64,000 nt of DNA. Origin: a virus. Position 1 is the stretch's first letter, and the number at the start of each line of letters is the position of its first letter. The DNA lies in the IMG/VR virus record IMGVR_UViG_3300024502_000011, positions 1-64,000 of that record; one strand, written 5' to 3'. The translations under genes and the position numbers were made by a program. Below are positions 1 to 64,000 of the stretch, piece after piece. The notes beneath the pieces are model-generated. The model saw only the letters and a list, made by a program, of their open reading frames with translations, was not told the origin of the DNA and did not search any database.

Positions 1-46
1 TCTGCAAAACAGATTCAGGTTGGTTAAAATCCAACACGATGCTCCA
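1..46 (+). tRNA. tRNA-Cys(GCA), 5' end outside window
   Basis: The window opens inside the anticodon loop (GCA at 4-6). The 3' half of the anticodon stem, a clean T arm (GTTGG / CCAAC), the 3' acceptor strand and an encoded CCA follow. It is the first visible member of the long tRNA array. Confidence 0.8.
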
Positions 47-51
47 ATTTT

Positions 52-125
52 GGCTCGATAGTTTAATGGTAAAACGCATCTCTCATAAGGATGTATTTTG
101 AGTTCAATTCTCAATTGAGCCACCA
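52..125 (+). tRNA. tRNA with CAT anticodon (elongator Met or Ile2)
   Basis: Acceptor GGCTCGA pairs with TTGAGCC (one G-U). The D stem is GTTT/AAAC, the anticodon loop is CTCATAA and CCA is encoded. CAT can read AUG, or AUA if the cytidine becomes lysidine; the sequence alone does not decide. It lacks the initiator features seen at 3103-3184. Confidence 0.85.
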
Positions 126-131
126 AGTTTT

Positions 132-215
132 AGTCGAGTGGTGGAACGGCATACACGTCAGTCTTAGGAACTGATTCCGAGAGGATTGTGGGTTCAAATC
201 CCACCTCGACTACCA
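132..215 (+). tRNA. tRNA-Leu(TAG)
   Basis: Class II tRNA. Acceptor AGTCGAG/CTCGACT is perfect, the anticodon loop CTTAGGA gives TAG, there is a long variable arm, the T arm is GTGGG/CCCAC, and CCA is encoded. Confidence 0.9.
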
Positions 216-226
216 AATTAAAAAAT

Positions 227-255
227 TTGACAAATATCTGAAAGTATAGTATAAT
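227..255 (+). promoter_or_regulatory. sigma70-type promoter, start codon adjacent
   Basis: TTGACA (227-232), a 17-bp spacer and TATAAT (250-255). The ATG of the next gene is at 261, only 5 bp past the -10 box, so transcription should start about at the start codon and give a leaderless mRNA. Confidence 0.8.
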
Positions 256-260
256 TAATT

Positions 261-521
261 ATGGCTAAATACAATGTTTCTTTTGATATAGAAATTACAG
301 ATAATGATGTTGATATTGAATTTGTATATAAATCAATTCTAACTCAAGCTTTAGTTTCTCATATAAATGAATATATGAGATATTTTGTTAAATCTTTAGA
401 TGATAAGAACTCAGAATTAAAAAGTTTAAATAAAGATATTGCAAATCATCATAATACTTGGGCAAAAATTTTAGAATCTACTTCAAATTTTCAAGTATTA
501 AATGTTGACAACAAGTTTTAA
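261..521 (+). CDS. hypothetical protein, 86 aa
   Basis: Not recognised. A small, probably soluble protein with an acidic N-terminal third and a Lys/Asp/Asn-rich, probably helical remainder; no membrane segment. It sits alone between tRNA-Leu and tRNA-Asp with its own consensus promoter ending 5 bp before the ATG. There is no Shine-Dalgarno, as expected of a leaderless message. Confidence 0.7.
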   Translation: MAKYNVSFDIEITDNDVDIEFVYKSILTQALVSHINEYMRYFVKSLDDKNSELKSLNKDIANHHNTWAKILESTSNFQVLNVDNKF

Positions 522-550
522 ATGTGGTATACTAAATAATGTAGTAAGTT

Positions 551-624
551 GGTTCGTTAGTTTAGTGGTAAAATATTCCGCTGTCTACGGAAAGTCGAGG
601 GTTCAATTCCCTCACGAACCGCCA
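551..624 (+). tRNA. tRNA-Asp(GTC)
   Basis: Acceptor GGTTCGT/ACGAACC, anticodon stem TTCCG/CGGAA with loop CTGTCTA, T arm GAGGG/CCCTC, discriminator G, encoded CCA. Confidence 0.92.
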
Positions 625-635
625 AAAAGTTCTAT

Positions 636-673
636 GGGCGAGTAAGCTAATGGGAAACTGCTGCCTTTGCAGA
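636..673 (+). pseudogene. 5' half of a tRNA, broken off in the anticodon arm
   Basis: The stretch reads like the start of a tRNA: acceptor strand GGGCGAG, TA at positions 8-9, a D arm with AATGGGA, then CTGC and a TTTGCAG-like anticodon region. No T arm or matching acceptor strand follows. About 35 bp on, an HNH endonuclease gene begins. It is probably a tRNA split by the endonuclease cassette; its identity cannot be fixed. Confidence 0.45.
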
Positions 674-708
674 AAATTTGCAATATATAAATATTCCAAG
701 GAGAATAT

Positions 709-1251
709 ATGTGGTATTGCAAATATTGTAAAAAAGATTTCAATTATGAAAGATTGACTGAAAAAGCAAATCATTCGAAATATTGTTCAGATAATCCGAA
801 ATCAAAACTGATTAAAGAAGAACAACGAAAGAGAAGCAAGAAAAATATTACAAATAAATTTGGTAATAATGTCGAATTTCAAGTTGAATGTAATAAATGT
901 AAATCTAAGTTCTTAGTTTCTGAAAGAGAAAACCTCTTTCCTCAAAAAGAAAAATACTTTTGTTCTAGAAAATGTGCTAATTCTTGTGGAGGTTCAGCTA
1001 AAGCATTAAAGTATCACGAAAATGATAATAAAAACTACGCTAGAATAGCTTGGAAACATCATAAAAAAGAATGTCTATATTGTGGTGAGAATAAGATTGT
1101 TGCAGTACATCATGTAAATTTCAATCATTATGATAATAGACCAGAAAATTTGGTTCCTCTATGTCCAACTCATCATCAATATGTACATAGTAGATATAAG
1201 TATTTGATAGAAGAAAAATTAAATGAATATTTGAAAAACAAATGGGGGTAG
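709..1251 (+). CDS. HNH endonuclease (probable homing endonuclease)
   Basis: A 180-aa protein with three Cys clusters: CKYCKKDF at the N-terminus, CNKCKSKF and CSRKC in the middle. The C-terminal HNH nuclease has CLYCGENK, then VHHVNFNHYDNRPENLVPLC and HHQYVH, giving the His/Asn/His centre and zinc cysteines. AAGGAGAATAT precedes the ATG. The gene lies between a truncated tRNA half (636-673) and a tRNA-Ala that overlaps its stop codon, the usual setting of a free-standing homing endonuclease in a tRNA array. Target site unknown. Confidence 0.88.
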   Translation: MWYCKYCKKDFNYERLTEKANHSKYCSDNPKSKLIKEEQRKRSKKNITNKFGNNVEFQVECNKCKSKFLVSERENLFPQKEKYFCSRKCANSCGGSAKALKYHENDNKNYARIAWKHHKKECLYCGENKIVAVHHVNFNHYDNRPENLVPLCPTHHQYVHSRYKYLIEEKLNEYLKNKWG

Positions 1252-1322
1252 GGAATGCTTGGGGTGTTCGCCGCACTTGCAATGCGGATATCAGGTCGGT
1301 TCAAATCCGACTACTTCCACCA
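1251..1322 (+). tRNA. tRNA-Ala(TGC), D arm shortened
   Basis: Anticodon stem CCGCA/TGCGG with loop CTTGCAA gives TGC. T arm GTCGG/CCGAC, discriminator A and CCA are present. Acceptor GGGAATG/TACTTCC has one mismatch, and the D region is about 6 nt shorter than normal and folds poorly. The first base is also the last base of the HNH stop codon. It may be functional with a reduced D arm, or a rearranged tRNA. Confidence 0.6.
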
Positions 1323-1330
1323 AATTCATG

Positions 1331-1429
1331 TGTCTGTTAGTTTAGTGTTATACAAATTATTGTATGACTAGGAAAAACACCTAATATTTTAGATTAGGAG
1401 TCATTGGTCGAATCCTCTACAGACCGCCA
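1331..1429 (+). pseudogene. degenerate tRNA-like element
   Basis: A TGTCTGT/ACAGACC acceptor with G and CCA encloses 99 nt. The 5' part (GTTAGTTTAGTG) copies the D arm of tRNA-Asp at 551, and the discriminator G matches too. The interior has two hairpins instead of one anticodon arm; the second has a 7-nt loop ATTTTAG. The T stem is disrupted. It is probably a decayed or insertion-bearing duplicate of tRNA-Asp. Confidence 0.4.
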
Positions 1430-1434
1430 AATTC

Positions 1435-1516
1435 TTAGTGATAGACGTGCGATTGATACCGAACTCAAGGTATCTAGTCAAGATTCGGAACTATAGTGAA
1501 ATCCACTGAGAAGCGC
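1435..1516 (+). other. structured inter-tRNA segment with a 5S rRNA-like motif
   Basis: There is no ORF and no tRNA. It contains CCGAACTCA, then 27 nt on AGTGAAA. In bacterial 5S rRNA these two strings are almost contiguous. Alternative hairpins (GATACC/GGTATC; CCGAA/TTCGG) are possible. The resemblance is short and may be chance. Confidence 0.3.
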
Positions 1517-1527
1517 AAAATTTTAAT

Positions 1528-1606
1528 GGCTCTGTGTAGCTGGATTGGTATACAGCATATGCCTGAAGAGCATAAGATTCCGGTTCGAATCCGGACGGAG
1601 CCACCA
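1528..1606 (+). tRNA. tRNA-Phe(GAA)
   Basis: Acceptor GGCTCTG/CGGAGCC, anticodon stem TATGC/GCATA with loop CTGAAGA, T arm with TTCGAAT, encoded ACCA. Confidence 0.88.
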
Positions 1607-1613
1607 AAAATAT

Positions 1614-1683
1614 GGGTACGTTAGCTTCCGGAAGCAATTGGTAAACTCATGAGTTGGGAGTTCGATTCTCCTCGTATCCACCA
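1614..1683 (+). pseudogene. tRNA-like element without a normal anticodon arm
   Basis: A perfect acceptor (GGGTACG/CGTATCC, one G-U), a good T arm (GGGAG TTCGATT CTCCT) and ACCA frame a 70-nt RNA. The middle has a self-complementary GCTTCCGGAAGC and AACTCATGAGTT in place of D and anticodon arms, so no anticodon can be assigned. Confidence 0.4.
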
Positions 1684-1692
1684 AAATATTAT

Positions 1693-1807
1693 GTTTGAAT
1701 GGTGATTGGCACAGTCTAGAAGCGCACTAGACAGACCTGCAAAGGTGTGGTTCGATTCCACTAACGGCATTGGAATGCTACTGGTTCGACTCCAGCATTC
1801 AAACAAC
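1693..1807 (+). pseudogene. oversized tRNA-like element with two T arms
   Basis: GTTTGAATG at the 5' end pairs perfectly with CATTCAAAC at the 3' end. Inside are two separate T-arm-like hairpins (loops TTCGATT and TTCGACT), as if one tRNA were nested in or fused to another. No CCA at the 3' end and no clean anticodon loop. Confidence 0.35.
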
Positions 1808-1811
1808 AACT

Positions 1812-1874
1812 TCGAGAGATGATAATATCCAGATCGTCACTTCCGATCTGTCAGTTTAACTGATCTCTCGACCA
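1812..1874 (+). pseudogene. short tRNA-like element closed by TCGAGAG/CTCTCGA
   Basis: A perfect 7-bp acceptor-like stem is followed directly by CCA. The 63-nt body has an AGATCG/CGATCT hairpin with a 7-nt loop and a GTCAG/CTGAT hairpin. The D arm is missing and U33 is not in place, so decoding is unlikely. Confidence 0.35.
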
Positions 1875-1888
1875 AAGTTTAATAATGT

Positions 1889-1963
1889 GGGGTATTGGTG
1901 CAATGGTTAGCATAGAAGTCCTTCAAACTTCTGACAAGGGTTCGACTCCCTTATACCCTACCA
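1889..1963 (+). tRNA. tRNA-Glu(TTC), atypical C33
   Basis: Acceptor GGGGTAT/ATACCCT (G-U at 1-72), D stem GTGC/GCAT, anticodon stem AGAAGT/ACTTCT with loop CCTTCAA, T arm AAGGG/CCCTT, ACCA. The anticodon reads TTC, but position 33 is C instead of the near-universal U. Confidence 0.65.
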
Positions 1964-1970
1964 AAAAGAT

Positions 1971-1999
1971 TTGACAAAGCAAAAGATTTAAGGTATAAT
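1971..1999 (+). promoter_or_regulatory. consensus promoter of two mini genes
   Basis: TTGACA (1971-1976), 17 bp, TATAAT (1994-1999). The first ATG is at 2008, so the expected 5' leader is 0-2 nt. Confidence 0.8.
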
Positions 2000-2007
2000 G
2001 GTTCTAT

Positions 2008-2169
2008 ATGATTGACTTGAACAAATTGGATAAACTCTATAGGAATTCGAAAGAAGATCCTGGTCCTTTCATTACTGCGATGTTTAAGCATTATGAAGAG
2101 ATTTCAGAAGATTTGAGGTTGCTGAAAGCGATGCAATTAGAGCTAACAAAATTAAGACAAACTTTATGA
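2008..2169 (+). CDS. hypothetical small protein, 53 aa
   Basis: Starts MIDLNKLDKLYRNSKED and ends in a Leu/Lys-rich helix; not recognised. It has its own consensus promoter at 1971-1999 and no Shine-Dalgarno. Its stop codon overlaps the ATG of the next mini gene (ATGA), which suggests translational coupling. Confidence 0.6.
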   Translation: MIDLNKLDKLYRNSKEDPGPFITAMFKHYEEISEDLRLLKAMQLELTKLRQTL

Positions 2170-2252
2170 TAGAATTCTTGAATCGAATGTGGGCATTAAT
2201 TCCGATAATTGGAATTATTTTGTTTCCTTTCTGGTTCAAATTTCGAAAATAA
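2166..2252 (+). CDS. single-span membrane miniprotein, 28 aa
   Basis: MIEFLNRMW, then a run of Ile/Leu/Phe (about residues 10-23), ending in basic FKFRK. One predicted membrane helix with a cytoplasmic positive tail. It overlaps the preceding gene by 4 bp and ends 5 bp before tRNA-Tyr. Function unknown. Confidence 0.5.
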   Translation: MIEFLNRMWALIPIIGIILFPFWFKFRK

Positions 2253-2257
2253 GTTTT

Positions 2258-2346
2258 GGGTTGGTTGTCGAGATTGGCTTCGGCGCCAGGCTGTAACCCT
2301 GGTTCCCCTAGGGGAGTTGTAGGTTCGAATCCTACCCAACCCACCA
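2258..2346 (+). tRNA. tRNA-Tyr(GTA)
   Basis: Acceptor GGGTTGG/CCAACCC, anticodon stem CCAGG/CCTGG with loop CTGTAAC, long class II variable arm, ACCA. Overall shape fits bacterial tRNA-Tyr. Confidence 0.92.
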
Positions 2347-2433
2347 TATTAAGAAGGTAATGTATGTTCATGCGTTTGGTAAGACGAATTCAGGAACAAA
2401 CCAACAAATCAGATCGTATACAGGATAAATATT

Positions 2434-2631
2434 ATGGGAAAACTGAGACCACCATCACATGCATCAAATTTGCAAGATGCTCTAACAGATCTTGTAAAAA
2501 CGGGAGCAACTAGAGATCAAATTCATGCTTTGGTTCTTGCAGTTCGACCAATTTATGGTAGTTGCGGTCCGACTTGGCCTCAATATGAATCTATGTTAAA
2601 TCGCCTTTTTCCAGAAACAAAACAGGAATAA
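2434..2631 (+). CDS. hypothetical protein, 65 aa
   Basis: Not recognised. No signal or membrane segment; helical middle (DALTDLVKTGATRDQIHALV). Ten bases upstream is GATAAATA (2424-2431), one base off the T4 late promoter box, so it may be late. The next gene starts 2 bp after its stop. Confidence 0.6.
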   Translation: MGKLRPPSHASNLQDALTDLVKTGATRDQIHALVLAVRPIYGSCGPTWPQYESMLNRLFPETKQE

Positions 2632-2633
2632 TT

Positions 2634-2984
2634 ATGGACGAATACTTACAAACTAATTACCAAACAGTTCCAATTGTCGAATATGTCATTGCAAATTATG
2701 ACGACTTACCAAAGTCTTCATTCGATAATGAAGAGTGTGTAATTGTAAAGCAATTAGAAAATGATGATTTCGGTTATGGTCATCATTGCTATGAAGGAAT
2801 TGGAGTTAATTCTGAAGGAAAGATTTTGTGGTGCTATTCGTCGGGTTGTTCTCGTAGCGGATCTTGTGGAATGGACCACACAACCACTGAAAAGGTCTTT
2901 GAAGTTGACAGTTTTGATCTTTCACAAATCAATCCAGAAGAAGTAAATTTTGAAAAACTGAGTGTTTCGTTTAGTTCGTACTAA
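2634..2984 (+). CDS. hypothetical protein, 116 aa
   Basis: Not recognised. Acidic and soluble, with Gly/His/Tyr-rich GYGHHCYEGIG and a Cys-rich loop CYSSGCSRSGSCG that might bind metal. Second gene of a two-gene unit with 2434-2631. A structured RNA follows at once. Confidence 0.6.
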   Translation: MDEYLQTNYQTVPIVEYVIANYDDLPKSSFDNEECVIVKQLENDDFGYGHHCYEGIGVNSEGKILWCYSSGCSRSGSCGMDHTTTEKVFEVDSFDLSQINPEEVNFEKLSVSFSSY

Positions 2985-2992
2985 ATTGTTGC

Positions 2993-3095
2993 TTGTAAAT
3001 TGAGTAGGTCGATCACAGATAAAATTGAGTACCATCAGGATGCTGTACGAAAGTCCTGTTAGCGAATAGTGAATTGGGGGCTCAATACCTTACAA
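2993..3095 (+). ncRNA. structured RNA closed by TTGTAA/TTACAA and TTGAG/CTCAA
   Basis: Nested complementary segments at both ends (2993-2998 with 3090-3095; 3000-3004 with 3081-3085) enclose about 75 nt with an AC-GAAA-GT tetraloop hairpin. No ORF, tRNA fold or CCA. It lies 7 nt before the initiator-like tRNA and is probably processed from the same transcript. Unknown family. Confidence 0.45.
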
Positions 3096-3102
3096 TTTTT
3101 GA

Positions 3103-3184
3103 TGCGGAGTAGAGCAGTGGTCAGCTCGCATGGCTCATAACCATGAGGTCGTCTCAAACGGTTCGAATCCTACCTCCGCAACCA
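3103..3184 (+). tRNA. initiator-like tRNA-Met(CAT) with enlarged variable region
   Basis: Acceptor TGCGGAG/CTCCGCA, D arm GAGCAG...AGCTC, anticodon stem CATGG/CCATG with loop CTCATAA, then AGGTCG as in bacterial initiator tRNA. About 8 extra nt precede the T arm, whose 5' strand pairs poorly. Discriminator A and CCA are encoded. Position 1-72 is a T-A pair, not the unpaired C-A of E. coli initiator. Confidence 0.65.
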
Positions 3185-3188
3185 AATT

Positions 3189-3262
3189 AAGCAGTGGGTC
3201 CGCCATCTACAAGCAGATGCAAATGTGCGGATGAAACAAATAGCTTGAAATTCACACTGCTT
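3189..3262 (+). ncRNA. structured RNA closed by AAGCAGTG/CACTGCTT
   Basis: A perfect 8-bp terminal stem encloses TCCGC/GCGGA and CATCT/AGATG hairpins. It has acceptor-like geometry but no T arm, no anticodon and no CCA. It follows the initiator-like tRNA by 4 nt. Confidence 0.45.
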
Positions 3263-3273
3263 AATACAGATTA

Positions 3274-3359
3274 GGAAGATAGTTTAACAGGAAAAACCAG
3301 AGTACTGATTGGGTACTAGTTCAAAGCTAACTGATCCGGGTTCGAGGTCCGGTCTTCCA
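3274..3359 (+). pseudogene. class II tRNA-like element, no CCA
   Basis: Acceptor GGAAGA/TCTTCC, T arm CCGGG TTCGAGG TCCGG, anticodon stem AGTAC/GTACT with loop TGATTGG, and a long variable hairpin AGTT/AACT. G33 and the odd loop leave the anticodon unclear (formally ATT). The 3' end reads AGAA, so CCA would have to be added. Possibly a decayed Ser or Leu tRNA. Confidence 0.4.
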
Positions 3360-3371
3360 GAAAGATTGAAT

Positions 3372-3575
3372 ATGCCAAAACGAAGAAAACCAAGAACAAC
3401 TGGTTCCGATCTAGACTTTGACGGAAGTCATATATTTGGTTGGCCAGCAAAAGAATTTACAATTGCTTGGCATAAATTATATACAAGATTGAGAAATGGT
3501 TTGTGTTTGGGTTGTGGTATGAAGATTTGCAAATGCAAATCTAAAAGTCCAAATACAAAATTTGGTGGTGTTTAA
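3372..3575 (+). CDS. small Cys-containing protein, 67 aa
   Basis: Starts MPKRRKPRTTGSD with a basic tail and ends with CLGCGMKICKCKSKS, a likely zinc-binding cluster. An in-frame start at 3309 would run through the tRNA-like element, so the ATG at 3372 is chosen. The next gene's ATG abuts the stop (TAAATG). Function unknown; possibly nucleic-acid binding. Confidence 0.6.
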   Translation: MPKRRKPRTTGSDLDFDGSHIFGWPAKEFTIAWHKLYTRLRNGLCLGCGMKICKCKSKSPNTKFGGV

Positions 3576-3788
3576 ATGAAACGTGTTTGCCCTAATTGCA
3601 ATTCTTCAAATTTCATCGATGTCCCAGCGCTTGAGCAATGTCCTGATTGTGGTTTAGAATGTTGCTATCGTGGTGGCGGTCCTAATGATGTTTACGAACG
3701 AATGATGCGTCGTGAAGAACGAAAACGTGAACTTGAAGAAGAAAAACGTGAGTTTGAAGATTGGGGAAGAAACAACGGTTTCTGGTAG
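3576..3788 (+). CDS. zinc-ribbon protein, 70 aa
   Basis: CPNCNSSNF then CPDCGLECC form a two-knuckle zinc ribbon in residues 5-30. The remainder is a charged Arg/Glu helix. Directly coupled to 3372-3575. Probably nucleic-acid or protein binding; partner unknown. Confidence 0.65.
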   Translation: MKRVCPNCNSSNFIDVPALEQCPDCGLECCYRGGGPNDVYERMMRREERKRELEEEKREFEDWGRNNGFW

Positions 3789-3796
3789 TATAAATA
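3789..3796 (+). promoter_or_regulatory. TATAAATA, T4-type late promoter box
   Basis: Exact match to the T4 late -10 element, just after the zinc-ribbon stop and 6 bp before tRNA-Trp. A chance match cannot be excluded in AT-rich DNA. Confidence 0.35.
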
Positions 3797-3801
3797 GTTA
3801 T

Positions 3802-3875
3802 GCCTCTCTGGTGTAGTGGTAACATATCGGTCTCCAAAACCGCAGACGTCAGTTCGATTCTGACGGGAGGTGCCA
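3802..3875 (+). tRNA. tRNA-Trp(CCA), copy 1
   Basis: Acceptor GCCTCTC/GGGAGGT, anticodon stem TCGGT/ACCGC-type with loop CTCCAAA, T arm GTCAG/CTGAC, discriminator G, CCA. Confidence 0.9.
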
Positions 3876-3885
3876 AAAGATTAAT

Positions 3886-3962
3886 ATTCCCGTAGTTTAA
3901 TTGTTTAAAACAGCAGTCTCCAAAACTGCAAGATCTCGGTTAGAATCCGAGCGGGAGTGCCA
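3886..3962 (+). tRNA. tRNA-Trp(CCA), copy 2
   Basis: Acceptor ATTCCCG/CGGGAGT, anticodon stem GCAGT/ACTGC with the same CTCCAAA loop as copy 1, T arm CTCGG/CCGAG, G then CCA. The T loop TTAGAAT departs from TTCGAAT. Two Trp tRNAs side by side is unusual; the bodies differ, so this is not a recent duplicate. Confidence 0.85.
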
Positions 3963-3969
3963 AAAATTT

Positions 3970-4062
3970 GCTCCTATGGTGTAATGGTAAGCACGGCAGC
4001 CTTATAAGCTGTTCACTCCAGATTAGAGTACGGTCCAGGTTCGAATCCTGGTGGGAGCACCA
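3970..4062 (+). tRNA. tRNA-Ile(TAT) with a long variable arm
   Basis: Acceptor GCTCCTA/TGGGAGC, anticodon stem GCAGC/GCTGT with loop CTTATAA (anticodon TAT, AUA codons), T arm CCAGG/CCTGG, ACCA. Between anticodon and T arm is an ACTC/GAGT hairpin of class II type, not expected in tRNA-Ile. Confidence 0.75.
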
Positions 4063-4070
4063 AAGTTTTT

Positions 4071-4147
4071 GTGTCGTAAGTGTTATTGGTTTCGCACGGG
4101 AGTTTGTGACACTCTCAGGGTTGGTTCAATTCCAACACGACACCCCA
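4071..4147 (+). tRNA. tRNA-His(GTG)
   Basis: Acceptor GTGTCGT/ACGACAC, anticodon stem GGAGT/ACTCT with loop TTGTGAC, T arm GTTGG/CCAAC, discriminator C (typical of bacterial His), CCA. Confidence 0.92.
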
Positions 4148-4158
4148 AAAAATAATAT

Positions 4159-4233
4159 GCGAGTGTGGTGTTAATGGTAGCACACTGGTCTTCCAAACCA
4201 TTGGTATCGGTTCGAATCCGATCATTCGCTCCA
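4159..4233 (+). tRNA. tRNA-Gly(TCC)
   Basis: Acceptor GCGAGTG/CATTCGC, anticodon loop CTTCCAA, T arm ATCGG/CCGAT, discriminator T, CCA. Confidence 0.92.
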
Positions 4234-4241
4234 AAATTTTA

Positions 4242-4329
4242 GGAGAATGCTGAGGTTGGCTCCTCGCACGGTCTTGAAAACCGTAGTATCTCTAACGGGA
4301 TAATAGTTCGATGCTATCATTCTCCTCCA
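4242..4329 (+). tRNA. tRNA-Ser(TGA)
   Basis: Acceptor GGAGAAT/ATTCTCC, anticodon stem ACGGT/ACCGT with loop CTTGAAA, long variable arm, T arm GATAG/CTATC, TCCA end. It ends 3 nt before the 23S-like RNA. Confidence 0.92.
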
Positions 4330-4332
4330 TAA

Positions 4333-4527
<195 letters not shown>

Positions 4528-4529
4528 AA

Positions 4530-4619
4530 GGAAAATTGGCAGAGTGGTATTGCACCTGATTGCTAATCAGTGGTCATCCTGAAAGGGATGCACAAGTTCG
4601 AATCTTGTATTTTCCGCCA
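4530..4619 (+). tRNA. tRNA-Ser(GCT)
   Basis: Acceptor GGAAAAT/ATTTTCC, anticodon loop TTGCTAA on a CTGA/TCAG stem, long variable arm, T arm CAAG/CTTG, discriminator G, CCA. Confidence 0.9.
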
Positions 4620-4626
4620 AATTTAG

Positions 4627-4655
4627 TTGACAAAAGTTGTTTATAGTGGTACAAT
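4627..4655 (+). promoter_or_regulatory. promoter for tRNA-Ile(GAT) and the AAA ATPase
   Basis: TTGACA (4627-4632), 17 bp, TACAAT (4650-4655), ending 10 bp before the tRNA. A new promoter inside the array. Confidence 0.7.
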
Positions 4656-4665
4656 AAAAATGTGA

Positions 4666-4743
4666 TGGCGTGTAGCTCAGTTGGTTTAGAGCGCAGACCT
4701 GATAAGTCTGAGGTCACTGGTTCGATTCCAGTCACGCCAACCA
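4666..4743 (+). tRNA. tRNA-Ile(GAT)
   Basis: Acceptor TGGCGTG/CACGCCA, D arm GCTC/GAGC, anticodon loop CTGATAA, T arm CACTGG/CCAGTC, ACCA. Normal class I body. Confidence 0.93.
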
Positions 4744-4763
4744 AAAAATAAAAAGGATAAATT

Positions 4764-5819
4764 ATGAGTTTTTTCATTAAGAATGGTAACAATTTCAGGG
4801 TCACGCCTAATAATAACTTAGATATTAGTAATAATCTTCCACCTGGAAATTATACCGTTAAGTTTGATAATATGAATAAAGAATATTCTCTAGAACAGAT
4901 TGATTCTTTTTCATTACCCAAAAAGTTATATGGTGATGTTGAAAAAACCACAAGTAGAATTTTAACCACCTTTAATCAAAGACCAAATTCTACAGGTGTT
5001 ATGCTTTCTGGTGAAAAAGGTTCAGGTAAAACACTACTAGCAAAGTCAATTTCAGTTAAAGCTGCTGAACTTGGTATTCCTACAATCATCATCAATCAAC
5101 CTTGGTTTGGTGATGGTTTCAATGCTTTTATTCAGACCATTCAACAACCTGCTATTATCTTTTTTGATGAATTTGAAAAAGTTTATGCAGAAAAGGAACA
5201 CCAAGAAGCAGTTCTAACACTTTTTGACGGTGTTTATCCTACTAAAAAGCTTTTCATTTGTACATGTAATGATAAGTTCAGAGTTGACACAAACATGAGA
5301 AATCGTCCAGGTAGAATCTACTACATGATTGATTTTACTGGTCTTGATATTAATTTTATTCGTGAATATTGTGAAGAAAATTTAATCAATAAAGACAATA
5401 TTAATTCTGTTTGTAATATTTCTTCAATCTTTCATCAATTTAATTTTGATATGCTAAAAGCTATGATTGAAGAAATGAATCGTTATAATGAAACTGCACC
5501 TGAAGTAATTAAGGTAATCAATACAAAACCTGAATTTAGTTCAGCAGTTACTTATGATATTGAATTTATTCCAAATAATCCAATTCATTTTGGTTCAGAT
5601 GGATATACAAAAACATTTACAGGTAATCCTATTGTTAAAGATGTTTATATTGGATATGAGACTGATGATGGTGAATATGTTGATACACAATATTTTTACC
5701 CTAGTGACATTATTTCAATTGATCCTTCAGGTAAAGTAACCTATTTGGATAGTGATAATAATAAGTTAATTCTTACAAAGAAGATTGAAAAGAAACCTAT
5801 GGAATTCTTTGCCTTCTAA
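4764..5819 (+). CDS. AAA+ family ATPase, 351 aa
   Basis: Walker A GEKGSGKT (about residues 80-90), Walker B IIFFDEFEK, sensor-1-like ICTCND, and an NRPGR segment resembling an arginine finger. The C-terminal 100 residues are a separate beta-rich domain. The first 50 residues look like a small N-domain. AAGGATAAATT precedes the ATG. Unlike the T4 clamp loader it has no zinc site and stands alone. The role (remodelling or unfolding a partner) cannot be read from the sequence. A second AAA ATPase is at 51012-52013. Confidence 0.8.
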   Translation: MSFFIKNGNNFRVTPNNNLDISNNLPPGNYTVKFDNMNKEYSLEQIDSFSLPKKLYGDVEKTTSRILTTFNQRPNSTGVMLSGEKGSGKTLLAKSISVKAAELGIPTIIINQPWFGDGFNAFIQTIQQPAIIFFDEFEKVYAEKEHQEAVLTLFDGVYPTKKLFICTCNDKFRVDTNMRNRPGRIYYMIDFTGLDINFIREYCEENLINKDNINSVCNISSIFHQFNFDMLKAMIEEMNRYNETAPEVIKVINTKPEFSSAVTYDIEFIPNNPIHFGSDGYTKTFTGNPIVKDVYIGYETDDGEYVDTQYFYPSDIISIDPSGKVTYLDSDNNKLILTKKIEKKPMEFFAF

Positions 5820-5830
5820 ATAGTTTAAAC

Positions 5831-5904
5831 ACCCGCTTAGTGTAACGGCAGCACAAATGACTTTGACTCATTTAGTCTAGGTTCGAATCCTGGAGCGGGT
5901 GCCA
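5831..5904 (+). tRNA. tRNA-Gln(TTG)
   Basis: Acceptor ACCCGCT/AGCGGGT, anticodon stem AATGA/TCATT with loop CTTTGAC, T arm ending TTCGAAT, discriminator G, CCA. Confidence 0.92.
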
Positions 5905-5907
5905 AAC

Positions 5908-5936
5908 TTGACAACAATTAAAAATTTTGGTATAAT
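5908..5936 (+). promoter_or_regulatory. promoter of the PNKP gene
   Basis: TTGACA (5908-5913), 17 bp, TATAAT (5931-5936); the ATG at 5943 is 6 bp further. The mRNA should be leaderless. Confidence 0.82.
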
Positions 5937-5942
5937 TAAATT

Positions 5943-6866
5943 ATGAAAGCATATATTACAATTGGTCTTCCTGCTTCTGGGAAAACGACCTGGGCCAAAG
6001 AGTTTTGTAAAACGAATAACGTTGTTCGTGTGAACAACGACGACATTCGTGAACTTATTTATGAGAAGGAAGGCCATCGGAATTGGACTGGCGAAGTCGA
6101 GAAACAGGTCCGGTGGATTCGCAAAGCAAAGATTGTAGAAGCAGCAGGACACAATATGAGTGTTGTGGTGGATAACACTCACCTGAATCCAAAGACGCTT
6201 CAGCAGATCAAAGACTTTTGTGTTGATGTTGGATTCGAAGTTGAGTTGGTAGATTTCCGTCATGTGCCTCTTGAAGAGTGCATCCGCCGTGATTCTTTGC
6301 GTGAAGCGAAAGTTGGAGAAAAGGTAATTCGTGATATGTATGATAAATTTATGAAAACTCCGATTGATCGTGATCTCCCAAAATGGGAACCTAATCGACT
6401 ATATAATTGTATTATTGTTGATATTGATGGTACTCTTGCTCAAATGAAAGATCGTGGACCTTATGATGAACATAAAGTATATCAAGACGATGTTCGAAAT
6501 CATGTCTTAATGACTGTTAAGGCATTGAAGATGATCAATCCGAATTTTAAAATATTTATTTTTACTGGACGTTCTGAAAAGTGTTCAACTGAAACTGTTA
6601 AATGGCTAGAAGATAAATGTGGCTTTTATGTTCTGAATCATCATGATGAATATGATGATTTTCGATTAAATGTTGAACTTCATATGAGACAAGAAAATGA
6701 TCGTCGTAGAGATTCAGAAGTAAAAATGGATATGTACAATCAATTCATCAAGTATAAATATAATGTATTTGCTGTTTTTGATGATCGCCCACAAGTCATC
6801 AGAGAATGTTGGAAAGTATTAAATGTTCCAGTTTTTAATTGTGGATTAATAGATTTGGAGTTCTAA
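5943..6866 (+). CDS. pseT: polynucleotide kinase-phosphatase (T4 PseT type)
   Basis: Phosphorylates 5'-OH ends and removes 3' and 2',3'-cyclic phosphates of RNA/DNA, preparing nicked tRNA for ligase. The N-terminal kinase has P-loop GLPASGKTT (residues 8-16) and VDNTHLN. The C-terminal HAD phosphatase has DIDGTLA (about 160-166), FTGRSE and FDDRPQ. At 307 aa it is close to T4 PNKP (301 aa, same order). Leaderless promoter; a small membrane-protein gene overlaps its stop (TAATG). The RNA ligase partner is at 58856-59899, and the many tRNAs are plausible substrates after host anticodon-nuclease attack. Confidence 0.93.
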   Translation: MKAYITIGLPASGKTTWAKEFCKTNNVVRVNNDDIRELIYEKEGHRNWTGEVEKQVRWIRKAKIVEAAGHNMSVVVDNTHLNPKTLQQIKDFCVDVGFEVELVDFRHVPLEECIRRDSLREAKVGEKVIRDMYDKFMKTPIDRDLPKWEPNRLYNCIIVDIDGTLAQMKDRGPYDEHKVYQDDVRNHVLMTVKALKMINPNFKIFIFTGRSEKCSTETVKWLEDKCGFYVLNHHDEYDDFRLNVELHMRQENDRRRDSEVKMDMYNQFIKYKYNVFAVFDDRPQVIRECWKVLNVPVFNCGLIDLEF

Positions 6867-7027
6867 TGTCACCACCTGTATTTTTTACTGCACTAGCTGT
6901 TATTCTTTGTTATCTTTGTTATAAATTAGGAGTAGCTTTAGAGAGAGAAAAATGGATTTACCATCTACACTTTCTTGAACGTGGTGTTGCGAAATGTTAC
7001 AGAAATGGTAAAGTAGATCTTCTTTAA
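6866..7027 (+). CDS. small membrane protein, 53 aa
   Basis: One N-terminal hydrophobic helix (about residues 4-24, PVFFTALAVILCYLCYK), then a charged cytoplasmic tail. The ATG at 6866 overlaps the PNKP stop and is preferred over an upstream TTG. Function unknown. Confidence 0.6.
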   Translation: MSPPVFFTALAVILCYLCYKLGVALEREKWIYHLHFLERGVAKCYRNGKVDLL

Positions 7028-7035
7028 GAGGAAAT

Positions 7036-7218
7036 ATGTACGAGAATTTAATTGGAAAAAATGTTGATGAAGTTAGAGATTTTTTAAAAGAAAATCAAAT
7101 TCCTTCAAGAGTTGTAAATATTGATGGTGTCCCATTCATGTTGACAAATGATTATAATCCAGCCAGATTAAATCTTTCTGTTGAAAATGGTTTGGTTACT
7201 GAAGTAATTATAGGTTAA
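7036..7218 (+). CDS. I78-like peptidase inhibitor
   Basis: 60 aa: IGKNVDEVRDFLKENQIPSR, then DYNPARLNLSVENGLVTEV. The second part matches the I78/potato-inhibitor-I pattern DYxPxRLNxxVxxxGxVTxV, which carries the reactive loop. That family inhibits serine proteases. Here it is cytoplasmic (no signal peptide), so it might protect phage proteins from a host protease. Family assignment is from pattern memory. Confidence 0.6.
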   Translation: MYENLIGKNVDEVRDFLKENQIPSRVVNIDGVPFMLTNDYNPARLNLSVENGLVTEVIIG

Positions 7219-7219
7219 T

Positions 7220-7753
7220 ATGAAACGTTGGGTGATTTCTGATACACATTTTGGTCATGAGAATATTATTAAATATTGTAATAGACCATTTCAAACAAAA
7301 GAACAAATGGATGAAGTTCTAATAAATAATTGGAACAAATGTGTATCAGAAAATGATATTGTTTATTTTCTTGGTGATTTTTGTTTTGGTCGTCCAGGAC
7401 ATCAAGTTTCAAAAAATTATCGTGAGAAATTAAATGGAAAAATACATTTGATTCGTGGTAATCATGATAAATATATTGACGAATCTTTGTTTGAAACATC
7501 ACAAAATGATCTAGTATTAAATATCATGGATAAACAAATTTATCTTTGTCACTATCCAGAAGAAGATAATAGATTTAATAAGCCATACTATGATTTTTAT
7601 CTGTATGGTCATATTCATGATAAAATAAAATTTCACCCAAGAAAATTCAATATGTGTGTTGAAAATTGTGATTATACACCAATTGATTTAGATTTTTTTG
7701 TTGATTTTATTTCTAGACATTATGGAGACAATTATGAACCAAAAGAAAGTTAA
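7220..7753 (+). CDS. calcineurin-like metallophosphoesterase, 177 aa
   Basis: All five family motifs are in order: SDTHFGH (residues 6-12), GDF, GNHD (about 80), HYP and GHIHDK (about 131). These ligate two metal ions. The short single-domain form is common in phages and bacteria, with phosphodiesterase or phosphatase activity on an unknown substrate. It begins 2 bp after the I78 inhibitor gene. Confidence 0.88.
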   Translation: MKRWVISDTHFGHENIIKYCNRPFQTKEQMDEVLINNWNKCVSENDIVYFLGDFCFGRPGHQVSKNYREKLNGKIHLIRGNHDKYIDESLFETSQNDLVLNIMDKQIYLCHYPEEDNRFNKPYYDFYLYGHIHDKIKFHPRKFNMCVENCDYTPIDLDFFVDFISRHYGDNYEPKES

Positions 7754-7949
7754 GGTTATTCCTGAACAAATTATTCCTTCACGAATGATTGGTTCATGTT
7801 ATCAATGTGATTTTTATTTCACAGATTCTTTAGGCGATTCTAGATTCTGTAAAAAAGTTAATAAAGAAGTAGATTTGCGAATTGGTGAAAAATTTCCAAA
7901 ATGGTGTCCACTAGAAGAAAAAGAAATTGATGAAAATATTTTCCTCTAG
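7734..7949 (+). CDS. Cys-rich small protein, 71 aa
   Basis: CYQCDFYF at about residue 22, then FCKKVNKE and WCPLEE: four cysteines that could bind one zinc. The ATG at 7734 is preferred to 7698 because GGAG sits at the right distance. It overlaps the end of the phosphoesterase gene. Not recognised. Confidence 0.6.
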   Translation: MNQKKVKVIPEQIIPSRMIGSCYQCDFYFTDSLGDSRFCKKVNKEVDLRIGEKFPKWCPLEEKEIDENIFL

Positions 7950-7952
7950 CAC

Positions 7953-7981
7953 TTGACAAACCATAAAATTTTTGATATTAT
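7953..7981 (+). promoter_or_regulatory. promoter for tRNA-Pro/tRNA-Asn
   Basis: TTGACA (7953-7958), 17 bp, TATTAT (7976-7981), 14 bp before tRNA-Pro. Confidence 0.7.
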
Positions 7982-7995
7982 AAATATATAAACAT

Positions 7996-8074
7996 AGGGA
8001 AATAGAGGAGCCTGGTTTATCTCGTCTGTTTTGGGAACAGAAGCACGTCGGTTCGAATCCGACTTTCCCTACCA
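7996..8074 (+). tRNA. tRNA-Pro(TGG)
   Basis: Acceptor AGGGAAA/TTTCCCT, anticodon stem TCTGT/ACAGA with loop TTTGGGA, T arm GTCGG/CCGAC, ACCA. Confidence 0.9.
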
Positions 8075-8080
8075 AATTTT

Positions 8081-8155
8081 TCTGGAATAGCTCAATGGTA
8101 GAGCGTCTGGCTGTTAACCAGAATGTTGTAGGTTCGAGTCCTACTTCCAGAGCCA
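8081..8155 (+). tRNA. tRNA-Asn(GTT)
   Basis: Acceptor TCTGGAA/TTCCAGA, D stem GCTC/GAGC, anticodon stem TCTGG/CCAGA with loop CTGTTAA, T arm GTAGG/CCTAC, G then CCA. Confidence 0.93.
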
Positions 8156-8158
8156 AGA

Positions 8159-8226
8159 TGCGGCTCATGGCAATAGTCACCCACGGTAAGGAGAGATTAG
8201 AAACTCGCAGACTATAAAAATCCGCA
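8159..8226 (+). ncRNA. structured RNA closed by TGCGG/CCGCA
   Basis: Nested helices: TGCGG (8159-8163) with CCGCA (8222-8226), ATAGTC (8173-8178) with GACTAT (8210-8215), and a GAG/CTC hairpin inside. It begins 3 nt after tRNA-Asn. No ORF and no tRNA features. Unknown family. Confidence 0.45.
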
Positions 8227-8249
8227 AACAAGATTAGTGAGGATAAATT

Positions 8250-8411
8250 ATGAAATATTTTTTATTTGCGTGTAGTTTTTTATTTTCTGGATATTTTGTT
8301 AATGCAAATGTTCCAAAGTTTTGTACTCCGCATGGATGTTGTGTAGATAAATGTCCGTGTGTGAAGAAATGTTTATGTGATTGTGCATGTAAACGAAAGA
8401 AGCGATCATGA
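8250..8411 (+). CDS. secreted Cys-rich miniprotein, 53 aa
   Basis: MKYFLFACSFLFSGYFVNA is a signal peptide with a plausible cut after VNA. The mature part of about 34 residues has nine cysteines (CTPHGCC, CPC, CLCDCAC) and a basic KRKKRS tail. It should be exported and then disulfide-bonded or metal-loaded. AGGATAAATT precedes the ATG. Not recognised; metallothionein-like or toxin-like are options. Confidence 0.65.
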   Translation: MKYFLFACSFLFSGYFVNANVPKFCTPHGCCVDKCPCVKKCLCDCACKRKKRS

Positions 8412-8435
8412 TCGCTATTAAGGTATAATGAATAT

Positions 8436-8720
8436 ATGAAATTCTTTAGCTTTCTACAAAATAATTCTTTCGGTATTGATAAGCCTCCACCAAAAGTTGT
8501 TATTGTTGAGGCGGAAAATGCCGAAGATGCGAACAAGCGTATTTTAGAAGTAGATGGCGTTTATTTCGGTGGTAATAATCGCTGGTCCCGTCAGTTGTCT
8601 TATGAAGTTGGTGATGAAGTCCCGTCTCTTTGGGGTGATCCTCTTGAATTTGCTGAAGATGGAAACGTTTTAGTGGTTTATGCAAACGGTGAAAAAAAGT
8701 TTGGTGTTTTTCACTGGTAG
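8436..8720 (+). CDS. conserved phage protein, paralogue of 45172-45495
   Basis: 94 aa. MKFFSFLQNNS, VVIVEAENAEDANKRILEVDGVYF and VVYANGEKKFGVFHW closely match the minus-strand gene at 45172-45495. The other copy has an extra CDSG...CPCCGDR insert with cysteines that this one lacks. Function unknown. A TATAAT box at 8424-8429 ends 6 bp before the ATG, so the mRNA is probably leaderless. Confidence 0.75.
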   Translation: MKFFSFLQNNSFGIDKPPPKVVIVEAENAEDANKRILEVDGVYFGGNNRWSRQLSYEVGDEVPSLWGDPLEFAEDGNVLVVYANGEKKFGVFHW

Positions 8721-8722
8721 TA

Positions 8723-8752
8723 TTGACTTCTCAATTCCTTTCGAGGTATAAT
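8723..8752 (+). promoter_or_regulatory. promoter for tRNA-Thr
   Basis: TTGACT (8723-8728), 18 bp, TATAAT (8747-8752), 14 bp before the tRNA. Confidence 0.65.
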
Positions 8753-8766
8753 GGTTGTATGGTAAA

Positions 8767-8842
8767 GCTATGATAGCTCAATTGGTAGAGCAACGGTTTT
8801 GTAAACCGTAGGTTGTCAGTTCAAGTCTGACTCGTAGCTCCA
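8767..8842 (+). tRNA. tRNA-Thr(TGT)
   Basis: Acceptor GCTATGA/TCGTAGC, D stem GCTC/GAGC, anticodon stem ACGGT/ACCGT with loop TTTGTAA, T arm GTCAG/CTGAC, T then CCA. Confidence 0.92.
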
Positions 8843-8866
8843 AAGATTGTGGTTGATGGACGTATA

Positions 8867-8952
8867 GTGATGTTAGGTTAATGGTAGACCGCCGGAACGG
8901 TTAGCTAACCTTTGTAAATCCGGAGGCCCTGGTTCGACCCCAGGACATTGTT
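8867..8952 (+). tRNA. tRNA-like gene with a hairpin inserted in the anticodon loop
   Basis: Acceptor GTGATGT/ACATTGT, D arm GGTT/GACC, anticodon stem CCGGA/TCCGG and T arm CCTGG/CCAGG all form. The anticodon loop is 22 nt instead of 7 because it holds the palindrome GGTTAGCTAACC. If about 15 nt were removed, the loop would read TTGTAAA (GTA, Tyr). CCA is not encoded. It could be an intron-like insertion, a decayed tRNA or a decoy. Confidence 0.5.
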
Positions 8953-8976
8953 ATACAGGAGTCTAAAAAGTATGCA

Positions 8977-9049
8977 TGAGATTGGCTACCACGAATAGAC
9001 AGAATTAGAAATTTCTAGATAACTTCTAAGGATGTTTATAACAATCTCA
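8977..9049 (+). ncRNA. structured RNA closed by TGAGATTG/CAATCTCA
   Basis: A perfect 8-bp terminal stem (8977-8984 with 9042-9049) encloses an AT-rich body that includes the palindrome AGAAATTTCT. No tRNA arms, CCA or ORF. Unknown family. Confidence 0.4.
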
Positions 9050-9061
9050 AATATAAATTTT

Positions 9062-9128
9062 AAGGTTGCTCGTTACCTTATGGTAACGATGAGGCTTCTG
9101 GTCCCGTGAGCCATCTCAATCACGGGAC
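9062..9128 (+). ncRNA. two-hairpin RNA at the end of the tRNA region
   Basis: CGTTACC/GGTAACG (9071-9088) and a strong 9-bp GTCCCGTGA/TCACGGGAC stem (9101-9128). There is no U tract, so it is not a classical terminator. It lies 11 bp before the SLOG gene. Confidence 0.4.
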
Positions 9129-9139
9129 ATTAAACAGTT

Positions 9140-9559
9140 ATGAATATTGGAATTATTGGTTCAAGAAAAAGAAATTCTTCATCCGATTTTGAAAAGCTTT
9201 TGAATATATTAGTAGAAATAGATTGTTCTGAAGTTAATATTATTTCTGGTGGTTGCAAAACTGGTGGAGATCTTTTTGCAGAAATTCTTGCTAAAGTATA
9301 TTTTGTTCCTATCACAATTCACCATCCCAATCAAGAAAATTTAAAAACACTGATGGATTCTGGTATATCTTATAAAACCGCATATGCTAAAGTTGCATAT
9401 GCAAGAAATACTCTAATTGCTAGAGATTCAGATATATTAATTGCAGTTGTTTCTCCAGATAGAAAAGGTGGAACTGAAGACACTATAAAAAAGTTTCTCA
9501 AGAAGTTGACTATGACTGAAGAACAAGCTATACTTAATTATAAGTTATATTTAATATGA
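9140..9559 (+). CDS. SLOG-domain protein (DprA/YspA-like)
   Basis: 139 aa: NIGIIGSRK at the N-terminus, IISGGCKTGGDLFAE at about residue 37, and ARNTLIARDSDILIAVV, the nucleotide-binding Rossmann-like pattern of the SLOG family (DprA, LOG, YspA/DUF2493). Such proteins sense or process nucleotides or NAD-type ligands. Four-base overlap with the next gene. Its ligand here is unknown. Confidence 0.75.
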   Translation: MNIGIIGSRKRNSSSDFEKLLNILVEIDCSEVNIISGGCKTGGDLFAEILAKVYFVPITIHHPNQENLKTLMDSGISYKTAYAKVAYARNTLIARDSDILIAVVSPDRKGGTEDTIKKFLKKLTMTEEQAILNYKLYLI

Positions 9560-9810
9560 TAAATGAAAAGAAAAGAATTGAAGATGGCGAAGAAGTCACT
9601 TATGTAGTGATTAACGAATCTTACGATGACGATTATGGTTCGTTGATTATGGATTATGTTCCATATAGAATTGATTCTAAAGGCAACAAAAAGAGACTTT
9701 CTCCAGAGAATTACGCATTAGGTCCATTTGAAGCGCAACAATATATTACATTCAAGAAGAACGTTCGTTGTGAACATTGTAATTCTGTAATTAAGACGGA
9801 GTATTTATGA
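9556..9810 (+). CDS. hypothetical protein, 84 aa
   Basis: Acidic N-terminal half (EDGEEVTYVVINESYDDDYG) and a C-terminal CEHCNSVIK knuckle. Overlaps both neighbours by 4 bp, so it is translated as part of the SLOG unit. Not recognised. Confidence 0.6.
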   Translation: MINEKKRIEDGEEVTYVVINESYDDDYGSLIMDYVPYRIDSKGNKKRLSPENYALGPFEAQQYITFKKNVRCEHCNSVIKTEYL

Positions 9811-10193
9811 AACTTTGGTTAGATGATGTTAGAAAGTGTCCTTTTATTGGAAACTGGAAAACTGCTAAAAATTTTGATGAAGCAGTAAACATTATGCAAG
9901 AAAATGAAATTGAAGAAGCATGGTTAGATCATGATCTTGCATATGAGCATTATGGACATGTAAAGCCAGAAGATTATGTAGAAAAAACTGGTTATGATTT
10001 TGTTCTTTGGATGAAAGAGAATAATCGTTGGCCTACAAAATTGTGTATAGTTCATTCCTTAAATCCTGTTGGTTCTGAACGAATGTGTGAAGTTATCGCA
10101 GAACATTATGGAACTCAAAATCCAAAACGTCATTATATTTCTTATTTAAATATTGACAAATATTTTCAGGGTTTTAAATATGCCAATCTATGA
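9807..10193 (+). CDS. cyclic-phosphate-processing receiver-domain protein
   Basis: 128 aa. MKLWLDDVRKCP, then W.TAKNFDEAVNIM, EEAWLDHDLAYEHYGH and CIVHSLNPVGSERM give the receiver-like fold with LDDxR and LDHDL of the family linked to cyclic-phosphate RNA ends. With PNKP and RNA ligase also encoded, a place in RNA end repair fits. Family name from pattern memory; activity inferred. Confidence 0.65.
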   Translation: MKLWLDDVRKCPFIGNWKTAKNFDEAVNIMQENEIEEAWLDHDLAYEHYGHVKPEDYVEKTGYDFVLWMKENNRWPTKLCIVHSLNPVGSERMCEVIAEHYGTQNPKRHYISYLNIDKYFQGFKYANL

Positions 10194-10371
10194 CTTTAAA
10201 TGCCAAGTATGCAATAAAGAGTTTGAGATGATTTTAAAAATGGATGAAGATATTACTCGTTATCCAGGATGCGAAAATGTTGAGTGTTTTATTAAAAAAA
10301 TTCCTAGTGCCTGTGGTATTAAATTTAATGGTTCTGGATTTTATATAAATGATTATAAGGAGAAAAAATGA
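10180..10371 (+). CDS. FmdB-like zinc-ribbon protein, 63 aa
   Basis: MPIYDFKCQVCNKEFEMILKM is the FmdB-type ribbon start, with a second C...C pair further on (PGCENVEC) and the usual FNGSGFY near the end. The in-frame start at 10153 lacks this conserved beginning. Overlaps the next gene by 4 bp. Nucleic-acid-related role assumed. Confidence 0.7.
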   Translation: MPIYDFKCQVCNKEFEMILKMDEDITRYPGCENVECFIKKIPSACGIKFNGSGFYINDYKEKK

Positions 10372-11387
10372 AGTTTATTTTAGTAAGTATTTTTAGTATT
10401 GGGTTGATGTTCTCTCAACCTACTGTGTCGCCTTCTAGTGTGAATGTGACTTTTGATTTAGCAACAGATACAATTGTTGCTGTACCTGACGTAACAATTT
10501 CTTCAAATGCAGCACCTTTTGCATTTACTACAGTTGTTCCATCCAATCAGCAAGCTGTTCTTGTTTGGCCTGTTCAGGGTTTTCTGGCACCTGGAACAAA
10601 TCAAGTTGTAAAGATGTCTGTAGTAAATAATGGTCTTTCTGTTGGATCTTATAATATTCCAGTTAACTTTGTTCAGAATTCACCATCTGTATCTGTTTCT
10701 GTGGGTATTAATCTTACAGTAATTGATTCACGAACCTTTACTACTTCAACCGATCCAATTATTCCCCATATTGCATCCGGTGGTGGTTGGACAACAACTG
10801 TCAGACTAACAAACACATCCAATTGGATCAGTCTAGTTACTCTGAAGTTTTATGAACCTTCGGGAACAAATTCACCATTCTTTATTAATGGAAATTATGT
10901 TTCTGAACATTCTGTCGTTGTTCCTGGAAATGGTTCCGTTGATGTAGTTCTATCAGATCCACTTTCACTAAAGACTGGTTCTTTGGATATTAAGACTGTA
11001 TATGGTTCTGGTGTAGTTGCTCAGGCAACATATTCAAATGCTTCTTTTGAAGCAACGATTTCAAGTTCTATTGCTAATCGAGATGGATTCTCATTACCAT
11101 ACGATAATTATGGTTCTTTTTCAACTGGATTAGCTCTAGTTAATTATCTAAATTATACACAAGAAGTAGCATTTACTTTTTATGATAATCTAGGAAATCA
11201 AATCCATACAGATAAAATTACTCTTCCTGCAAGGGGTCAAACTGCCTTAACACTAGACGTAGCTTTCCCACAAACAAAAGGAAAAGTTGGTTCTGTTCGT
11301 GTTAAGACTACACGTTCTGCACTAACTGGATTTGGTTTGAAGTTTAATCGTGATAAGGGTTATTTCACAACAATTCCTATCTTCTAA
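10368..11387 (+). CDS. secreted beta-sandwich protein of acidobacterial style, 339 aa
   Basis: Signal peptide MKFILVSIFSIGLMFSQ. Residues 20-120 resemble a BACON/Ig-like domain (PSSVNVTF, FTTVVPSNQQAVLVWP). Residues 130-339 hold HIASGGGWTTTVRLTNTSN and FTFYDNLGNQ motifs that recur in secreted proteins of Acidobacteriota. It should be exported to periplasm, surface or outside. Ends with a strong terminator. AAGGAGAAAAA precedes the ATG. Probably acquired from the host lineage; role unknown. Confidence 0.65.
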   Translation: MKFILVSIFSIGLMFSQPTVSPSSVNVTFDLATDTIVAVPDVTISSNAAPFAFTTVVPSNQQAVLVWPVQGFLAPGTNQVVKMSVVNNGLSVGSYNIPVNFVQNSPSVSVSVGINLTVIDSRTFTTSTDPIIPHIASGGGWTTTVRLTNTSNWISLVTLKFYEPSGTNSPFFINGNYVSEHSVVVPGNGSVDVVLSDPLSLKTGSLDIKTVYGSGVVAQATYSNASFEATISSSIANRDGFSLPYDNYGSFSTGLALVNYLNYTQEVAFTFYDNLGNQIHTDKITLPARGQTALTLDVAFPQTKGKVGSVRVKTTRSALTGFGLKFNRDKGYFTTIPIF

Positions 11388-11420
11388 TATGGGAGGAGAA
11401 ATCCTCCCATATATATTTTT
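11388..11420 (+). terminator. intrinsic terminator
   Basis: TATGGGAGGA - GAAA - TCCTCCCATA followed by a T-rich tail (TATATTTTT). It ends the 9140-11387 unit. Confidence 0.85.
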
Positions 11421-11669
11421 ATGCCAAAAATATATAAATTAATAGTCTGTGGTATTAAGGGTTCAACGCTTTCGAGAAGCTTATTTAAGCTATGTATGGA
11501 ATTACCAATAAAAGGTAATTATGTAGAAGTATTATTTGTAAATGTTGAAGAAGAAAAAGAATATGTTTATGAATATAATATAAACGTAGTTCCATCATTA
11601 TTAGTTTTTGAAAATGGTCAATTTTTGAAAAAAATGATTCTACCAATAAAAGCTGAAGATATTATATGA
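11421..11669 (+). CDS. thioredoxin-fold protein without CxxC, 82 aa
   Basis: KIYKLIVCGIKGS, VEVLFVNVEEEKEYVYEYNINVVPSLLVFENGQF: the beta-alpha-beta layout and cis-Pro (VVPSLLVF) of thioredoxin/glutaredoxin, but the active CxxC is replaced. Probably not a redox enzyme. Overlaps the next gene by 4 bp. Confidence 0.55.
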   Translation: MPKIYKLIVCGIKGSTLSRSLFKLCMELPIKGNYVEVLFVNVEEEKEYVYEYNINVVPSLLVFENGQFLKKMILPIKAEDII

Positions 11670-12352
11670 AATCAGAATTATTTAAGAATATTTGTGCTGG
11701 AATTTTTTATTTAACTCTTTCTTGGGTAATATTTGACATGAGTTACTTTATAAAAAATAAAGTTTCTAATGAAATTAGTTTAATTAAAAATGAAACATTT
11801 TCATATCTTTATCAAACCACAGATAAAATTGATAGAAGAATTTCTTCAGTAGAAAATAGATTATTTACAAGAATTTCTTCAATTGAAAATAATACATTTA
11901 AGAGAATTGATTCTATTGAACAAAAAACTTTTGTTAGTGTAAAAAATATTGAAAATGAACTAATGTTATTGTCTAATGAATATAAAACAATTCCAAAAAA
12001 CTCTGAAAAAATATTTGCAAGATTTGATACACAAACTAATTGTAATATAAATGATTATTGTTGGCAAAATTTGACTAGTGATTTATTAATTGATACTAGA
12101 AATACTGTAAGAGAAACTTCAAAAACATTTCAGGTAGAAATACCTAAAATAACAAAAAATATTGGTTCAATGACAAATACTTTCGATCAGAAATTTCCTG
12201 TTATTGTTGATAACACTACAAAAATAACTGATAATGCTCAAAAGTTTACTGAAAATATGGATAGGTTGACAAAACCAAAATGGTATGATAGAATGATAGG
12301 GTGGGGTGTTAATAGTAGTATTATATATTTCAATTTGAGGAGATTTAGATGA
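11666..12352 (+). CDS. membrane-anchored coiled-coil protein, 228 aa
   Basis: One transmembrane helix at residues 9-28, then heptad-like repeats (SSVENRLFTRISSIENNTFKR...) to about residue 100 and a second helical part with KNIGSMTNTFDQK. It resembles spanin- or tether-like architectures, without clear homology. Overlaps the dUTPase gene by 4 bp. Confidence 0.55.
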   Translation: MKSELFKNICAGIFYLTLSWVIFDMSYFIKNKVSNEISLIKNETFSYLYQTTDKIDRRISSVENRLFTRISSIENNTFKRIDSIEQKTFVSVKNIENELMLLSNEYKTIPKNSEKIFARFDTQTNCNINDYCWQNLTSDLLIDTRNTVRETSKTFQVEIPKITKNIGSMTNTFDQKFPVIVDNTTKITDNAQKFTENMDRLTKPKWYDRMIGWGVNSSIIYFNLRRFR

Positions 12353-12861
12353 TTTTAAATTATTATAAAGTGGATGAAGGTGCATTTGAACCAAAGTATG
12401 GAACAGAAAGTTCAGCCTGTTTTGATATTTTTTGTTCAATTCTTCCAGACAGAGAAATTAAGATTTTCACAAAAGATAATGAAGTTAAAAAAGAATTACC
12501 AATTGAAACATTGTTTGATAACTATATTTACATTAAACCAGGAGAACGTGCATTAGTTCCAACAAATTTAATTTTTGATATTCCAGAAGGATATTCTATT
12601 AGACTACATCCAAGATCTGGAACATCAATTAAGAATGGTATTACCTTAGTAAATTGTGAAGGTGTTATTGATTCTGATTATGTAGAACCAACATTTATTC
12701 CAATTTTTAACAACAGTAATGAACCATTTAAAATTAATAATGGTGATCGTTTATGTCAGGGTGAAATTGTTCCGGTTATTAGAACTAGTTTTCAACAAAT
12801 TTTCGACAAACCATCCCAAAAAACAGATAGAGTTGGGGGAATAGGAAGTACAGGTGTCTAA
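12349..12861 (+). CDS. dut: dUTPase
   Basis: Hydrolyses dUTP to dUMP and PPi, limiting uracil in DNA and feeding ThyX. All five motifs are visible: SSACFDIF (1), PRSGTS (2), NCEGVIDSDYVEP (3), GDRLCQGEIVP (4), RVGGIGSTGV (5, P-loop-like C-terminus). At 170 aa it is slightly longer than bacterial Dut because of a 25-residue insert after motif 1 (residues 30-55). Trimeric family. Confidence 0.92.
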   Translation: MILNYYKVDEGAFEPKYGTESSACFDIFCSILPDREIKIFTKDNEVKKELPIETLFDNYIYIKPGERALVPTNLIFDIPEGYSIRLHPRSGTSIKNGITLVNCEGVIDSDYVEPTFIPIFNNSNEPFKINNGDRLCQGEIVPVIRTSFQQIFDKPSQKTDRVGGIGSTGV

Positions 12862-12997
12862 TACAATAGAAGAAAAAAGACAAGATGTAATAGCTAGAAA
12901 TTGGCTAAATAATTGGAAATTAAACGATAAAGACCAAAAAATCATAGATGAATATCTACAAATGTTAAAAAATAAAAAAACTCAGGATTTCTCCTGA
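12854..12997 (+). CDS. small hypothetical protein, 47 aa, GTG start
   Basis: Begins at a GTG overlapping the dUTPase stop region, with AGGAAG 7 bp upstream. Charged and helical (EEKRQDVIARNWLNNWKLND). The stop codon lies inside the terminator stem. Not recognised. Confidence 0.45.
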   Translation: MSNTIEEKRQDVIARNWLNNWKLNDKDQKIIDEYLQMLKNKKTQDFS

Positions 12998-13005
12998 GTT
13001 TTTTG
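12979..13005 (+). terminator. intrinsic terminator
   Basis: AACTCAGGA - TTTC - TCCTGAGTT followed by TTTTTGTTT. Confidence 0.88.
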
Positions 13006-13009
13006 TTTA

Positions 13010-13017
13010 TATAAATA
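13010..13017 (+). promoter_or_regulatory. TATAAATA late promoter for a structural gene
   Basis: Exact T4 late -10 box, 40 bp before the ATG of 13058 and just after a terminator, as expected for a late transcription unit. Confidence 0.7.
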
Positions 13018-13057
13018 TTTTTACATATTGAAAAATTTTACCTTATAAGGAGAAAAA

Positions 13058-14029
13058 ATGTCACTTTGGGGAAATAAAGATTCCAAAACAATTACAGGAA
13101 CATCAATTTCTGTAACACAAAATAGTGCAGCAGTCACAGGAAGTGGAACAGCATTCACAACAGATTTAGAACCAGGACAATATTTAGTTATTTCTGGTGT
13201 TGAATATAAAGTTTTATCAATCACAAGCGATACTGCATTAACATTAGCTGTAGTTTATGCTGGAACAACAGCAACAATTACAATTTCTGGAAACGTAACA
13301 GCTAACGAAAAACCATCATATATTCCAACAGCAGATATTCCAAATGTTTATGGTGTTGACTCAACAGAAATTTCTGTTGGTTCAGACAATGTTGTAAACG
13401 TTGCAATTATTTCTGGTGGAACACAATATATGGAAGCACCAGCCGTTTCATTTAGCGGTGGTGGTGGTTCTTCTGCTGCTGCAACTGCTACAATTTCAGG
13501 TGGTGTTGTAACTGCAATTGCTGTATCAAATGTTGGTTCATCATATACATCAGCACCAACAGTTACTGTTGGTAAGCCATTTGCAACAATCGCAACATCA
13601 GCAGTTAACACATCAACAGAAGTTATTACATATAATTCACATAGATTTGTAACTGGTGATGCTGTCACATATTCAAATGGTGGTGGTTCAACAATGGGTG
13701 GTTTAACAAATGCCACTGTTTATTACATTAATAAAACTGGTGGCAATACATTTAAACTATATGATACATTAGCTAATGCACAAACTGGTGGTGCTACTGG
13801 TTTAATGGATTTAACCGGAACTGGTAATAACGCACAAACATTAACACTAACTTCCGGTGAAGCAACAGCAGCATCAGTTTTAGGTTCTGGTAATAAAGGT
13901 TTCCATGCTGGTTGGGTTAAGAAAACAGTAGGAACTGGTGGACGTGCTGGACGTGTTCAGTATGAAACACTAGTTGCTATGGGAACAATCACTGGTGACG
14001 CAGAAGATATTAACTTCCCAGACGCATAA
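13058..14029 (+). CDS. virion structural protein, 323 aa
   Basis: Begins MSLWGNKDSKT and ends with FHAGWVKKTVGTGGRAGRVQYETLVAMG, the signature ends of a structural protein of T4-like cyanophages. The middle is Gly/Ser/Ala/Thr-rich beta sequence (SFSGGGGSSAAATATISGG), typical of adhesin or tail/head decoration repeats. TATAAATA and TTATAAGGAG precede it. Exact virion location unknown. Confidence 0.8.
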   Translation: MSLWGNKDSKTITGTSISVTQNSAAVTGSGTAFTTDLEPGQYLVISGVEYKVLSITSDTALTLAVVYAGTTATITISGNVTANEKPSYIPTADIPNVYGVDSTEISVGSDNVVNVAIISGGTQYMEAPAVSFSGGGGSSAAATATISGGVVTAIAVSNVGSSYTSAPTVTVGKPFATIATSAVNTSTEVITYNSHRFVTGDAVTYSNGGGSTMGGLTNATVYYINKTGGNTFKLYDTLANAQTGGATGLMDLTGTGNNAQTLTLTSGEATAASVLGSGNKGFHAGWVKKTVGTGGRAGRVQYETLVAMGTITGDAEDINFPDA

Positions 14030-14049
14030 TAAAAAATAAAAAATAATTA

Positions 14050-14079
14050 AATGGGGCTTGACAAAAGCCCCATTTTTTG
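14050..14079 (+). terminator. terminator with a promoter -35 box in its loop
   Basis: ATGGGGCTT / AAGCCCCAT stem with a T6 run. The loop contains TTGACA. Confidence 0.8.
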
Positions 14080-14086
14080 TTATAAT
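14058..14086 (+). promoter_or_regulatory. promoter overlapping the terminator
   Basis: TTGACA (14058-14063), 17 bp, TATAAT (14081-14086). The ATG of the next gene is at 14100. The -35 box is shared with the terminator hairpin. Confidence 0.75.
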
Positions 14087-14099
14087 AAAAGTATATAAT

Positions 14100-14309
14100 A
14101 TGAATCATATTAAATATAAAGATATAGATTTAGAATTTGATGATAATGTAGAAATTGTTATTGAAGGAGATAAAATTGTTGTTCGTTCTAAAAATCAATT
14201 TTATTTTTATCCTTATCCTCAATATCCTCAATATCCTCAATATCCTCAATATCCTCAATATCCAACAATAACATGGACAAGTTCAAATACAGATTTTAAT
14301 ACCCCATAA
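14100..14309 (+). CDS. YPQ-repeat protein, 69 aa
   Basis: The first 35 residues are an acidic beta-type segment, followed by five YPQ repeats encoded by a 9-bp tandem repeat (TATCCTCAA, 14213-14262). The start at 14100 (MNHIKYKD) is chosen because it follows the promoter; the in-frame TTG at 14058 lies in the -35 box. Function unknown. Confidence 0.6.
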   Translation: MNHIKYKDIDLEFDDNVEIVIEGDKIVVRSKNQFYFYPYPQYPQYPQYPQYPQYPTITWTSSNTDFNTP

Positions 14310-14315
14310 TGGTAT

Positions 14316-14323
14316 TATAAATA
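14316..14323 (+). promoter_or_regulatory. TATAAATA late promoter for hsp20
   Basis: Exact T4 late box, 56 bp before the Hsp20 start. Confidence 0.6.
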
Positions 14324-14378
14324 ATAATGAGATGCCTAAAAGGATCTCATTAAATCACTCGCTTAAATGGAGAAAAAC

Positions 14379-14804
14379 ATGACACTAAGACGTATTAATT
14401 TAGATACATTTCCTTTCCCTTCTTATGATAATTTAACCAGTTTTTGGGCAGAACAGGCCAAACAAACTGGAACTTATCCTCCTTACAATCTCACAAAAAA
14501 TGAAGATTCAACCAAATTCAATATTACTCTAGCAGTTGCTGGATTTGGTCCTGAAGATTTGGATGTTTCAATTGAAGAAAATCAATTAATCATTCAGGGT
14601 AAGGTGAAGCCTAAGAATTTACCAGAAGGTATTTCTTATGTACATAAGGGAATTGCTGAACGAGTCTTTACTAAGACATTCACTTTAGGTGAACATGTTG
14701 AAGTAAAAGATGTAACTTATCAAGATGGACTACTAGATGTTAGTCTAGAACTAGTTGTTCCTGAACATAAGAAACCAAAGAAGTTCACAATTTCAACTAA
14801 ATAA
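14379..14804 (+). CDS. hsp20: small heat-shock protein (Hsp20/IbpA family)
   Basis: An alpha-crystallin domain spans about residues 45-140: FNITLAVAGFGPEDLDVSIEENQLIIQG, GIAERVFTKTFTLGEHVEV and YQDGLLDVSLELVVPE. Hsp20 genes are a hallmark of T4-like cyanophages, where they probably help virion assembly. The ATG at 14379 has GGAG 9 bp upstream and is preferred over 14367. 141 aa. Confidence 0.9.
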   Translation: MTLRRINLDTFPFPSYDNLTSFWAEQAKQTGTYPPYNLTKNEDSTKFNITLAVAGFGPEDLDVSIEENQLIIQGKVKPKNLPEGISYVHKGIAERVFTKTFTLGEHVEVKDVTYQDGLLDVSLELVVPEHKKPKKFTISTK

Positions 14805-14807
14805 GGA

Positions 14808-14827
14808 GGGGGGGAGAATCTCCCCCC
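14808..14827 (+). terminator. GC-rich hairpin after hsp20
   Basis: GGGGGGAG - AAT - CTCCCCCC with no clear U tract. Possible terminator or mRNA-end stabiliser. Confidence 0.5.
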
Positions 14828-14835
14828 AAAATAAA

Positions 14836-15117
14836 GTGAAAACATATATTGAATGTGAATGCACATCATTACAACATGTTGTTAGAATGGATCTTTACTT
14901 AGATCCATATGATACAACCGAAACACCAGAACTGTTTTTAACAATGCATTTATCTCCACTTCCTTTTTATAAGAGGTTAGTTAATGGAATAAAATACATA
15001 TTTGGTTATCGTTCTATATTTGGTGATTTTGATGAAACTATTGTCAGTCCTGAATCTGTCACACAAATAAAAAACTTGTGTGAAAAATATGAAGAACTTT
15101 ATAAGAAAATTAAATAA
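14836..15117 (+). CDS. hypothetical protein, 93 aa, GTG start
   Basis: Begins VKTYIECECTSLQHVVRMDLY. There is a Phe/Tyr-rich middle (FYKRLVNGIKYIFGYRSIFGDF). No ATG fits; GTG at 14836 is the first start after the hairpin. Not recognised. Ends before a hairpin at 15122. Confidence 0.55.
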   Translation: MKTYIECECTSLQHVVRMDLYLDPYDTTETPELFLTMHLSPLPFYKRLVNGIKYIFGYRSIFGDFDETIVSPESVTQIKNLCEKYEELYKKIK

Positions 15118-15121
15118 AAAA

Positions 15122-15142
15122 TCGGGAACCAATGGTTCCCGA
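15122..15142 (+). terminator. probable intrinsic terminator
   Basis: TCGGGAACC - AAT - GGTTCCCGA, followed by TAAGTGTTTTA. It separates the small gene from the TonB receptor. Confidence 0.7.
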
Positions 15143-15191
15143 TAAGTGTTTTAGGGGTAAAAAAATTAATTAAATTGTAACAAAGGAATCT

Positions 15192-18100
15192 ATGAAATAT
15201 TTATTAAGTTTATTTTTATTAACGACTAGCCTATTCAGTCAAGAAGCTTCTATTAGAGGAAAGATTTTTGATAAGAATGAAGAAGTAATTATTGGTGCAA
15301 CTGTTAAGATTCAGAACGAAAAAACTGGATCTGTAAGAGAAGTTGTAACAAATGAAGTTGGTGAATACATTATCACAAATCTACCTGCTTCATCTTATAA
15401 TGTAAAAGCTTCTGCTCCTGGTTTTGCAAATACACAGAAAACAGGAATTAAACTATTAGTTAATGAATCTATTGGTATTAATTTCATCTTAGTACCTCAA
15501 ATTATTAAGACTGAAATTATTGTTGAAGGTGGCGAAGTTACATCTATTGATACATCCTCAGCGAAGATTGGTGTTAATGTTTCTGAAAGAGAAGTTTCAA
15601 ATCTGCCACTAAATGGTAGACAAATTTCGCAGTTATATCTATTAGCTCCAGGCGCTTCAACTGCTGGTGGTGGTACATTTGATAATATTAAGTTTAGCGG
15701 TAGATCTAATCAGCAAAATGCTATTAGATATGATGGTATTGAAGGATCTTCTATTATTGATGCTTCTCCAGGTAATCTAAATGGACAGATTTCTTCATTT
15801 TTTAGATTACAATCTTCAATGGAAAATGTTCAAGAATTTCGTGTTGAATCTAATAATTATCCAGCAGAATATGGTACAGGAACTGGTGGTCAAATCACAA
15901 TTGTAACTAAGTCTGGTGGTAATAAGATTCATGGTGGTGTTTTTGAATATCTTAGAAATAATGTATTAGATTCTAGAAATTTCTTTGATGCTACTAAGAA
16001 TCCTTTACGTCTAAATCAATTTGGTGGCTCTATTGGCGGTCCAGTAAAGCAAGATAAGACTTTTTGGTTTGCTTCATATGAAGGTCTAAGGCAGAGACAA
16101 TCAGTTCCATTTAGAGAAGCTGTTCCATCAGAATCAGCAAAAGCAAGAGCAGTTCCACAAGTTAGAAATCTTCTAGCACTTTATCCAGTTGGAAATATTC
16201 CAACAACAGATCCAAATGCTTCTATTGTTGCTATTGATAGAAAACAGACTGTAGATGAAAATTCGTTTGGTCTAAGATTAGATTCAAAAATTTCAGATAA
16301 TCTTTCTGGATATTTCCGTTACTTCAGAGATAATGGTAAGTCAATTCAACCACTAGGTGTTACTGGAAATTCTATTGATGTTACTGCGGTCCCACAAAAT
16401 GCTGTAGCAAATGTTCAATGGATTATCTCGCCACAGAAAATTAATGAAACCAAGATTGGATTAAATGCTTATAAAACAAGAGCATGGGGAACTGCACCAA
16501 TTGTAAATAACTTTAATCCAGCAGATATTTCAATTAATCTAACTGGTGGCGTTGCTTTATCTGGTATTACAACACAAGGTTCAAGCACAGGATTTGCTAC
16601 TGCTGGTGGTCTAGTAAGATCAAATTCTGCTACAAATGGACGTGGACAACCTTATACTAATACTTCAATTACTTTGATTGATAATTTTTCATGGATTAAT
16701 TCTTCTCATAATTTTAAGTTTGGTGGAGAATTAAGATTTATCCGTTTATTTACAGATCGTCTTGGTGGTACAACTTATAGCTTCTCAAACGTAGAAGATC
16801 TAATTAATAATCGTCCATTACAAATTCAATTTTTGGGAGATCTTTCTGCACCTTCTCCGTTTAATAATGGAGCAACTGGAGAAAGACAAATTACTCAGAA
16901 TTATCTAATTGGTTATGCACAAGATGAATGGAAAGTATTTTCTAACTTTACTGTTAATTATGGAATTAGATATGAATTCTATTCAGTTTTCAAAGAAAAG
17001 AGAAATCTATTAGTTAATTGGTCACCAGAAACAGGAAACATTTTACCAAATAATCTTCCTGTCTATCGTTCAAATAAAGATAATTTTTCACCAAGATTAT
17101 CTGGAACTTGGAGTCCAAAATCTCTAAATGGTAAGACTGTATTTCGTGTAGGAACTGGTGTTTATTTTGGACCTGGACAACCAGAAGATCTAATTCAACC
17201 ATTTGAATCTGATCGTGTTAGTAAGACTATAACTAATACAACTTATCCAATTAATCCTACTTCAATTATTGCTTCTTACAATATCAATGATCCAAATCTT
17301 CGATTTCAACCAAGAGCTTATTCTTCTGGTTATAATATTCCGGAAACTGTTTACTCATATACAGCATCAGTTCAACAACAAATTAAAGATAATGTTTTAA
17401 CTGTTGCATATGTTGGTTCTCTTGGTAGAAATCTGTTTATTAGAACTCTTGGAAATCTAATCACAGATGTAACTCCTACTGGAACTGTAAAGAGACAATG
17501 GGGTGATAGATTTGCTGAAGTTGACGTAAAGACATCAGGTGGTAATGATCATTATAATGCTTTACAGGCAACTCTAAACAGAAAAACAAAGAGTGGTCTA
17601 ACTTATGGTGCATCATACACATGGGGAAGATCAATCGGTTCATCTGGTGGCTCAAATGAAACTGTAACTGTTGCAAATCCTTATAATTGGAGAACTGATT
17701 ATGGTAATAATGCGGCGGATATTCGTCATAATTTAAATGTTGTTGGATTGTATGAATGGAAAACATGGCAGATCGGTTCTGTTATCAATACCAGATCAGG
17801 TCTTCCTCTTGATCCATTAATCGTCAGAAACGATATTATCTTCTTTGACAAATCATCTGGAATGTACTATAATAGTTCTGTAGGGTCTAATTCTGTAGCT
17901 GTTATTAATGTTCCTGGTGGTGGTCAAACAAGACAAATCCGCAGACCTGATTATGTATTAGGAGTTTCGCCATATATCAAGAATTCTGATAAAACAATTT
18001 TCTTGAATCCTGCTGCTTTCTCAGTACCAATGCCTGGAACTTTTGGAAATGCTTCTAGATACTCATTAAGAGGTCCAATGCTTTTCCAAGCAGATCTAAC

Positions 18101-18377
18101 TCTTCAGAAAAAGATTTACACTAAAGACAAATATAATTTAATTTTCAGAACAGAATTATATAACATCTTTAATAATGTAAATTTTGCAAATCCTCCAGCA
18201 CAATTACCAAATGCAATTCCATCCAGAATTGGTCAGTCTAATACACTACAACCTGGACAGGTTTATTCAAATGCAACAAAAGGAGCAGCATTCGGAACAG
18301 TACAATCAACACTAGATAAAACTGTTGGTCTGGGAACTTCTAGACAGTTACAGTTAAGTCTAAGAGTCAATTTTTAA
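15192..18377 (+). CDS. TonB-dependent receptor-like outer-membrane protein, 1061 aa
   Basis: Signal peptide MKYLLSLFLLTTSLFSQ. Residues 19-110 are a carboxypeptidase-regulatory-like (CnaB) domain (GATVKIQNEKTGSVREV, GEYIITNLPASSYNV). A plug domain follows (VSNLPLNGRQISQLYLLAPGAS, FRVESNNYPAEYGTGTGG). The rest is a 22-strand-type barrel with SIGGPVKQDKTFWFASYEGL and a C-terminal aromatic strand (RQLQLSLRVNF). This layout is expanded in Acidobacteriota (Oar-like receptors). No internal stop, so it looks functional. It would be exported and inserted in the host outer membrane, perhaps altering uptake or blocking superinfection. AAAGGAATCT precedes the ATG. Very rare in phages. Confidence 0.85.
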   Translation: MKYLLSLFLLTTSLFSQEASIRGKIFDKNEEVIIGATVKIQNEKTGSVREVVTNEVGEYIITNLPASSYNVKASAPGFANTQKTGIKLLVNESIGINFILVPQIIKTEIIVEGGEVTSIDTSSAKIGVNVSEREVSNLPLNGRQISQLYLLAPGASTAGGGTFDNIKFSGRSNQQNAIRYDGIEGSSIIDASPGNLNGQISSFFRLQSSMENVQEFRVESNNYPAEYGTGTGGQITIVTKSGGNKIHGGVFEYLRNNVLDSRNFFDATKNPLRLNQFGGSIGGPVKQDKTFWFASYEGLRQRQSVPFREAVPSESAKARAVPQVRNLLALYPVGNIPTTDPNASIVAIDRKQTVDENSFGLRLDSKISDNLSGYFRYFRDNGKSIQPLGVTGNSIDVTAVPQNAVANVQWIISPQKINETKIGLNAYKTRAWGTAPIVNNFNPADISINLTGGVALSGITTQGSSTGFATAGGLVRSNSATNGRGQPYTNTSITLIDNFSWINSSHNFKFGGELRFIRLFTDRLGGTTYSFSNVEDLINNRPLQIQFLGDLSAPSPFNNGATGERQITQNYLIGYAQDEWKVFSNFTVNYGIRYEFYSVFKEKRNLLVNWSPETGNILPNNLPVYRSNKDNFSPRLSGTWSPKSLNGKTVFRVGTGVYFGPGQPEDLIQPFESDRVSKTITNTTYPINPTSIIASYNINDPNLRFQPRAYSSGYNIPETVYSYTASVQQQIKDNVLTVAYVGSLGRNLFIRTLGNLITDVTPTGTVKRQWGDRFAEVDVKTSGGNDHYNALQATLNRKTKSGLTYGASYTWGRSIGSSGGSNETVTVANPYNWRTDYGNNAADIRHNLNVVGLYEWKTWQIGSVINTRSGLPLDPLIVRNDIIFFDKSSGMYYNSSVGSNSVAVINVPGGGQTRQIRRPDYVLGVSPYIKNSDKTIFLNPAAFSVPMPGTFGNASRYSLRGPMLFQADLTLQKKIYTKDKYNLIFRTELYNIFNNVNFANPPAQLPNAIPSRIGQSNTLQPGQVYSNATKGAAFGTVQSTLDKTVGLGTSRQLQLSLRVNF

Positions 18378-18378
18378 T

Positions 18379-18594
18379 ATGATGACAAATGAACAAAAGA
18401 TAGAAATCTACGAAGAACTTCTGCATAGAATCCAACTCTATGCAGAAGTTACACTAGATTCAGAAAAACTAAATAATTTAATAAGAAATATTTGTAAATG
18501 GTCCTATGCACATAGAGTTGGAAATGGTTATTCACCAATTGAAGAGTTAGATGAAAGGATTGAAAATGCAACCAAAAAATTATTGGAAAGATAA
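18379..18594 (+). CDS. hypothetical protein, 71 aa
   Basis: Helical and charged (NEQKIEIYEELLHRIQLYAEVTLDSEK). Starts at the first base after the receptor stop; a second Met follows at once. Its 3' end overlaps the next gene. Not recognised. Confidence 0.6.
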   Translation: MMTNEQKIEIYEELLHRIQLYAEVTLDSEKLNNLIRNICKWSYAHRVGNGYSPIEELDERIENATKKLLER

Positions 18595-19207
18595 ATTTGA
18601 AGATATTATGTATAGTGTAAAATATAGATATCATAATATCTTGAATTCTATTAGATATAGAACAACTAGAAGATATTATATTGTAAATAGTGGTTTAAAA
18701 CCTGGATATTATGACACAGGTGAACTCATTTTACATGTTAATTTCAAGCTTCTTGTTGATTTTGTTGAAATTGAAAAAGCATGGATGAATACATGGACTG
18801 ATGATAGTGCATATTCTAAGTTGTCTTGGTTTCAAAAGAAATTTTGCAGATTCCGTTCACCCCAAGATGGAATTGCATATCTAAATTGGGAAATTAATGA
18901 ATCTCAATTAGAACATCAAACAAAATCAGCAAAAGAAATTTTAGAACTTTATACTTGGTGGAAAGTAACTAGACCAAATAGACCAGATCCATATATTGAA
19001 GCTGGTTATGATGAAGTTTTTAAAGATAAAAACTTATCTGAACATTTTATAAGAGAAGAAGGAAGTAATACTTATACTATGAAACCATTCACTAAGAAAG
19101 AAAGTGCAGTATTTGAAAAAGTAACAAAAATCGAAAATAAATATGAAAAAGAAGATGAAAAAATGTTAATTCGTCTGATGAAAATTCGCAAATCTCTTTG
19201 GACATAG
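18566..19207 (+). CDS. hypothetical protein, 213 aa
   Basis: Starts MQPKNYWKDKFEDIMYSVKYRYHN. Basic N-terminus, then SGLKPGYYDTGELILHVNFKLLVDFVE and a long aromatic/charged helical body (WKVTRPNRPDP). In T4-like phages similar uncharacterised proteins exist. ATG at 18566 is preferred to 18551 because it follows GAAAGGATTG. No membrane segment. Function unknown. Confidence 0.65.
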   Translation: MQPKNYWKDKFEDIMYSVKYRYHNILNSIRYRTTRRYYIVNSGLKPGYYDTGELILHVNFKLLVDFVEIEKAWMNTWTDDSAYSKLSWFQKKFCRFRSPQDGIAYLNWEINESQLEHQTKSAKEILELYTWWKVTRPNRPDPYIEAGYDEVFKDKNLSEHFIREEGSNTYTMKPFTKKESAVFEKVTKIENKYEKEDEKMLIRLMKIRKSLWT

Positions 19208-19209
19208 AA

Positions 19210-19830
19210 ATGGATAAACAACTTTTACAACCAATTTTAGATGCGTTTGTAGCACATGGAATTACTAACCCTTATTTGCAGAAAGCGATAATTGCTAACA
19301 TGCAAAAAGAATGTGGTTTAATCCCAAGAGAAGAAAATCTAAATTATTGTAAAACTGACAACTCTAGAATCAAATCTATATTTGGTTCTAGAGTTTCTAA
19401 ATTAACTGATTCTGAATTATCTACAATTAAATGTAATCCAAGAGAATTTGCAGAATTAATTTATGGTTCTAATAATTCTATCGGTCGTTTGATGGGCAAT
19501 ATAAATCCCGGTGATGGTTGGATTTATCGTGGAAGAGGTTATATCCAATTAACAGGTAGAGCTAACTATAAGACATATGGTGATATGTGTGGATTCAATA
19601 TTATTCAAAATCCGGACTTATTGGTAAGTGATAAAACTATTTCTGCTATTATTTCTGTTAAATTTATTTTAGTAGGTTTACATGGGAATACAAAATTTAC
19701 TAATCAAGCAGATGCGGATAGAGCGGTTACACAAGTAATTGGTGGTAGGGGATTAAATTTAAATAGTGGATATGGTGCTGAACTTTTAGCAAAGGTTAAT
19801 GATTTTTCATCAAAAATATTTCTTTCTTAG
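19210..19830 (+). CDS. GH19 chitinase-like endolysin, 206 aa
   Basis: Degrades peptidoglycan at lysis. The family 19 fold is shown by HGITNPYLQKAIIANMQKEC (catalytic Glu region) and DGWIYRGRGYIQLTGRANY, the GH19 signature at about residue 95. No signal peptide, so export would need a holin. ATG at 19210 begins 2 bp after the preceding stop; an upstream TTG overlaps that gene. A consensus promoter for the polymerase starts at its stop codon. Confidence 0.85.
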   Translation: MDKQLLQPILDAFVAHGITNPYLQKAIIANMQKECGLIPREENLNYCKTDNSRIKSIFGSRVSKLTDSELSTIKCNPREFAELIYGSNNSIGRLMGNINPGDGWIYRGRGYIQLTGRANYKTYGDMCGFNIIQNPDLLVSDKTISAIISVKFILVGLHGNTKFTNQADADRAVTQVIGGRGLNLNSGYGAELLAKVNDFSSKIFLS

Positions 19831-19859
19831 TTGACAACAACAAAAAACTGTGATATACT
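19831..19859 (+). promoter_or_regulatory. promoter of the DNA polymerase gene
   Basis: TTGACA (19831-19836), 17 bp, TATACT (19854-19859). The ATG at 19866 is 6 bp on, so the message should be leaderless. Confidence 0.82.
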
Positions 19860-19865
19860 ATAATT

Positions 19866-22361
19866 ATGAAATTTTATACAAATGTTGCCAGTATTGGTAA
19901 TACTGTTTATGTTCGTGAAGTTAATAACGGAGTACCCTCAAATTATAAGTTTGAATATGCTCCATCACTTTATATTCCTTCAAAAAATAAATCTAACTTC
20001 AAATCTCTAGACAATAAGTATCTAGAAAAAGTAGATTTTATAAATATCAAAGATTATAATGAATTTATTGAGAAATACAAGGATGTTTCCAATTTCTCAA
20101 TTTATGGTGATATTAATCCTATTTTTTCATACATCTCAGAAAACTATCCAAATGATATTGAATTTGATATGAAACATATCAAGATTATGACTTTGGATAT
20201 TGAGACAGAATCTGAACATGGTTTCCCAAAAGTAGAATACACTCAAGAACGTGTAAATTTAATTACCGTAAAAGTATTTAATTCAAAACATTATTTTACT
20301 TTTGGACTTGGTGAATTTACTCCAAAAAATAAATATCAAAATTACATTCAATGTGAAGATGAAAGTGAACTTTTAGATAAGTTTTTACTTTTCATGGAAA
20401 AGATGCAACCAGATATTATTACTGGTTGGAATGTCAGATTTTTCGATATTCCTTATCTTGTAAGACGTATAAATATGATTCTTGGTGATGGAGCCAGTAA
20501 AAGACTTTCATTTTGGAAGTACATTCGTGAAAAAACTGTTATCATGAATGGAAAAGAAAATGTAACTTATGATCTTTATGGTACGTCAATTATTGATTAT
20601 TATGAAATCTACAAGAAAAATGTACTTGAGCCAAGAGAATCATATAAACTAGATTTTATTGCTCAAGTAGAACTTGGTGATAATAAACTTCCCTTCGATG
20701 GTTCGTTCAAAGAATTCTATTCAAACCATTACCAAACATTCGTTGAATATAATATTCAAGACGTTGCTCTTGTTGATAGATTAGAAGCAAAACTAAAACT
20801 AATCGAATTAACTTTAAGTGTTGCTTACTTTGGTCATGTTAATTACGTTGATGTCTTATCTCAGGTCAGAACTTGGGATACCACAATTTATAATTATCTA
20901 AAAAACAAAAACATTATTGTTTCACAGAAGAAAAATTCATCAAAGAGTGATCAATTTGTTGGAGCATATGTTAAAAATCCAAAAGTTGGTTTCCATAAAT
21001 GGGTTGTTAGTTTTGACGTTAACTCACTCTACCCTTCTATTATTCGTTTCTTAAATATCGGTGTTGAGACAAAATCCCCAAATAAGAAATTTTTTAATAT
21101 TGAACAGGTATTAGAAAGTAATGACTTTTCTTTTGATAAAGATTATACTATTGGTGCAAATGGTGTAATGTATAGAAAAGATTTTATTAGTTTTTATTCT
21201 GAACTTGTTGAAAAACTATTTAATGATAGAATTAAGTTTAGAAAATTAGCTAAGGAAATGGAGAAGAAAGCAAAAGAAAATCCCAACGATCCAGATATTG
21301 AAAATATTAATAATCTTCAAAGTAAGTATGACTTAAAACAGAAAACAATGAAGATTCAATTAAATTCATTATACGGAGCTATGGGTAATGAATATTTTAG
21401 ATTTTTTGATTTAGAAAATGCTCAAGCTGTTACAATGACTGGTCAGTTTATTATTCGTTATGTCGGTAATAAGCTAAATGATTTCTTAAACAAAAAAATT
21501 GGAACAGAAAATTATGAATATGTGATTTATATTGATACTGATTCAAACTACATTACATTAGATCCTCTTGTATCCAAAATGTTTCCTAAAGAAACAGATA
21601 ATAAAAAGATTGTAGATTATATTGATGATTTTTGTGTTAATGTAATTGAAACAGAAATTGAAAATATTTTTAAAGATATTTCTGATAATTTCTTAAACGG
21701 AATGAATCCAGAAATCTTAAAAATGAAACGAGAAGTTATTGCTGATAAAGGTATTTGGCAAGCAAAAAAGAGATATATTTTAAACACCTATGATGTTGAA
21801 GGGTTAAGATATGAAACACCTAAACTAAAAGTCATGGGAATGGAGATTGTTAAATCTTCAACTCCAAAGTTTTGCAGAGAAGAAATGAAAAACTGCGTAA
21901 AACTAATTATGACAAGTAATGAAGAAACATTACAGAAATATATCATTGATGTAAGAAATAGATTTAATTCTTGTTCAGTTGAAGAAATATCATTTCCAAG
22001 ATCAGTTAATGGTCTTGAGAAGTATTCTGATAAATCAAATATTTTTACAAAAGGAACTCCAATTCATGTAAAGGGTGCGTTAATTTATAATAACTTATTA
22101 ACAGAGAAAAAGTTATATAATACATATCCTTTAATTAATGAAGGTGAGAAAATTAAATTTATTCATTTGAAAAAACAAAATCCAACTTCAGATTCTGTTA
22201 TTTCATTTAACACAAAACTTCCAAAAGAATTAGGTCTTCATAAGTATATTGATTATGAAAAACAATTTGAGAAGACATTTATTGAACCATTAAAGAGTAT
22301 CTTAGATACAATTGGATGGGAATTAGAAAAAACAATCACATTAGAGGATTTATTCGGTTAA
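19866..22361 (+). CDS. 43: DNA polymerase, family B (T4 gp43-like)
   Basis: Replicative polymerase with 3'-5' proofreading. Exonuclease: TLDIETES (Exo I, about residue 115), GWNVRFFDIPYL (Exo II), YNIQDVALVDRL (Exo III). Polymerase: SFDVNSLYPSI (motif A, about 380), KIQLNSLYGAMGNEYF (motif B, about 497) and YIDTDSN (motif C, about 560). 831 aa against 898 in T4; all catalytic Asp residues are present. It heads the recombinase-helicase cluster; the next gene starts 4 bp after its stop. Confidence 0.97.
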   Translation: MKFYTNVASIGNTVYVREVNNGVPSNYKFEYAPSLYIPSKNKSNFKSLDNKYLEKVDFINIKDYNEFIEKYKDVSNFSIYGDINPIFSYISENYPNDIEFDMKHIKIMTLDIETESEHGFPKVEYTQERVNLITVKVFNSKHYFTFGLGEFTPKNKYQNYIQCEDESELLDKFLLFMEKMQPDIITGWNVRFFDIPYLVRRINMILGDGASKRLSFWKYIREKTVIMNGKENVTYDLYGTSIIDYYEIYKKNVLEPRESYKLDFIAQVELGDNKLPFDGSFKEFYSNHYQTFVEYNIQDVALVDRLEAKLKLIELTLSVAYFGHVNYVDVLSQVRTWDTTIYNYLKNKNIIVSQKKNSSKSDQFVGAYVKNPKVGFHKWVVSFDVNSLYPSIIRFLNIGVETKSPNKKFFNIEQVLESNDFSFDKDYTIGANGVMYRKDFISFYSELVEKLFNDRIKFRKLAKEMEKKAKENPNDPDIENINNLQSKYDLKQKTMKIQLNSLYGAMGNEYFRFFDLENAQAVTMTGQFIIRYVGNKLNDFLNKKIGTENYEYVIYIDTDSNYITLDPLVSKMFPKETDNKKIVDYIDDFCVNVIETEIENIFKDISDNFLNGMNPEILKMKREVIADKGIWQAKKRYILNTYDVEGLRYETPKLKVMGMEIVKSSTPKFCREEMKNCVKLIMTSNEETLQKYIIDVRNRFNSCSVEEISFPRSVNGLEKYSDKSNIFTKGTPIHVKGALIYNNLLTEKKLYNTYPLINEGEKIKFIHLKKQNPTSDSVISFNTKLPKELGLHKYIDYEKQFEKTFIEPLKSILDTIGWELEKTITLEDLFG

Positions 22362-22364
22362 CAT

Positions 22365-23453
22365 ATGGCAAAAAAAGATAATTATTTTACAGATTTAGTT
22401 AAAACAACAGGAAATAGTTACGCTGCATTAGCATCAGAAGGAATTGAAGCTGGAGATATAAACGGCTTCATTCCAACTGGTTCATATATGCTAAATGCAA
22501 TTCTTTCAGGTTCAATTTATGGTGGACTTCCAGATAATAAAATCACAGCAATTGCTGGTGAAGAAGCAACAGGTAAAACTTATCTTGTATTAGATATTTG
22601 TAAGTTTTTCTTAAATCAAAATCCAGAAGCTGGTGTTCTTTATTTTGAAACTGAATCTGCAATTACAAAACAAACACTAGAAGAAAGAGGTATTGATACT
22701 TCTAGAGTAGCAATTATTCCTGTAACTACAGTTCAAGAATTTAGAACACAAATGTTAAAAATTATTGAAAAGTATCTAACACAATCTAAGTCTGAACGTA
22801 AACCTATTATGTTTGTTTTAGATTCATTAGGAATGTTATCTACAACCAAAGAAATGGAAGATTCTGTTGCTGGATCAGAAACAAAAGATATGACAAGAGC
22901 AGGAATTATTAAAGCTGCTTTCAGAACAATTACATTGAAACTTGGACGTGCTGGTATTCCTCTTGTAGTAACAAATCACACATATGATGAACAAGGTAAA
23001 ATGTTTTCTCAAAAAGTTATGTCGGGTGGTTCTGGTTTGAAGTATGCAGCATCATCAATTCTTTTCCTTTCAAAAGCAAAAGATAAAGATGCTCAAGGTG
23101 TTGTAGGTAATATTATCACAGTAACTAATAAAAAAGGCAGATTAACAAAAGAAAATGCTCAAATTAAAATTAGTTTAAATTATGAAACCGGAATGAATCC
23201 ATATTATGGTTTATTAGAACTTGGTGAGAAATATGGTTTATTCAAAAAAGTTTCAAATAAGTATGAAGTTAATGGTGTACAAGCATTTGAAAAACATATT
23301 CTAAAAAATCCAGAAAAATTCTTTACAAAAGATATTTTAGATAAATTAGATGTATGTGCTAGAAATGAATTTTATTATGGTTTAAAGAAAAAGAATTTCA
23401 ATGATGTAGAAACCGGAGAAACAGAAGAGGATTATGAAGATGGAGATGAATAA
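22365..23453 (+). CDS. uvsX: UvsX/RecA-like recombinase
   Basis: Strand-exchange ATPase for recombination-dependent replication and repair. Walker A GEEATGKT (about residues 65-73), Walker B IMFVLDSLG, a loop with FSQKVMSGGSGLKYAASSILFL, and an acidic C-terminus (ETEEDYEDGDE), a RecA-type regulatory tail. 362 aa, near T4 UvsX (391). Follows the polymerase by 3 bp, hence co-translated. Confidence 0.95.
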   Translation: MAKKDNYFTDLVKTTGNSYAALASEGIEAGDINGFIPTGSYMLNAILSGSIYGGLPDNKITAIAGEEATGKTYLVLDICKFFLNQNPEAGVLYFETESAITKQTLEERGIDTSRVAIIPVTTVQEFRTQMLKIIEKYLTQSKSERKPIMFVLDSLGMLSTTKEMEDSVAGSETKDMTRAGIIKAAFRTITLKLGRAGIPLVVTNHTYDEQGKMFSQKVMSGGSGLKYAASSILFLSKAKDKDAQGVVGNIITVTNKKGRLTKENAQIKISLNYETGMNPYYGLLELGEKYGLFKKVSNKYEVNGVQAFEKHILKNPEKFFTKDILDKLDVCARNEFYYGLKKKNFNDVETGETEEDYEDGDE

Positions 23454-23751
23454 TTTTAATGTCAGTATTGTAAGAATTAATGGCGAAGATAATTTTGCTA
23501 TTAAAATTTTAGATGAAAAGTACTTGAATTTAGTCTACAAGTATGATAAACTAGAAGTAGTGGATGATGTACTTTCATTTGAAATTAATGTTGTAGATAA
23601 TCCAAACAATATTTCTGAAGAAGTTATATCTAATAAAGAATTTTCAGATTTTGTTGGTGAGTACTTAGTTTATTTATTAAAATCTCAGATGGAGAATGAT
23701 GCATTAAATGACGTTAGAGAACATAATTCTGAAGAACTTAGTAAAGAATGA
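23434..23751 (+). CDS. hypothetical protein, 105 aa
   Basis: Acidic, beta-rich (VSIVRINGEDNFAIKILDEKYLNLV). Overlaps the end of uvsX by 20 bp and the start of the helicase by 44 bp, so it is embedded in the replication operon. Three in-frame Met codons in the first five make the exact start uncertain. Not recognised; a helicase or recombinase accessory factor would fit its place. Confidence 0.65.
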   Translation: MKMEMNNFNVSIVRINGEDNFAIKILDEKYLNLVYKYDKLEVVDDVLSFEINVVDNPNNISEEVISNKEFSDFVGEYLVYLLKSQMENDALNDVREHNSEELSKE

Positions 23752-25105
23752 TGATTTCACAAGAAAGACTATTCCTTTCATTGAAGAGGAATATTTTAGT
23801 AATTCACATGAGAGAATTTTTTTCTCTCATGTGAAGAACTATTTCAATCAATATAATAGTTTACCTACAAAAGAAGCATTAGCTATTCTTGTAAGTAACG
23901 ATAAGAATATTAATGAGAGAGACTTTGAATCTATTAAAGAAACTTTAGAAGAAATTTCTAATGACACAGACGAAACCAACACACAATTTTTAATTGACAA
24001 GACCGAACAGTTTTGTAAAGATAGAGCAATTTATAATGCAATCATTAAGTCTGTAAATATTATTGAAGGTAAAGATGATAAGTTAGATAAAGGTGCTTTA
24101 CCAAAACTTCTCAGTGATGCTTTAGGTGTTTCTTTTGATAGAAATGTTGGTCATGATTATCTTGAAAATTCCGATGAAAGATTTGAATTTTATCATCGCA
24201 AAGAAAACAAAATTCCATTTGCATTAGACTATTTTAATAGAATTACTTCTGGTGGTATTAGTGAAAAAACTCTTACTGTTATTCTTGCTGGAACTGGCGT
24301 AGGTAAATCCTTGTTCATGTGTGATATGGCTTCATCAGTTTTTATGATGGGTAAGAATGTCCTTTATATCACACTTGAAATGGCAGAAGAAAGAATTGCT
24401 GAAAGAATTGATTCTAATCTTTTAAATGTTCCAATTGTTGAAATGAGAAAATTATCTGAAGATAATTTCAACAAAAAGTTAACAGCAGTTAGAAGTAAAA
24501 CAACTGGAAAATTTGTTGTAAAAGAATATCCAACCGCATCAGCTAATGCTAATCATTTTCGTGTTCTATTGAATGAATTAGCTATGAAAAAGAATTTTGT
24601 TCCAGATATTATCTTTATTGATTATCTAAATATTTGTTCAAGTTCAAGACTTAAAGTTGGTTCTAATGTAAATAGTTACACTTATGTTAAATCTATTGCA
24701 GAAGAGATTCGTGGTTTAGCTGTTGAATATTCAGTTCCAATTGTTACAGCAACACAAACCACTCGTTCAGGTTATTCAAATTCAGATGTTGGTTTAGAAG
24801 ATACATCAGAAAGTTTCGGTCTTCCAGCTACAGCAGATTTAATGTTTGCTCTTATTAGTACTGAGGAACTTGAAAAGTTAAATCAGATAATGGTGAAGCA
24901 ATTGAAAAATCGTTATAATGATCCAGCCATGTATAGAAAGTTTGTTGTTGGTATTGATAGATCAAGAATGAAACTTTATGATGTCGATCAATCAGCACAA
25001 GATTTAGTTGATTCTGGACATGATGATGAAGAAGATGATTTAGAAGAAACAATTGTTAAATCTCCATTCAAATTCAAAAATAAATTTTCTGATTTTAAAT
25101 TCTAA
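23708..25105 (+). CDS. 41: replicative DNA helicase, DnaB/gp41 family
   Basis: Hexameric 5'-3' helicase. The N-terminal helical domain covers about residues 1-140. The RecA-like core has Walker A GTGVGKS (about 197), LEMAEERIAERID, Walker B IIFIDYLNIC, TATQTTRSGYSNS and SESFGLPATADLM (H4-like). 465 aa against 475 in T4. Acidic C-terminal tail. It acts with the primase at 32059. Confidence 0.95.
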   Translation: MTLENIILKNLVKNDDFTRKTIPFIEEEYFSNSHERIFFSHVKNYFNQYNSLPTKEALAILVSNDKNINERDFESIKETLEEISNDTDETNTQFLIDKTEQFCKDRAIYNAIIKSVNIIEGKDDKLDKGALPKLLSDALGVSFDRNVGHDYLENSDERFEFYHRKENKIPFALDYFNRITSGGISEKTLTVILAGTGVGKSLFMCDMASSVFMMGKNVLYITLEMAEERIAERIDSNLLNVPIVEMRKLSEDNFNKKLTAVRSKTTGKFVVKEYPTASANANHFRVLLNELAMKKNFVPDIIFIDYLNICSSSRLKVGSNVNSYTYVKSIAEEIRGLAVEYSVPIVTATQTTRSGYSNSDVGLEDTSESFGLPATADLMFALISTEELEKLNQIMVKQLKNRYNDPAMYRKFVVGIDRSRMKLYDVDQSAQDLVDSGHDDEEDDLEETIVKSPFKFKNKFSDFKF

Positions 25106-25139
25106 TAAATATTTAATAAATATTTCAAGGAGTTTGCGA

Positions 25140-25991
25140 ATGTTCAAAGAAGAAGCTGAAGGTAGAATGATATTAGCTCAACTGGAAAAAATTTCTAAGT
25201 TATCAGCAGCATTAATGGATAAAATTTCTGATTCTGATGACTTAGAAGGTTGGGTTCAAAATAAAATTGATTTGGCAGAAGATTATATTCAAACAGTATA
25301 TGATTATATGACATATAATTCTGATTCAGTTTCTGAAGATGTTAATGAAGATTTGCGTAAATGGTTTAGTAAAACTGATCCAAAAGGTAATTGGGTTAGA
25401 ATTGGAACCGATGGTGAAATTAAAGGAGATTGTGCTAGAGAAGAAGGTGAAGGTAAACCAAAATGTTTACCCAAACAAAAAGCAGACTCTATGAGTAAAG
25501 AAGATAGAGCAAAAGCTGCTAGAAGAAAGCGCAGATTAGATCCACAAGCAGATAGACCAGGAACCGGAAATAAACCAATAAACGTAAAAACAGAAGAAGT
25601 TGAATATTTAGAAGAAAAGAATGTTCCTTCCAATGCTAAATTATGGGCTAGAGCAAAAGCTTTAGCTAAACAAAAGTTTGATGTTTATCCATCAGCATAT
25701 GCTAATGGATGGGCAGCTAAATGGTATAAATCTAAAGGTGGAACTTGGAAAACAAAATCTGAACAATTCATAAAAGGCACAAAAATGAAAACATTTAAAG
25801 AGTTTAGAGAAAGTTTGAATGAATGTGGTTGTGATAGTGTTATTGTAGAGAAGTCACCAAATGATCCAGAAATTGAAAAATGGATCAAGTCAAACAAAGC
25901 AAGATTCAAGAAAGAATATGGTGAAAAGAAAGGAACAGAAGTTCTTTACGCTAAAGCATGGGATATGTATAATAAGAAACATAAGAAGTAA
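25140..25991 (+). CDS. conserved phage protein, probably virion or scaffold associated, 283 aa
   Basis: Residues 1-60 (FKEEAEGRMILAQLEKISKL, WVQNKIDLAEDYIQTVYDYM) match a domain recurrent in small proteins of T4-like marine phages. Residues 85-165 hold KWFSKTDPKGNWVRIGTDGE and a basic KRRLDPQADRPG. The C-terminal third has VPSNAKLWARAKALAKQKFD and GWAAKWYKSKGGTW, also widespread in phage structural loci. A fusion of three such modules. The start has AAGGAG upstream; an in-frame upstream start lacks one. Confidence 0.7.
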   Translation: MFKEEAEGRMILAQLEKISKLSAALMDKISDSDDLEGWVQNKIDLAEDYIQTVYDYMTYNSDSVSEDVNEDLRKWFSKTDPKGNWVRIGTDGEIKGDCAREEGEGKPKCLPKQKADSMSKEDRAKAARRKRRLDPQADRPGTGNKPINVKTEEVEYLEEKNVPSNAKLWARAKALAKQKFDVYPSAYANGWAAKWYKSKGGTWKTKSEQFIKGTKMKTFKEFRESLNECGCDSVIVEKSPNDPEIEKWIKSNKARFKKEYGEKKGTEVLYAKAWDMYNKKHKK

Positions 25992-25996
25992 CTAAC

Positions 25997-26341
25997 ATGC
26001 TATCATTAAAAGAATTTTTTCACTTACTAGAAAACGAATTAGAAGACTTAACTGAAGAGGAAAAGAAAAAAAATCCTCCTCTAAATAAACCTATGAGGGG
26101 TGATCGCAAAAAGTATAAAGTATACGTCAAAGATCCAAAAACTGGAAATATCAAAAAAGTTGAATTTGGTGATCCAAACATGTCAATTAAAAGAGATAAT
26201 CCAGAAAGAAGAAAAGCTTTTAGATCAAGACATGGTTGTGATGATCCTTCAGTTCCAAAACCAAAAACCAAGGCAAAATATTGGGCTTGTAAGTTTTGGC
26301 AAAAAAGTAAAACAGTATCTTCACTTTTAGGTAAAAAATAA
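25997..26341 (+). CDS. conserved phage protein, 114 aa
   Basis: KKYKVYVKDPKTGNIKKVEFGDPNMSIK, then PERRKAFRSRHGCDDPSV and KAKYWACKFW. This is a strongly conserved pattern in T4-like phages, with Cys/His residues that could bind metal. N-terminal LKEFFHLLENE helix. Five bp after the preceding gene and sharing a base with the next start. Function not established to my knowledge. Confidence 0.7.
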   Translation: MLSLKEFFHLLENELEDLTEEEKKKNPPLNKPMRGDRKKYKVYVKDPKTGNIKKVEFGDPNMSIKRDNPERRKAFRSRHGCDDPSVPKPKTKAKYWACKFWQKSKTVSSLLGKK

Positions 26342-26682
26342 TGGCTGGAATTACAATAAAACAACGCAGAGGAACCACAACAGAGCATTCATCTTTTACT
26401 GGCGCATCAGGTGAAGTAACTGTTGATACAACTAAAAAAGTTTTAGTTGTTCATGATGGTTCAACTGCTGGTGGATTCCCACTAAATAGAACATATAGTG
26501 TTACATTTACTGCTCAAACAACAGTAACTGTTAATCATAATTTAAATACATCAGATATTATAGTTGCTTGTTATAATGGTTCTAACGTACAAATTACACC
26601 ATCTTCAGTAACTATAAATACTAGTAATAGTTGCACAGTAGTTTTTTCTGGTGCAACAACTGGAAAAATTGTAGTAAAATAA
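26341..26682 (+). CDS. tail-fibre-associated protein, 113 aa
   Basis: ITIKQRRGTTTEHSSFTGASGEVTVDTTKKVLVVHDGSTAGGFPL is the N-terminal capsid/tail-attachment motif seen in major tropism determinant and hyaluronidase-type fibres. A short beta domain follows. The same motif starts the 701-aa fibre at 27165. Confidence 0.7.
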   Translation: MAGITIKQRRGTTTEHSSFTGASGEVTVDTTKKVLVVHDGSTAGGFPLNRTYSVTFTAQTTVTVNHNLNTSDIIVACYNGSNVQITPSSVTINTSNSCTVVFSGATTGKIVVK

Positions 26683-26740
26683 AACTTGAAACTATGTGTC
26701 TAAAAGAGCATAATTTATATTAAATGAAAAGGATAAAATA

Positions 26741-27139
26741 ATGAAACTATCACTTGCACAAATTAAGAATGCAGAACCTGTCGTAGCCAAGCTACTAAAT
26801 GTTGAGCTACCAATTAAGGTGTCTTATAGATTTACCAGAATTGCAAAAGCTTTTGCGGAAGAAATAAAGTATTTTGAAGATTCTAGAATGAAGCTTTTTG
26901 ATAAGTATGGTGTAGATCAAGAAGATGGAACACGAAAAATTAAGGATGAATATCAACAGCAATTTTTTGCAGATTTAACATCTCTTCTAAATGAAGAAGT
27001 AGATTTTAAGTTTGATCATAAGATTGATATTAACCTTTTAGAAGATGTAAAGCTAACTCCAATTGAACTAAGTTCACTTGAACCTTGGTTAGATAATGTT
27101 GAGTTTGTAGACGAAGTAGCTGATACCGCTACAGTTTAA
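26741..27139 (+). CDS. hypothetical protein, 132 aa
   Basis: MKLSLAQIKNAEPVVAKLLN, then PIKVSYRFTRIAKAFAEEIKYFED. A helical protein with the general shape of phage DUF1617-like tail accessory proteins. Preceded by AAAAGGATAAAATA. Assignment weak. Confidence 0.6.
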   Translation: MKLSLAQIKNAEPVVAKLLNVELPIKVSYRFTRIAKAFAEEIKYFEDSRMKLFDKYGVDQEDGTRKIKDEYQQQFFADLTSLLNEEVDFKFDHKIDINLLEDVKLTPIELSSLEPWLDNVEFVDEVADTATV

Positions 27140-27164
27140 TTAAAATCCACCAGTAGGTAAATAC

Positions 27165-29270
27165 ATGGGTAATATAGTTTTAAGAAAAAATAGAGTCACA
27201 GCGAACACTTTAATTGGTAAAGTTGGTGAACTAACAATTAACACAACTGATAAAACTCTCTATATTCATGATGGTTCAACTACTGGTGGATTTTGTTTAT
27301 TTAGATACAACACATCTAGTGCAATAACATCAGGGGAGGTGCCGTTTTCAAACGGCACCCAAGGTGTTTTACAGACTAGTTCTAATTTAAAATGGACAAG
27401 TCCAAACTTATTAATTAACACCTATAAAGCATTTCATTCTGGTAATTTAGTTGCTGGAACTGCAATTTCAATTACAGAATCACCAACAAATACATTTACT
27501 GTAGCAAATACTGGTGTAACAAGTATTACTGCTGGTACTGGTATTTCAATTACAGGGTCTACTGGTTCAATAACTATTAGTGCTACTGGGGGTGGTGCAA
27601 CTGGAATTTCCGGTGTAACATCATTAGAAGGTTTAACTGGAGCATTAACATTCGTTGATGGAAATATTACTTTTGGAACTAGTGGTTCAACACAAATTAC
27701 TGCTACAATTTCTTCCACACCAGCAAGCACATTAACTGGAACAATTCCATCTGGTGTTTTGGGTAATTCTACAGTTAATATTGGATCTACTGCTGTTGCA
27801 TTAAATCGAGCATCTGCTAATTTGGCATTAACTGGTATTTCTAGTGTACAATTTCCAGGTTCAACATCAGGCACAATAACATTACAAGCAACAGCAATTG
27901 CTGGAACTACAACAATTACATTACCAGCTACATCTGGAACATTAGTATTATCTGGTTCAATTGTTAATGCTGATATAGCAACTGGTGCCGCAATTGCTTA
28001 TTCTAAATTATCACTTTCAGGAACAATTGTAAATAATGATATAGCAACTGGTGCCGCAATTGCTTATTCTAAATTATCATTATCAAATTCAATTGTAAAT
28101 AATGATATAGCAACTGGTGCCGCAATTGCTTATTCTAAATTATCATTATCAAATTCAATTGTAAATGCAGACATCGCAACTACTGCCGCAATTGCTTATT
28201 CTAAATTATCATTATCAAATTCAATTGTAAATGCTGATATTAGTACAACAGCAGCAATTGCAATTACTAAATTAGCAGCATCTACAATTTCTGGTGTTTC
28301 TCTTGGAAATAATTTAAATACATTAACATTTGGCTCATACTTAACAGGAACTTCTTATAATGGATCTGCTGCAAGAACAATTGCTGTTGATGCAACAACA
28401 GCAGCTACAGCAAGCAAAGTTGTAGCAAGAGATGCAAGTGGAACAGTTTTTGCTACAACATTTTCAGGTTCAGGTGCTTCACTAACAAATATTCCAAATG
28501 GCGCATTAACTAATTCATCAATTACGGTAAATGGAACTGTAATTTCATTAGGTGGTTCTGGAACAGTTACCGCAAATACAACAAATTCAATAACATTTGA
28601 TAATTTAGGAACTGGTGCTGTTTCTGGTTCAACTTTTAATGGATCTGCTGCACAAACAATTAGTTATAATACAATTGGCGCACCATCAACAACAGGTACA
28701 AATGCTTCAGGTTCATGGGGAATTTCTGTAACTGGTTCATCTGCATCATGCACAGGAAATGCAGCAACAGCAACTGTCTTACAAACAAGTAGAACATTTT
28801 CATTAACTGGTGATGTTACTGCATCTGCTGTTTCATTTAACGGATCAGGTGACGTTCAATTATCAACAACAATTGGAAACGGTACAGTTACTTCAGCTAA
28901 ATTAGCATCATCTTTATCATTAACTACACCGACATTAAGTTCACCAACTATTTCTGGAGTTATTTCTTCTGGTCCACAAGGAAATAAAACAATAATTGTA
29001 GATTATGTTCCTACAAGTGTTAGTGCTTCAGTTTCAGTTGGATATGGTTATACAGTTAATGCAAATTCAATAACATTAACTTTACCAAATACCAGTTTAT
29101 CTGATGGTGATAGAATTTCGTTTATTCCAGGAAGCAATTTAATTAACAGTTATACAATTTCCGGAAACGGAAATGCTATTATGAATACAGATACATCACT
29201 GACAATAGATTTAGCTGTTCCTTTTGATTTAATTTGGAATGGAACAAATACAAGATGGGTCTTAGGATAA
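27165..29270 (+). CDS. tail fibre protein, 701 aa
   Basis: N-terminal attachment motif (residues 1-45: GKVGELTINTTDKTLYIHDGS). A long Thr/Ser/Gly/Ala-rich beta repeat shaft follows. Residues 263-372 are five near-identical 22-residue repeats (IVNNDIATGAAIAYSKLSL). The C-terminus (IIVDYVPTSVSASVSVGYGY to the end) is a probable receptor-binding tip. It should decide host range. Repeat-rich genes of this kind recombine easily. Confidence 0.85.
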   Translation: MGNIVLRKNRVTANTLIGKVGELTINTTDKTLYIHDGSTTGGFCLFRYNTSSAITSGEVPFSNGTQGVLQTSSNLKWTSPNLLINTYKAFHSGNLVAGTAISITESPTNTFTVANTGVTSITAGTGISITGSTGSITISATGGGATGISGVTSLEGLTGALTFVDGNITFGTSGSTQITATISSTPASTLTGTIPSGVLGNSTVNIGSTAVALNRASANLALTGISSVQFPGSTSGTITLQATAIAGTTTITLPATSGTLVLSGSIVNADIATGAAIAYSKLSLSGTIVNNDIATGAAIAYSKLSLSNSIVNNDIATGAAIAYSKLSLSNSIVNADIATTAAIAYSKLSLSNSIVNADISTTAAIAITKLAASTISGVSLGNNLNTLTFGSYLTGTSYNGSAARTIAVDATTAATASKVVARDASGTVFATTFSGSGASLTNIPNGALTNSSITVNGTVISLGGSGTVTANTTNSITFDNLGTGAVSGSTFNGSAAQTISYNTIGAPSTTGTNASGSWGISVTGSSASCTGNAATATVLQTSRTFSLTGDVTASAVSFNGSGDVQLSTTIGNGTVTSAKLASSLSLTTPTLSSPTISGVISSGPQGNKTIIVDYVPTSVSASVSVGYGYTVNANSITLTLPNTSLSDGDRISFIPGSNLINSYTISGNGNAIMNTDTSLTIDLAVPFDLIWNGTNTRWVLG
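27951..28280 (+). repeat. five tandem 66-bp repeats in the fibre gene
   Basis: Unit of 22 codons. The three central copies are nearly identical at DNA level while the outer ones have drifted, consistent with recent expansion. Confidence 0.85.
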
Positions 29271-29277
29271 AAAATAG

Positions 29278-29285
29278 GATAAATA
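29278..29285 (+). promoter_or_regulatory. GATAAATA, late-promoter-like box
   Basis: One mismatch to the T4 late box. The ATG of the next gene is at 29287, so it may instead be incidental. Confidence 0.3.
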
Positions 29286-29286
29286 T

Positions 29287-29655
29287 ATGGCAAATTTAAG
29301 TTCATTTACAAGCGGTGGCGGAATTAAATCTATTCAACGTGGCACTGTTGACACAACAAATACATCAGCAGCAGGACCACATACAGGAACTATAACTGTT
29401 ACTTCTGTAACCACTTCAAAAGCTTTTTTAATAATAGAAAATGCTAGTCATTATAAAGTCGGTCCAGCTTTAGGGGGAAGTTATGGTGGTTCAACATATC
29501 CACTACCATATCTTGGTGTTCAAGCTGTGCTAACAAATGGCACAACTATCACTTGGACTAGTGGATCAACAGTAGCATATACTTATGATGGTATTGGAAC
29601 CCCTTCATATGAAGCTAGAGTTAAATTTGCATGGACTCTTATTGAATATAATTAG
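29287..29655 (+). CDS. probable virion protein, 122 aa
   Basis: Gly/Ser/Thr-rich beta sequence (GGGIKSIQRGTVDTTNTSAAG, GSYGGSTYPLPYLGVQ, ending in RVKFAWTLIEYN), a pattern common in small phage tail proteins after a fibre gene. No signal peptide. Confidence 0.6.
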   Translation: MANLSSFTSGGGIKSIQRGTVDTTNTSAAGPHTGTITVTSVTTSKAFLIIENASHYKVGPALGGSYGGSTYPLPYLGVQAVLTNGTTITWTSGSTVAYTYDGIGTPSYEARVKFAWTLIEYN

Positions 29656-29689
29656 AATTGTGTAATCATATTTACAATAAATACTTTAC

Positions 29690-30121
29690 ATGAACTCAGA
29701 TAAAAAACTAACTGAGCTATTTGAAATAGCTGAAGAAATTGAGAATACTCAAGTTATGAAACCAAAACAAGTAGAAGTTATTCTCTCGGGAGAAGAAACT
29801 TCACATGAAAAATTAGACACAGATTTTGAAATTGTTCGTAAAAATTATATGAATCTAATCTTAAAAGGATCAGAAACATTGAATGATCTTTTAGAATTAG
29901 CTAAAGAAACTGAACACCCAAGAACATATGAAGTTTTATCTGGACTAATATCAACATTATCTACACTTAATAAAGATTTAATTGAAATACATACAGCTAA
30001 ATCAAAAATAGAAAATGTTCAACATGTGAACAAAACTCAGATTACACAACAAAACGTTTTCGTTGGTTCCACTAGTGACTTACAAAAGATGTTAAAGAAA
30101 GCAACAGAAGAACCAGAATAG
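29690..30121 (+). CDS. 16: terminase small subunit, T4 gp16-like
   Basis: 143 aa. DFEIVRKNYMNLILKGSETLNDLLELAKETEHPRTYEVLSGLI then LNKDLIEIHTAKSKI matches the core of the T4-type DNA packaging protein gp16 (R.N...L..KG...L..L...A..SE.PR..EV). It recognises DNA for packaging by the large terminase (not in this window). Flanked by structural genes. Confidence 0.75.
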   Translation: MNSDKKLTELFEIAEEIENTQVMKPKQVEVILSGEETSHEKLDTDFEIVRKNYMNLILKGSETLNDLLELAKETEHPRTYEVLSGLISTLSTLNKDLIEIHTAKSKIENVQHVNKTQITQQNVFVGSTSDLQKMLKKATEEPE

Positions 30122-30133
30122 ATAAATAGTTAT

Positions 30134-30361
30134 ATGAAATCATTTAAAGAAATTCGTCAAAATTTATCAGAAGGTGTACAAGGAATTGATGCTATTATGA
30201 TTTCAGTTCCTTTGATGATTCGCTGTATGGAATATGCAAGAGAAGATGCAAAATCTGATCTTGACTTACATTTAGCTATGGAAAGAATGCTTCAGGTAGC
30301 TAAAACAAAAGGTTCTAGACCACTAGACTCAAACGATTACAGAAGAATTTTCAAAAAGTAA
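30134..30361 (+). CDS. conserved small phage protein, 75 aa
   Basis: MKSFKEIRQNLSEGVQGIDAI and LMIRCMEYAREDAKSDLDLH. The N-terminal SFKEIRQNLSE helix recurs in many T4-like virion operon proteins. A GATAAATA box lies at 30121-30128. Role unknown. Confidence 0.6.
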   Translation: MKSFKEIRQNLSEGVQGIDAIMISVPLMIRCMEYAREDAKSDLDLHLAMERMLQVAKTKGSRPLDSNDYRRIFKK

Positions 30362-30362
30362 T

Positions 30363-30530
30363 ATGATAAAAGATTTACCACAAACACTAATCGACGCCGT
30401 AAAAGAAGTTATCAATAAAAAACAAAAAAAAGATGATAACAAACTAAGTGGTGAAAAAGAAGAAATTATCATAAATCCACAACCAAATTTATCAGCAAAT
30501 AAATATCATACAGATAGAATTTTACAGTAG
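30363..30530 (+). CDS. hypothetical protein, 55 aa
   Basis: MIKDLPQTLIDAVKEVINKK, then a Lys/Glu-rich stretch and NPQPNLSANKYH. One bp after the preceding stop. Not recognised. Confidence 0.55.
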   Translation: MIKDLPQTLIDAVKEVINKKQKKDDNKLSGEKEEIIINPQPNLSANKYHTDRILQ

Positions 30531-30539
30531 GATAAAGAA

Positions 30540-30800
30540 ATGAGTCTTCTAAGTTACATTTTAGAACGTAAATATCTTAAAGAAGCTGGTTCACAAATTA
30601 CAAAGAAATCCTTAAAGGGTGGAGAATTAGTTGTATTCAGAAGCCAAAAGGGTTATCACGTTCAAGCAAACAATAAGAAATCTAACACATCAAAAACTAT
30701 CGCCAATTACCCTTTCTTAAAATATAAAGAAGCAGAAGCAAAGAAATTAGCTATGGACTTTGTTAATGCTTATAAAACAAAGGGTGTAGAAATACAGTAA
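30540..30800 (+). CDS. hypothetical protein, 86 aa
   Basis: Begins MSLLSYILERKYLKEAG, then KSLKGGELVVFRSQKGYHVQ. Basic. AGGATAAAGAA precedes the ATG. Part of the small-gene run behind the terminase. Not recognised. Confidence 0.6.
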   Translation: MSLLSYILERKYLKEAGSQITKKSLKGGELVVFRSQKGYHVQANNKKSNTSKTIANYPFLKYKEAEAKKLAMDFVNAYKTKGVEIQ

Positions 30801-30801
30801 C

Positions 30802-31182
30802 GTGGTTCTGAATAAGAATAATTTCTTGATGTACTGCATCAAGAATTATGAAAATGTAGCATTAGATGAAAAAGAGTTTCGAGAAGATTTAGAACGAATT
30901 AAATATCTTAGAAAGTTATTTAAAAGATATAAAGCAAAAAAAATATTAAAAGAACGATTAATATTAAATCATTTGGTAATTTTATTTAATGTTTTTAATC
31001 ATGACGCAGCAGTAAAAATATTATTTTTCGGTGTTGAAAAAGAATATTGGTCATCATTAAAAACATTTTTATTATTTTTAAATTATATGCCAGATAAAAT
31101 TGATGGGATTTCTGACTTGCCTCTGTTGTCATCAGAAATCCCAATTGATTTATATATAGTTAATAGGTTAAAAAATATATGA
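30802..31182 (+). CDS. conserved T4-like protein, 126 aa, GTG start
   Basis: NNFLMYCIKNYENVALDEKEFREDLERIKYLRKLFKRY and LNHLVILFNVFNHDAAVKILFF: a helical protein with a pattern found in many T4-like phages without known function. GTG starts 1 bp after the previous stop. Overlaps the next gene by 4 bp. Confidence 0.65.
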   Translation: MVLNKNNFLMYCIKNYENVALDEKEFREDLERIKYLRKLFKRYKAKKILKERLILNHLVILFNVFNHDAAVKILFFGVEKEYWSSLKTFLLFLNYMPDKIDGISDLPLLSSEIPIDLYIVNRLKNI

Positions 31183-31553
31183 AAAGCTATAAAACATTCC
31201 TAGAAGATGCACCAGCAAATAATGTTGGTGATGGAAAAATTGCAGGAACAGGTGGTGCTGCTGGCGAACCTGGAGTTTCTGTATCAGCACAAAAACGTCA
31301 CCAAAAAAGAAATAAAAAAGCAGCCCCAAAACCGTTCGCTGGACATAAAGTTTTTCAAGTTAATTCCACAGTTTATAATCGTTCTCTTCTAGGAAAAGTT
31401 GCTAGAAGATGGTGGACAACATTTGTAGGTAATGATGAAGTTGGTCAACAAATAAAAGAATATGCAAATGAAAATCCAAATAAAGCTATAATTATTCAAG
31501 ATGAATTAACTGGTGCTATGGTCTATTTAAGACATCCAAAGAAAGGCAAATAA
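31179..31553 (+). CDS. hypothetical phage protein, 124 aa
   Basis: MKSYKTFLEDAPANNVGDG start, then a basic disordered QKRHQKRNKKAAPKPFAG and a folded part with FQVNSTVYNRSLLGKVARRWW. The opening resembles virion-operon proteins of T4-like phages. Unknown role. Confidence 0.6.
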   Translation: MKSYKTFLEDAPANNVGDGKIAGTGGAAGEPGVSVSAQKRHQKRNKKAAPKPFAGHKVFQVNSTVYNRSLLGKVARRWWTTFVGNDEVGQQIKEYANENPNKAIIIQDELTGAMVYLRHPKKGK

Positions 31554-32003
31554 ATGGATTCAGCAGCAGAACTTCAAGTCAAAGTCGGAATTTTGGAAAA
31601 AGAGCAGGAACATCAACAAAAATATCTAGATAGAATTGATATTGCTATTGAAAAGTTAGAAGAAATTTCAGCAAACACTGTTAAAATTATTGCTCTACAT
31701 GAACAAAAATTAGATTTACACACAACTACCGATAATCAAATTCAAACTCAAATTGATGATTTAGATGCAAAAATTATAAAAAATGAATTGACCACATCAA
31801 ATACATTTACTACCATAGATATTAAATTAGATAATTTTGAGAAAAAAATTGATTGTATATCCACCGATGTAAATTCTCTAAAAACAGATTTAGAAAAAAG
31901 AATTTCAAATTTGGAAAAATATTTGTGGTTAATTTCTAGCATATGTGGCGGTCTTTATTTAATTTTATACAACATAGACAAAATTAAATTGTTTTTTCAA
32001 TAA
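31554..32003 (+). CDS. coiled-coil protein with C-terminal membrane anchor, 149 aa
   Basis: Heptad coiled coil over about residues 1-120 (ILEKEQEHQQKYLDRIDIAI, ISTDVNSLKTDLEKRISNLE), then one membrane helix (YLWLISSICGGLYLILYN). A spanin, holin-accessory or tethering role is possible. A promoter for the primase follows. Confidence 0.6.
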   Translation: MDSAAELQVKVGILEKEQEHQQKYLDRIDIAIEKLEEISANTVKIIALHEQKLDLHTTTDNQIQTQIDDLDAKIIKNELTTSNTFTTIDIKLDNFEKKIDCISTDVNSLKTDLEKRISNLEKYLWLISSICGGLYLILYNIDKIKLFFQ

Positions 32004-32018
32004 AAGTTTGTCTCCCAC

Positions 32019-32047
32019 TTGACAAACCTTTTTTGTCATGCTATACT
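32019..32047 (+). promoter_or_regulatory. promoter of the primase gene
   Basis: TTGACA (32019-32024), 17 bp, TATACT (32042-32047). The ATG is at 32059, leaving a leader of about 5 nt. Confidence 0.8.
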
Positions 32048-32058
32048 AGTGATAGATT

Positions 32059-33090
32059 ATGTTTCTTATTGATAAAAAGTATATTGATATGATGAGCGGC
32101 AATCTGCCGAAATTCTCGTGGACTAGCTCAAATACAGCAACATGCAGATGCCCAATCTGCGGTGATTCCAAAAAAAATCCGAATAAAAAGCGTGGTTATC
32201 TTTACGAACGTGAAGGATACTTTTACTATAAGTGTCATAATTGTGGTGTATCTCATTCATTAAAACGTTTTATTGAATTAATTGATCCATATCTATATAA
32301 CGAATATGTAATGGAGCGATATAAAACTAATGTTGTGTCTTCTATTGTAATTGCTAAAACTAAACCTGAATTTGATTACAATCAGATTTATCGTGAGAAT
32401 AAAGTTGACACAATTAAACAAGAATTTTTAAAATTTTCTACACCATGCTCAGAATTATCTGATAATCATTTTTGTAAAACTTATTTACAAGATAGGAAAA
32501 TTTCATCTGATAAATTTTCTGAATTATATTTCACTGATGATTTCAAGAAATTTGCAAATCATTTTGGAAACACTGAAACAAAACTACAAGAAAAAGAACA
32601 AAGACTTATTATTCCATTTTTCAATGCTGATAATGATTTAATTTGTTTTCAAGGTAGAAGTTTCTCGAATGTTGGTAATCGTTATATTACAATTAAAGTA
32701 AAAGATGAACATAAAATTTATGGCATGAATAAAGTAGATATTCTAAAGACTGTCTACATATTAGAAGGACCAATTGATTCAATGTTTATTGATAATGCAA
32801 TTGCTGTAGCTGGTTCCGAATTCCAAAGTGCTATCAAAAATTTCACATTTGATTATGTTTGTGTTCTTGATAACCAACCTAGAAATAAAGAAGTAGTCGA
32901 TAATTATTTTAAACTAATTGGTAACAATCATAAAATTGTTATTTGGAATGAATCTTTTTCTGACAAAAAAGACATTAATGCAATGATTTTAGATGGTAAG
33001 TCGAAAGAAGAAGTGTTTAATTTTATTAAACAAAATACATTTTCTGGACTTCGTGCTAGAGTTGAATTTAATAAGTGGAGAAAAATATGA
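32059..33090 (+). CDS. 61: DNA primase, T4 gp61/DnaG-like
   Basis: Makes RNA primers for lagging-strand synthesis. N-terminal zinc ribbon CRCPICGD...YYKCHNCG (residues 29-60). The TOPRIM-like core has YILEGPIDSMFI, VCVLDNQPRNKEV and FSDKKDINAMI with the acidic metal ligands. 343 aa, equal to T4 gp61 in size. Partner of the helicase at 23708. Confidence 0.92.
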   Translation: MFLIDKKYIDMMSGNLPKFSWTSSNTATCRCPICGDSKKNPNKKRGYLYEREGYFYYKCHNCGVSHSLKRFIELIDPYLYNEYVMERYKTNVVSSIVIAKTKPEFDYNQIYRENKVDTIKQEFLKFSTPCSELSDNHFCKTYLQDRKISSDKFSELYFTDDFKKFANHFGNTETKLQEKEQRLIIPFFNADNDLICFQGRSFSNVGNRYITIKVKDEHKIYGMNKVDILKTVYILEGPIDSMFIDNAIAVAGSEFQSAIKNFTFDYVCVLDNQPRNKEVVDNYFKLIGNNHKIVIWNESFSDKKDINAMILDGKSKEEVFNFIKQNTFSGLRARVEFNKWRKI

Positions 33091-33317
33091 AATATTGGCA
33101 ATATGTTTATCCTTCTGATGGTCATTATAATTATGGTGTTGAAACATATTCTGATGATGACATTATTAATGAATATTGGGATTATTGGAAAGATAAAATG
33201 ATTTGTCAGGAACTTGAAGAAGAAATTAGTAGAGAAAATTGTATTGATGATTGGGTAGTAATTAATTGGGCATTTGAAATTACAGAAGAAGAATATAAAA
33301 AAACAAAAGGGATTTAA
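33087..33317 (+). CDS. hypothetical acidic protein, 76 aa
   Basis: KYWQYVYPSDGHYNYGVETYSDDDIINEYWDYW. Trp/Tyr-rich. The ATG at 33087 overlaps the primase stop and has GTGGAG 8 bp upstream; the in-frame GTG at 33075 is less likely. Not recognised. Confidence 0.6.
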   Translation: MKYWQYVYPSDGHYNYGVETYSDDDIINEYWDYWKDKMICQELEEEISRENCIDDWVVINWAFEITEEEYKKTKGI

Positions 33318-33318
33318 T

Positions 33319-33687
33319 ATGTATACATATAACGCAAAAGTTGTAAGAGTGGTTGATGGTGATACCATTCTTTGTGATATTGATTTGGGATTTCATGTTA
33401 ATATCAGAAAGTCTGTTAGATTGGATGGAATTGATACACCAGAAAAAAATTCAAGAGTTGTTTCCGAAAGGGAAAAAGCAGCTAAAGCAACAGCAAGAAC
33501 AAAATATACTTTAGAAAACAAAATTGTGTTTATCAAAACAAGACTAGATGATAATGATAAGTATGGACGTGTTTTAGGTTATATTTTCGAAACAAAAAAT
33601 GATTTGGATAATAATCAATCATTTAATGATAAGTTAATTAATGAAGGATTAGCTTACATTTATGATGGAGGAAAAAAGAATGTATAA
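33319..33687 (+). CDS. thermonuclease (SNase-like), 122 aa
   Basis: Staphylococcal nuclease fold: VVRVVDGDTILCDIDLGFHV, VRLDGIDTPEKNS (Arg and Asp of the active site), DKYGRVLGYIF and LINEGLAYIY. Calcium-dependent cutting of DNA or RNA is the family activity. No signal peptide, so it acts in the cytoplasm, perhaps on host DNA. Overlaps thyX by 8 bp. Confidence 0.85.
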   Translation: MYTYNAKVVRVVDGDTILCDIDLGFHVNIRKSVRLDGIDTPEKNSRVVSEREKAAKATARTKYTLENKIVFIKTRLDDNDKYGRVLGYIFETKNDLDNNQSFNDKLINEGLAYIYDGGKKNV

Positions 33688-34375
33688 GAATTATGAAGAT
33701 ATTCTTTCCGTTAACTTAATTTCCTACACACAACCAGACGATCAATTTTTTAACAACAAATTTCTTCAAGATGGAATCACAAACTTAATTACATATTGTG
33801 CAAGAGTTTCTAATCCATCCAATCAAAATAATATTGAAACATCTGACAAGTTAATCAATTATCTAATCAAAAATAAACACTGGTCGCCATTTGAAATGAC
33901 CAATGTTTGTCTTGAAGTTACATCAACAAGAGATATTGTTAGACAGATTCTAAGACATAGATCTTTTTCTTTCCAAGAATTTTCACAAAGATATGCAGAT
34001 CCAACAAAAGAATTAGAATTTTGTTTAAGAGAATGTAGACTTCAAGATACAAAGAATAGACAAAATTCAATTTCACTTGATGATGAATTTACAAATTATC
34101 AATTGGCTAACACTTGGGAACAATTACAGACAGAAGTAATTAGTATTGCAAAATTAAACTATGAATATGCAATTTCTCAGGGTGTTGCTAAAGAAGTAGC
34201 AAGAGTTCTTTTACCAGAAGGTAATACAGTTTCAAGAGTTTATATTAACGGCACAATTCGTTCTTGGATTCATTACATTGAAGTTCGTGATGGTAATGGT
34301 ACACAGAAAGAACATATGTTGGTTGCTCATGCTTGTGCTGAAGCAATAAATAAAATTTTCCCTTATATTAAGTAG
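33680..34375 (+). CDS. thyX: thymidylate synthase ThyX
   Basis: FAD-dependent conversion of dUMP to dTMP. Signature RHRSFSFQEFSQRY (RHR-x7-S-x-R-Y) at about residues 93-106; ARVLLPEGNTVSRVYINGTIRSW near the C-terminus. 231 aa, normal. The ATG at 33680 has GGAGG upstream, better than 33662. Works with dUTPase, dCMP deaminase and NrdAB. Confidence 0.94.
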   Translation: MYKNYEDILSVNLISYTQPDDQFFNNKFLQDGITNLITYCARVSNPSNQNNIETSDKLINYLIKNKHWSPFEMTNVCLEVTSTRDIVRQILRHRSFSFQEFSQRYADPTKELEFCLRECRLQDTKNRQNSISLDDEFTNYQLANTWEQLQTEVISIAKLNYEYAISQGVAKEVARVLLPEGNTVSRVYINGTIRSWIHYIEVRDGNGTQKEHMLVAHACAEAINKIFPYIK

Positions 34376-34380
34376 ATAAT

Positions 34381-34578
34381 ATGAAGTTCATAAATTCAAA
34401 AGAATGGTTTCCTGAACACGGAGCATTCCAAACAATTAGAGAAAATAATAGACCTGTCGCTAGACATATGATTTGTGATGAACTTAGAAACGATTTTAAA
34501 AATATTTCAAAAAGAATATATGAATCATATGGTTTGCTGCAAGCAGAAACAGATGGTTATTGGGTTTATTTTAGATAG
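34381..34578 (+). CDS. hypothetical protein, 65 aa
   Basis: MKFINSKEWFPEHGAFQTIREN, with YGLLQAETDGYWVYF at the end. In the nucleotide operon between thyX and nrdA. Not recognised. Confidence 0.6.
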   Translation: MKFINSKEWFPEHGAFQTIRENNRPVARHMICDELRNDFKNISKRIYESYGLLQAETDGYWVYFR

Positions 34579-34587
34579 GAGTTTTAG

Positions 34588-36369
34588 ATGCCAGAATATC
34601 TAGGTATTAATATTGATTATTCAAGAGATTCTCTCTTTGATGAATTAGGTCTAAAGAGATTAAAAGAATCCTATATGAGAGAAGATGAAACTTCTCCACA
34701 AGAAAGATTTGCATTTGTTGCTAATAAATTTGGTTCTAATCCAGAACATGCACAAAGACTATATGATTATGCATCTAAACATTGGTTAAGTTTTTCTACA
34801 CCAATTCTTTCATTTGGTCGCACAAAGAAAGGCTTACCAATTTCTTGCTTTTTAAATTATATTAATGACACATCTGAAGGATTATCAGATACGTTAACTG
34901 AAACAAATTGGTTATCCATGTTAGGAGGCGGCGTTGGAATTGGTTTTGGGATTCGTTCTGCTAGTGACAAGTCTACTGGGGTTATGCCTCATCTTAAAAT
35001 TTATGATGCGTCTTGTCTTGCATATCGTCAAGGGACTACTCGCAGGGGTAGTTATGCTGCTTATCTTGACATTTCTCATCCCGATATTATTAATTTTATT
35101 GAGATGAGAAAGCCAACCGGAGATCCTAATCTCCGTTGTCTTAATATGCATCATGGTGTAAATATTCCAGATGCATTTATGGAAATTATTGAAAATTGTA
35201 TGAAAGATCCAAATTTCGATGATACATGGGAATTAAAAGATCCAAATACAAATGAAGTGAAGGAAACAATTTCTGCAAGAGAACTTTGGCAGCGTTTACT
35301 TGAAATGCGTATGCAAACAGGCGAACCATATTTTCACTTTATTGATGAATCAAATAGAAAGTTACCAGAATTCTTAAAAGAAAAAGGTTTGAAAATTAAT
35401 CAATCAAATCTTTGTTCAGAAGTTATTCTTCCAACATCTTATAAAAGAACTGCTGTTTGTTGTTTATCATCTGTAAATGATGAATATTTTGATGAATGGA
35501 AAAATGATAAATTATTTCTTGCAGATGTTGCGGAGATGCTTGATAATGTGCTACAATATTTTATAGATAATGCTCCAAAGACAATTTCCAGAGCAATCTA
35601 TTCAGCAAAACAAGAACGTTCTATTGGTGTTGGTCAATTAGGTTTCCATGCATTTCTACAGTCGAAGATGATTCCTTTTGAATCAGTTGCTGCTAGAATT
35701 GCAAATAAAATGATTGCGAAGCATATTCATGACGAATTAGACAAAGCAAACTTTGCTCTTGGTACTATTCGTGGTGAAGCTCCTGATGCTGTTGGAACAG
35801 GAAAGAGATTTTCCCATACAATTGCAATTGCTCCAAATGCTTCTTCTTCAATTATCATGGGAAATACTTCACCTTCAGTTGAACCATACAAAGCAAATGC
35901 TTATAGACAAGATACACTTTCTGGATCTTATTTAACTAAAAATAAGTTCTTGAATAAAATTATCAAAGAAAGAGTTAGTGAAGATTCACAAGAAATCTGG
36001 TCATCTATTATTGCTAATGGTGGATCAGTTCAACATTTAGATATTCTTTCAGATGATGAAAAACTTGTATTTAAAACTGCTATTGAAATTGATCAGCGTT
36101 GGATTATTGAACATGCATCAGTTAGACAAGAATATATTGATCAAGGACAATCTATTAATTTATTCTTTAAGCCTGACGTAAATGTTAAATATCTTCATGC
36201 TATTCATTTCTTAGCATGGAAGCAAAAGTTAAAAACACTTTATTATTGCAGATCAGAAAAGATTGCAAAAGCAGATAAAGTATCAGAAAAAATTGAAAGA
36301 AAGAGAATTGAAGAAATTGACATGAAGCAACTAGCAGATGGTGAAAGTTGCATTATGTGTGAAGGTTAA
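34588..36369 (+). CDS. nrdA: ribonucleotide reductase, alpha subunit
   Basis: Reduces NDPs to dNDPs. SCFLNYIND carries the first redox Cys (about residue 87), NQSNLCSEV the N-C-E catalytic set (about 270-278) and AVCCLSSVN the second redox Cys. The tail ends SCIMCEG, the CxxC that passes electrons. At 593 aa it lacks the N-terminal ATP-cone of T4/E. coli NrdA (about 750), so it probably has no activity-site dATP control. Followed by a small ORF and nrdB. Confidence 0.94.
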   Translation: MPEYLGINIDYSRDSLFDELGLKRLKESYMREDETSPQERFAFVANKFGSNPEHAQRLYDYASKHWLSFSTPILSFGRTKKGLPISCFLNYINDTSEGLSDTLTETNWLSMLGGGVGIGFGIRSASDKSTGVMPHLKIYDASCLAYRQGTTRRGSYAAYLDISHPDIINFIEMRKPTGDPNLRCLNMHHGVNIPDAFMEIIENCMKDPNFDDTWELKDPNTNEVKETISARELWQRLLEMRMQTGEPYFHFIDESNRKLPEFLKEKGLKINQSNLCSEVILPTSYKRTAVCCLSSVNDEYFDEWKNDKLFLADVAEMLDNVLQYFIDNAPKTISRAIYSAKQERSIGVGQLGFHAFLQSKMIPFESVAARIANKMIAKHIHDELDKANFALGTIRGEAPDAVGTGKRFSHTIAIAPNASSSIIMGNTSPSVEPYKANAYRQDTLSGSYLTKNKFLNKIIKERVSEDSQEIWSSIIANGGSVQHLDILSDDEKLVFKTAIEIDQRWIIEHASVRQEYIDQGQSINLFFKPDVNVKYLHAIHFLAWKQKLKTLYYCRSEKIAKADKVSEKIERKRIEEIDMKQLADGESCIMCEG

Positions 36370-36371
36370 AT

Positions 36372-36629
36372 ATGGCATCATTTATTCAAGAATTAATTAG
36401 CGCAAAACTTTCTTATGAAACAAAACTGGCAACATTAGAGGAAATGGTATTTCATCTATTTCCAGACGAAGATATAGACGATATTGAATTTGATTGGTAT
36501 GATTCATCAATCTGTATTAATTTATCAAAATCTTATCCAAAAGAAAAATTTATTCAATTATTTGATATGGGTTTAGAAAAAATCCATATCAAGAAAACAG
36601 CAATTTTCGAAACTATATCAAAGGACTAA
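36372..36629 (+). CDS. hypothetical acidic protein, 85 aa
   Basis: MASFIQELISAKLSYETKLATLEEMVF, then FPDEDIDDIEFDWYDSSICINL. It sits 2 bp after nrdA and 1 bp before nrdB, so it is co-translated. Possibly an Nrd accessory factor; not recognised. Confidence 0.6.
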   Translation: MASFIQELISAKLSYETKLATLEEMVFHLFPDEDIDDIEFDWYDSSICINLSKSYPKEKFIQLFDMGLEKIHIKKTAIFETISKD

Positions 36630-36630
36630 T

Positions 36631-37611
36631 ATGACTAAGAAAAAGAATCAGTTAAAATTAACAGATGAAAGAAGTTATTTTAAACCTTTTACTTATCCTT
36701 GGGCATATGAAGCTTGGTTAAAACATGAGCAGTCTCATTGGTTACATACAGAAGTAGAAATGCTTCAGGATGTAAAGGATTGGAAACAAAAATTAACAGA
36801 AAATGAAAAATACTTTCTTACACAAATTTTCCGCTTTTTCACGCAAGGTGATATCGACGTTGCATCTGCTTATGTCAACAACTACTTACCATTATTTCCG
36901 CAGCCTGAGATAAGAATGATGTTGCTTGGTTTTGGTGCAAGAGAAGCTTTACATGTTGCTGCATATTCGCATCTTGTAGAAACTCTTGGTTTACCAGAAA
37001 CCACTTATAATGAATTTCTTGAATATAAGGAAATGGCTGAAAAGCACGAATATATTCAAGAAATTTCTGATTTAGAACCAAATGAAATTGCAAAACAAAT
37101 TGCATGTTTCTCTGCATTTACTGAAGGAATGCAATTATTTTCTTCATTTATTATGTTACTAAATTTTCCAAGACATGGTAAGATGAAGGGCATGGGTCAG
37201 ATTGTAACATGGTCTATCGTTGACGAAACAATGCACACAGAATCAATGATTAAGTTGTTCAGAACTTATATCTCAGAAAATCCAGATATTTGGACTGATG
37301 AATTAAAATCATCAATTTATACCATCGCAACAAAAATGGTTGAATTAGAAGATAAATTTATTGATCTTTCTTTCCAAATGGGAGAAATGCAGAATTTAAC
37401 AGCAGATGATGTAAAGAAGTATATTCGTTATATTGCTGACAGAAGATTAATTTCTCTTGGTATGAAAGGTATTTTCAAAGTTAAGAAAAATCCATTACCT
37501 TGGGTTGAAGAAATGATCAATGCGCCAATTCATGGTAATTTCTTTGAGCAAAGAGTTACAGATTATGCAAAGGGTGCGTTAACTGGATCTTGGGAAGATG
37601 TGTGGGGATAA
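36631..37611 (+). CDS. nrdB: ribonucleotide reductase, beta subunit
   Basis: Provides the tyrosyl radical. Iron ligands: WLHTEVEML, REALHVAAYSH (Glu, His and the radical Tyr in E-x2-H-x3-Y), FTEGMQLF, and VDETMHTESM. 326 aa, shorter than T4 NrdB (388), as in cyanophage forms. The C-terminus normally docks in NrdA. Confidence 0.94.
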   Translation: MTKKKNQLKLTDERSYFKPFTYPWAYEAWLKHEQSHWLHTEVEMLQDVKDWKQKLTENEKYFLTQIFRFFTQGDIDVASAYVNNYLPLFPQPEIRMMLLGFGAREALHVAAYSHLVETLGLPETTYNEFLEYKEMAEKHEYIQEISDLEPNEIAKQIACFSAFTEGMQLFSSFIMLLNFPRHGKMKGMGQIVTWSIVDETMHTESMIKLFRTYISENPDIWTDELKSSIYTIATKMVELEDKFIDLSFQMGEMQNLTADDVKKYIRYIADRRLISLGMKGIFKVKKNPLPWVEEMINAPIHGNFFEQRVTDYAKGALTGSWEDVWG

Positions 37612-37616
37612 TTCGT

Positions 37617-37784
37617 ATGAATATTCAAAAGCCGCCTGTATTTGATGCGATTGAACATGTTTGGTATATTGAAGACGAGAATGGTAATATTATTAGAGTG
37701 ACAGATGAATTTTATAGAAACGAGTTAATTAATTGGACTAGGATAATCAAATTATCAGGTAAAGAAATTGACGATGAGATATAA
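37617..37784 (+). CDS. hypothetical protein, 55 aa
   Basis: MNIQKPPVFDAIEHVWYIEDENGNIIRV; compact and acidic. ATG at 37617 preferred over an upstream start inside nrdB. Not recognised. Confidence 0.55.
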   Translation: MNIQKPPVFDAIEHVWYIEDENGNIIRVTDEFYRNELINWTRIIKLSGKEIDDEI

Positions 37785-37805
37785 AGGATTTACAAGCATT
37801 ATAAT

Positions 37806-37865
37806 ATGTCACTAATACCAATTGGAACATATCCAGATAATTTTGATATTGAAACTAATTTTTAA
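37806..37865 (+). CDS. possible 19-aa peptide
   Basis: MSLIPIGTYPDNFDIETNF in the gap between two genes. No clear ribosome site. Kept only because nothing else fills the gap. Confidence 0.2.
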   Translation: MSLIPIGTYPDNFDIETNF

Positions 37866-37876
37866 AAAGGAATAAT

Positions 37877-38173
37877 ATGTATAATAAAAATGACATTGTA
37901 TCATTTAAATTAATTAATGGTGAAGAAATGATTTCACGATTTATATCGGAATTAGATAATTCTTATATTGTTGAAAAGCCACTTACACTTTTTCAAACAC
38001 AACAGGGATTATCTTTAATTCCATCTTTAGTCACTGTGAACTTAGATAATGAAATTAGAATCAATAAGTCTGCAATTGCAATTCACGCAAAATCTAGAGA
38101 TGAAATGATGTCTGCATGGATGGAAGCAACAAGTGGTTTAGTTGCACCAAAAAATTCAAAATTAGTAATTTAA
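37877..38173 (+). CDS. Sm/Hfq-fold-like phage protein, 98 aa
   Basis: DIVSFKLINGEEMISRFISELDNSYIVEKPLTL has the beta layout of Sm1 (K..NGEE..GR) motifs, then LIPSLVTVNLDNEIRINKSAI. RNA binding is possible but unproven. AAAGGAATAAT precedes the ATG. Confidence 0.55.
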   Translation: MYNKNDIVSFKLINGEEMISRFISELDNSYIVEKPLTLFQTQQGLSLIPSLVTVNLDNEIRINKSAIAIHAKSRDEMMSAWMEATSGLVAPKNSKLVI

Positions 38174-38189
38174 ATTTAAAGAGGTAAGA

Positions 38190-38306
38190 ATGGAAAACGA
38201 AGATAAAAAAGCAACAGAAACAAAAGAAAAAATTACAAAAATAGAAGAAAAAATTGCTAAATTAGAAAAATCTTTGGAAAAACTAAAGAAGACCTTAAAT
38301 AACTAA
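38190..38306 (+). CDS. short Lys/Glu coiled coil, 38 aa
   Basis: Single charged helix (KEKITKIEEKIAKLEKSLEK). AAAGAGGTAAGA precedes the ATG. Its stop overlaps the stop of a convergent minus-strand gene. Confidence 0.55.
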   Translation: MENEDKKATETKEKITKIEEKIAKLEKSLEKLKKTLNN

Positions 38307-38455
38307 GGTCTTCCCTGTCCACGATATTTTTTAAAACTTCTTTTCTTACTTTTATTCATTGAAGACCGCTTAGGATCACGAATGTCCTGGGCGGTCTTTT
38401 TCCATTTTGATCTGCTTTCTAATCTTGTACCTTCATCAAATTTCAATCTTGCCAT
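38303..38455 (-). CDS. basic miniprotein on the opposite strand, 50 aa
   Basis: Starts MARLKFDEGTRLESRSKWKK, ends SMNKSKKRSFKKYRGQGRP; very basic, probably nucleic-acid binding. AGGAG lies 7 bp upstream of the ATG on the minus strand. It is the only minus-strand gene in the first 41 kb, and its stop overlaps the neighbouring stop tail to tail. Confidence 0.6.
   Translation of the reverse strand: MARLKFDEGTRLESRSKWKKTAQDIRDPKRSSMNKSKKRSFKKYRGQGRP
38362..38403 (+). terminator. terminator hairpin inside the minus-strand gene
   Basis: AAGACCGC / GCGGTCTT followed by TTTTT on the plus strand, with an inner AGGA/TCCT. It probably stops plus-strand transcription while also coding for the basic protein. 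Confidence 0.65.
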
Positions 38456-38486
38456 TAATTTTCTCCTGAAACTATATATAAGAGAT

Positions 38487-38729
38487 ATGAAAGAATATTT
38501 GCAAGAAGAATTAAAAACAAAATCATTTCTTATTTCTTTTAAATTTTGTGATAAAAAAGTAAGAAGTTACAAGATAACACTAAATAAAGATATAATACCA
38601 AAAGAAGCATTTTTAACTATTGGTCCAGAAACAAAATTTGCAACTGTGTGGGACATAGAAAATGAAAAATGGATAGCTTTTAGTTGGGATAAAATTTATA
38701 AATTGGAAGAAATAAATGGCACAATATAA
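38487..38729 (+). CDS. hypothetical protein, 80 aa
   Basis: MKEYLQEELKTKSFLISFKFCDKKVRSYKI, then TVWDIENEKWIAFSWDKIYKL. Starts after the terminator. Overlaps the next structural gene by 14 bp. Not recognised. Confidence 0.55.
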   Translation: MKEYLQEELKTKSFLISFKFCDKKVRSYKITLNKDIIPKEAFLTIGPETKFATVWDIENEKWIAFSWDKIYKLEEINGTI

Positions 38730-40068
38730 TAAAACATTACAACAAGTAGAAGCAATTGCACAAGAACCGAGATATGAAATAGTTGTTCTTGCTGATGAAA
38801 AAGGATCACAAATTGATAATTATAATCCATTAGATATTAATATTTCTAATGGTCAAATAGATGCATTTGGTAGAATAAGAATTTCAGATCAATTTACATT
38901 AGGTGATTATAAACATCTTTATGGAATTGATCCAAATTTTCTTGATGTAATAACTTCAAGTGCTACTATTACACATCTTCCAAATCAAGCTTGTGCCAGA
39001 TTAGCTGTTACTTCAACTCCAGGCAGTAAAATAATCCATCAAACAAAATTTTATCATCATTACATGCCAGGAAAAAGTCAATTAATTAAAACGACTTTTA
39101 ATTTTTATGCAGCAACTGCTGGAGTAAGAAAAAGAACAGGTTATTTCGATGCCAATAACGGAATATTTTTTGAACAAACAGGAACTGGTGAATTAGCTTT
39201 TAATATTAGAACTTATGTTTCAGGATCTACTGACGATTCTACAAATAGAGTTACGCAACAAAATTGGAACATAGATAAATGTGATGGAACAGGAAGAAGT
39301 GGTTTTAACTTAGACATAACCAAAACACAAATTTTCTTCACAGATTTCCAATGGTTGGGTGTTGGTAGAGTTCGTTGTGGATTTGTACATGATGGTAAAA
39401 TTATAGTTGCACATGAATATTATAATTCAAACAACAAACCAACAGTTTACATGTCAAATCCAAATCTACCAATTAGATGTGAAATAGAAAATGTAAATGG
39501 TTCTTCTGCTGCATATATGGATCAAATTTGTTCAACTGTTGTCGCAGAAGGTGGTTATGCTGAAGTTGGTCAAGATTGGGCAACTGCTTCACCTTCACTA
39601 AGAACTCTTAGTGCATCATCAACACTTCCAATATTAGCAATTCGTTTAAAAAATACATTTAATACATATGAGAATAGAATGATTGTTAGATTAATGGCAA
39701 CAAATGTTTTTAGTGATGGTGAAAATATACATTATAAAATTATAAAACTACCTAATGTTTCTAATTTAAGTGGTGGATCTTGGAACGATGTACATACAAA
39801 CAGTGGAATTGAATATAATGCAACAGCTACATCATATACAGATGGCGAAGAAATAGATAATGGTTATGTTTCAGCAGCATCACAAAACGCAAACAAACTA
39901 TATGGAACATCTTCTCCAGCAAAAATAGGTCCAACAGCAAAAAAGAATTATATTGTGCAAAATTATACATCAACAGATTCAGAAATTTATGTTGTTGTAG
40001 CAAAAAATCTTTCAACAGTAAATTCAACAGGTGTTGGTGTTGGGATGCAATGGAGAGAAATATATTAA
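38716..40068 (+). CDS. virion structural protein, 450 aa
   Basis: AFGRIRISDQFTLGDYKHLYG near the N-terminus and WLGVGRVRCGFVHDGKIIVAHEYYN in the middle are typical of a large structural protein of T4-like cyanophages and relatives. Beta-rich throughout, no signal peptide. Ends VGVGMQWREIY. Exact location in the particle unknown. Confidence 0.75.
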   Translation: MAQYNKTLQQVEAIAQEPRYEIVVLADEKGSQIDNYNPLDINISNGQIDAFGRIRISDQFTLGDYKHLYGIDPNFLDVITSSATITHLPNQACARLAVTSTPGSKIIHQTKFYHHYMPGKSQLIKTTFNFYAATAGVRKRTGYFDANNGIFFEQTGTGELAFNIRTYVSGSTDDSTNRVTQQNWNIDKCDGTGRSGFNLDITKTQIFFTDFQWLGVGRVRCGFVHDGKIIVAHEYYNSNNKPTVYMSNPNLPIRCEIENVNGSSAAYMDQICSTVVAEGGYAEVGQDWATASPSLRTLSASSTLPILAIRLKNTFNTYENRMIVRLMATNVFSDGENIHYKIIKLPNVSNLSGGSWNDVHTNSGIEYNATATSYTDGEEIDNGYVSAASQNANKLYGTSSPAKIGPTAKKNYIVQNYTSTDSEIYVVVAKNLSTVNSTGVGVGMQWREIY

Positions 40069-40080
40069 AGAGGTAAAAAC

Positions 40081-40269
40081 ATGGATGAGAAAATTTTAAA
40101 TTATTTTTTGAACAACGCTTCACCAGCACAAATTATAGATTTTCAAAAAAAGAAAACCATAACACAAAAGTATAAATATCTTTTGCAGTTTGATTGGATA
40201 AATCAAGATCAATACACAAAGTATACAAGGAAGAAAAATGAAAACAAAACTTTATTGCGAAGTGTGTGA
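40081..40269 (+). CDS. hypothetical protein, 62 aa
   Basis: MDEKILNYFLNNASPAQIIDFQKKKTITQKYKYLLQFDWI. AGAGGTAAAAAC precedes the ATG. Overlaps the next gene. Not recognised. Confidence 0.55.
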   Translation: MDEKILNYFLNNASPAQIIDFQKKKTITQKYKYLLQFDWINQDQYTKYTRKKNENKTLLRSV

Positions 40270-40411
40270 TTTAGAATTTACAGTAAATGCAAAAAACACA
40301 TCAGTGCCAGTAAAATTCTGCCCTTTCTGCGGCACACACGACGAAGAATCTTTTGATTTTCTAAAAGATGACGAAGACGATTATCCAGAAGAACCTGAAG
40401 ATGAATATTAA
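40238..40411 (+). CDS. zinc-ribbon protein with acidic tail, 57 aa
   Basis: CEVCDLEF and FCPFCGTH form a zinc ribbon; the tail is DDEDDYPEEPEDE. AAGGAAGAAAA precedes the ATG. Probably nucleic-acid or polymerase binding; unproven. Confidence 0.6.
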   Translation: MKTKLYCEVCDLEFTVNAKNTSVPVKFCPFCGTHDEESFDFLKDDEDDYPEEPEDEY

Positions 40412-40426
40412 TGACGAAGTACATCA

Positions 40427-40999
40427 ATGCTTTATATTGGAATTGATTATTCTATAACATCACCCTCAATTTGCACATTCTATGGAGACAAAAAATCTTT
40501 TGATCCTAGAATGTGCAATTTCTTTTATTACAACAAAACAAAACAAATTTCTCCTCTTGAATTTGTACACCAAACAACACCACCAGAAAATTACAAATCC
40601 CCAATCAACAGATTTACCTTAATAGCAAACTGGACAATTAGATGCATTGATATAACAAAACAAGCATATGATTATCCAGAAACTATGATAATCATAGAAG
40701 ATTATTCATTTGGATCAAAAGGTAAGATATTTGAATTAGCAGAAAATTGTGGAATAATGAAATATATGTTAGAAGTGGAAAATTACAAATATCAAAAAAT
40801 TGCTCCTACCACATTAAAGAAATATGCAACAAGTTCAGGTAGAAGCAATAAAGATGATATGTATGATAAATTTTTTGAAGAAACACAGTTAAAGCTAAAA
40901 GAAACATTCTCAAAAAAGAAAATTAAAATATCTTCACCTGTATCAGATTTGGTAGATAGTTATTACTTGTGTAAATATCTGGTGTTTCCACCAGAATAA
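40427..40999 (+). CDS. RuvC-like Holliday-junction resolvase, 190 aa
   Basis: RNase H-fold nuclease: YIGIDYSITSPS (first Asp, residue 6), MIIIEDYSFGSKG (Glu, about 90), KIAPTTLKKYATSSGRSNKDDM and SPVSDLVDSYYLCKY (final Asp pair). It would resolve branched DNA before packaging, the role of T4 gp49 filled by an unrelated fold. The stop codon lies in the first of two tandem terminator-like repeats. Confidence 0.85.
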   Translation: MLYIGIDYSITSPSICTFYGDKKSFDPRMCNFFYYNKTKQISPLEFVHQTTPPENYKSPINRFTLIANWTIRCIDITKQAYDYPETMIIIEDYSFGSKGKIFELAENCGIMKYMLEVENYKYQKIAPTTLKKYATSSGRSNKDDMYDKFFEETQLKLKETFSKKKIKISSPVSDLVDSYYLCKYLVFPPE

Positions 41000-41030
41000 A
41001 AACATCTGGTGTTTCCACCAGAATAAAAAC
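40977..41030 (+). repeat. two tandem 27-bp hairpin repeats at the end of the plus-strand block
   Basis: Copies at 40977-41003 and 41004-41030 each contain CTGGTG - TTT - CCACCAG. The first includes the resolvase stop. A partial third copy follows, then runs of GGGG and T. They probably act as duplicated terminators. Confidence 0.7.
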
Positions 41031-41149
41031 ATCTGGGGAAAAAATTCTGGGGGAAAAATTTTTGGCGGGAAAAATTTTGGGGGGAATTTTTTTATTTTTT
41101 TAGATTGTGTTAGGTTGGGTGTGTTTTCTGGGGAAAAGAAATAAAGTTT

Positions 41150-41209
41150 TTTAAAGTGGGGGATAATACATAATACCCTACCGGGGGAGTACTAGTACTC
41201 CCACTTTAA
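41150..41209. repeat. nested inverted repeat with a GTACTAGTAC core
   Basis: Outer arms TTAAAGTGGG (41151-41160) and CCCACTTTAA (41200-41209). Inner perfect 18-bp palindrome GGGAGTACTAGTACTCCC (41185-41202). A second GTACTAGTAC lies at 41220-41229. At the boundary between plus- and minus-strand gene blocks. Confidence 0.75.
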
Positions 41210-41230
41210 GGTTGTGTTAGTACTAGTACC

Positions 41231-41252
41231 AAAAGGGGCTTAAGCCCCTTTT
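41231..41252. terminator. bidirectional terminator
   Basis: AAAAGGGGCTTAAGCCCCTTTT, a perfect 22-bp palindrome with A and T tracts. It overlaps the 3' end of the first minus-strand gene. Confidence 0.75.
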
Positions 41253-41476
41253 GCCAGCCACCAGTCGCATGATTGTTTGAGTATAGTTTGGGCCTCACCC
41301 AAAACCCAATCACGGTGATCGTCGCTCATCTTATAGTAAGGATCAATCCGGAGATTATCCAGAATCGTTTGAAAAAATTCGGGATTGTTTTCGTTCCCCA
41401 CAATTAAATCAGCATACGCCAGCAAAATTTTGCTGGCGGAGTTGCGGTCATTCAACATCTTCAGTAACTTTTCCAT
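41240..41476 (-). CDS. hypothetical protein, 78 aa
   Basis: EKLLKMLNDRNSASKILLAYADLIVG, ending SCDWWLAKGA; helical. Own promoter: TTGACA, 18 bp, GAGAAT, 5 bp, ATG. Not recognised. Confidence 0.65.
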   Translation of the reverse strand: MEKLLKMLNDRNSASKILLAYADLIVGNENNPEFFQTILDNLRIDPYYKMSDDHRDWVLGEAQTILKQSCDWWLAKGA

Positions 41477-41513
41477 AATTCATTCTCCCATGAAAACGTG
41501 GTTTCTGTCAATG

Positions 41514-41541
41514 AAAAAAAGGGGGTTTCCCCCCTTTTTTT
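41514..41541. terminator. terminator hairpin
   Basis: AAAAAAAGGGGG - TTT - CCCCCTTTTTTT; works on either strand. It ends the gene at 41542. Confidence 0.75.
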
Positions 41542-41748
41542 CTACTCAAACGTGATAACGTTGAAACCCAACGCCTTGAAAATATCGGTCAATTCTTCGA
41601 CCGATTCACCGTCCCATTCCGGCTCAAACTCCGGAAAGTTCCATTCCCCCTCAGCCATCATTTCCTGCAATTCCTGATCCGTAGGACCGGACATTTCCTC
41701 GCAGTTAATCTGCGTGTCGAAATCGTCAAATTCGAAATTGTTGGTCAT
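41542..41748 (-). CDS. acidic protein, 68 aa
   Basis: Strongly acidic (GPTDQELQEMMAEGEWNFPEF, WDGESVEELTDIF), possibly a DNA mimic. The mRNA leader holds GTGTA/TACAC as a hairpin and three AAAAGGA repeats before the ATG. Not recognised. Confidence 0.65.
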   Translation of the reverse strand: MTNNFEFDDFDTQINCEEMSGPTDQELQEMMAEGEWNFPEFEPEWDGESVEELTDIFKALGFNVITFE

Positions 41749-41874
41749 TTTCCTTTTCCTTTTCCTTTTCTGTAGTGGTGTATCCCCTACACCTATAGAT
41801 TACCACACTATCGGACAGAATCAAACGAAAAATGACGGGAAACGATATTTTTTTCGTTTCCCGTCATGACGGGA

Positions 41875-42495
41875 TTAGATCCCGTGGATTCGTTTCCACG
41901 TCACCCAAGTAATAGCTTGAACCTGAGATGCGGACAAACCAACAATTCCCGCTACCATCCGGTATGCGGAAATAATCGCAGAACGTTCCCGTTCTGCGAT
42001 ATGCGGCATTGTCGCTACAGTGTAGCGATAGCCTACCGCAACGCTATAGGCATGAACGTCTACGGTAACCTTATCGTCACCGTTCTTATCACCGTTGCGG
42101 AGGTTATCAGCAAAAGCCGTAACCTTGGGACCGCTCAAAATATGGCGAAACGGTTCGTTCCGTTTGTCTGCTAACAGGATAGCAGCTGCCTTGTCGATGT
42201 TGCGACGATAGCCCGCAACACCGGACACTAACGATAACGGCTTATCGTTAGCGATAGCGTCGGCCAAAATATCAATTCCATTCAAATTTGAAGTCCAACG
42301 GATACCCGGCGATAATGCGGCAGTTGCATCAACTACCGCATCGAACGAAAAGTTAGAAACACGGGCAATAACCCGTAATTGTTCGTGGGCGGCGGTGTAC
42401 CATGCACCCCCGGAGCGTTTTTCTTCCGGCGTCGCCATATTGTAGACGGCGAGGATGTTGGTCATGAAATCGTTGGTCATACGAAAAATGGTCAT
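41875..42495 (-). CDS. HhH-GPD-like phage protein, 206 aa
   Basis: ATAALSPGIRWTSNL, GVAGYRRNIDKAAAIL, ILSGPKVTAFADNL and VTVDVHAYSVAVG recall the helix-hairpin-helix/Asp core of DNA glycosylases; the family is common and uncharacterised in phages. The catalytic Lys is not evident, so activity is doubtful. GC-richer than neighbours. AAAAGGAAAAA precedes the ATG. Confidence 0.6.
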   Translation of the reverse strand: MTIFRMTNDFMTNILAVYNMATPEEKRSGGAWYTAAHEQLRVIARVSNFSFDAVVDATAALSPGIRWTSNLNGIDILADAIANDKPLSLVSGVAGYRRNIDKAAAILLADKRNEPFRHILSGPKVTAFADNLRNGDKNGDDKVTVDVHAYSVAVGYRYTVATMPHIAERERSAIISAYRMVAGIVGLSASQVQAITWVTWKRIHGI

Positions 42496-42567
42496 TTTTT
42501 CCTTTTCTGTTTGGCGCTGGCCTCAACTCTTATAGATTACCATAGGCCAGAACTAAACTGCAATACC

Positions 42568-42663
42568 CTACCACGAAAAAACTACATAAATTCCATAAAT
42601 ACCCCCCATAAGGAAAACGAATGATAGCGCATCCAAAATCATATTGATAACGTTGTTTTTCAT
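42568..42663 (-). CDS. single-span membrane miniprotein, 31 aa
   Basis: MKNNVINMILDALSFVFLMG then GIYGIYVVFSW; one hydrophobic helix. Promoter TTGACA, 18 bp, GAGAAT, 6 bp, ATG. Unknown role. Confidence 0.5.
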   Translation of the reverse strand: MKNNVINMILDALSFVFLMGGIYGIYVVFSW

Positions 42664-42687
42664 ACTGTTATTCTCTCATGAAAAAAT

Positions 42688-42712
42688 GGGGATTGTCAAT
42701 CCCCATTTTCAT
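42688..42712. terminator. terminator hairpin
   Basis: AAAATGGGGATTG - TCA - ATCCCCATTTT at the end of the gene at 42696. Confidence 0.7.
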
Positions 42713-42911
42713 TATTTTCCATATCTTCAATGACTTCAATCATCTCACGGTACAACGGGCAATAGTTCCAGTGACCAACATGATGTCCCAACATCAAATC
42801 GAAATGCTCATATTTTTCACCGTTCCACTCCCAACGGGAATGGATTAAATTATATTCATTCCCGTTGTGATAGACCGTCATGATTTTTTCTTCAATGTAA
42901 TTTTGTTCCAT
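42696..42911 (-). CDS. hypothetical protein, 71 aa
   Basis: MTVYHNGNEYNLIHSRWEWNGEKYEHFDLML with an acidic C-terminus. Promoter TTGACA, 17 bp, TACCAT, 6 bp, ATG gives the start MEQNYIEEK. Not recognised. Confidence 0.65.
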   Translation of the reverse strand: MEQNYIEEKIMTVYHNGNEYNLIHSRWEWNGEKYEHFDLMLGHHVGHWNYCPLYREMIEVIEDMENNENGD

Positions 42912-42984
42912 GAGTCAATGGTATCAAGGTCAGAAAAAAATGTCAAGAAAAAAACAAAAAAAATTTTGGTACTATCGGTCCTGG

Positions 42985-43110
42985 TGCCAGTACTAGTACC
43001 TCGCCAGGTCTGGTACTATTGGTCCTGGTGGTACTATCGGAAGGGGATGGGCGTACTAGTACTAGTGACCAGTTAGTACTAATGCGCCCATCCGCAGTAC
43101 TAGTACCGTT
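42985..43110. repeat. cluster of GTACTAGTAC palindromes
   Basis: Perfect copies at 42990-42999, 43053-43062 and 43097-43106, with many GGTACTA and GGTCCTGGTG variants between. The 43 copy region 42912-43154 has no gene. Two more copies lie at 41189 and 41220. Confidence 0.7.
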
Positions 43111-43154
43111 GACCAGACGGTACTAGTGGTACTGGTAGGCAAAGGAACTACCAG

Positions 43155-43349
43155 TTAATCTTCCCAAACAAACTTCGCAGAATTTAACTTAACTTGCCCC
43201 CATTGGTCAACTTGCCAACTCATTCCGGCCCAATCAAACAACCAATGTTCCCACAAGTTAGACCAACGCATGTTTGCGAGAATAATCTTCGCATCATATG
43301 ATCTGAACTTCTCTTGAATTGAGGCGACAATCTCAGGCGTGGGTGTCAT
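43155..43349 (-). CDS. hypothetical protein, 64 aa
   Basis: TPTPEIVASIQEKFRSYDAKI, then WSNLWEHWLFDWAGMSW; Trp-rich. Promoter TTGACA, 17 bp, TAAGAT, 8 bp, ATG. Not recognised. Confidence 0.6.
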   Translation of the reverse strand: MTPTPEIVASIQEKFRSYDAKIILANMRWSNLWEHWLFDWAGMSWQVDQWGQVKLNSAKFVWED

Positions 43350-43404
43350 ATGTTCCTATCTTAGCACGATGTGTTCAGGTTGTCAACCTGATGTGTTCAA
43401 ATTT

Positions 43405-43508
43405 CCTTTTAATTAAGTCCTTTTCCGGCATTATGCGTAGGTCATCAATACTTTTGGAGGGGTACAAACGACCCTTACGCATTGACGGAAAAGGACTTAA
43501 TTAAAAGG
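43405..43508. repeat. 23-bp perfect inverted repeat, 104 bp overall
   Basis: Left arm 43405-43427, right arm 43486-43508, perfect complements. Just inside, ATGCGTA pairs with TTACGCAT. The loop holds GGAGGGG. No gene inside. An RNA from it would be a long hairpin. Confidence 0.85.
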
Positions 43509-43513
43509 TGGGG

Positions 43514-43777
43514 CTACTGCCCCACCTTCTTGCTGATGTGACGGGCGATAATCTTGCCCGTCACCTGATTGCGAACACGCTTCTTATTGCCATTCTCAGC
43601 AACAATCTGGTTGTAGAGGTACATAACAGCCCCAAGATTGGAGTCCACCAGATTGATCGTGGTGTACTTGGACTTGTCCACACCAACTTGAATCTGGTAG
43701 CCAGTGTTGGGGGTGTTCTGAATCGCACCCTTCTCATTCTGGAAGGAAGCGGTCTGGAAGTTGAAGGTCATCTGCAT
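43514..43777 (-). CDS. hypothetical protein, 87 aa
   Basis: FNFQTASFQNEKGAIQNTPN, then LVDSNLGAVMYLYNQIVAENGNKKRV and a basic C-terminus. Ends at a terminator (AAGGTGGGG/CCCCACCTT, 43505-43529). Its mRNA begins with a TCAGG/CCTGA hairpin. Not recognised. Confidence 0.65.
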   Translation of the reverse strand: MQMTFNFQTASFQNEKGAIQNTPNTGYQIQVGVDKSKYTTINLVDSNLGAVMYLYNQIVAENGNKKRVRNQVTGKIIARHISKKVGQ

Positions 43778-43794
43778 TTTCGTTTTTTCCTTTT

Positions 43795-43830
43795 CTATCA
43801 GGCTTGCCCTGACTCTTTTAGTATCTCACA
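43795..43830 (-). promoter_or_regulatory. promoter with 5' hairpin leader
   Basis: On the minus strand: GATACT, AAAAGAG, TCAGG-GCAAG-CCTGA hairpin, AAAAGGA. The same layout with a different hairpin sequence precedes the genes starting at 44781, 45816, 47921, 49661 and 53839. Confidence 0.65.
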
Positions 43831-43879
43831 GGTTCGGTTGCTTGTCAACAGTTTTCAGAACTTTTTTTCTTGGGGGAGG

Positions 43880-44161
43880 TTATTCCTCCCCCATCCCCTC
43901 ATCGCCACCATCCTCATTTTCTACATCACCCACAAACTCAACTCCCGGCCAGTAGAAAACATATCCATAACCCATGTTATCCCATTTCACATTGGTTGGG
44001 ACGTAAACGTTTCTACGTCCCATTTCATACATCACATCCAAAATCTCAGCCATTGTGTCAACCACAATGGCAAGGCAAGATTTGCCACCCATATAACGGC
44101 CAGAATAGCCCCTGCACTCAAAACCACAATCTTCGAGAAATTCCTGCAAATCGCTTTTCAT
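43880..44161 (-). CDS. hypothetical protein, 93 aa
   Basis: LQEFLEDCGFECRGYSGRYMGGKSCLAIVVDTMAEILD; C-terminus very acidic (VENEDGGDEGMGEE). Promoter TTGACA, 17 bp, GAGAAT, 6 bp, ATG. Ends in a GGGGGAGG/CCTCCCCC terminator. Not recognised. Confidence 0.65.
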   Translation of the reverse strand: MKSDLQEFLEDCGFECRGYSGRYMGGKSCLAIVVDTMAEILDVMYEMGRRNVYVPTNVKWDNMGYGYVFYWPGVEFVGDVENEDGGDEGMGEE

Positions 44162-44199
44162 GATTTTATTCTCCCATACTGGAAGGGGTTTGTCAACCC

Positions 44200-44415
44200 C
44201 TAGAACAACTTTTTGTGAAATTTCACAACTTTGGAAATCGCAGACTGCAAAGTTTTGCAGGGAACTAAGGAAATCTTCTCTTCAGAAAACAACATCAGTT
44301 CTTTTTTCTTAGGGTTCCAATCAGCAACCAGTGTGCCATTCAGCAAAAACTCAGTGAAGCAGTAGATGCTGCCACGGTCAAAGGTGTTGATTTCAAGTTT
44401 CTGTTTTTCAACCAT
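44200..44415 (-). CDS. hypothetical protein, 71 aa
   Basis: LEINTFDRGSIYCFTEFLLNG, then KKKELMLFSEEKISLVPCKT. Promoter TTGCCA, 17 bp, GTAATA, 6 bp, ATG; the -35 part lies in the long inverted repeat at 44432. Not recognised. Confidence 0.65.
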   Translation of the reverse strand: MVEKQKLEINTFDRGSIYCFTEFLLNGTLVADWNPKKKELMLFSEEKISLVPCKTLQSAISKVVKFHKKLF

Positions 44416-44431
44416 GATTTATATTACCACG

Positions 44432-44502
44432 ACCCCTCAGAGAATGGCAACAGAAAAATGATGAAAACTAGAAGTTTTTTCTGTTGCCATTCTCTGAGGG
44501 GT
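44432..44502. repeat. 27-bp perfect inverted repeat
   Basis: Arms 44432-44458 and 44476-44502 with a 17-nt loop. The left arm holds the -35 of the gene at 44415. Confidence 0.88.
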
Positions 44503-44523
44503 GTCAGGGGTACCCCTGACACC
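44500..44523. repeat. 24-bp perfect palindrome
   Basis: GGTGTCAGGGGT followed directly by its complement ACCCCTGACACC, overlapping the end of the 27-bp inverted repeat. No spacer, so cruciform or dimer-binding site rather than a terminator. Confidence 0.85.
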
Positions 44524-44534
44524 CAAAACCCCAG

Positions 44535-44552
44535 GAAGGGCCGTTTCCGGCC
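44535..44552 (-). terminator. GGGCCG-TTTCCG-GCCC hairpin, copy 1
   Basis: AGGAAGGGCCGTTTCCGGCC occurs here and again at 48054, each after a minus-strand gene. A shared terminator cassette. Confidence 0.65.
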
Positions 44553-44562
44553 CAGGAATCAC

Positions 44563-44781
44563 CTATTCCCCGTAGTAGTCGTAAGACTCATACTGCGATT
44601 CATACATCGAATCCAGGTGCTGGTCCTCCAGCTCAAAACTAGGATCTTCAGGATAGTCCTGGAAATCGTCAGAATCATAGATGTCGGCCATTTCAGCCTG
44701 AGCATCTTCCCAGGCTTCATTCCGACCCATTTCTTCCAGGTCGTTTTCGTAGAACTCGTAGGTGTCGTAGTCTTCAAACAT
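44563..44781 (-). CDS. acidic Tyr/Asp-rich protein, 72 aa
   Basis: MFEDYDTYEFYENDLEEMGRN; tail ESQYESYDYYGE. Very acidic, DNA-mimic-like composition. The start at 44781 follows AAAAGGAGAAAACGGA; the upstream in-frame ATG crosses the promoter. Not recognised. Confidence 0.7.
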   Translation of the reverse strand: MFEDYDTYEFYENDLEEMGRNEAWEDAQAEMADIYDSDDFQDYPEDPSFELEDQHLDSMYESQYESYDYYGE

Positions 44782-44896
44782 TCCGTTTTCTCCTTTTGTC
44801 TTGGCTCTTGCCCTGACTCTTTTAGTATCGCACGTTGTAGCAGGGAAGTCAACAACTTTTTTTGTTTTTTTGTGGGGGATTTTCGCCCCCCACACT

Positions 44897-45133
44897 TTAC
44901 TTCACCTGAACCGCAACCTGTTTGATTTCAGCAACATAGACATCGCCCACATCAAACGTTCCATATGTCATTGGAGACTTCACCGCACAGTACCAGCGAG
45001 CGAAGGGGTTTTGCTTTTCCTTTTCCGGAGTCTGATAGGTCTTGAGAACACGCCATTCCCAGGAACCATCAAAACTCTTGAAAATCATATGAGGATTGTC
45101 AATCTTGGCAGTTTTGCCGAATGGATTCTTCAT
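44897..45133 (-). CDS. hypothetical protein, 78 aa
   Basis: NPFGKTAKIDNPHMIFKSFDGSWEWRVLKTYQ, then WYCAVKSPMTYGTFDVGDVYVAEI; a compact beta fold. Promoter TTGACA, 17 bp, GATACT, 6 bp, ATG. Not recognised. Confidence 0.7.
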   Translation of the reverse strand: MKNPFGKTAKIDNPHMIFKSFDGSWEWRVLKTYQTPEKEKQNPFARWYCAVKSPMTYGTFDVGDVYVAEIKQVAVQVK

Positions 45134-45171
45134 ATTGTTAGTATCTCACATTCTGGGGGGTTTGTCAACAG

Positions 45172-45495
45172 TTACCAGTGAAAAAGTCCCCTCTTTTTTT
45201 CACCGTTTGCGTAAACCACTAAAACATCACCATCACCATCACCATCACCAAAAACAACAGGATCACCATAAGTAGACGGGACATCATCGCCAACTTCACC
45301 AGACCATTTGCTGGACCAGCGATCACCGCAACAAGGGCAGTCAACGCCAGAATCACAACCATCGAAGTAAACACCCTCTACTTCTAAAACACGATTGTTC
45401 GCATCTTCGGCGTTTTCAGCCTCAACAACAACGTGTTTTGCTGGTCCGGTGAAATGACCACCTGAATTATTTTGAGAAAAATGGAAGAATTTCAT
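45172..45495 (-). CDS. conserved phage protein, paralogue of 8436-8720, 107 aa
   Basis: MKFFHFSQNNSGG, VVVEAENAEDANNRVLEVEG and ending VVYANGEKKRGLFHW. It has an insert CDSGVDCPCCGDRWSS, a likely zinc site, and a GDGDGDGD stretch, both absent from the other copy. Promoter TTGACA, 17 bp, GAAACT, 6 bp, ATG. Confidence 0.78.
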   Translation of the reverse strand: MKFFHFSQNNSGGHFTGPAKHVVVEAENAEDANNRVLEVEGVYFDGCDSGVDCPCCGDRWSSKWSGEVGDDVPSTYGDPVVFGDGDGDGDVLVVYANGEKKRGLFHW

Positions 45496-45552
45496 ACTTT
45501 TAGTTTCTCACATTCTGGGGGGTTTGTCAACCCCCCACTTGAAGTTTTTTTG

Positions 45553-45816
45553 CTATTCAGCGATTCGGCGTTCAAACACCCCACGTTCCAGAGTGGCAGT
45601 GTCAGAACCATCAGTGTGGAACGTGATGGGGAAGTAGTCTTCACCAATCTGAGCATAAACTTCAGTTTCATTCATACCCAAGTCAATCCAGTCACCAACA
45701 GCACCAGCGTAAGTCTCAGATTCTACAACATTTTCAGGATTGAAATTCCCAGGAAGGTCACCAACCAGGAAACGCTTGATAGGGAGGGTCGAAAACTTAA
45801 CTTTCTTCAGAAACAT
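45553..45816 (-). CDS. hypothetical protein, 87 aa
   Basis: MFLKKVKFSTLPIKRFLVGDL, then ETYAGAVGDWIDLGMNETEVYAQIGEDYFP. Hairpin leader (GGC-AAGA-GCC) and AAAAGGAG before the ATG. Not recognised. Confidence 0.7.
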   Translation of the reverse strand: MFLKKVKFSTLPIKRFLVGDLPGNFNPENVVESETYAGAVGDWIDLGMNETEVYAQIGEDYFPITFHTDGSDTATLERGVFERRIAE

Positions 45817-45856
45817 GGTCTTTTCTCCTTTTGTCCTGGCTCTTGCCCTGACTCTT

Positions 45857-45979
45857 TTACTTTACCACAACCTTTTTCCGGTTGTCAACAGAATTTTTCA
45901 AGTTTTTGTGAAAGTCACAAACGTTCCGTTTGCAGTTGGGGCAGTTCAGAATCGAAAGCATCAGGTGTTGTTTGCTCAT
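45857..45979 (-). CDS. zinc-binding miniprotein, 40 aa
   Basis: MSKQHLMLSILNCPNCKRNV then CDFHKNL: CPNC plus C..H, one zinc site. Promoter TTGACA, about 18 bp, TAAAGT, 6 bp, ATG. Its 3' end contains the TTGACA promoter of the next gene. Confidence 0.55.
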   Translation of the reverse strand: MSKQHLMLSILNCPNCKRNVCDFHKNLKNSVDNRKKVVVK

Positions 45980-45983
45980 GTTT

Positions 45984-46133
45984 TTACTTTACCACAGAAG
46001 TTTTGGGGATGTCAAGAGTTTTTTTCAACTCTTTCGAAAAATCCAGCACAGTCGGAAATGCAATAGAAAACAAAGAAACAACCAGGACAATCAACAGAAT
46101 GTCAAACATCGAATCACTGATAAGCCGTTTCAT
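45984..46133 (-). CDS. membrane miniprotein, 49 aa
   Basis: MKRLISDSMFDILLIVLVVS LFSIAF is one membrane span; the tail is FSKELKKTLDIPK. Promoter TTGACA, 17 bp, GATGAT, 6 bp, ATG. The next promoter lies inside its 3' coding end. Confidence 0.6.
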   Translation of the reverse strand: MKRLISDSMFDILLIVLVVSLFSIAFPTVLDFSKELKKTLDIPKTSVVK

Positions 46134-46168
46134 GAATCCATCATCTCACAGTCTGGGGAATTTGTCAA

Positions 46169-46279
46169 CTACTTAATTGCACAATCTGCTTTCATGGCGA
46201 AAAAAATAATAATCACACCGAAAAGATAACCCGCCATGAAAAACGTAAGATATTTGAGTCGAAGTTCTTTTCTTGTCAT
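46169..46279 (-). CDS. membrane miniprotein, 36 aa
   Basis: MTRKELRLKYLTFFMAGYLF GVIIIFFAMK, then ADCAIK; one span with a basic N-terminus. Promoter TTGACA, 17 bp, GATGAT, 6 bp, ATG, nearly identical in layout to the previous gene. Confidence 0.6.
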   Translation of the reverse strand: MTRKELRLKYLTFFMAGYLFGVIIIFFAMKADCAIK

Positions 46280-46310
46280 GAATCCATCATCTCACAGTCT
46301 GAGGGGTTTG

Positions 46311-46526
46311 TCAACCCCAAGAACCAAGTTTTTTCTTTTTTGTTGCGGCAACCAGAACAGCTTCAGAAATCATTAAAAAAACTTCAGAATCAATCACAGT
46401 CTGGATTTCCCGCAACTTGTAACCCTTTTGTTGCCAATTGATTACAATGGGTTTCAATGCTTCATACACTTCATCCGCAAGTTGTTGACCTTCAAGAGTT
46501 TTTGCTTCATACTCATTGTAAAGCAT
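46311..46526 (-). CDS. hypothetical protein, 71 aa
   Basis: LYNEYEAKTLEGQQLADEVYEALKPIVINWQQKGYKLREIQ; helical. Coupled to the upstream gene by TAATG, with GGAGGAAG in that gene's last codons as ribosome site. Not recognised. Confidence 0.7.
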   Translation of the reverse strand: MLYNEYEAKTLEGQQLADEVYEALKPIVINWQQKGYKLREIQTVIDSEVFLMISEAVLVAATKKKKLGSWG

Positions 46527-46663
46527 TATTCTTCCTCCTTCTTGTGCTTGCGCTTGCGATAATTCTTGCTTTTGGTTTTCTTGTCCTGGATAATAGATCC
46601 GGTCTTTACACCAGACCGGATCTTAGCAGGATTAAACTTGGGCAGCTTGATGTGTTCAACCAT
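46526..46663 (-). CDS. basic miniprotein, 45 aa
   Basis: MVEHIKLPKFNPAKIRSGVK, then a Lys/Arg-rich KKTKSKNYRKRKHKKEEE tail; probably binds nucleic acid. Promoter TTGACA, 17 bp, GATAAT, 6 bp, ATG. Stop overlaps the next start. Confidence 0.65.
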   Translation of the reverse strand: MVEHIKLPKFNPAKIRSGVKTGSIIQDKKTKSKNYRKRKHKKEEE

Positions 46664-46698
46664 ACTGTTATTATCCCATGTGTTCTTCACAATGTCAA

Positions 46699-46902
46699 CT
46701 ACTCTTCAAGTTTTTTTTGTAAGGCACTGATAATTAAAGGTAATTCTTCTTTCGACAAGGTGATTCTACTCATAATTTTTCCTTGATCGTCATGTTGGCG
46801 AATCTCAAACAACCCAAGTCCATCAGCATCATCTGTGACTGCAATATGGTCACCTGTGTCATCATTCCAAATTCTGTAGCAAATTTCCATACTGTGCCGC
46901 AT
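46699..46902 (-). CDS. hypothetical protein, 67 aa
   Basis: CYRIWNDDTGDHIAVTDDADGLGLFEIRQHD; likely small beta protein. AGGAGAAAAA precedes the ATG. Third of a coupled run (47014, 46911, 46699). Not recognised. Confidence 0.65.
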   Translation of the reverse strand: MRHSMEICYRIWNDDTGDHIAVTDDADGLGLFEIRQHDDQGKIMSRITLSKEELPLIISALQKKLEE

Positions 46903-46910
46903 TTTTTCTC

Positions 46911-47030
46911 CTAGTTAAAAGGTGATTTGTATTTCTTACCACATTCAAGGCAACTGTAATGACCATTAACAGGTCTGGTCATCTTTGTGTGGAATTCCCG
47001 ACAAAACCAAACACTAAGCTTTTGCAGCAT
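46911..47030 (-). CDS. miniprotein with CxxC, 39 aa
   Basis: LQKLSVWFCREFHTKM, then GHYSCLECGKKYKSPF, a half zinc finger. AAGGATAATC precedes the ATG, which lies inside the end of the preceding gene. Confidence 0.5.
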   Translation of the reverse strand: MLQKLSVWFCREFHTKMTRPVNGHYSCLECGKKYKSPFN

Positions 47031-47205
47031 TTTGATTATCCTTTAACGTAGACAAAACCAAAATCTGCATCGTCACAAAGTCGATAATAGCCTGAGCGTT
47101 CAGGTAATCATCGTCGTTTTCATCGAACCTGCTAATAATCAGGTTCATCAGACCGATTACCTTCATGTTTCCGCTAATCAGATCGTCAATCACATCGTTC
47201 ATCAT
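47014..47205 (-). CDS. hypothetical protein, 63 aa
   Basis: MMNDVIDDLISGNMKVIGLM, then ENDDDYLNAQAIIDFVTMQI; acidic helical. A longer frame from 47244 runs through TTGACA, 17 bp, GATAAT, so the start is put at 47205, 6 bp past the -10 box. Not recognised. Confidence 0.65.
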   Translation of the reverse strand: MMNDVIDDLISGNMKVIGLMNLIISRFDENDDDYLNAQAIIDFVTMQILVLSTLKDNQNAAKA

Positions 47206-47243
47206 GATATTATTATCGCACCTTTCTTTTCGGTTGTCAAGCA

Positions 47244-47453
47244 TTATTTTGTAGACCTAAACCAAGACCTAGACATAGACCTAGACCAAGACCCAGACGC
47301 AGACCTAGACCTAAACCTAGACCAAGACCCAGACCCAGACCAAGACCCAGACCCAGACCAAGACCCAGACCCAGACCTAGACCAAGACCTAGATCTAGAC
47401 CCAGACATAGACCAAGACCAAATATTTCTTTTGTAGATTGATTTCTTGATCAT
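47244..47453 (-). CDS. X-Ser repeat protein 1, 69 aa
   Basis: Leader MIKKSIYKRNIWS, then about 26 X-Ser dipeptides with X mostly G, R or W (SRSWSRSGSGSWSGSGS). The DNA is an NGGTCT hexamer array in which the Ser codon is always TCT. No membrane segment; low-complexity, basic and aromatic. Same leader as the genes ending 47618, 48729, 50794 and 50986. Function unknown. Confidence 0.65.
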   Translation of the reverse strand: MIKKSIYKRNIWSWSMSGSRSRSWSRSGSGSWSGSGSWSGSGSWSRFRSRSASGSWSRSMSRSWFRSTK

Positions 47454-47459
47454 AGTTTA

Positions 47460-47618
47460 TTATCCAATTTCAGAATAAGTCCTAGACACAGACCAAGACC
47501 TAGACCCAGACCAAGACCTAGACCAAGTCCTAGACCCAGACCTAGACCCATACAAAGACCAAGACCCAGACCTAGACATAGACCAAATATTTCTTTTGTA
47601 GATTGATTTCTTGATCAT
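47460..47618 (-). CDS. X-Ser repeat protein 2, 52 aa
   Basis: MIKKSIYKRNIWSMSRSGSW, repeats, ending SYSEIG-like TYSEIG. The stop (TAA) forms part of the GGATAAT box just ahead of repeat protein 1, so the two are packed head to tail. Confidence 0.6.
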   Translation of the reverse strand: MIKKSIYKRNIWSMSRSGSWSLYGSRSGSRTWSRSWSGSRSWSVSRTYSEIG

Positions 47619-47654
47619 AAACAAAAAAGTTTGGGGGATTTCTCCCCCAAACCA

Positions 47655-47921
47655 CTAACCCTTCTTACCGATGCCGAAAGACTCAATTGCAGAAGTCTGC
47701 ACATACCAAGTCTTCGTGGGAAGGTTCTGAGCGTCCTTGTACTTCGAATCGCTGAACGCACCAGTCTCATAAACAATCTTGGCATCGTCCAGAAGGACAC
47801 AGGTATCGTTCACTCCAGTGAGCGTACCAGCATAGATGTAGTTCGCACAGAACAACATCACGTGCTCACCAAGAAGGGCCACAAGACCTTCACCCTGAAC
47901 CTCAGTCACAATCTTCTTCAT
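47655..47921 (-). CDS. conserved phage protein, Sm-like beta fold, 88 aa
   Basis: EGLVALLGEHVMLFCANYIYAGTLTGVNDTCVLLDDAKIVYETG resembles an Sm-type barrel strand order seen in phage proteins of unknown function; then TKTWYVQTSAIESFG. Leader hairpin GTCAGA-GGAAA-TCTGAC and AAAAGGAG before the ATG. Confidence 0.65.
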   Translation of the reverse strand: MKKIVTEVQGEGLVALLGEHVMLFCANYIYAGTLTGVNDTCVLLDDAKIVYETGAFSDSKYKDAQNLPTKTWYVQTSAIESFGIGKKG

Positions 47922-48053
47922 AATCAGTTTTCTCCTTTTTTCTTGTCAGATTTCCTCTGACTCTTTTAGTATCTCACACCCTGTGTGATTTGTCAAGTTT
48001 TTTGTTTTTTGTTTTTCTAGCCTCCAACTACCTGCTAGAAATTTTAAGGGCAG

Positions 48054-48073
48054 GAAGGGCCGTTTCCGGCCCA
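48054..48073 (-). terminator. GGGCCG-TTTCCG-GCCC hairpin, copy 2
   Basis: Near-identical to 44535-44552 with flanking GCAGGAA shared; it ends the unit 48091-48496. Confidence 0.65.
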
Positions 48074-48090
48074 AGAAATGCTATTCTATA

Positions 48091-48156
48091 TTAGTCGTCC
48101 CAGTCATACTCCTGGTAGTCGTCATGATCTTTGTAGTCGTTCCAGTTAATAAGCAT
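48091..48156 (-). CDS. acidic 21-aa peptide
   Basis: MLINWNDYKDHDDYQEYDWD D; starts inside the end of the preceding gene. Composition resembles the tail of the protein at 44563. Tentative. Confidence 0.4.
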   Translation of the reverse strand: MLINWNDYKDHDDYQEYDWDD

Positions 48157-48496
48157 AGATATTTGCCTTTCCGTTTTCGATGAAGAGGTCACACCAGGCG
48201 GAAGTTTCAATTTTCTTTCCGGTGAGGACATTGATGAAGTAATCTGCCTCATAGGGATTGTAACGAACCGTGTTCCTTTTCAGGAAAAGCTCTTGGTCTT
48301 TTTGCCAATCACCTTCAACAAAGGCATGAACATTTTTCTTTTTTTCACGAAGAACACGTTCCCGTCCAGACTTGGAAACAGTGAACTTGGCATTTTTCAG
48401 GATGATGGTGTCGGTGTGGGCAATAACCTTGCGGGTTTTTTTGTCCATGACAGAGAAAACTTTCTTGTGAAGGTTGAAGTAGACTTTAACTCTCAT
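48146..48496 (-). CDS. hypothetical protein, 116 aa
   Basis: MRVKVYFNLHKKVFSVMDKKTRKVIAHTDTIILKNAKFTVSKSGRERVL, then TVRYNPYEADYFINVLTGK. The family pattern (NLHKK.FS..D..T.KV..H.D.I.L) occurs widely in phages, without known function. Promoter TTGACA, 17 bp, GAGAAT, 6 bp, ATG. Confidence 0.72.
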   Translation of the reverse strand: MRVKVYFNLHKKVFSVMDKKTRKVIAHTDTIILKNAKFTVSKSGRERVLREKKKNVHAFVEGDWQKDQELFLKRNTVRYNPYEADYFINVLTGKKIETSAWCDLFIENGKANIYAY

Positions 48497-48534
48497 GTTT
48501 TTATTCTCTCACATTCTGATCAGAATGTCAAGGT

Positions 48535-48729
48535 TTATTTTGACTCAGACCTAGACCCAGACCCAGACGCAGACCAAGACCCAGACCAAGACCCAGACCC
48601 AGACCAAGACACAGACCAAGACCCAGACTCAGACCTAGACCAAGACCTAGACCCAGACCAAGACGCAAACTGAGACTCAGACCCAGACCTAGACCAAATA
48701 TTTCTTTTGTAGATTGATTTCTTGGTCAT
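48535..48729 (-). CDS. X-Ser repeat protein 3, 64 aa
   Basis: MTKKSIYKRNIWSRSGSESQ, then SWSGSRSWSRSESGSWS-type repeats and a SRSESK end. Promoter TTGACA, then GAGAAT and 6 bp to the ATG, copying the promoter of the previous gene almost base for base. Confidence 0.65.
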   Translation of the reverse strand: MTKKSIYKRNIWSRSGSESQFASWSGSRSWSRSESGSWSVSWSGSGSWSGSWSASGSGSRSESK

Positions 48730-48788
48730 GTTTTTATTCTCTCACATTCTAGGTGAAATGTCAAGGGGGAATTTCTTCCCCCTGCAAA

Positions 48789-49250
48789 CTACCAGGATGC
48801 TTGGTAGTAATAGGTCGTTCGACCATCAACCCATTCATCCTTGATTTCCTGGAAAAGTTTGATGGCACTTTCTAGGTCGTTCCAGTACCACTCATCAATT
48901 TGAATGGAACCAAAGAAAAACCCAGAAACAGGAGGAAACATTTCAAGAGCAATATCTTCTCTCTTAGAGATCAGGACTTCTTTCATGGTTAAAAGAAGAT
49001 TGTCAACATTTTCCTCATAGAAAATAATTTCTTGACATTCATCCCTACCATCAGCAAGCTGCACAAACCAGTTGTGGAGTGCATTGAACTTGCGGAAATA
49101 ACCAAGTTCCTCAGTCACATAGGTGACTTTATCCTTCTTGATGTGGGTAGGTTGTCCGTTGTTGGTCACAACAACTTCATACTTGTTTTCCTTGTCGAAA
49201 GACCAATTCTGAATGTAGCTCTTGCGGTTGATGTATTGATCAAGTCCCAT
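48789..49250 (-). CDS. conserved phage protein of the MGLD family, 153 aa
   Basis: MGLDQYINRKSYIQNWSFD, ELGYFRKFNALHNWFVQLADG and FGSIQIDEWYWNDLESAIKLF: an uncharacterised family (MGLDxYL...) frequent in large phages. Promoter TTGACA, 17 bp, TAAGAT, 6 bp, ATG. Confidence 0.78.
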   Translation of the reverse strand: MGLDQYINRKSYIQNWSFDKENKYEVVVTNNGQPTHIKKDKVTYVTEELGYFRKFNALHNWFVQLADGRDECQEIIFYEENVDNLLLTMKEVLISKREDIALEMFPPVSGFFFGSIQIDEWYWNDLESAIKLFQEIKDEWVDGRTTYYYQASW

Positions 49251-49294
49251 GATTAAATCTTATCACCATTCAGGATGTTTGTCAAGAAGAATTT

Positions 49295-49370
49295 TGGTGC
49301 GCCCAGCAGGGTTCGAACCTGCGACCCTCTGATTAAAAGTCAGATGCTCTACCAACTGAGCTATGAGCGC
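49295..49370 (-). tRNA. tRNA-Lys(TTT)
   Basis: Minus strand. Acceptor GCGCTCA/TGGGCGC, D stem GCTC/GAGC, anticodon stem TCTGA/TCAGA with loop CTTTTAA, T arm GCAGG/CCTGC, ACCA. A fully canonical tRNA away from the main array. Confidence 0.94.
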
Positions 49371-49380
49371 ACATTAAATT

Positions 49381-49455
49381 TGGTAGCCCCGCAGGGATTC
49401 GAACCCCGATTCTAGGTTTAGAAGACCTATGTCCTATCCATTGAACGACAGGGCC
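49381..49455 (-). tRNA. tRNA-Arg(TCT)
   Basis: Minus strand. Acceptor GGCCCTG/CGGGGCT, anticodon loop CTTCTAA (TCT, AGA/AGG codons), T arm with TTCGAAT, ACCA. Confidence 0.92.
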
Positions 49456-49463
49456 AAAAACTT

Positions 49464-49661
49464 TTAGGCAGTCTGATACTTGCCCTTGACTTCCTTGTTC
49501 AGAAACTTTCCAGAAGAAGGTGCGTTCACCAGATCCTCATAGACCTGAACAGGAACGTCCTTGTAGTCATACTTCTTACCGGAAGTAAACTTCACAGTGA
49601 GAATCTGATTGATGTGGTCATAACCAACACCAGAAACAGCGGAACTTTCAAGCTTTACCAT
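49464..49661 (-). CDS. KTSC-domain protein, 65 aa
   Basis: LESSAVSGVGYDHINQILTVKFTSGKKYDYKDVPVQVYEDLVNAPSSGKFLNKEVKG is the KTSC domain (named for the residues around KY...S-G), often linked to nucleic-acid enzymes. ATG at 49661 has AAAAAAGGATATAAAT. The leader has a long GTTGTGAGT/ACTCACAAC hairpin. Confidence 0.82.
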   Translation of the reverse strand: MVKLESSAVSGVGYDHINQILTVKFTSGKKYDYKDVPVQVYEDLVNAPSSGKFLNKEVKGKYQTA

Positions 49662-49723
49662 ATTTATATCCTTTTTTGTGGGTTGTGAGTTTCTCTCACT
49701 CACAACCCTAGTATACCACAGAA

Positions 49724-49942
49724 TTACTTCTTACGCAAGCCCTTGACGATATCAACAGCAGTTTTGAATGCAGGAATATCAAAATGTTCCTTCTATTCAT
49801 CCAGCGGCATTTTCCGAAATTCATCAACGAAGGAACCTTCAACAATTTCTGCCAGTTCCCATTCACTCATAGATTCAACCAACTTGGTTGCATAAACCTG
49901 AGTCAGCAAATCCAATTCTTTTACAGTCAGATCGTTAATCAT
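49724..49942 (-). pseudogene. gene with an in-frame amber codon
   Basis: MINDLTVKELDLLTQVYATK to FRKMPLDE (49 aa) ends in TAG at 49793-49795. The same frame continues KEHFDIPAFKTAVDIVKGLR KK to a TAA at 49724. A recent nonsense mutation, or read-through; no CTA-anticodon tRNA was seen. GAGGAAAAC precedes the ATG. Confidence 0.55.
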
Positions 49943-49950
49943 GTTTTCCT

Positions 49951-50160
49951 CTACTGTTCCAGTGTACCAGATTCCATGTCGTCTGTCAAGAGTTCAGGGG
50001 CAACTTCTGTGATTTCTGCCAGAATATCTTCAGTCCCCATCTGCTCCAAACGTGCATGAATGGATTCATAGGCATGATTGATGAGATCCTCCATGTCCAT
50101 TGTATCAACAATCAATTCTACATATTCGTTAATGAGGTCGTGCAGTTGTTCGTTACTCAT
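49951..50160 (-). CDS. acidic helical protein, 69 aa
   Basis: SNEQLHDLINEYVELIVDTMDMEDLINHAYESIHARLEQMGTED; strongly acidic. Promoter TTGACA, 17 bp, TAAGAT, 6 bp, ATG. Followed closely by the amber-interrupted gene. Not recognised. Confidence 0.65.
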   Translation of the reverse strand: MSNEQLHDLINEYVELIVDTMDMEDLINHAYESIHARLEQMGTEDILAEITEVAPELLTDDMESGTLEQ

Positions 50161-50162
50161 GA

Positions 50163-50372
50163 TTATATCTTAGCACCTTTCAGGTTAGTTGTCAACTCAA
50201 TTTTTGAAGTTTTCAATCCATACCACAATTTCATATAAGAACGGACTCTTGCCCACTTTCCGGTGAAAGTGATTTGTCGATAACAAGAACCAGTTCTAAT
50301 ACCGGAACAAGGGATTGATTTTTCCCCAGACCTGGATGCAGTCCACACTCTTGAAATGCGTGATTTCATCAT
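50163..50372 (-). CDS. basic protein, 69 aa
   Basis: MMKSRISRVWTASRSGEKSI, then RQITFTGKWARVRSYMKLWYG; pI high. Promoter TTGACA, 17 bp, TAATAT, 6 bp, ATG. The TTGACA overlaps the TGA stop of repeat protein 4. Not recognised. Confidence 0.6.
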   Translation of the reverse strand: MMKSRISRVWTASRSGEKSIPCSGIRTGSCYRQITFTGKWARVRSYMKLWYGLKTSKIELTTNLKGAKI

Positions 50373-50403
50373 GAAACTATATTAGCACCTTTCTGTGTGT
50401 TTG

Positions 50404-50571
50404 TCAAGACCTAGACCCAGACCAAGACCTAGACATAGACTCAGACTCAGACCAAGATCCAGACCTAGACATAGACTCAGACTCAGACCAAGATCCAGAC
50501 CAAGACCCAGACATAGACATAGACATAGACTCAGACCAAGACTTAAATTTTTGTGTTCTTGATTTCTTCAT
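50404..50571 (-). CDS. X-Ser repeat protein 4, divergent leader, 55 aa
   Basis: MKKSRTQKFKSWSESMSMSM, then repeats with X = E, M, G, W, R, including an internal duplicated block. Promoter TTGACG, 17 bp, TATGAT, 6 bp, ATG. Its TGA stop is shared with the TTGACA of the next gene. Confidence 0.6.
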   Translation of the reverse strand: MKKSRTQKFKSWSESMSMSMSGSWSGSWSESESMSRSGSWSESESMSRSWSGSRS

Positions 50572-50602
50572 GATTATATCATACCACAGGCTGATGTGTT
50601 CG

Positions 50603-50794
50603 TCAAGACCCAGACCCAGACCAAGACCAAGACCTAGACCCAGACATAGACCCAGACCTAGACCAAGACCCAGACCAAGACCCAGACTCAGACCCAGACA
50701 TAGACCTAGACCTAGACCCAGACCAAGACCAAGACCAAGACCAAGACCCAGTCCCAGACCAAATATTTCTTTTGTAGATTGATTTCTTGATCAT
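50603..50794 (-). CDS. X-Ser repeat protein 5, 63 aa
   Basis: MIKKSIYKRNIWSGTGSWSW then WSWSGSRSRSMSGSESG-type repeats. The TGA stop overlaps TTGACG of repeat protein 4's promoter. Upstream sequence repeats that of 47453 (GTTAATAAACT before the ATG). Confidence 0.62.
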   Translation of the reverse strand: MIKKSIYKRNIWSGTGSWSWSWSWSGSRSRSMSGSESGSWSGSWSRSGSMSGSRSWSWSGSGS

Positions 50795-50800
50795 AGTTTA

Positions 50801-50986
50801 TTAACCAGTTTCAGAATAAGACCTAGACCCAGACCTAGACTCAGACCTAGACCCAGACCAAGACCTAGACCCAAACCCATACCAAGACCTAGACCTAGAT
50901 CCAGACCCAGACCAAGACCCAGACATAGACCAAGACATAGACCTAGACGCAGACCAAATATTTCTTTTGTAGATTGATTTCTTCAT
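50801..50986 (-). CDS. X-Ser repeat protein 6, 61 aa
   Basis: MKKSIYKRNIWSASRSMSWS, repeats, ending SYSETG, similar to the SEIG end of repeat protein 2. TATAAT 6 bp before the ATG. A longer frame from 51046 would cross that promoter. Confidence 0.62.
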   Translation of the reverse strand: MKKSIYKRNIWSASRSMSWSMSGSWSGSGSRSRSWYGFGSRSWSGSRSESRSGSRSYSETG

Positions 50987-51011
50987 GATTATATTATACC
51001 ACAGGTGGCCC

Positions 51012-52013
51012 TTAACGGGCCACCTTGAAACAAGTGGATTTCGCAACTTTCACGAAATCTTCATCAGACTTCGCAAACTTCAGAATTTTCGCCAACTTCA
51101 ACACCATGCGAAGCGACAATTCCCGCAGCTTCTTGTGGTTGTCCTCCACAAACTGCATCAACGTCTGCTGCTGGTTTTCTTCCAGTCCCAGAGTGTGAAG
51201 CATATCGGTGTTCTGAACCACGTCCTTGATTCGGATCAGGAACTCACGGGTATTTCGCAAATTCAAATCCAAGTAGAACGAACGGGAAATCAGTGCCTGA
51301 TAGTGAGGTGACATTTTGTTGCCCTGCTGGATCATGGCATCAAAATCCCGATTGGTGACGAAAATCACAGAACCACGAAATTCAAACGTGGAAGGAATTT
51401 CATCGCCAGCATCATCTTCCCACTTCTTTTCCGTTTTCCAGGAAATCATGCGGCGTTTGGTGCTATCCAAAGCAGCTTTCCAGATGTTCAGACCAACTTC
51501 ATCATCGAAAACAGAATCAGCGTCATCAATCAGCAAAACACTGTTTTCATGACGATTTTCCCACAACATCCGGAAAATGCCAGTAGGACGAACAAAGCCC
51601 TTAACAGGAGTGTAGTTAATCTTCTCATCAAGGAAAGCATTCTCCAACATCATTTCGATGTTGTAGGTCTTGCCGATGCCAGGATTGCCGGAAACAATCA
51701 TCGACGTGACCTTGCCTTCAATAACAGCTTCCACCATGCGATCCATCGAAGAGAAACCATCACGCTGACGCTCCAGAATTTCCTCGTCAGTTTCCACAAC
51801 AAGAGGAACAACTTCACCAGGAGCTTCAGCAACACCATTAACATTTCGCAGCACGTTCAGATCGAAGATGCCACGAGAAATCTTACCAAGAGTCCAAAAC
51901 TTAACAGGAATGCGAACATTGAAAATTTCAGCTTCCTGCTTAATAGTCTTAGCACGAAGAATGGTGCCGCCGTGCTTTTCAGTCATCTGGTCAACGAAGT
52001 TCGTGATGTTCAT
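51012..52013 (-). CDS. AAA+ ATPase, 333 aa
   Basis: Walker A VSGNPGIGKTYNIEMML (about residues 109-125), Walker B SVLLIDDADSVFDDEV, sensor 1 VIFVTNRDFD, and a following arginine-rich SRSFYLDLNLRN. The first 90 residues are a separate N-domain with RIPVKFWTLGKISRG. MoxR- or clamp-loader-like folds are possible; no specific role can be named. Promoter TTGACA, 17 bp, GATACT, 6 bp, ATG. Confidence 0.82.
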   Translation of the reverse strand: MNITNFVDQMTEKHGGTILRAKTIKQEAEIFNVRIPVKFWTLGKISRGIFDLNVLRNVNGVAEAPGEVVPLVVETDEEILERQRDGFSSMDRMVEAVIEGKVTSMIVSGNPGIGKTYNIEMMLENAFLDEKINYTPVKGFVRPTGIFRMLWENRHENSVLLIDDADSVFDDEVGLNIWKAALDSTKRRMISWKTEKKWEDDAGDEIPSTFEFRGSVIFVTNRDFDAMIQQGNKMSPHYQALISRSFYLDLNLRNTREFLIRIKDVVQNTDMLHTLGLEENQQQTLMQFVEDNHKKLRELSLRMVLKLAKILKFAKSDEDFVKVAKSTCFKVAR

Positions 52014-52048
52014 ATTGTTAGTATCTCACAGTTTGGTCAGGTTGTCAA

Positions 52049-52714
52049 CTAGCCAATCTGAATAAATTCAGATTTTTTGTTTCGTGCTTTGCCTTTGGCT
52101 TTCAATCCAACAATCACGCCTTTGGCATCCAAGAAGCGAAGATCAGTTTCGTCGCCATTTACCACAGGATAGCCCCAATGAGTTTTGGGCAACTTGTCGA
52201 AAACAACAGCGACATTAACACCATGCTTCAACGCTTCCAAGCACTTCTCCATATTATCACCACTGAAAGAATAAGTCAAGTGGTAATTTTCAGAAACACG
52301 CTCCCAAGGGCGATCCAGTTTAGTGTAATCATAGAACTGGACATTAGGACGTGCAGTGTGCAATGCCTTAGCCAACCAAGGCAGATCAGAAGTTCCATTC
52401 GGACGAAAAACAGGAACCAGATTAGATTTTACCGCAGCAGCACAAGCTTTGTCAAGTTCTTTCAAAGCCTGGGCAATAAATTTTTCACGATTTTCAAACA
52501 ACTTCTTGGTCTTGTTGATGCGTCCATTCTGGACATTAGAGAATGCACCCATGCCAGAAGTGTTCAGGCAGAATGCCAAACATTCTTTAGAAGCACCAGC
52601 ACAGACCTGATGACCAGACAAATCACCAGGAGCCAGATAAATGATTCCGGTCTGATATCCAAGCTTCTGACCCTTGACCGTTTTTGCGTTTGCGTCGATG
52701 TTCCAGATCGTCAT
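52049..52714 (-). CDS. GP88-family phage protein, 221 aa
   Basis: NAKTVKGQKLGYQTGIIYLAPGDLSGHQVCAGASKECLAFCLNTSG, then NGRINKTKKLFENREKF, DLPWLAKALHTARPNVQFYDYTK. This matches the phage Gene product 88 family, which has conserved cysteines (C..G.SK.C...C) perhaps holding a metal or cluster. Activity unknown. Start at 52714 (MTIWNID) follows TTGACA, 18 bp, TATACT; the upstream in-frame ATG lies in the promoter. Confidence 0.78.
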   Translation of the reverse strand: MTIWNIDANAKTVKGQKLGYQTGIIYLAPGDLSGHQVCAGASKECLAFCLNTSGMGAFSNVQNGRINKTKKLFENREKFIAQALKELDKACAAAVKSNLVPVFRPNGTSDLPWLAKALHTARPNVQFYDYTKLDRPWERVSENYHLTYSFSGDNMEKCLEALKHGVNVAVVFDKLPKTHWGYPVVNGDETDLRFLDAKGVIVGLKAKGKARNKKSEFIQIG

Positions 52715-52755
52715 ATGAAACCAGTATAGCAAACTGAATATCAGACTGTCAACAA

Positions 52756-52980
52756 CTAAATGAACCAGCGACCATTAACTTTCTTTAATCTTCCATTTTC
52801 AATATCAGCAACAGTCACTCTTGCCCAATATTTGGCTTCACCGACAATATCATTATCAATTGTAGTACCGGAATCATATTCTTCATCTTCAATAAAAATT
52901 GAAAAATTAATGTTGTTTGCTTTCCAAGCATTCACATGAACTTTAATTCCGGTGTTTGTGTGTTGTGTAATGGTAATCAT
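52756..52980 (-). CDS. hypothetical protein, 74 aa
   Basis: ITITQHTNTGIKVHVNAWKANNINFSIFIEDEEYDSG; small beta protein. Promoter TTGAAA, 17 bp, TATACT, 7 bp, ATG. Not recognised. Confidence 0.65.
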   Translation of the reverse strand: MITITQHTNTGIKVHVNAWKANNINFSIFIEDEEYDSGTTIDNDIVGEAKYWARVTVADIENGRLKKVNGRWFI

Positions 52981-52996
52981 TGATTACAGTATATCA

Positions 52997-53185
52997 CTAC
53001 CGGATCATTGTTTCAACCAGTTTTCTTCCTTTATAGAAAAAAAGTTTTTCCCAATCATGTTCTGATCTTAACCATAAACATTTAAGAAAGAAAATGAAAT
53101 TTTCTACATCTCCTTCATTATGAAAATTGGAATATTTAAATTTAATCACTTCATTAGGAAATTGAACTTTCAATGTGATGTACAT
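52997..53185 (-). CDS. hypothetical protein, 62 aa
   Basis: MYITLKVQFPNEVIKFKYSN, FIFFLKCLWLRSEHDWEKLFFY. Promoter TTGACA, 17 bp, TATAAT, 6 bp, ATG. Not recognised. Confidence 0.62.
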   Translation of the reverse strand: MYITLKVQFPNEVIKFKYSNFHNEGDVENFIFFLKCLWLRSEHDWEKLFFYKGRKLVETMIR

Positions 53186-53220
53186 GTTTTGATTATATCA
53201 GTCCAAGAATAGGTTGTCAA

Positions 53221-53304
53221 CTATTTTTTAACAAAATAATTCCAGTTTAATCTTAAAATTTGTTTCTTTAGTAAAGAATTTTCTTTTTTAACTGATAGTG
53301 TCAT
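53221..53304 (-). CDS. 27-aa basic peptide
   Basis: MTLSVKKENSLLKKQILRLN WNYFVKK. TATACT 6 bp before the ATG with TTGACA upstream (short spacer, about 15 bp). Its TAG abuts the TTGACA of the next gene. Tentative. Confidence 0.42.
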   Translation of the reverse strand: MTLSVKKENSLLKKQILRLNWNYFVKK

Positions 53305-53349
53305 GTGTTCAGTATACCATATCCAGGATTTTGTCAAAATTAATTTTTA

Positions 53350-53514
53350 TTAATCTGAATTTTGAAGTTCTTCAATCTGCATTTTCAATTCATCGACCAT
53401 ATCTTGCAATTCAGAATTAATTTCTCTTAATTTTGCAATTTTTTCATCCCGTTTTTGGATGATATCCATTAAATCGTCGATAATTTTTTCAAATTTTTCA
53501 ATTTCTTCATCCAT
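53350..53514 (-). CDS. coiled-coil protein, 54 aa
   Basis: MDEEIEKFEKIIDDLMDIIQ KRDEKIAKLREINSELQDM: continuous heptads, bZIP-like dimer helix without a basic region. GGGGGA lies 11 bp upstream. A longer frame from a TTG at 53556 would code through the inverted repeat. Confidence 0.58.
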   Translation of the reverse strand: MDEEIEKFEKIIDDLMDIIQKRDEKIAKLREINSELQDMVDELKMQIEELQNSD

Positions 53515-53530
53515 GTGTTCAAAATCCCCC

Positions 53531-53620
53531 AGAATTCTACTTGTTCCAGCCGTCAAAATTCCACCAATCTGTTAAAATTAGCAAAAAAATGATTAAAACG
53601 GCTGGAACAAGTAGAATTCT
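53531..53620. repeat. 23-bp perfect inverted repeat
   Basis: Arms 53531-53553 and 53598-53620, loop 44 bp. Both outer flanks carry ATGTGTTC (53513-53520 and 53622-53629). In opposite frames both arms encode TAGTSRIL. Confidence 0.88.
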
Positions 53621-53638
53621 CATGTGTTCAGAAAAAAA

Positions 53639-53839
53639 CTAGCCCTGGACCAGCATCTGCTTAACAGAAAAACCCATAACTTCCTCAATATTCGGAGTAG
53701 TTACCATGTCTTCCAGAGTTTCATCGGTGAATTCACCAATCTTTAGCGTTTCTCGAACACATTCATTGTAGGAATCAGCAATAACCAGCGGATTTTCGGT
53801 CTGAATCTCATTGTCGAAAGAGCAAAACTTAACGTTCAT
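53639..53839 (-). CDS. hypothetical protein, 66 aa
   Basis: MNVKFCSFDNEIQTENPLVI, then SYNECVRETLKIGEFTDETLEDMV; acidic. Promoter TTGACA, 17 bp, TATACT, then a GTGTTC/GAACAC hairpin leader and GAGGATAATT before the ATG. Not recognised. Confidence 0.65.
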   Translation of the reverse strand: MNVKFCSFDNEIQTENPLVIADSYNECVRETLKIGEFTDETLEDMVTTPNIEEVMGFSVKQMLVQG

Positions 53840-54208
53840 TATGTAATTATCCTCAGTTTTTGATTTTTTGTAGCTTCTGTGTGTTCGGAACACATCGTCT
53901 ACTCTTTTAGTATAGCAAAGTCATGTGTTCATGTCAAGTGTTGGCGAAAAAAAGTTGGAAAAAAAATTTTAATATGAAAAAATTTTCAGAAAAAATGGCG
54001 CAGCAGTTAAAGTACCCACAACTTTTCAACCATTTTCACAACTTCCCAACTATTTTCACAAATGTGTCATTTTTGACACATTGTGTCTTTTTTTCCACAT
54101 AAATAGATACCCAAACAAAACAACACCCCACCATTTCTATCGACTATTAGAGATGGGTCACTATTTATTCTACTTTTTTATCCTGTCGAAATACCCTGTC
54201 ATTCTATC
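53840..54208. other. intergenic stretch, no gene seen
   Basis: The right part of the 53639 gene's leader and promoter occupies 53840-53940. Beyond it: repeated CCATTTTCACAACT / CTATTTTCACAA strings, a hairpin AATGTGTCA - TTT - TGACACATT at about 54062-54084, and AT-rich filler. No ORF over 30 codons with a start signal. Confidence 0.5.
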
Positions 54209-55072
54209 TTACCATAACTTTTCTTTTTTATTGTAGTAATAAATTTTATTTTTTATATTGTGACATTCTTTACATTCTGCACTTAGATTATATTTTCCAT
54301 CTTTCTTTTTATTATATTGGGAAAATAATTTTTCTTTTTTACACATTGAGCAAATTTTTGTTTGTGGTGTCTCTAATGTATAGTTTGCTGACATCCTTTT
54401 TAATTTTCTTGTTATATGTCCTTTTTTAGCAATTTCACTTCTTTCTTCTGGTGTGCTACTCTCCAACCATTTTGTTGCTCTTTTTTTAGCAATTTCACTT
54501 CTTTCTTCTGGTGTGCTACTCTCCAACCATTTTGTTGCTCCTTTTTTACCAATTTTACTTTTTTGTTCTGGTGTTAATTTAGCTAATGATGATTCATATC
54601 CCTTTTTACCCCCTTTTTTACCAATTTCACTTAATTGTTCTGGTGTTAATTTAGCTAATGATGATTCATATCCCTTTTTACCATTTTCACTTCTTTGTTC
54701 TGGAGTTAATTTAGCTAATGCTGTTGCATATGCTTTTTTACCAATTTCACTTAATTGTTCTGGTGTTAAATAATAATTTTTTCCACTTATTGCATAGTTT
54801 AAGTTTTTTGGTTTGTCGTGGATATTTTCTCTGATAATTTTTTCTTCTGCAATACCCAAACTAATTCTATTTTTGTGATGTTCGAGAATTATTTTTTTCT
54901 TACGTTCTTTGGGCCAGTTTTTTATAATTTCTTTTGCTGTTTTTGGTGATCCCATATAACGACAATCCTGCTCAGGGTTAACTGAGCAGGATCTCTTGCC
55001 GAAATAATTATGAATTTCTACATTGTTTTCATCAAGTAGTTCTAGTTTGTAAATGTAGTGATAACAGGACAT
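54209..55072 (-). CDS. homing endonuclease-like protein with NUMOD-type repeats, 287 aa
   Basis: The N-terminus (YHYIYKLELLDENNVEIHNYFGKRSC, YMGSPKTAKEI) resembles a GIY-YIG-related or SegD-like nuclease start. The middle has six copies of LTPEQLSEIGKKG / STPEERSEIAKKG, DNA-binding NUMOD3-type helices. The C-terminus has CSMCKKEKLFSQYNKKKDGKYNLSAECKEC, a zinc finger of HNH-type proteins. Selfish endonuclease is the best guess. Internal DNA repeats make the copy number unstable. Confidence 0.65.
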   Translation of the reverse strand: MSCYHYIYKLELLDENNVEIHNYFGKRSCSVNPEQDCRYMGSPKTAKEIIKNWPKERKKKIILEHHKNRISLGIAEEKIIRENIHDKPKNLNYAISGKNYYLTPEQLSEIGKKAYATALAKLTPEQRSENGKKGYESSLAKLTPEQLSEIGKKGGKKGYESSLAKLTPEQKSKIGKKGATKWLESSTPEERSEIAKKRATKWLESSTPEERSEIAKKGHITRKLKRMSANYTLETPQTKICSMCKKEKLFSQYNKKKDGKYNLSAECKECHNIKNKIYYYNKKEKLW

Positions 55073-55073
55073 A

Positions 55074-55334
55074 TTAGAATAATTTTGAAATTTTGTTGAG
55101 AATTTTTGTTAATAAATTTGGTTCATAAAGCGAACAATTACAATCTTTGTTTTGTAAATAACAAATTGAAGAACATGGATTGTCTGGATTTTCTTTTGAA
55201 AGTTTAGTGTAAACTTCCATATTAAGAGATTTTCTTGCACCATTTACTGGTGAATATTCAATTTTGTAGAATTGTGGATGATTACATTCAACGAATTGTG
55301 AATCAAAATGTTTGCAATTTTTACATAATACCAT
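55074..55334 (-). CDS. Cys-rich protein, 86 aa
   Basis: CKNCKHFDSQFVECNHPQFY and PCSSICYLQNKDCNCSLYE: eight or more cysteines in pairs, the layout of small zinc or Fe-S-type phage proteins. One bp before the endonuclease start. Not recognised. Confidence 0.65.
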   Translation of the reverse strand: MVLCKNCKHFDSQFVECNHPQFYKIEYSPVNGARKSLNMEVYTKLSKENPDNPCSSICYLQNKDCNCSLYEPNLLTKILNKISKLF

Positions 55335-55349
55335 AATACCCCTTTAATT

Positions 55350-55418
55350 TTAATCTTCGGACTGATAGATAAAGTACAAAATAATTAAAATGATAATAAT
55401 TAACATTGCATTATTCAT
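55350..55418 (-). CDS. membrane miniprotein, 22 aa
   Basis: MNNAMLIIIILIILYFIYQS ED: one hydrophobic span. The ATG overlaps the stop of the preceding gene, which suggests coupling. Tentative. Confidence 0.42.
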   Translation of the reverse strand: MNNAMLIIIILIILYFIYQSED

Positions 55419-55773
55419 TGTGAATGTCCGGAACAAAATTGTTGTTTTTATAGAAATTCTCAAAAAATTCTTCTATCTCTACAATTGAAGAAAATGTTTC
55501 ACCGGAAAATGACACATTTACACATGTATTGTTTTGTAGATAGAAAGCTACTTCAAATGTGGTGGCGGGACCTACCTTGTTATATAGATCTGTAAATATG
55601 TAGTAGTAAATGTTGATGAAATACTTTGTTTTATCATTTTCCTTTACTTTCTTTTGGAAAAACAAATCAGCATATTTGAACATTTGCTTGTCCTTGAAAG
55701 GGAAATGCTTGTAGCCGGAATCAATGATATTTTGTGGTGTGAACATAGTTTTTAAATTATTGATTACGTCCAT
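55411..55773 (-). CDS. hypothetical protein, 120 aa
   Basis: MDVINNLKTMFTPQNIIDSG, then TFEVAFYLQNNTCVNVSFSGETFSSIVEIEEFFENFY; alpha/beta. Overlaps neighbours at both ends. Not recognised. Confidence 0.65.
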   Translation of the reverse strand: MDVINNLKTMFTPQNIIDSGYKHFPFKDKQMFKYADLFFQKKVKENDKTKYFINIYYYIFTDLYNKVGPATTFEVAFYLQNNTCVNVSFSGETFSSIVEIEEFFENFYKNNNFVPDIHNE

Positions 55774-55913
55774 GATCTAAAAGTGTAATGTGCAGTGAAA
55801 GATGAAAAAACTGCACCACACTTGGAATTTGTCCATGAATGTAATGTTGATGTTGTCCAAGAATTTTTTCCAGATTGTGATGTTGGATTTCTTTTCAGTG
55901 TTGAGATTTTCAT
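55764..55913 (-). CDS. possible Ser/Thr-rich protein, 49 aa
   Basis: MKISTLKRNPTSQSGKNSWT TSTLHSWTNSKC. It fills the gap between two genes and its stop overlaps the next start. No clear ribosome site; an in-frame ATG also lies at 55925. Confidence 0.42.
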   Translation of the reverse strand: MKISTLKRNPTSQSGKNSWTTSTLHSWTNSKCGAVFSSFTAHYTFRSWT

Positions 55914-55914
55914 C

Positions 55915-56124
55915 TTATAGTCCATTAAGTAGTTTCTTGTATTCTTCTTTAAATGTTTCATTTTGCCAAATTTCATTAGCAATGAAAAATGCATCTTCAA
56001 TTGGAGCAGTTTCAACAAGATTTACATGGTTGTCTGTCATGCAACAATATGTGTATTCTTGTGCTGCTTTAGCTGCAAGAAATGTTGTAGCGTAATTAAT
56101 AATGAATTTTTCTTTTTCTGTCAT
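55915..56124 (-). CDS. hypothetical protein, 69 aa
   Basis: MTEKEKFIINYATTFLAAKA AQEYTYCCMT, ending FKEEYKKLLNGL; helical. Promoter TTGACA, 18 bp, TATAAT, 6 bp, ATG fixes the start at 56124. Not recognised. Confidence 0.65.
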   Translation of the reverse strand: MTEKEKFIINYATTFLAAKAAQEYTYCCMTDNHVNLVETAPIEDAFFIANEIWQNETFKEEYKKLLNGL

Positions 56125-56131
56125 ATAATTA

Positions 56132-56551
56132 TTATAACACTTCCCAACCTTCATTGTCAAGAGTGTAGAAAACATTTTTAATTTCAAATTCAACAATTGC
56201 TCTCATGCAGCCAGGACAAGGTTTTGACATTCCATAAATCATTTTGTTCGTTTTCACGTCAGTTTTTGCCCTGCACACAAACAAAGAAACTTTATTGAAA
56301 TCTTCTACATCCAAATAGCGTAACGCATTTTTAATTGCTGCAATTTCAGCATGAAGGAAAATAGATAAATCTTTATTAGTTGCATATTTAGCCTGTAAAG
56401 GAGATGATTTATTTGAATTTACACCAACAGAAATAATCTTGTTTTTGTGGACAATTGCAGCAGCAATTTTAGCACCAGCAATCTTGGGCGTTGCAATAGC
56501 AACTTCTTTCAAGAGAGAAAAAACTTTAATGATTTTCTGTTCCGACTTCAT
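56132..56551 (-). CDS. deoxycytidylate/cytidine deaminase family
   Basis: HAEIAAI and GMSKPCPGCMRAIVE give the zinc site (H-A-E and PCxxC), with VGVNSNKSSPLQAKYA upstream. 139 aa. Probably dCMP to dUMP, feeding ThyX; it differs from long T4 Cd (193 aa) and could be a free-base or nucleoside deaminase. Promoter (GTGACA), 17 bp, TACAAT, 6 bp, ATG. Confidence 0.82.
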   Translation of the reverse strand: MKSEQKIIKVFSLLKEVAIATPKIAGAKIAAAIVHKNKIISVGVNSNKSSPLQAKYATNKDLSIFLHAEIAAIKNALRYLDVEDFNKVSLFVCRAKTDVKTNKMIYGMSKPCPGCMRAIVEFEIKNVFYTLDNEGWEVL

Positions 56552-56563
56552 ACTTTTATTGTA

Positions 56564-56791
56564 TCACAAATATTTTTGTTTGTCACTAGTGATTTTCGAC
56601 CAAGCCATTGATGAAAAACCTGAATAGGAATTTGATGTTAAATTATTTACTTCTGACTTTCTTTTTCCATATCGACCGGAATATGAATAATTTTGTCCAA
56701 TTTTTTCGTATCTTAGATTAACACCACTAGAACTTTTACGCTTAGTTTGAAAATCTTTGTAAAAATATTTTTTAGTTTTTGAATACATCAT
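56564..56791 (-). CDS. basic Ser/Tyr-rich protein, 75 aa
   Basis: MMYSKTKKYFYKDFQTKRKS SSGVNLRYEK, YSYSGRYGKRKSEVNN. Four-base overlap with 56788-57018. Probably disordered and nucleic-acid binding. Not recognised. Confidence 0.55.
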   Translation of the reverse strand: MMYSKTKKYFYKDFQTKRKSSSGVNLRYEKIGQNYSYSGRYGKRKSEVNNLTSNSYSGFSSMAWSKITSDKQKYL

Positions 56792-57018
56792 AATTTTAAA
56801 ACCTGTTCATCATTAACATCCCAATCAGCAAAATAATAATTATTATCATCTAACCAGTCAAAAGAAACATAATTAAATGGTAAATCTTCACATTCACTTG
56901 CTTTTGAATAATCATACTTGTGATTGTTGATAAAATTCTTAACAGCGTCAAAATTTGTAATTGTGAACTTTCTCTCTGTGAGAAGTTCCGTGTTTTTGAA
57001 AAATTTAACTGTTAACAT
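56788..57018 (-). CDS. hypothetical protein, 76 aa
   Basis: MLTVKFFKNTELLTERKFTI TNFDAVKNFIN, acidic C-terminus (WDVNDEQVLKL). Promoter TTGACA, 17 bp, TATACT, 6 bp, ATG. Not recognised. Confidence 0.65.
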   Translation of the reverse strand: MLTVKFFKNTELLTERKFTITNFDAVKNFINNHKYDYSKASECEDLPFNYVSFDWLDDNNYYFADWDVNDEQVLKL

Positions 57019-57053
57019 AATATCAGTATATCACAAAAATATAAGTTTGTCAA

Positions 57054-57425
57054 CTATTCATCAATAAATTCTTGACAGGAAACCATGACCATATTTAGTT
57101 CACAAAAGCACTCTGAAATTTCTGGTGTTACCAACCCCTCAATAATATATACATCATCATTTTTTTCAATATCATATGTTGAAGGAATACCAGTGCAATA
57201 ATAGTCCATATAATCTTCTTTATAGTTAAAAAGACTATTTCTAATTTCAGCTACAACATTACCAGCAGTTCTCCAGGAAACTGAGAAATCCTGATTCTTG
57301 TAATCCCATACAGTATTACAAAGTGCTGCATAAAAATTCTGTGCAAAATTATAATCGTCAAACTTGTGAGCAAAAGATGAATTTTTTACATCTTCAATAA
57401 AACTTAAAATTGTGTCGTGGTTCAT
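57054..57425 (-). CDS. hypothetical protein, 123 aa
   Basis: HDTILSFIEDVKNSSFAHKFDDYNFAQNFYAALCNTVWDY, then VSWRTAGNVVAEIRN and CFCELNMVMVSCQEF. A widespread uncharacterised phage pattern (FAALCN..W). ATGA overlap with the preceding gene. Confidence 0.68.
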   Translation of the reverse strand: MNHDTILSFIEDVKNSSFAHKFDDYNFAQNFYAALCNTVWDYKNQDFSVSWRTAGNVVAEIRNSLFNYKEDYMDYYCTGIPSTYDIEKNDDVYIIEGLVTPEISECFCELNMVMVSCQEFIDE

Positions 57426-57592
57426 TGTTTAATCCTACTCATGTAATAATTATTTGATCTTGATAGTACCATACAATCTTCTCCAGAAGAAGATATAAAT
57501 TTTCCTTCAGGTGTGCGTGAAGTTTTTCTTGAATCTGTACCAGATTTTGATTTAGTAAAATGAAGTATATTTTTAGGTTTTGATCGTTTCAT
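57422..57592 (-). CDS. basic Ser-rich protein, 56 aa
   Basis: MKRSKPKNILHFTKSKSGTD, SRKTSRTPEGKFISSSGED. Starts right at the stop of 57593-57799 and overlaps the next gene by 4 bp. Not recognised. Confidence 0.58.
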   Translation of the reverse strand: MKRSKPKNILHFTKSKSGTDSRKTSRTPEGKFISSSGEDCMVLSRSNNYYMSRIKQ

Positions 57593-57799
57593 TTAAATCT
57601 CCACTGGAATTAATTCTTCCTCAAGTATCCAACAAAATTGTAGATTAAAATCATCACGAAGACAATAAAAATTTTCTGACTTTTCTGTACCTGGAATTTG
57701 TTTTGTTTTTACAACAATGTAAACGCTATGAGGATTCATCAGCATTGTACTTGCTACTTTAGGAATTACTTTTACTTTGTCTGCGATTCTGTATTTCAT
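57593..57799 (-). CDS. hypothetical protein, 68 aa
   Basis: MKYRIADKVKVIPKVASTML MNPHSVYIVVKTKQ; SH3-like small beta barrel. Promoter TTGACA, 17 bp, TACAAT, 6 bp, ATG. Not recognised. Confidence 0.65.
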   Translation of the reverse strand: MKYRIADKVKVIPKVASTMLMNPHSVYIVVKTKQIPGTEKSENFYCLRDDFNLQFCWILEEELIPVEI

Positions 57800-57801
57800 A
57801 C

Positions 57802-58737
57802 TTACATTGTAGCAGAATCAGAAAGCTTTGTCAAGCTCTCTTCATACATTTTTTGATAAGCAAACAAAGCTTTTTCCTTAGACTTGAGTTCAAGATCAAT
57901 GTCAAGAGGCATTTCATAGGTGTTCATGATAGATGTTGCATAATCAGAATGCGCCCGTGGATTGCAGGAAATACTTTCATGCAAAGCTTTAGATTCGCTG
58001 TAATGGAATAGTGGCTTAGTCTCACCCCATGTAGCATAAGAAAGATGAAATGCAAGAGATTCAGACAAATTATCTTGATGAAAACTATGGTGGAAATAGT
58101 CAAATGTGATTGGAGTATGAATATAAGAAAAAATATGCTTGAACAACTGATTAACAGAAAATGCAGAAGCTTTGTCATCATTCTCAACAACAAGACGCTT
58201 CTTGGTCTTTTCGTTAAGACGATAAAAATTAGTAATGAAGTTGTCGATAACTTTCTGAGAAAAATTCATACCAACATGGATGTTGAGGCAGTGATAATGA
58301 TTGGCAGGAAAACCCATCAACTCAAAAACTTCGTTGTGATGATGAAGATCATGAATGGAATTGTCAACAACATTCTGCTTGTCAGAACCTAGCTTGACAA
58401 AATGATCTGGATGTGCAGTTACACGAATACCAGCACGTTTAGCAATATCACCAGCAAAACGAAGATTGTAAGAAATTTCAGCAAAATCAGGAAGATCTTC
58501 TAGCTTGTACTTGGAGTTCCAAGGAAATAGATCGGAAGACAAACGAAACACCTTGATGTTGTTGCGTTGATTCCAAAGCATGATCTGGATAAGATCAAGA
58601 GTATTCTTGTATGCAAGCTCAGATGCATAGGCAATACCACGCTCATTAAACGTAGCTTCTCGCATGGTGCGATTGGTAGTAATACCTTTGTCGGATAGTT
58701 CCAGATTAATGCAGCAGTAACCAAATTGAGTGTTCAT
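57802..58737 (-). CDS. uvdE: UV damage endonuclease (UvdE/UvsE)
   Basis: Cuts DNA 5' to UV lesions, starting excision repair. FGYCCINLELSDKG at the start, FRLSSDLFPW, RVTAHPDHFV, LNIHVGM, LVVENDDKA and FDYFHHSFH carry the His/Asp/Glu metal ligands of the TIM-barrel family. 311 aa. Unlike T4 DenV, which is unrelated. Promoter TTGACA, 17 bp, TATTAT, 6 bp, ATG. Confidence 0.92.
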   Translation of the reverse strand: MNTQFGYCCINLELSDKGITTNRTMREATFNERGIAYASELAYKNTLDLIQIMLWNQRNNIKVFRLSSDLFPWNSKYKLEDLPDFAEISYNLRFAGDIAKRAGIRVTAHPDHFVKLGSDKQNVVDNSIHDLHHHNEVFELMGFPANHYHCLNIHVGMNFSQKVIDNFITNFYRLNEKTKKRLVVENDDKASAFSVNQLFKHIFSYIHTPITFDYFHHSFHQDNLSESLAFHLSYATWGETKPLFHYSESKALHESISCNPRAHSDYATSIMNTYEMPLDIDLELKSKEKALFAYQKMYEESLTKLSDSATM

Positions 58738-58778
58738 GAATACATAATATCACAAATTTTTGAATTTGTCAATAAAAA

Positions 58779-58805
58779 AGCGGAGGAAAACATCTTCCTC
58801 CGCTG
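58779..58805. terminator. strong hairpin terminator
   Basis: AGCGGAGGAA - AACATC - TTCCTCCGCT, located between the ligase gene's 3' side and the UvdE promoter. A tracts on the left give a U tract in the minus-strand RNA, so it ends the ligase transcript. Confidence 0.75.
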
Positions 58806-58855
58806 AGTTATTTTAGTTTATGTCTAATTTACAATCTTTCATTATTTATAATAGT

Positions 58856-59899
58856 TTAAATTTCACCCTTCTCAAGCATCATGGCAAGTTTATCTGGATT
58901 CATCTTTTGCAGATAATCTTTCATATTTTTTACTTTTTTGTCATACATGGCATATAGAGGTGAAGTAAACTTTGTATGTGACATTACTTTTGATACAAAT
59001 TCTGCTTTTGTTGATGTATTTTTCATACAAACTTCAAATATCTTGTCATACTTAGAACAAATTGAATTTATCATTTTTTTCATTTCTCTATATAAATCTG
59101 AAATTTCCGGAAATTCTTCGACAAATTCATCTTTTTCTTTTATTGCCATCACAATACCTTTTTTGAAATCAAATGATTCAACAAAGTCTTGCAGTTTTCT
59201 AAAGTTTTTATTTTTAATTTTAATTTTTCTGTTTTTTGAATCTATTACAATTAATCCTTCAATTTCTTTTGGATCTGAATTTTGTACAAATTCTTGTGCT
59301 TCTTGTATTGTATTAAATTTAAATGTTTTTGGAAGCATGTGTTCAAAACATTCAAATCTAGTTTCTTCCAATGTAACTTTATTAATAGCTGTTATGAAAT
59401 ATATTTTAACAGTGTTTGTGTTTACAATTTTTTTGTTGAATGGTGATATTATTTCAAATGTGTAGGTGTAACAAGGATCAAGTAAACTAATATATTTTTG
59501 TGGAAAGTATTTAAAGAATAATTTTTCTATTTTTGGTTCTTGGACATCATATTTTGTTGATAAGTGCCATTTTTCTTTATGGTTCCACAGATAAACAGTT
59601 GTACCATCAATTTTCTCTTCATATCTTAAACGTTTAGATGAGAAAATAGGTTTTGCATGAATTACTTTAGGTGTTGCTGCTATGATTGGAAAATTTTTAT
59701 CATCAACATCAAGAATTATTCCAGAACAATTATCAATAATTTCATTTGGTTCTGAATTATTATCATAGAGACAAAACTGAAATAAGTTAGAATAATCATT
59801 ATGACTTTGAACAGATACATTTCTATTTTGAAAGAAGTCTAGTTTCTGCTTAAAGTTAGTTTCAGTATCAGCTAGGTAATTTTGTAGTTCATTTTTCAT
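58856..59899 (-). CDS. ATP-dependent RNA ligase (Rnl family), 347 aa
   Basis: Seals RNA nicks through lysine adenylation. Motif I YEEKIDGTTVYLW (Lys about residue 95), motif IIIa TFEIISP, motif IV EGLIVID and motif V KIKNKNF. The C-terminal 100 residues are helical as in T4 Rnl1 (374 aa). Together with PNKP it makes the T4-type tRNA repair pair, here 52 kb apart. Confidence 0.88.
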   Translation of the reverse strand: MKNELQNYLADTETNFKQKLDFFQNRNVSVQSHNDYSNLFQFCLYDNNSEPNEIIDNCSGIILDVDDKNFPIIAATPKVIHAKPIFSSKRLRYEEKIDGTTVYLWNHKEKWHLSTKYDVQEPKIEKLFFKYFPQKYISLLDPCYTYTFEIISPFNKKIVNTNTVKIYFITAINKVTLEETRFECFEHMLPKTFKFNTIQEAQEFVQNSDPKEIEGLIVIDSKNRKIKIKNKNFRKLQDFVESFDFKKGIVMAIKEKDEFVEEFPEISDLYREMKKMINSICSKYDKIFEVCMKNTSTKAEFVSKVMSHTKFTSPLYAMYDKKVKNMKDYLQKMNPDKLAMMLEKGEI

Positions 59900-59908
59900 A
59901 GTTAGGTT

Positions 59909-59916
59909 TATAAATA
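59909..59916 (+). promoter_or_regulatory. TATAAATA late promoter
   Basis: Exact T4 late box in the 42-bp gap between divergent genes, 26 bp before the plus-strand ATG at 59942. The overlapping minus-strand TATACT may serve the ligase. Confidence 0.6.
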
Positions 59917-59941
59917 TTTAGTATAACAAAAAGGGGATTAG

Positions 59942-61114
59942 ATGGCCTTTAACGAACTAGGATTTATATACGAAGGTTTATATGCTGTTTGTGCGGCACA
60001 TTATAGTACAAGTAATTTAGTTTTCGAAAATGATTATGAAATAATTAATCTTTCACCAAAAACTACACTAGATGGTGGTTATAATAAAAATTCTATTTTG
60101 GAAACTTTAAAATTTTTATCAAATAATGTTGAAGAATACACCGGACAAGGATTAATTTTAACTGATAACTTTCTTGTTAAGAAAAAAGGAACTGAGCTTA
60201 CAGATAACAAATATTTACGCTGTAAGTTAAAAATCAAATTACCTAAAGGAACTATCTTTTTTGCTAAAAATAAAAAATTAAGAAAGTCAATGAGTTATGC
60301 AAAAGAAGAAATATTTAATTTCTTAATTAACAGATTTCCATCAAGTATTATTTCAAACAAAATTAAAAATACTTTAATTTCTTACGTTGAGGATGAAATG
60401 ATAAATTTAGTTGAGATACATATTTCAACTACCGGAAATATACAAAAAATTAAAAATGAAGAAAATAATATTAATAAACTTTTAAAAAAATCAGATTTAG
60501 TGGTGAATTTTAAGACAAATAAAGGTTATAAATTAACAAGTATGAATTTGAGTGAGGAAGCACCATCTTATAAATTAAATCAATTATTTAATATTTTATC
60601 AAAAGATTCATTGTTAGATGAAATTGAAGTTTCTTTAAAACTAACTTCCAGTTCTTCTTTGAATAAGAGAATACACAATACAAATAAAAAACAATTATAT
60701 AAAGATTTTGGTTATAGTAACAATTTATCTAAATCTTTTGATGAAATATTAAATGAAACTAGATCATTGTGGCTATCAAAATTGCAATATTTTTTATTTG
60801 GTATTTCTATAGACAACATAATATATAATTCATTAAAAATAAATATAGTTAAAAAAAATATTAATCTAGATAAAAATCAGAAAAATTATATTAAAGAATT
60901 TTCATTTAATAGTTTTATAGATTATATGAAAAAACTAAATGACATCAATAAACTTTCTTACACAAAAAAAGAAAATTCTTATAACATAAATTATAATTCA
61001 AATTTACTTTATCAAATAAAATTTATCGGTAATGATGTTAAAATTGAAATAAGTTCTTTTCTGATAAAAGAACTAACTAATAATATGAAAAAAATTATTG
61101 ATAGTCATAACTAA
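59942..61114 (+). CDS. hypothetical protein, 390 aa
   Basis: MAFNELGFIYEGLYAVCAAH, then GGYNKNSILETLKFLSNNVEEYTGQGLILTD. Lys/Asn/Ile-rich and helical in the second half. No membrane segment or known motif. Preceded by TATAAATA and placed as a two-gene plus-strand island among minus-strand genes, so it may be a late virion or baseplate gene. Confidence 0.65.
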   Translation: MAFNELGFIYEGLYAVCAAHYSTSNLVFENDYEIINLSPKTTLDGGYNKNSILETLKFLSNNVEEYTGQGLILTDNFLVKKKGTELTDNKYLRCKLKIKLPKGTIFFAKNKKLRKSMSYAKEEIFNFLINRFPSSIISNKIKNTLISYVEDEMINLVEIHISTTGNIQKIKNEENNINKLLKKSDLVVNFKTNKGYKLTSMNLSEEAPSYKLNQLFNILSKDSLLDEIEVSLKLTSSSSLNKRIHNTNKKQLYKDFGYSNNLSKSFDEILNETRSLWLSKLQYFLFGISIDNIIYNSLKINIVKKNINLDKNQKNYIKEFSFNSFIDYMKKLNDINKLSYTKKENSYNINYNSNLLYQIKFIGNDVKIEISSFLIKELTNNMKKIIDSHN

Positions 61115-61115
61115 T

Positions 61116-61322
61116 ATGACAATACAACTAAATCCACCCATTCCATTAATCACACCAAAAGGAAAAGGTTGGGCATATTTCCTAATTGATCGTTCCCAAG
61201 AACATGATTTGGAATGGGTGGTTTTTATTGATAGTTCAGGTGAATGTTGGACTTTTAGAAATCAAGAAATTAGAATTCAAAACAACATCACAATGGGAAG
61301 AACTAATTTACATCAAAATTAA
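61116..61322 (+). CDS. conserved phage protein, 68 aa
   Basis: NPPIPLITPKGKGWAYFLIDRSQEHDLEWVVFIDSSGECWTFRNQEIRIQNNITMGR is a compact pattern found across many phages without known role. ATG at 61116 is 1 bp after the preceding stop. Converges with and overlaps the next minus-strand gene by 20 bp. Confidence 0.72.
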   Translation: MTIQLNPPIPLITPKGKGWAYFLIDRSQEHDLEWVVFIDSSGECWTFRNQEIRIQNNITMGRTNLHQN

Positions 61323-61605
61323 TCTTTTTCATTTCTCTTAAAACTTCAATTTCATAATCTACAGTTTCAACCTCTACACTGAAGTATGAAATAAATACGC
61401 CAATTAAACAAATTATATTAACAATTAAACATCCAATTAATAATGCAGAATTTTCTTTTAGAATAATTACCATTAAAATAGCTGTTGTTAAAGCTGACAT
61501 TAAACAATGCTTAAAAAGCATTCCAATAAATTTGGTTAATGCTTTTGTTCTAATATCTTCTAAATCTTGTTCTGTTAACTTCTTAACATCATTCAAGTTC
61601 ATCAT
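61303..61605 (-). CDS. two-span membrane protein, 100 aa
   Basis: Spans at about residues 30-48 (CLMSALTTAILMVIILK) and 54-74 (ALLIGCLIVNIICLIGVFIS), charged helices at both ends. Could be a holin-like or inner-membrane regulator; not recognised. Confidence 0.62.
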   Translation of the reverse strand: MMNLNDVKKLTEQDLEDIRTKALTKFIGMLFKHCLMSALTTAILMVIILKENSALLIGCLIVNIICLIGVFISYFSVEVETVDYEIEVLREMKKINFDVN

Positions 61606-61993
61606 AATCTTTTATCTCCAATCCATATTCTAAAAATACATCATTCCATCTTTCAAAACTTTCTGAGTGACTCATTTTACCTATTGTCATATACTGATAG
61701 GCATGAATCATTTCATGAGCTAAAATACTGATGAAAAAACAAAAACTGGGAAATGATTTGGACAATTCCAAATTTAATATTTTTTCTTTCTTACATTCAC
61801 CTTTACACAATCCCCAATGATACTTATCTGACTTAATGTTTATTTTATTAAATTCAGGTAAAGTATCATTGAAGAATAATGTGTTCAGTTTTTTAAACCA
61901 CTTTTTTATTTTTCTTTCTGTTGGGTGGTACAACCTTGGTTTCGACTTCAACTGCTTTTTCAGTTGGTATTTGTACAGATTCTTCCTTTCCAT
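61589..61993 (-). CDS. SprT-like zinc metalloprotease, 134 aa
   Basis: LAHEMIHAYQYM (HExxH) and SHSESFERWND downstream (third ligand) define the SprT/zincin family; LFFNDTLPEFNKINI is the usual first strand. Family members act on DNA-protein crosslinks. Overlaps the preceding gene by about 100 bp; the true start may lie further in. Confidence 0.8.
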   Translation of the reverse strand: MERKNLYKYQLKKQLKSKPRLYHPTERKIKKWFKKLNTLFFNDTLPEFNKINIKSDKYHWGLCKGECKKEKILNLELSKSFPSFCFFISILAHEMIHAYQYMTIGKMSHSESFERWNDVFLEYGLEIKDYDELE

Positions 61994-62423
61994 TTTGTTC
62001 CTTTAATGGCACAGGAAGCATTAGTTCAGGAAAAACAGAATTTAAAAATACATTATCAACATCTTTCAAAGAAAATTTCTTAGTCAAAACACTTTCCAAA
62101 AGCTTTGCTTCCGATGGGCTAATTGACTCTAGAATTTGTGCTAGAATCATTTTCTTTCTGTTGATATTAACGTTTCTATAAATTCTTGTGAAAATATATA
62201 AACGTCTATATTCTTTTTGAAGAGAACCATAACTTAAACCAATAGGACTAGAATCTGGTTTGTATGTTGGAATTTCTGTATCAAACTGAATTCTATTATC
62301 TAAACCATAACGTAAAATGGTTAATAGGGCAGGAGTTTTATTTTGGAGTAGAATTTTCTTTTTATCATCTAATGATGCAGCCTTATTAACTGCATCAAAT
62401 ACTTCTGATAACATCAATGTCAT
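61893..62423 (-). CDS. conserved T4-like cyanophage-type protein, 176 aa
   Basis: LSEVFDAVNKAASLDDKKKILLQNKTPALLTILRYGLDNRIQFD, then LEYRRLYIF-type helices and ILESISPSEAKLLESVL: the DUF6433-like pattern of T4-type marine phages. C-terminal tail is basic. Next to RNase H as in those phages. Role unknown. Confidence 0.72.
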   Translation of the reverse strand: MTLMLSEVFDAVNKAASLDDKKKILLQNKTPALLTILRYGLDNRIQFDTEIPTYKPDSSPIGLSYGSLQKEYRRLYIFTRIYRNVNINRKKMILAQILESISPSEAKLLESVLTKKFSLKDVDNVFLNSVFPELMLPVPLKEQNGKEESVQIPTEKAVEVETKVVPPNRKKNKKVV

Positions 62424-62470
62424 AATTATCCTTGAGGTGGGAATTAAGTGAATTTAATCACTATTTATTT

Positions 62471-63328
62471 TTAAAAATCCTGAATGTTTTCCATTAGATT
62501 TTTTAACTTAGCACTAACAAAGTAATTAAACATTTTATTCTTATCTTTCACAAATTCTCTGTTATAGCTTTCTAAAACATTTTTCTTGATTAAATCTGGA
62601 ATGTAATCAAAATCAATTAACTTGCGGTTTCTAATGAAACCAGCAATCATCTTTTCATCACAATAATCTTCAGGCTTTTGTTTTAGCCAAGCCTGAAGTT
62701 TGTTTGATGAAATTGGTTTTTGTCGTTTTGATGTAACAAATGTGTCATCATCTGACAGGAAGTTAGGAATACCATCACCAGAATCTCCACGAATAATATG
62801 TTCATAAAGAAATTCTTCTGGATCATCAATATTGATTAGTTTTTTTGCGATTGGATTTAATTGCTTTACATTCTTATATTTCTGCAATTGACTTAAATCT
62901 TTATCAGCAGAGACAATTAAAATCTTTTCATTCTCATGAAGTTGCTTTACAAGAACTGCAATTACATCATCTGCTTCGGCACCATAAACATCAATCACCT
63001 TATAAGGCATGAACTCCATGATTTCTGCCTTAATTTTGTTTAAAGAAACAAAGAAACTTTCCCAATCCAGTCCGGAGTTATCTCTATCCTTTTTTCTGTT
63101 TGCCTTGTAATGTGGATAAAATTCCTTGCGCCAATAAACTTTGTTGTCACAACAAATAACTAGCTCACCATATTCTGCTTTGTTGTACTGAACAATGCCT
63201 CTAATGGTATTTAAAATCATATGACGCAACAAGTCCTCCTCTACCTTAATAGTAGAAGAAGACTTGTTGATATTCAAATTCTGAAATAAATTTGAAATTG
63301 CCACCTGATTGAAATCTAATAAAATCAT
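62471..63328 (-). CDS. rnh: RNase H / 5'-3' exonuclease, T4 Rnh (FEN-1 family)
   Basis: Removes RNA primers from Okazaki fragments. Acidic metal ligands: MILLDFNQ (Asp5), VICCDNKVYWRKEFYPHYKANR, VYGAEADDVIAVL, ILIVSADKDLSQLQ and IIRGDSGDGIPNF. 285 aa against 305 in T4. Overlaps the upstream gene by 4 bp. Confidence 0.93.
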   Translation of the reverse strand: MILLDFNQVAISNLFQNLNINKSSSTIKVEEDLLRHMILNTIRGIVQYNKAEYGELVICCDNKVYWRKEFYPHYKANRKKDRDNSGLDWESFFVSLNKIKAEIMEFMPYKVIDVYGAEADDVIAVLVKQLHENEKILIVSADKDLSQLQKYKNVKQLNPIAKKLINIDDPEEFLYEHIIRGDSGDGIPNFLSDDDTFVTSKRQKPISSNKLQAWLKQKPEDYCDEKMIAGFIRNRKLIDFDYIPDLIKKNVLESYNREFVKDKNKMFNYFVSAKLKNLMENIQDF

Positions 63329-63630
63329 TCTGTTCTTCCTAAATTACGAAGTGCATAACTTTCCAGGTCTTTAATATGACGTTTAATTGTTTTGTCTGGA
63401 TCTTTTGGAGCTTTTTCTAAGTCTAGTCTTGTATAGACTTTAGTTTCATCAAACTTAGAAATATCATAAATACTTTCTACTTTGTAGCCTTCTCTTAGTT
63501 CATTTGTAGAAATAATTTCTGTAATGACACCAAGACATAGTTGTTCTGTTAATGGTTTTGACCAATCAAAACGATAAACAGCATCATCAATTTCTAAACG
63601 CTCAACACCAAGTTCTTCACTAGTAAACAT
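63325..63630 (-). CDS. hypothetical T4-like protein, 101 aa
   Basis: SEELGVERLEIDDAVYRFDWSKPLTEQLCLGVITEIIS, then HIKDLESYALRNLGR. Stop overlaps the rnh start. Not recognised with confidence. Confidence 0.65.
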   Translation of the reverse strand: MFTSEELGVERLEIDDAVYRFDWSKPLTEQLCLGVITEIISTNELREGYKVESIYDISKFDETKVYTRLDLEKAPKDPDKTIKRHIKDLESYALRNLGRTE

Positions 63631-63870
63631 TTAATCCTCGAAATCATAATCTCTGGCATAATCGCCGTAGTAAACATAGTTTGTATATCCATCTGGATCT
63701 GACTGTCGTTCGATATCTAAAGCCTCAGATAGTGTATACCATGTCTTTTCATCAATGTTCCCATCTTGCTTGTAAATTGGGATCTTGCAAATTTCGCCGT
63801 TCTTACGATGTGGGTTAATTTCCCATCCATTCATAATAAGAAATTCTTGTTCCTTAGTTAAGTGACTCAT
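63631..63870 (-). CDS. hypothetical protein, 79 aa
   Basis: SHLTKEQEFLIMNGWEINPHRKNGEICKIPIYKQDG, acidic Tyr-rich end (YVYYGDYARDYDFED). Abuts the next gene. Not recognised. Confidence 0.65.
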   Translation of the reverse strand: MSHLTKEQEFLIMNGWEINPHRKNGEICKIPIYKQDGNIDEKTWYTLSEALDIERQSDPDGYTNYVYYGDYARDYDFED

Positions 63871-63873
63871 ACT

Positions 63874-64000
63874 TTAAAATGCCTTTAAAAGAATGCAGTG
63901 TTCGTTTATCCTTCCGGTTGTTTTAATTGGTTTGGTTTTTAGACCTTCAAAAGTCTTTCTGAATACAATCTTACCACCATTGAGGATTGTTGTCAATACC
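63874..64000 (-). CDS. C-terminal end of a gene leaving the window
   Basis: Open frame to the window edge, ending GRINEHCILLKAF. It includes KIVFRKTFEGLKTKPIKTTG. 41 residues visible; identity unclear. Confidence 0.55.
   Translation of the reverse strand, partial: VLTTILNGGKIVFRKTFEGLKTKPIKTTGRINEHCILLKAF

Follow-up and report, generated by a model that had tools for sequence, protein, structure and literature searches.

The window, the whole 64,000-nucleotide stretch analysed, belongs to a 124-kb contig of an uncultured T4-type phage, in which the gene for a T4-type DNA polymerase (gp43; phrog_262, E = 1.3e-292) lies beside that for a UvsX-like recombinase (phrog_97, E = 1e-84). This adjacency is a defining layout of T4-type phages. 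The minus-strand block at 41240-58737 is probably an early region, judging from where it lies, its promoters and the small size and hypervariability of its genes, and several of its ORFs are tiny (27-49 aa). Within this block, 28 putative leaderless or near-leaderless starts were picked by hand, the weakest being 44415 (TTGCCA), 53304 (15-bp spacer, 27 aa) and 42663 (31 aa), and six promoters carry Shine-Dalgarno leaders instead of an ATG fusion, most with a 5' hairpin (Table 1). A permuted tmRNA beyond the window (RF04321, RF01850) gives a weak hint of the host, and an exact scan of genome contigs with the full and the trimmed phage tRNA-Lys returned 0 stretches each.

Table 1. Promoter-linked genes of the window; leaderless and near-leaderless assignments are predictions, and promoter positions mark the -35 element.
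Feature	Span	Strand	Promoter and leader	ATG	Length (aa)
Putative leaderless polynucleotide kinase	5908..6866	+		5943	307
Putative leaderless T4-type DNA polymerase (gp43)	19831..22361	+		19866	831
Terminator-promoter-ATG cassette	41240..41511	-	TTGACA 41511	41476	78
31-aa gene	42568..42699	-	TTGACA 42699 within GGGGATTGACAATCCCC hairpin and T-run	42663	31
Putative leaderless gene	42696..42946	-	TTGACA 42946	42911	71
Putative near-leaderless gene	43155..43386	-	TTGACA 43386, -10 to ATG 8 bp	43349	64
Leadered gene	43514..43848	-	TTGACA 43848, 5' hairpin, AAGGA	43777	87
Putative leaderless gene	43880..44196	-	TTGACA 44196 in GGGG/CCCC hairpin	44161	93
Weaker candidate	44200..44450	-	TTGCCA 44450	44415	71
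Leadered gene	44563..44852	-	TTGACT 44852, hairpin, AAAGGAG	44781	72
Putative leaderless gene	44897..45168	-	TTGACA 45168	45133	78
Putative leaderless DUF7296 gene	45172..45530	-	TTGACA 45530	45495	107
Leadered gene	45553..45888	-	45888, hairpin, AAAGGAG	45816	87
Putative leaderless gene	45857..46015	-	TTGACA 46015, 18-bp spacer	45980-45979	40
Putative leaderless gene	45984..46168	-		46133	49
Putative leaderless gene	46169..46314	-	TTGACA 46314 in GGGG/CCCC hairpin	46279	36
Putative leaderless gene	46526..46698	-		46663	45
Putative leaderless gene	47014..47240	-		47205	63
Leadered gene	47655..47996	-	TTGACA 47996, 5' hairpin, AAAAGGAG	47921	88
Putative leaderless L5 gp82-family gene	48146..48531	-		48496	116
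Putative leaderless member of repeat-rich gene family	48535..48764	-		48729	64
Putative leaderless gene	48789..49285	-		49250	153
Leadered gene	49793..49989	-	49989, short leader with GAGGAAAA	49942	49
Putative leaderless gene (phrog_1352)	49951..50195	-		50160	69
Putative leaderless gene	50163..50407	-		50372	69
Putative leaderless gene	50404..50606	-	TTGACG 50606	50571	55
Putative leaderless gene (phrog_1250, T4 nrdC.10-like)	51012..52048	-		52013	333
Putative near-leaderless GP88-family gene	52049..52752	-	TTGACA 52752, -10 to ATG 8 bp	52714	221
Putative leaderless gene	52997..53220	-	TTGACA 53220, TATAAT	53185	62
Weaker candidate	53221..53337	-	TTGACA 53337, 15-bp spacer, TATACT, 6 bp	53304	27
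Leadered gene	53639..53937	-	53937, hairpin leader	53839	66
Putative leaderless gene	55915..56160	-	TTGACA 56160, 18-bp spacer, TATAAT, 6 bp	56124	69
Putative leaderless dCMP deaminase-family gene	56132..56586	-	GTGACA 56586	56551	139
Putative leaderless gene	56788..57053	-		57018	76
Putative leaderless gene	57593..57834	-		57799	68
Putative leaderless endonuclease (phrog_8420)	57802..58772	-		58737	311

The preliminary description had named 17 starts (15 minus-strand and two plus-strand) with the order TTGACA, 17 bp, -10-like hexamer, 6 bp, ATG, and this order was recovered at 17/17. The window has 41 TTGACA on its minus strand, and 19 of them have an ATG exactly 35 nt from their first T, while no other distance from 18 to 57 occurs more than four times and distance 17 occurs five times; on the plus strand the figure is 2/26. 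With promoters defined independently of the ATG (TTGACN, 16-18 bp, -10), 26 of 88 in the 124,000 bases of contig have an ATG at +6 after the -10, compared with a mean of 1.77 and a maximum of 5 in 60 dinucleotide shuffles. At 41001-59000, 21 of 40 sigma-70-like promoters do so (mean of 1000 shuffles, 0.21), and the spacing is thus tighter than in shuffled sequence, as had been proposed. The pattern is not genome-wide as first described, because, of 23 exact TTGACA-35-ATG sites in the contig, 19 are minus-strand sites between 40 and 60 kb. Likewise, the exact 6 bp holds as the modal spacing and not as a law, with an ATG at +5 to +8 in 35/88 promoters, 26 of them at +6. The -10 is preceded by TG in most sites, and many -10 boxes in 41.5-48.8 kb, plus that of 52048, start with G (GATACT, GAGAAT, GATGAT, GATAAT). 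As a separate observation, the late-promoter motif TATAAATA had low counts; in another uncultured contig, G001, an ATG lies 5-9 bp downstream of 6/16 minus-strand motifs.

We further considered the sequence around these starts. The base at -1 of the ATG is C or T in 26/26 sites, which is what a transcription start on the A of that codon would predict, compared with 57/116 among other mechanically listed ORFs (>=100 aa); looser promoters gave 21/22 in G001 and 8/10 in contig G004. At +6 on the minus strand, 22 start codons are ATG and two are GTG, TTG or CTG, and the -10 occupies the usual Shine-Dalgarno place. No in-frame ATG, GTG or TTG lies upstream before a stop in 22/26 sites. In genes with a family found, homology would put the protein start on the ATG or close to it: residue 1 of 45495 falls on DUF7296 position 1, residue 1 of 5943 on phrog_505 position 2, and residue 2 of 50160 on phrog_1352 position 5.

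Terminator-like stems accompany the promoters at 58772, 41511 and 42699, including a GGGGG-AAA-CCCCC stem with a T-run directly upstream of 41511 (41533-41513) and a stem at 58804-58779 directly upstream of the endonuclease promoter. Hairpins of -12 kcal/mol or stronger cover the -35 at 44196, 45530, 46314 and 57834. Among the 28 promoters whose folding was computed, the majority lack a hairpin of that strength; this set was also hand-picked but differs a little from the starts listed above, and two of its start positions (53300, 42624) were wrongly placed.

Comparison with strain B, a related strain, revealed gene gain or loss at seams 45169/45491, 48493/48766, 50157/50195, 57794/57800 and, less cleanly, 52731/53303 (one strain). 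The DUF7296 gene 45495 is missing in strain B, with the seam inside the promoter; an additional copy of the repeat-rich 48729 family stands behind the 48496 promoter, an extra cassette lies at the promoter of 50160, and a 230-aa RlaP-family gene begins at the ATG position of 57799. Promoter plus ATG therefore looks like an exchange module. With promoter elements counted at fixed offsets from the ATG, also for the few starts not at 35, 0 of the 138 -35 positions covered had changed. Codon positions 1, 2 and 3 carry 32, 21 and 52 changes, and the altered codons (37 synonymous, 55 non-synonymous; the repeat-rich 48729 supplies 23 changes) do not point to strong purifying selection in this gene set.

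We next examined relatives and other phages. Upstream regions were listed for 78/80 endonuclease loci (L277 and L285 omitted) and for 49 of the 77 polymerase loci that are not near-identical to the window; an ATG is absent near the expected start in endonuclease loci L217, L232 and L272 and in polymerase locus L044. A relative with a 71% identical 58737 protein (L210) keeps TTGACA-17-TACGAT-6-ATG with a different spacer. Most of the distant endonuclease homologues have different upstream regions, so conservation of the geometry for this gene stops at the near relative. Endonuclease loci L246, L249 and L250 have TTGACG-17-TATAAT-8-ATG, the polymerase gene of L030 has TTGACA-17-TATAGT-6-ATG, and polymerase loci L018, L024, L028, L031, L036 and L054 have TTGACA..TATAAT 9 bp before the ATG, all of which speak against a private trait. 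A general property of T4-like phages was rejected, as TTGACA-to-ATG distances in 153 pooled polymerase and endonuclease-relative loci show no peak at 35 (42 at 35, 56 at 34, 44 at 36; near-identical contigs excluded). The array is absent from the reference phages checked (T4, Syn9, S-SM2 and OM43 phage Melnitz); strict promoters with an ATG at +6 number 0/4 in T4, 1/22 in Syn9 and 3/27 in S-SM2, and six homologues of 45495 and 48496 from other phages do not have the promoter-ATG fusion. Further uncultured contigs carry comparable arrays, and those of G001, G010 and G016 share the spacing.

Geometry, C/T at -1, the -10 at the Shine-Dalgarno site, ATG starts and N-terminus agreement all fit leaderless mRNA, probably made by host sigma-70 RNA polymerase. 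We therefore consider, with a probability of about 0.8, that the block carries mostly sigma-70 promoter-ATG fusions giving leaderless early mRNAs, with genes exchanged by recombination at the seams. For most promoter-proximal genes of the block, the first base transcribed by host RNA polymerase would be the A of the start codon, and ribosomes would recognise the 5'-terminal AUG, making a phage initiation factor unnecessary. Since nothing separates promoter and AUG, fusing the ATG of an ORF to a promoter copy would suffice for its immediate expression; recombination between similar copies would thereby add, remove or swap genes at the ATG seam. Some promoters may additionally be fused to an upstream terminator or hairpin.

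Alternatively, the spacing may be inherited without selection, one promoter-ATG unit having been copied repeatedly by recombination with the 6 bp as a relic. The 22 spacers fall into nine similarity clusters, one of 11 and one of four, and some adjacent promoters are nearly identical and contain strain B seams. However, the other seven clusters hold one promoter each, unlike the others in spacer sequence but equal in spacing, L210 retains the spacing despite a different spacer, G001, G010 and G016 share it, and the -1 base is uniformly a pyrimidine, which leaves copying as the whole explanation rather unlikely. The proposed selection on spacing is likely, although part of the uniformity reflects descent.

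It is improbable that the mRNAs are not leaderless, with transcription starting elsewhere or translation downstream and the spacing incidental. Alternative in-frame starts lie upstream at 4/26 sites, but in genes with a family the alignments to profiles and homologues begin at or near residue 1, the -35 positions are unchanged between strains, and the peak at 6 equals that of phage phiYS40, reported to be leaderless. A search for the RegB nuclease, prompted by the thought that mRNAs lacking a leader would evade its cleavage at GGAG, gave 0 matches, as did its control search, and is thus uninformative on absence.

The preliminary description had also suggested a phage-supplied initiator tRNA or altered ribosomes. 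Initiator tRNAs have an unpaired first acceptor position and three G-C pairs in the anticodon stem. Although 22 tRNAs are predicted in the window and the tmRNA lies further on, both tRNA-Met(CAT) genes (52-125, 3103-3184) have paired 1:72 ends, and 52-125, in which the anticodon stem was assessed, lacks the three G-C pairs; a phage initiator tRNA is thus not supported. For altered ribosomes there is no evidence: genes with ordinary AAGGAG-type leaders coexist in the block, and the host should therefore also use the normal initiation pathway. Even with the shifted IF2/IF3 levels reported for phiYS40 (PMC3594737), translation machinery adapted by the phage to favour leaderless mRNAs is very improbable. 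Chance in AT-rich DNA, where ATG is common, is refuted by the shuffles (maximum 3 versus 21) and by backward-pattern controls (the window contig has 23 real matches against 1 control match, and G001 has 18 against 0).

Beyond the leaderless promoter-ATG fusions of this block, we tentatively suggest that such arrays might form a distinct, recurrent early-gene platform in uncultured large phages, T4-type and other. Loss of the leader would turn each promoter into a universal landing pad, where one recombination event at the ATG would be enough to express any ORF. T4-type islands would follow host base composition, because early genes would have to be translated with the tRNAs of the host until those of the phage are made; a high GC content was seen for the leaderless genes of three T4-type contigs. 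If so, leaderless mRNAs would serve a large part of the early programme in some of the T4 superfamily, and start-codon annotation would change for many small phage genes. The order -10, 6 bp, pyrimidine, ATG would offer a simple rule for finding such genes in uncultured phages, the arrays a mechanism of fast early-gene turnover testable in strain collections, and the fusions natural leaderless expression parts for laboratory use.

Early promoters of T4 likewise let sigma-70 RNA polymerase transcribe numerous small genes soon after infection; however, in T4 a -35 and -10 at distance 4-7 occur in 0/255 gene starts, whereas here 18/177 have them at distance 6. Leaderless genes of Thermus phage phiYS40 use host RNA polymerase and ribosomes, as would those here, and share the -10-to-ATG distance of 6; as a positive control, phiYS40 gave 19 -10 boxes at distance 6 and at most 10 at any other. 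Its leaderless classes are reported as middle and late genes (Sevostyanova 2007, as described in PMC3594737), whereas those here are putative early genes of a T4-type phage, each with a TTGACA-like -35. Leaderless genes of Deinococcus-Thermus bacteria (PMC12340547) similarly have a -10 motif ~6-7 bp upstream of the ORF, tested with eGFP reporters, but are cellular and -10-defined; the array here belongs to a phage and combines a strong -35 with, in most sites, TG before the -10. PeSL elements of T4-like phages, a repeated early promoter plus stem-loop held to mediate gene shuffling (Arbiol 2010 and Comeau 2014, as described in PMC4503421), resemble the gene-exchange seams at promoters here and may resemble those few promoters that lie next to a terminator-like stem or hairpin, but differ in that the downstream side here is fused to the ATG.

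The preliminary description had assigned to named starts a fixed arrangement of TTGACA, 17 bp, a -10 box, 6 bp and ATG, and this geometry was recovered at 17/17 of them. Within the window, the first base of TTGACA lies exactly 35 nt from an ATG in 19/41 minus-strand and 2/26 plus-strand cases. With promoters defined without reference to the ATG, 26 of 88 over 124,000 bases carry an ATG 6 bp after the -10 box (+6; 60 shuffles: mean 1.77, maximum 5), as do 21 of 40 at 41001-59000 (1000 shuffles: mean 0.21, maximum 3). Since 19 of the 23 exact sites of the contig sit on the minus strand at 40-60 kb, within the putative early region, the arrangement forms one block with a few outliers (Table), and the genome-wide extent originally proposed was not borne out. 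The contig, a 124,014-base viral sequence of which the window covers 1-64000, encodes a T4-type DNA polymerase gp43 (19866-22361; best named matches in Synechococcus T4-like phages, 47% identity), an adjoining UvsX-like recombinase, ribonucleotide reductase, an RNA ligase/tail-fibre attachment protein and RNase H, and on this gene content we assign it to a T4-type phage. Nearly identical contigs are present in IMG samples 3300024507, 3300028073 and 3300026459, and a more diverged strain (strain B) is represented by IMGVR_UViG_3300010354_000099.

At sigma-70 promoters, a -10 box ending 6 bp before an ATG places the usual transcription start at the A, and pyrimidine-purine is the usual initiator at a transcription start. 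We found C or T at -1 of the ATG in 26/26 sites, compared with 57/116 of the remaining ORFs (100 aa or longer, listed mechanically). Start codons at +6 on the minus strand comprised 22 ATG versus 2 GTG/TTG/CTG, no in-frame start lay upstream before a stop in 22/26 sites, and the N-termini matched the family profile wherever a family was found, as well as homologues in other phages. Between strain B and the window, the -35 box was changed at 0/138 covered positions, the spacer at 7/396, the -10 box at 4/144 and the discriminator at 3/144. In the coding sequences, 32, 21 and 52 changes fell at codon positions 1, 2 and 3, a third-position excess that favours coding; the repeat-rich gene 48729 supplied 23 of the position-1 and -2 changes, perhaps through misaligned repeats. 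Purifying selection on the genes of the block is not strong by codon count (37 synonymous and 55 non-synonymous changed codons), which slightly reduces our confidence in the overall explanation. Taken as a whole, a block of genes with likely leaderless mRNAs, combined with exchange of promoter/ATG cassettes, is the best explanation, with a probability of about 0.8.

The block contains two promoter classes, with 28 leaderless or near-leaderless starts versus 6 leadered starts in a hand-made list. Because the leadered genes include some with AAGGA or AAAGGAG, the host should read Shine-Dalgarno sites too. Translation of leaderless mRNAs is expected to show lower kasugamycin sensitivity. Strain B, the one strain compared, differs from the window by whole genes, and the examined seams sit on promoter/ATG blocks (Table). 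On the side away from the ATG, some promoters adjoin a terminator or a hairpin: a stem at 58804-58779 with a T-run leads straight into the promoter with TTGACA at 58772, a GGGGG-AAA-CCCCC stem with a T-run precedes TTGACA 41511, and hairpins enclose TTGACA at 42699, 44196, 45530 and 46314. Selection for the exact spacing, as proposed in the preliminary description, is likely, mixed with promoter copying, from which the uniformity partly derives. A small-gene family consisting mostly of the hexamer repeat GGTCTN (coding strand) occupies minus-strand 47252-47586, 48542-48695 and 50405-50957, and its copies are not the same in the window and strain B. Shuffling elements are treated in PMC4503421 and PMC4177764.

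Outlying exact sites, differences in strain B and leadered promoters
Feature	Position	Observation
Exact sites beyond the block	5943, 19866, 66023 (plus); 65001 (minus)	
Gene	45172-45495	Missing from strain B; promoter of 45495 runs into gene of 45133
Promoter	of 48496	Additional 48729-type copy behind it in strain B
Promoter	of 50160	Extra cassette at the site in strain B
Promoter	of 57799	In strain B, 230-aa RlaP-family gene from the same ATG position, then the displaced gene without that promoter
Strain B difference	52731-53303	Seam less clean
Leadered promoters	43848, 44852, 45888, 47996	Similar leaders; small 5' hairpin can fold; AAGGA or AAAGGAG before ATG
Leadered promoter	53937	Longer leader with hairpin
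Leadered promoter	49989	Short leader with GAGGAAAA

Judging from upstream regions, leaderlessness does not follow gene family. The geometry was kept, with a new spacer, in a 71% identical endonuclease relative, and most of the more distant endonuclease homologues listed had a different upstream region, in many cases with GAGG or AGG ahead of the ATG. Six homologues of 45495 and 48496, from phages of Streptomyces, Mycobacterium, Geobacillus, Puniceispirillum, Vibrio and Roseobacter, showed no promoter-ATG fusion when read by eye, and most had a Shine-Dalgarno-like stretch.

Leaderless genes were G+C-richer than other genes in three T4-type contigs (GC3 0.358 vs 0.219, 0.633 vs 0.342 and 0.678 vs 0.308, for 25/159, 14/173 and 15/167 leaderless/other genes), with Mann-Whitney P values on GC of 0.0014, 9.7e-5 and 2.8e-6 that are generous, as neighbouring genes are not independent. 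In G016, another uncultured phage contig, the leaderless genes were not G+C-richer (GC3 0.472 vs 0.448; P = 0.77). The leaderless blocks form G+C islands some 10-20 points over most of the genome (window 40-52 kb; G001 130-146 kb; G010 80-90 kb). We guess that genes whose translation precedes the appearance of phage tRNAs may keep a host-like codon usage; the richness would equally fit genes recently gained from other phages. A phage-supplied initiator tRNA and altered ribosomes, both suggested in the preliminary description, were not supported.

The window also carries 20 predicted tRNA genes clustered at 52-8842 with small genes interspersed, some closely following sigma-70-like promoters (e.g., 505 and 4627 plus). 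A permuted two-piece phage tmRNA lies at 69221-69606 of the contig (L001:5221-5606; RF04321 120.8 bits, RF01850 99.8 bits), and ARAGORN also predicted a tmRNA in the uncultured contig G004. A T4-like phage with a two-piece tmRNA has been described, and in the available parts of that article "leaderless" appears only in a reference (PMC9004378).

The same gene-start scan, checking each start for -35 and -10 boxes upstream, was applied to each genome compared and gave a 6-bp peak for the window contig (18/177) and for uncultured G001 (12/181), G010 (15/175) and G016 (20/276), with 4/201 at this distance in G004. Strict promoters carried an ATG at +6 in 22/42, 18/35, 13/32, 30/127 and 6/40 cases in these five, respectively, and in 11/13 (G008, 79 kb), 8/18 (G009, 43 kb), 5/7 (L126) and 2/7 (L210); for G004, looser promoters gave a weak signal (10/124 vs a shuffle maximum of 7). 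All strict sites of these nine uncultured sequences had C or T at -1, several of the contigs having been found by patterns requiring it, and looser promoters had it in 21/22 (G001) and 8/10 (G004). Contigs with such arrays came from collection scans and number at least those named, among the matches listed. A T4-type polymerase is present in G001 and G010, and searches of G016, G008 and G009 gave no polymerase match; the latter two may be fragments. The strict promoters of G016 (L467-L474, 149.7 kb) are sigma-70-like, with their +6 sites spread genome-wide, and its 576-aa ORF had no match in the named-phage collection. Late genes of G001 might be leaderless too, because 6/16 TATAAATA motifs on its minus strand have an ATG 5-9 bp downstream. 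Three TTGACA-17-TACAAT/TATAAT-6-ATGAGTTGA sites (L182:5932, 6882 and 7173) have a leaderless ATG with a stop after two codons.

Among named phages, T4 had no starts at 4-7 bp in the gene-start scan and 0/4 strict promoters with ATG at +6, and Syn9 (1/22) and S-SM2 (3/27, none followed by an ORF of 35 aa) had their top counts at -10-to-ATG distances of ~18-26 bp. The Thermus phage phiYS40, our positive control, showed a clear 6-bp peak for the -10 box alone (19/169), a weak one with the -35 box (5) and 6/34 strict promoters at +6. A literature search covering listings and the starts of abstracts, with most subscription journals outside its range, turned up no description of such early-gene arrays, leaderless and in a T4-type phage. 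Deinococcus has reporter-tested leaderless genes with a -10 motif ~6-7 bp upstream of the ORF (PMC12340547), phiYS40 is reported to have middle and late mRNAs without leaders, with IF2 up and IF3 down (PMC3594737), and phage transcripts are remarked in passing to be often leaderless (PMC5312081). The principle is known; the setting and architecture are new.
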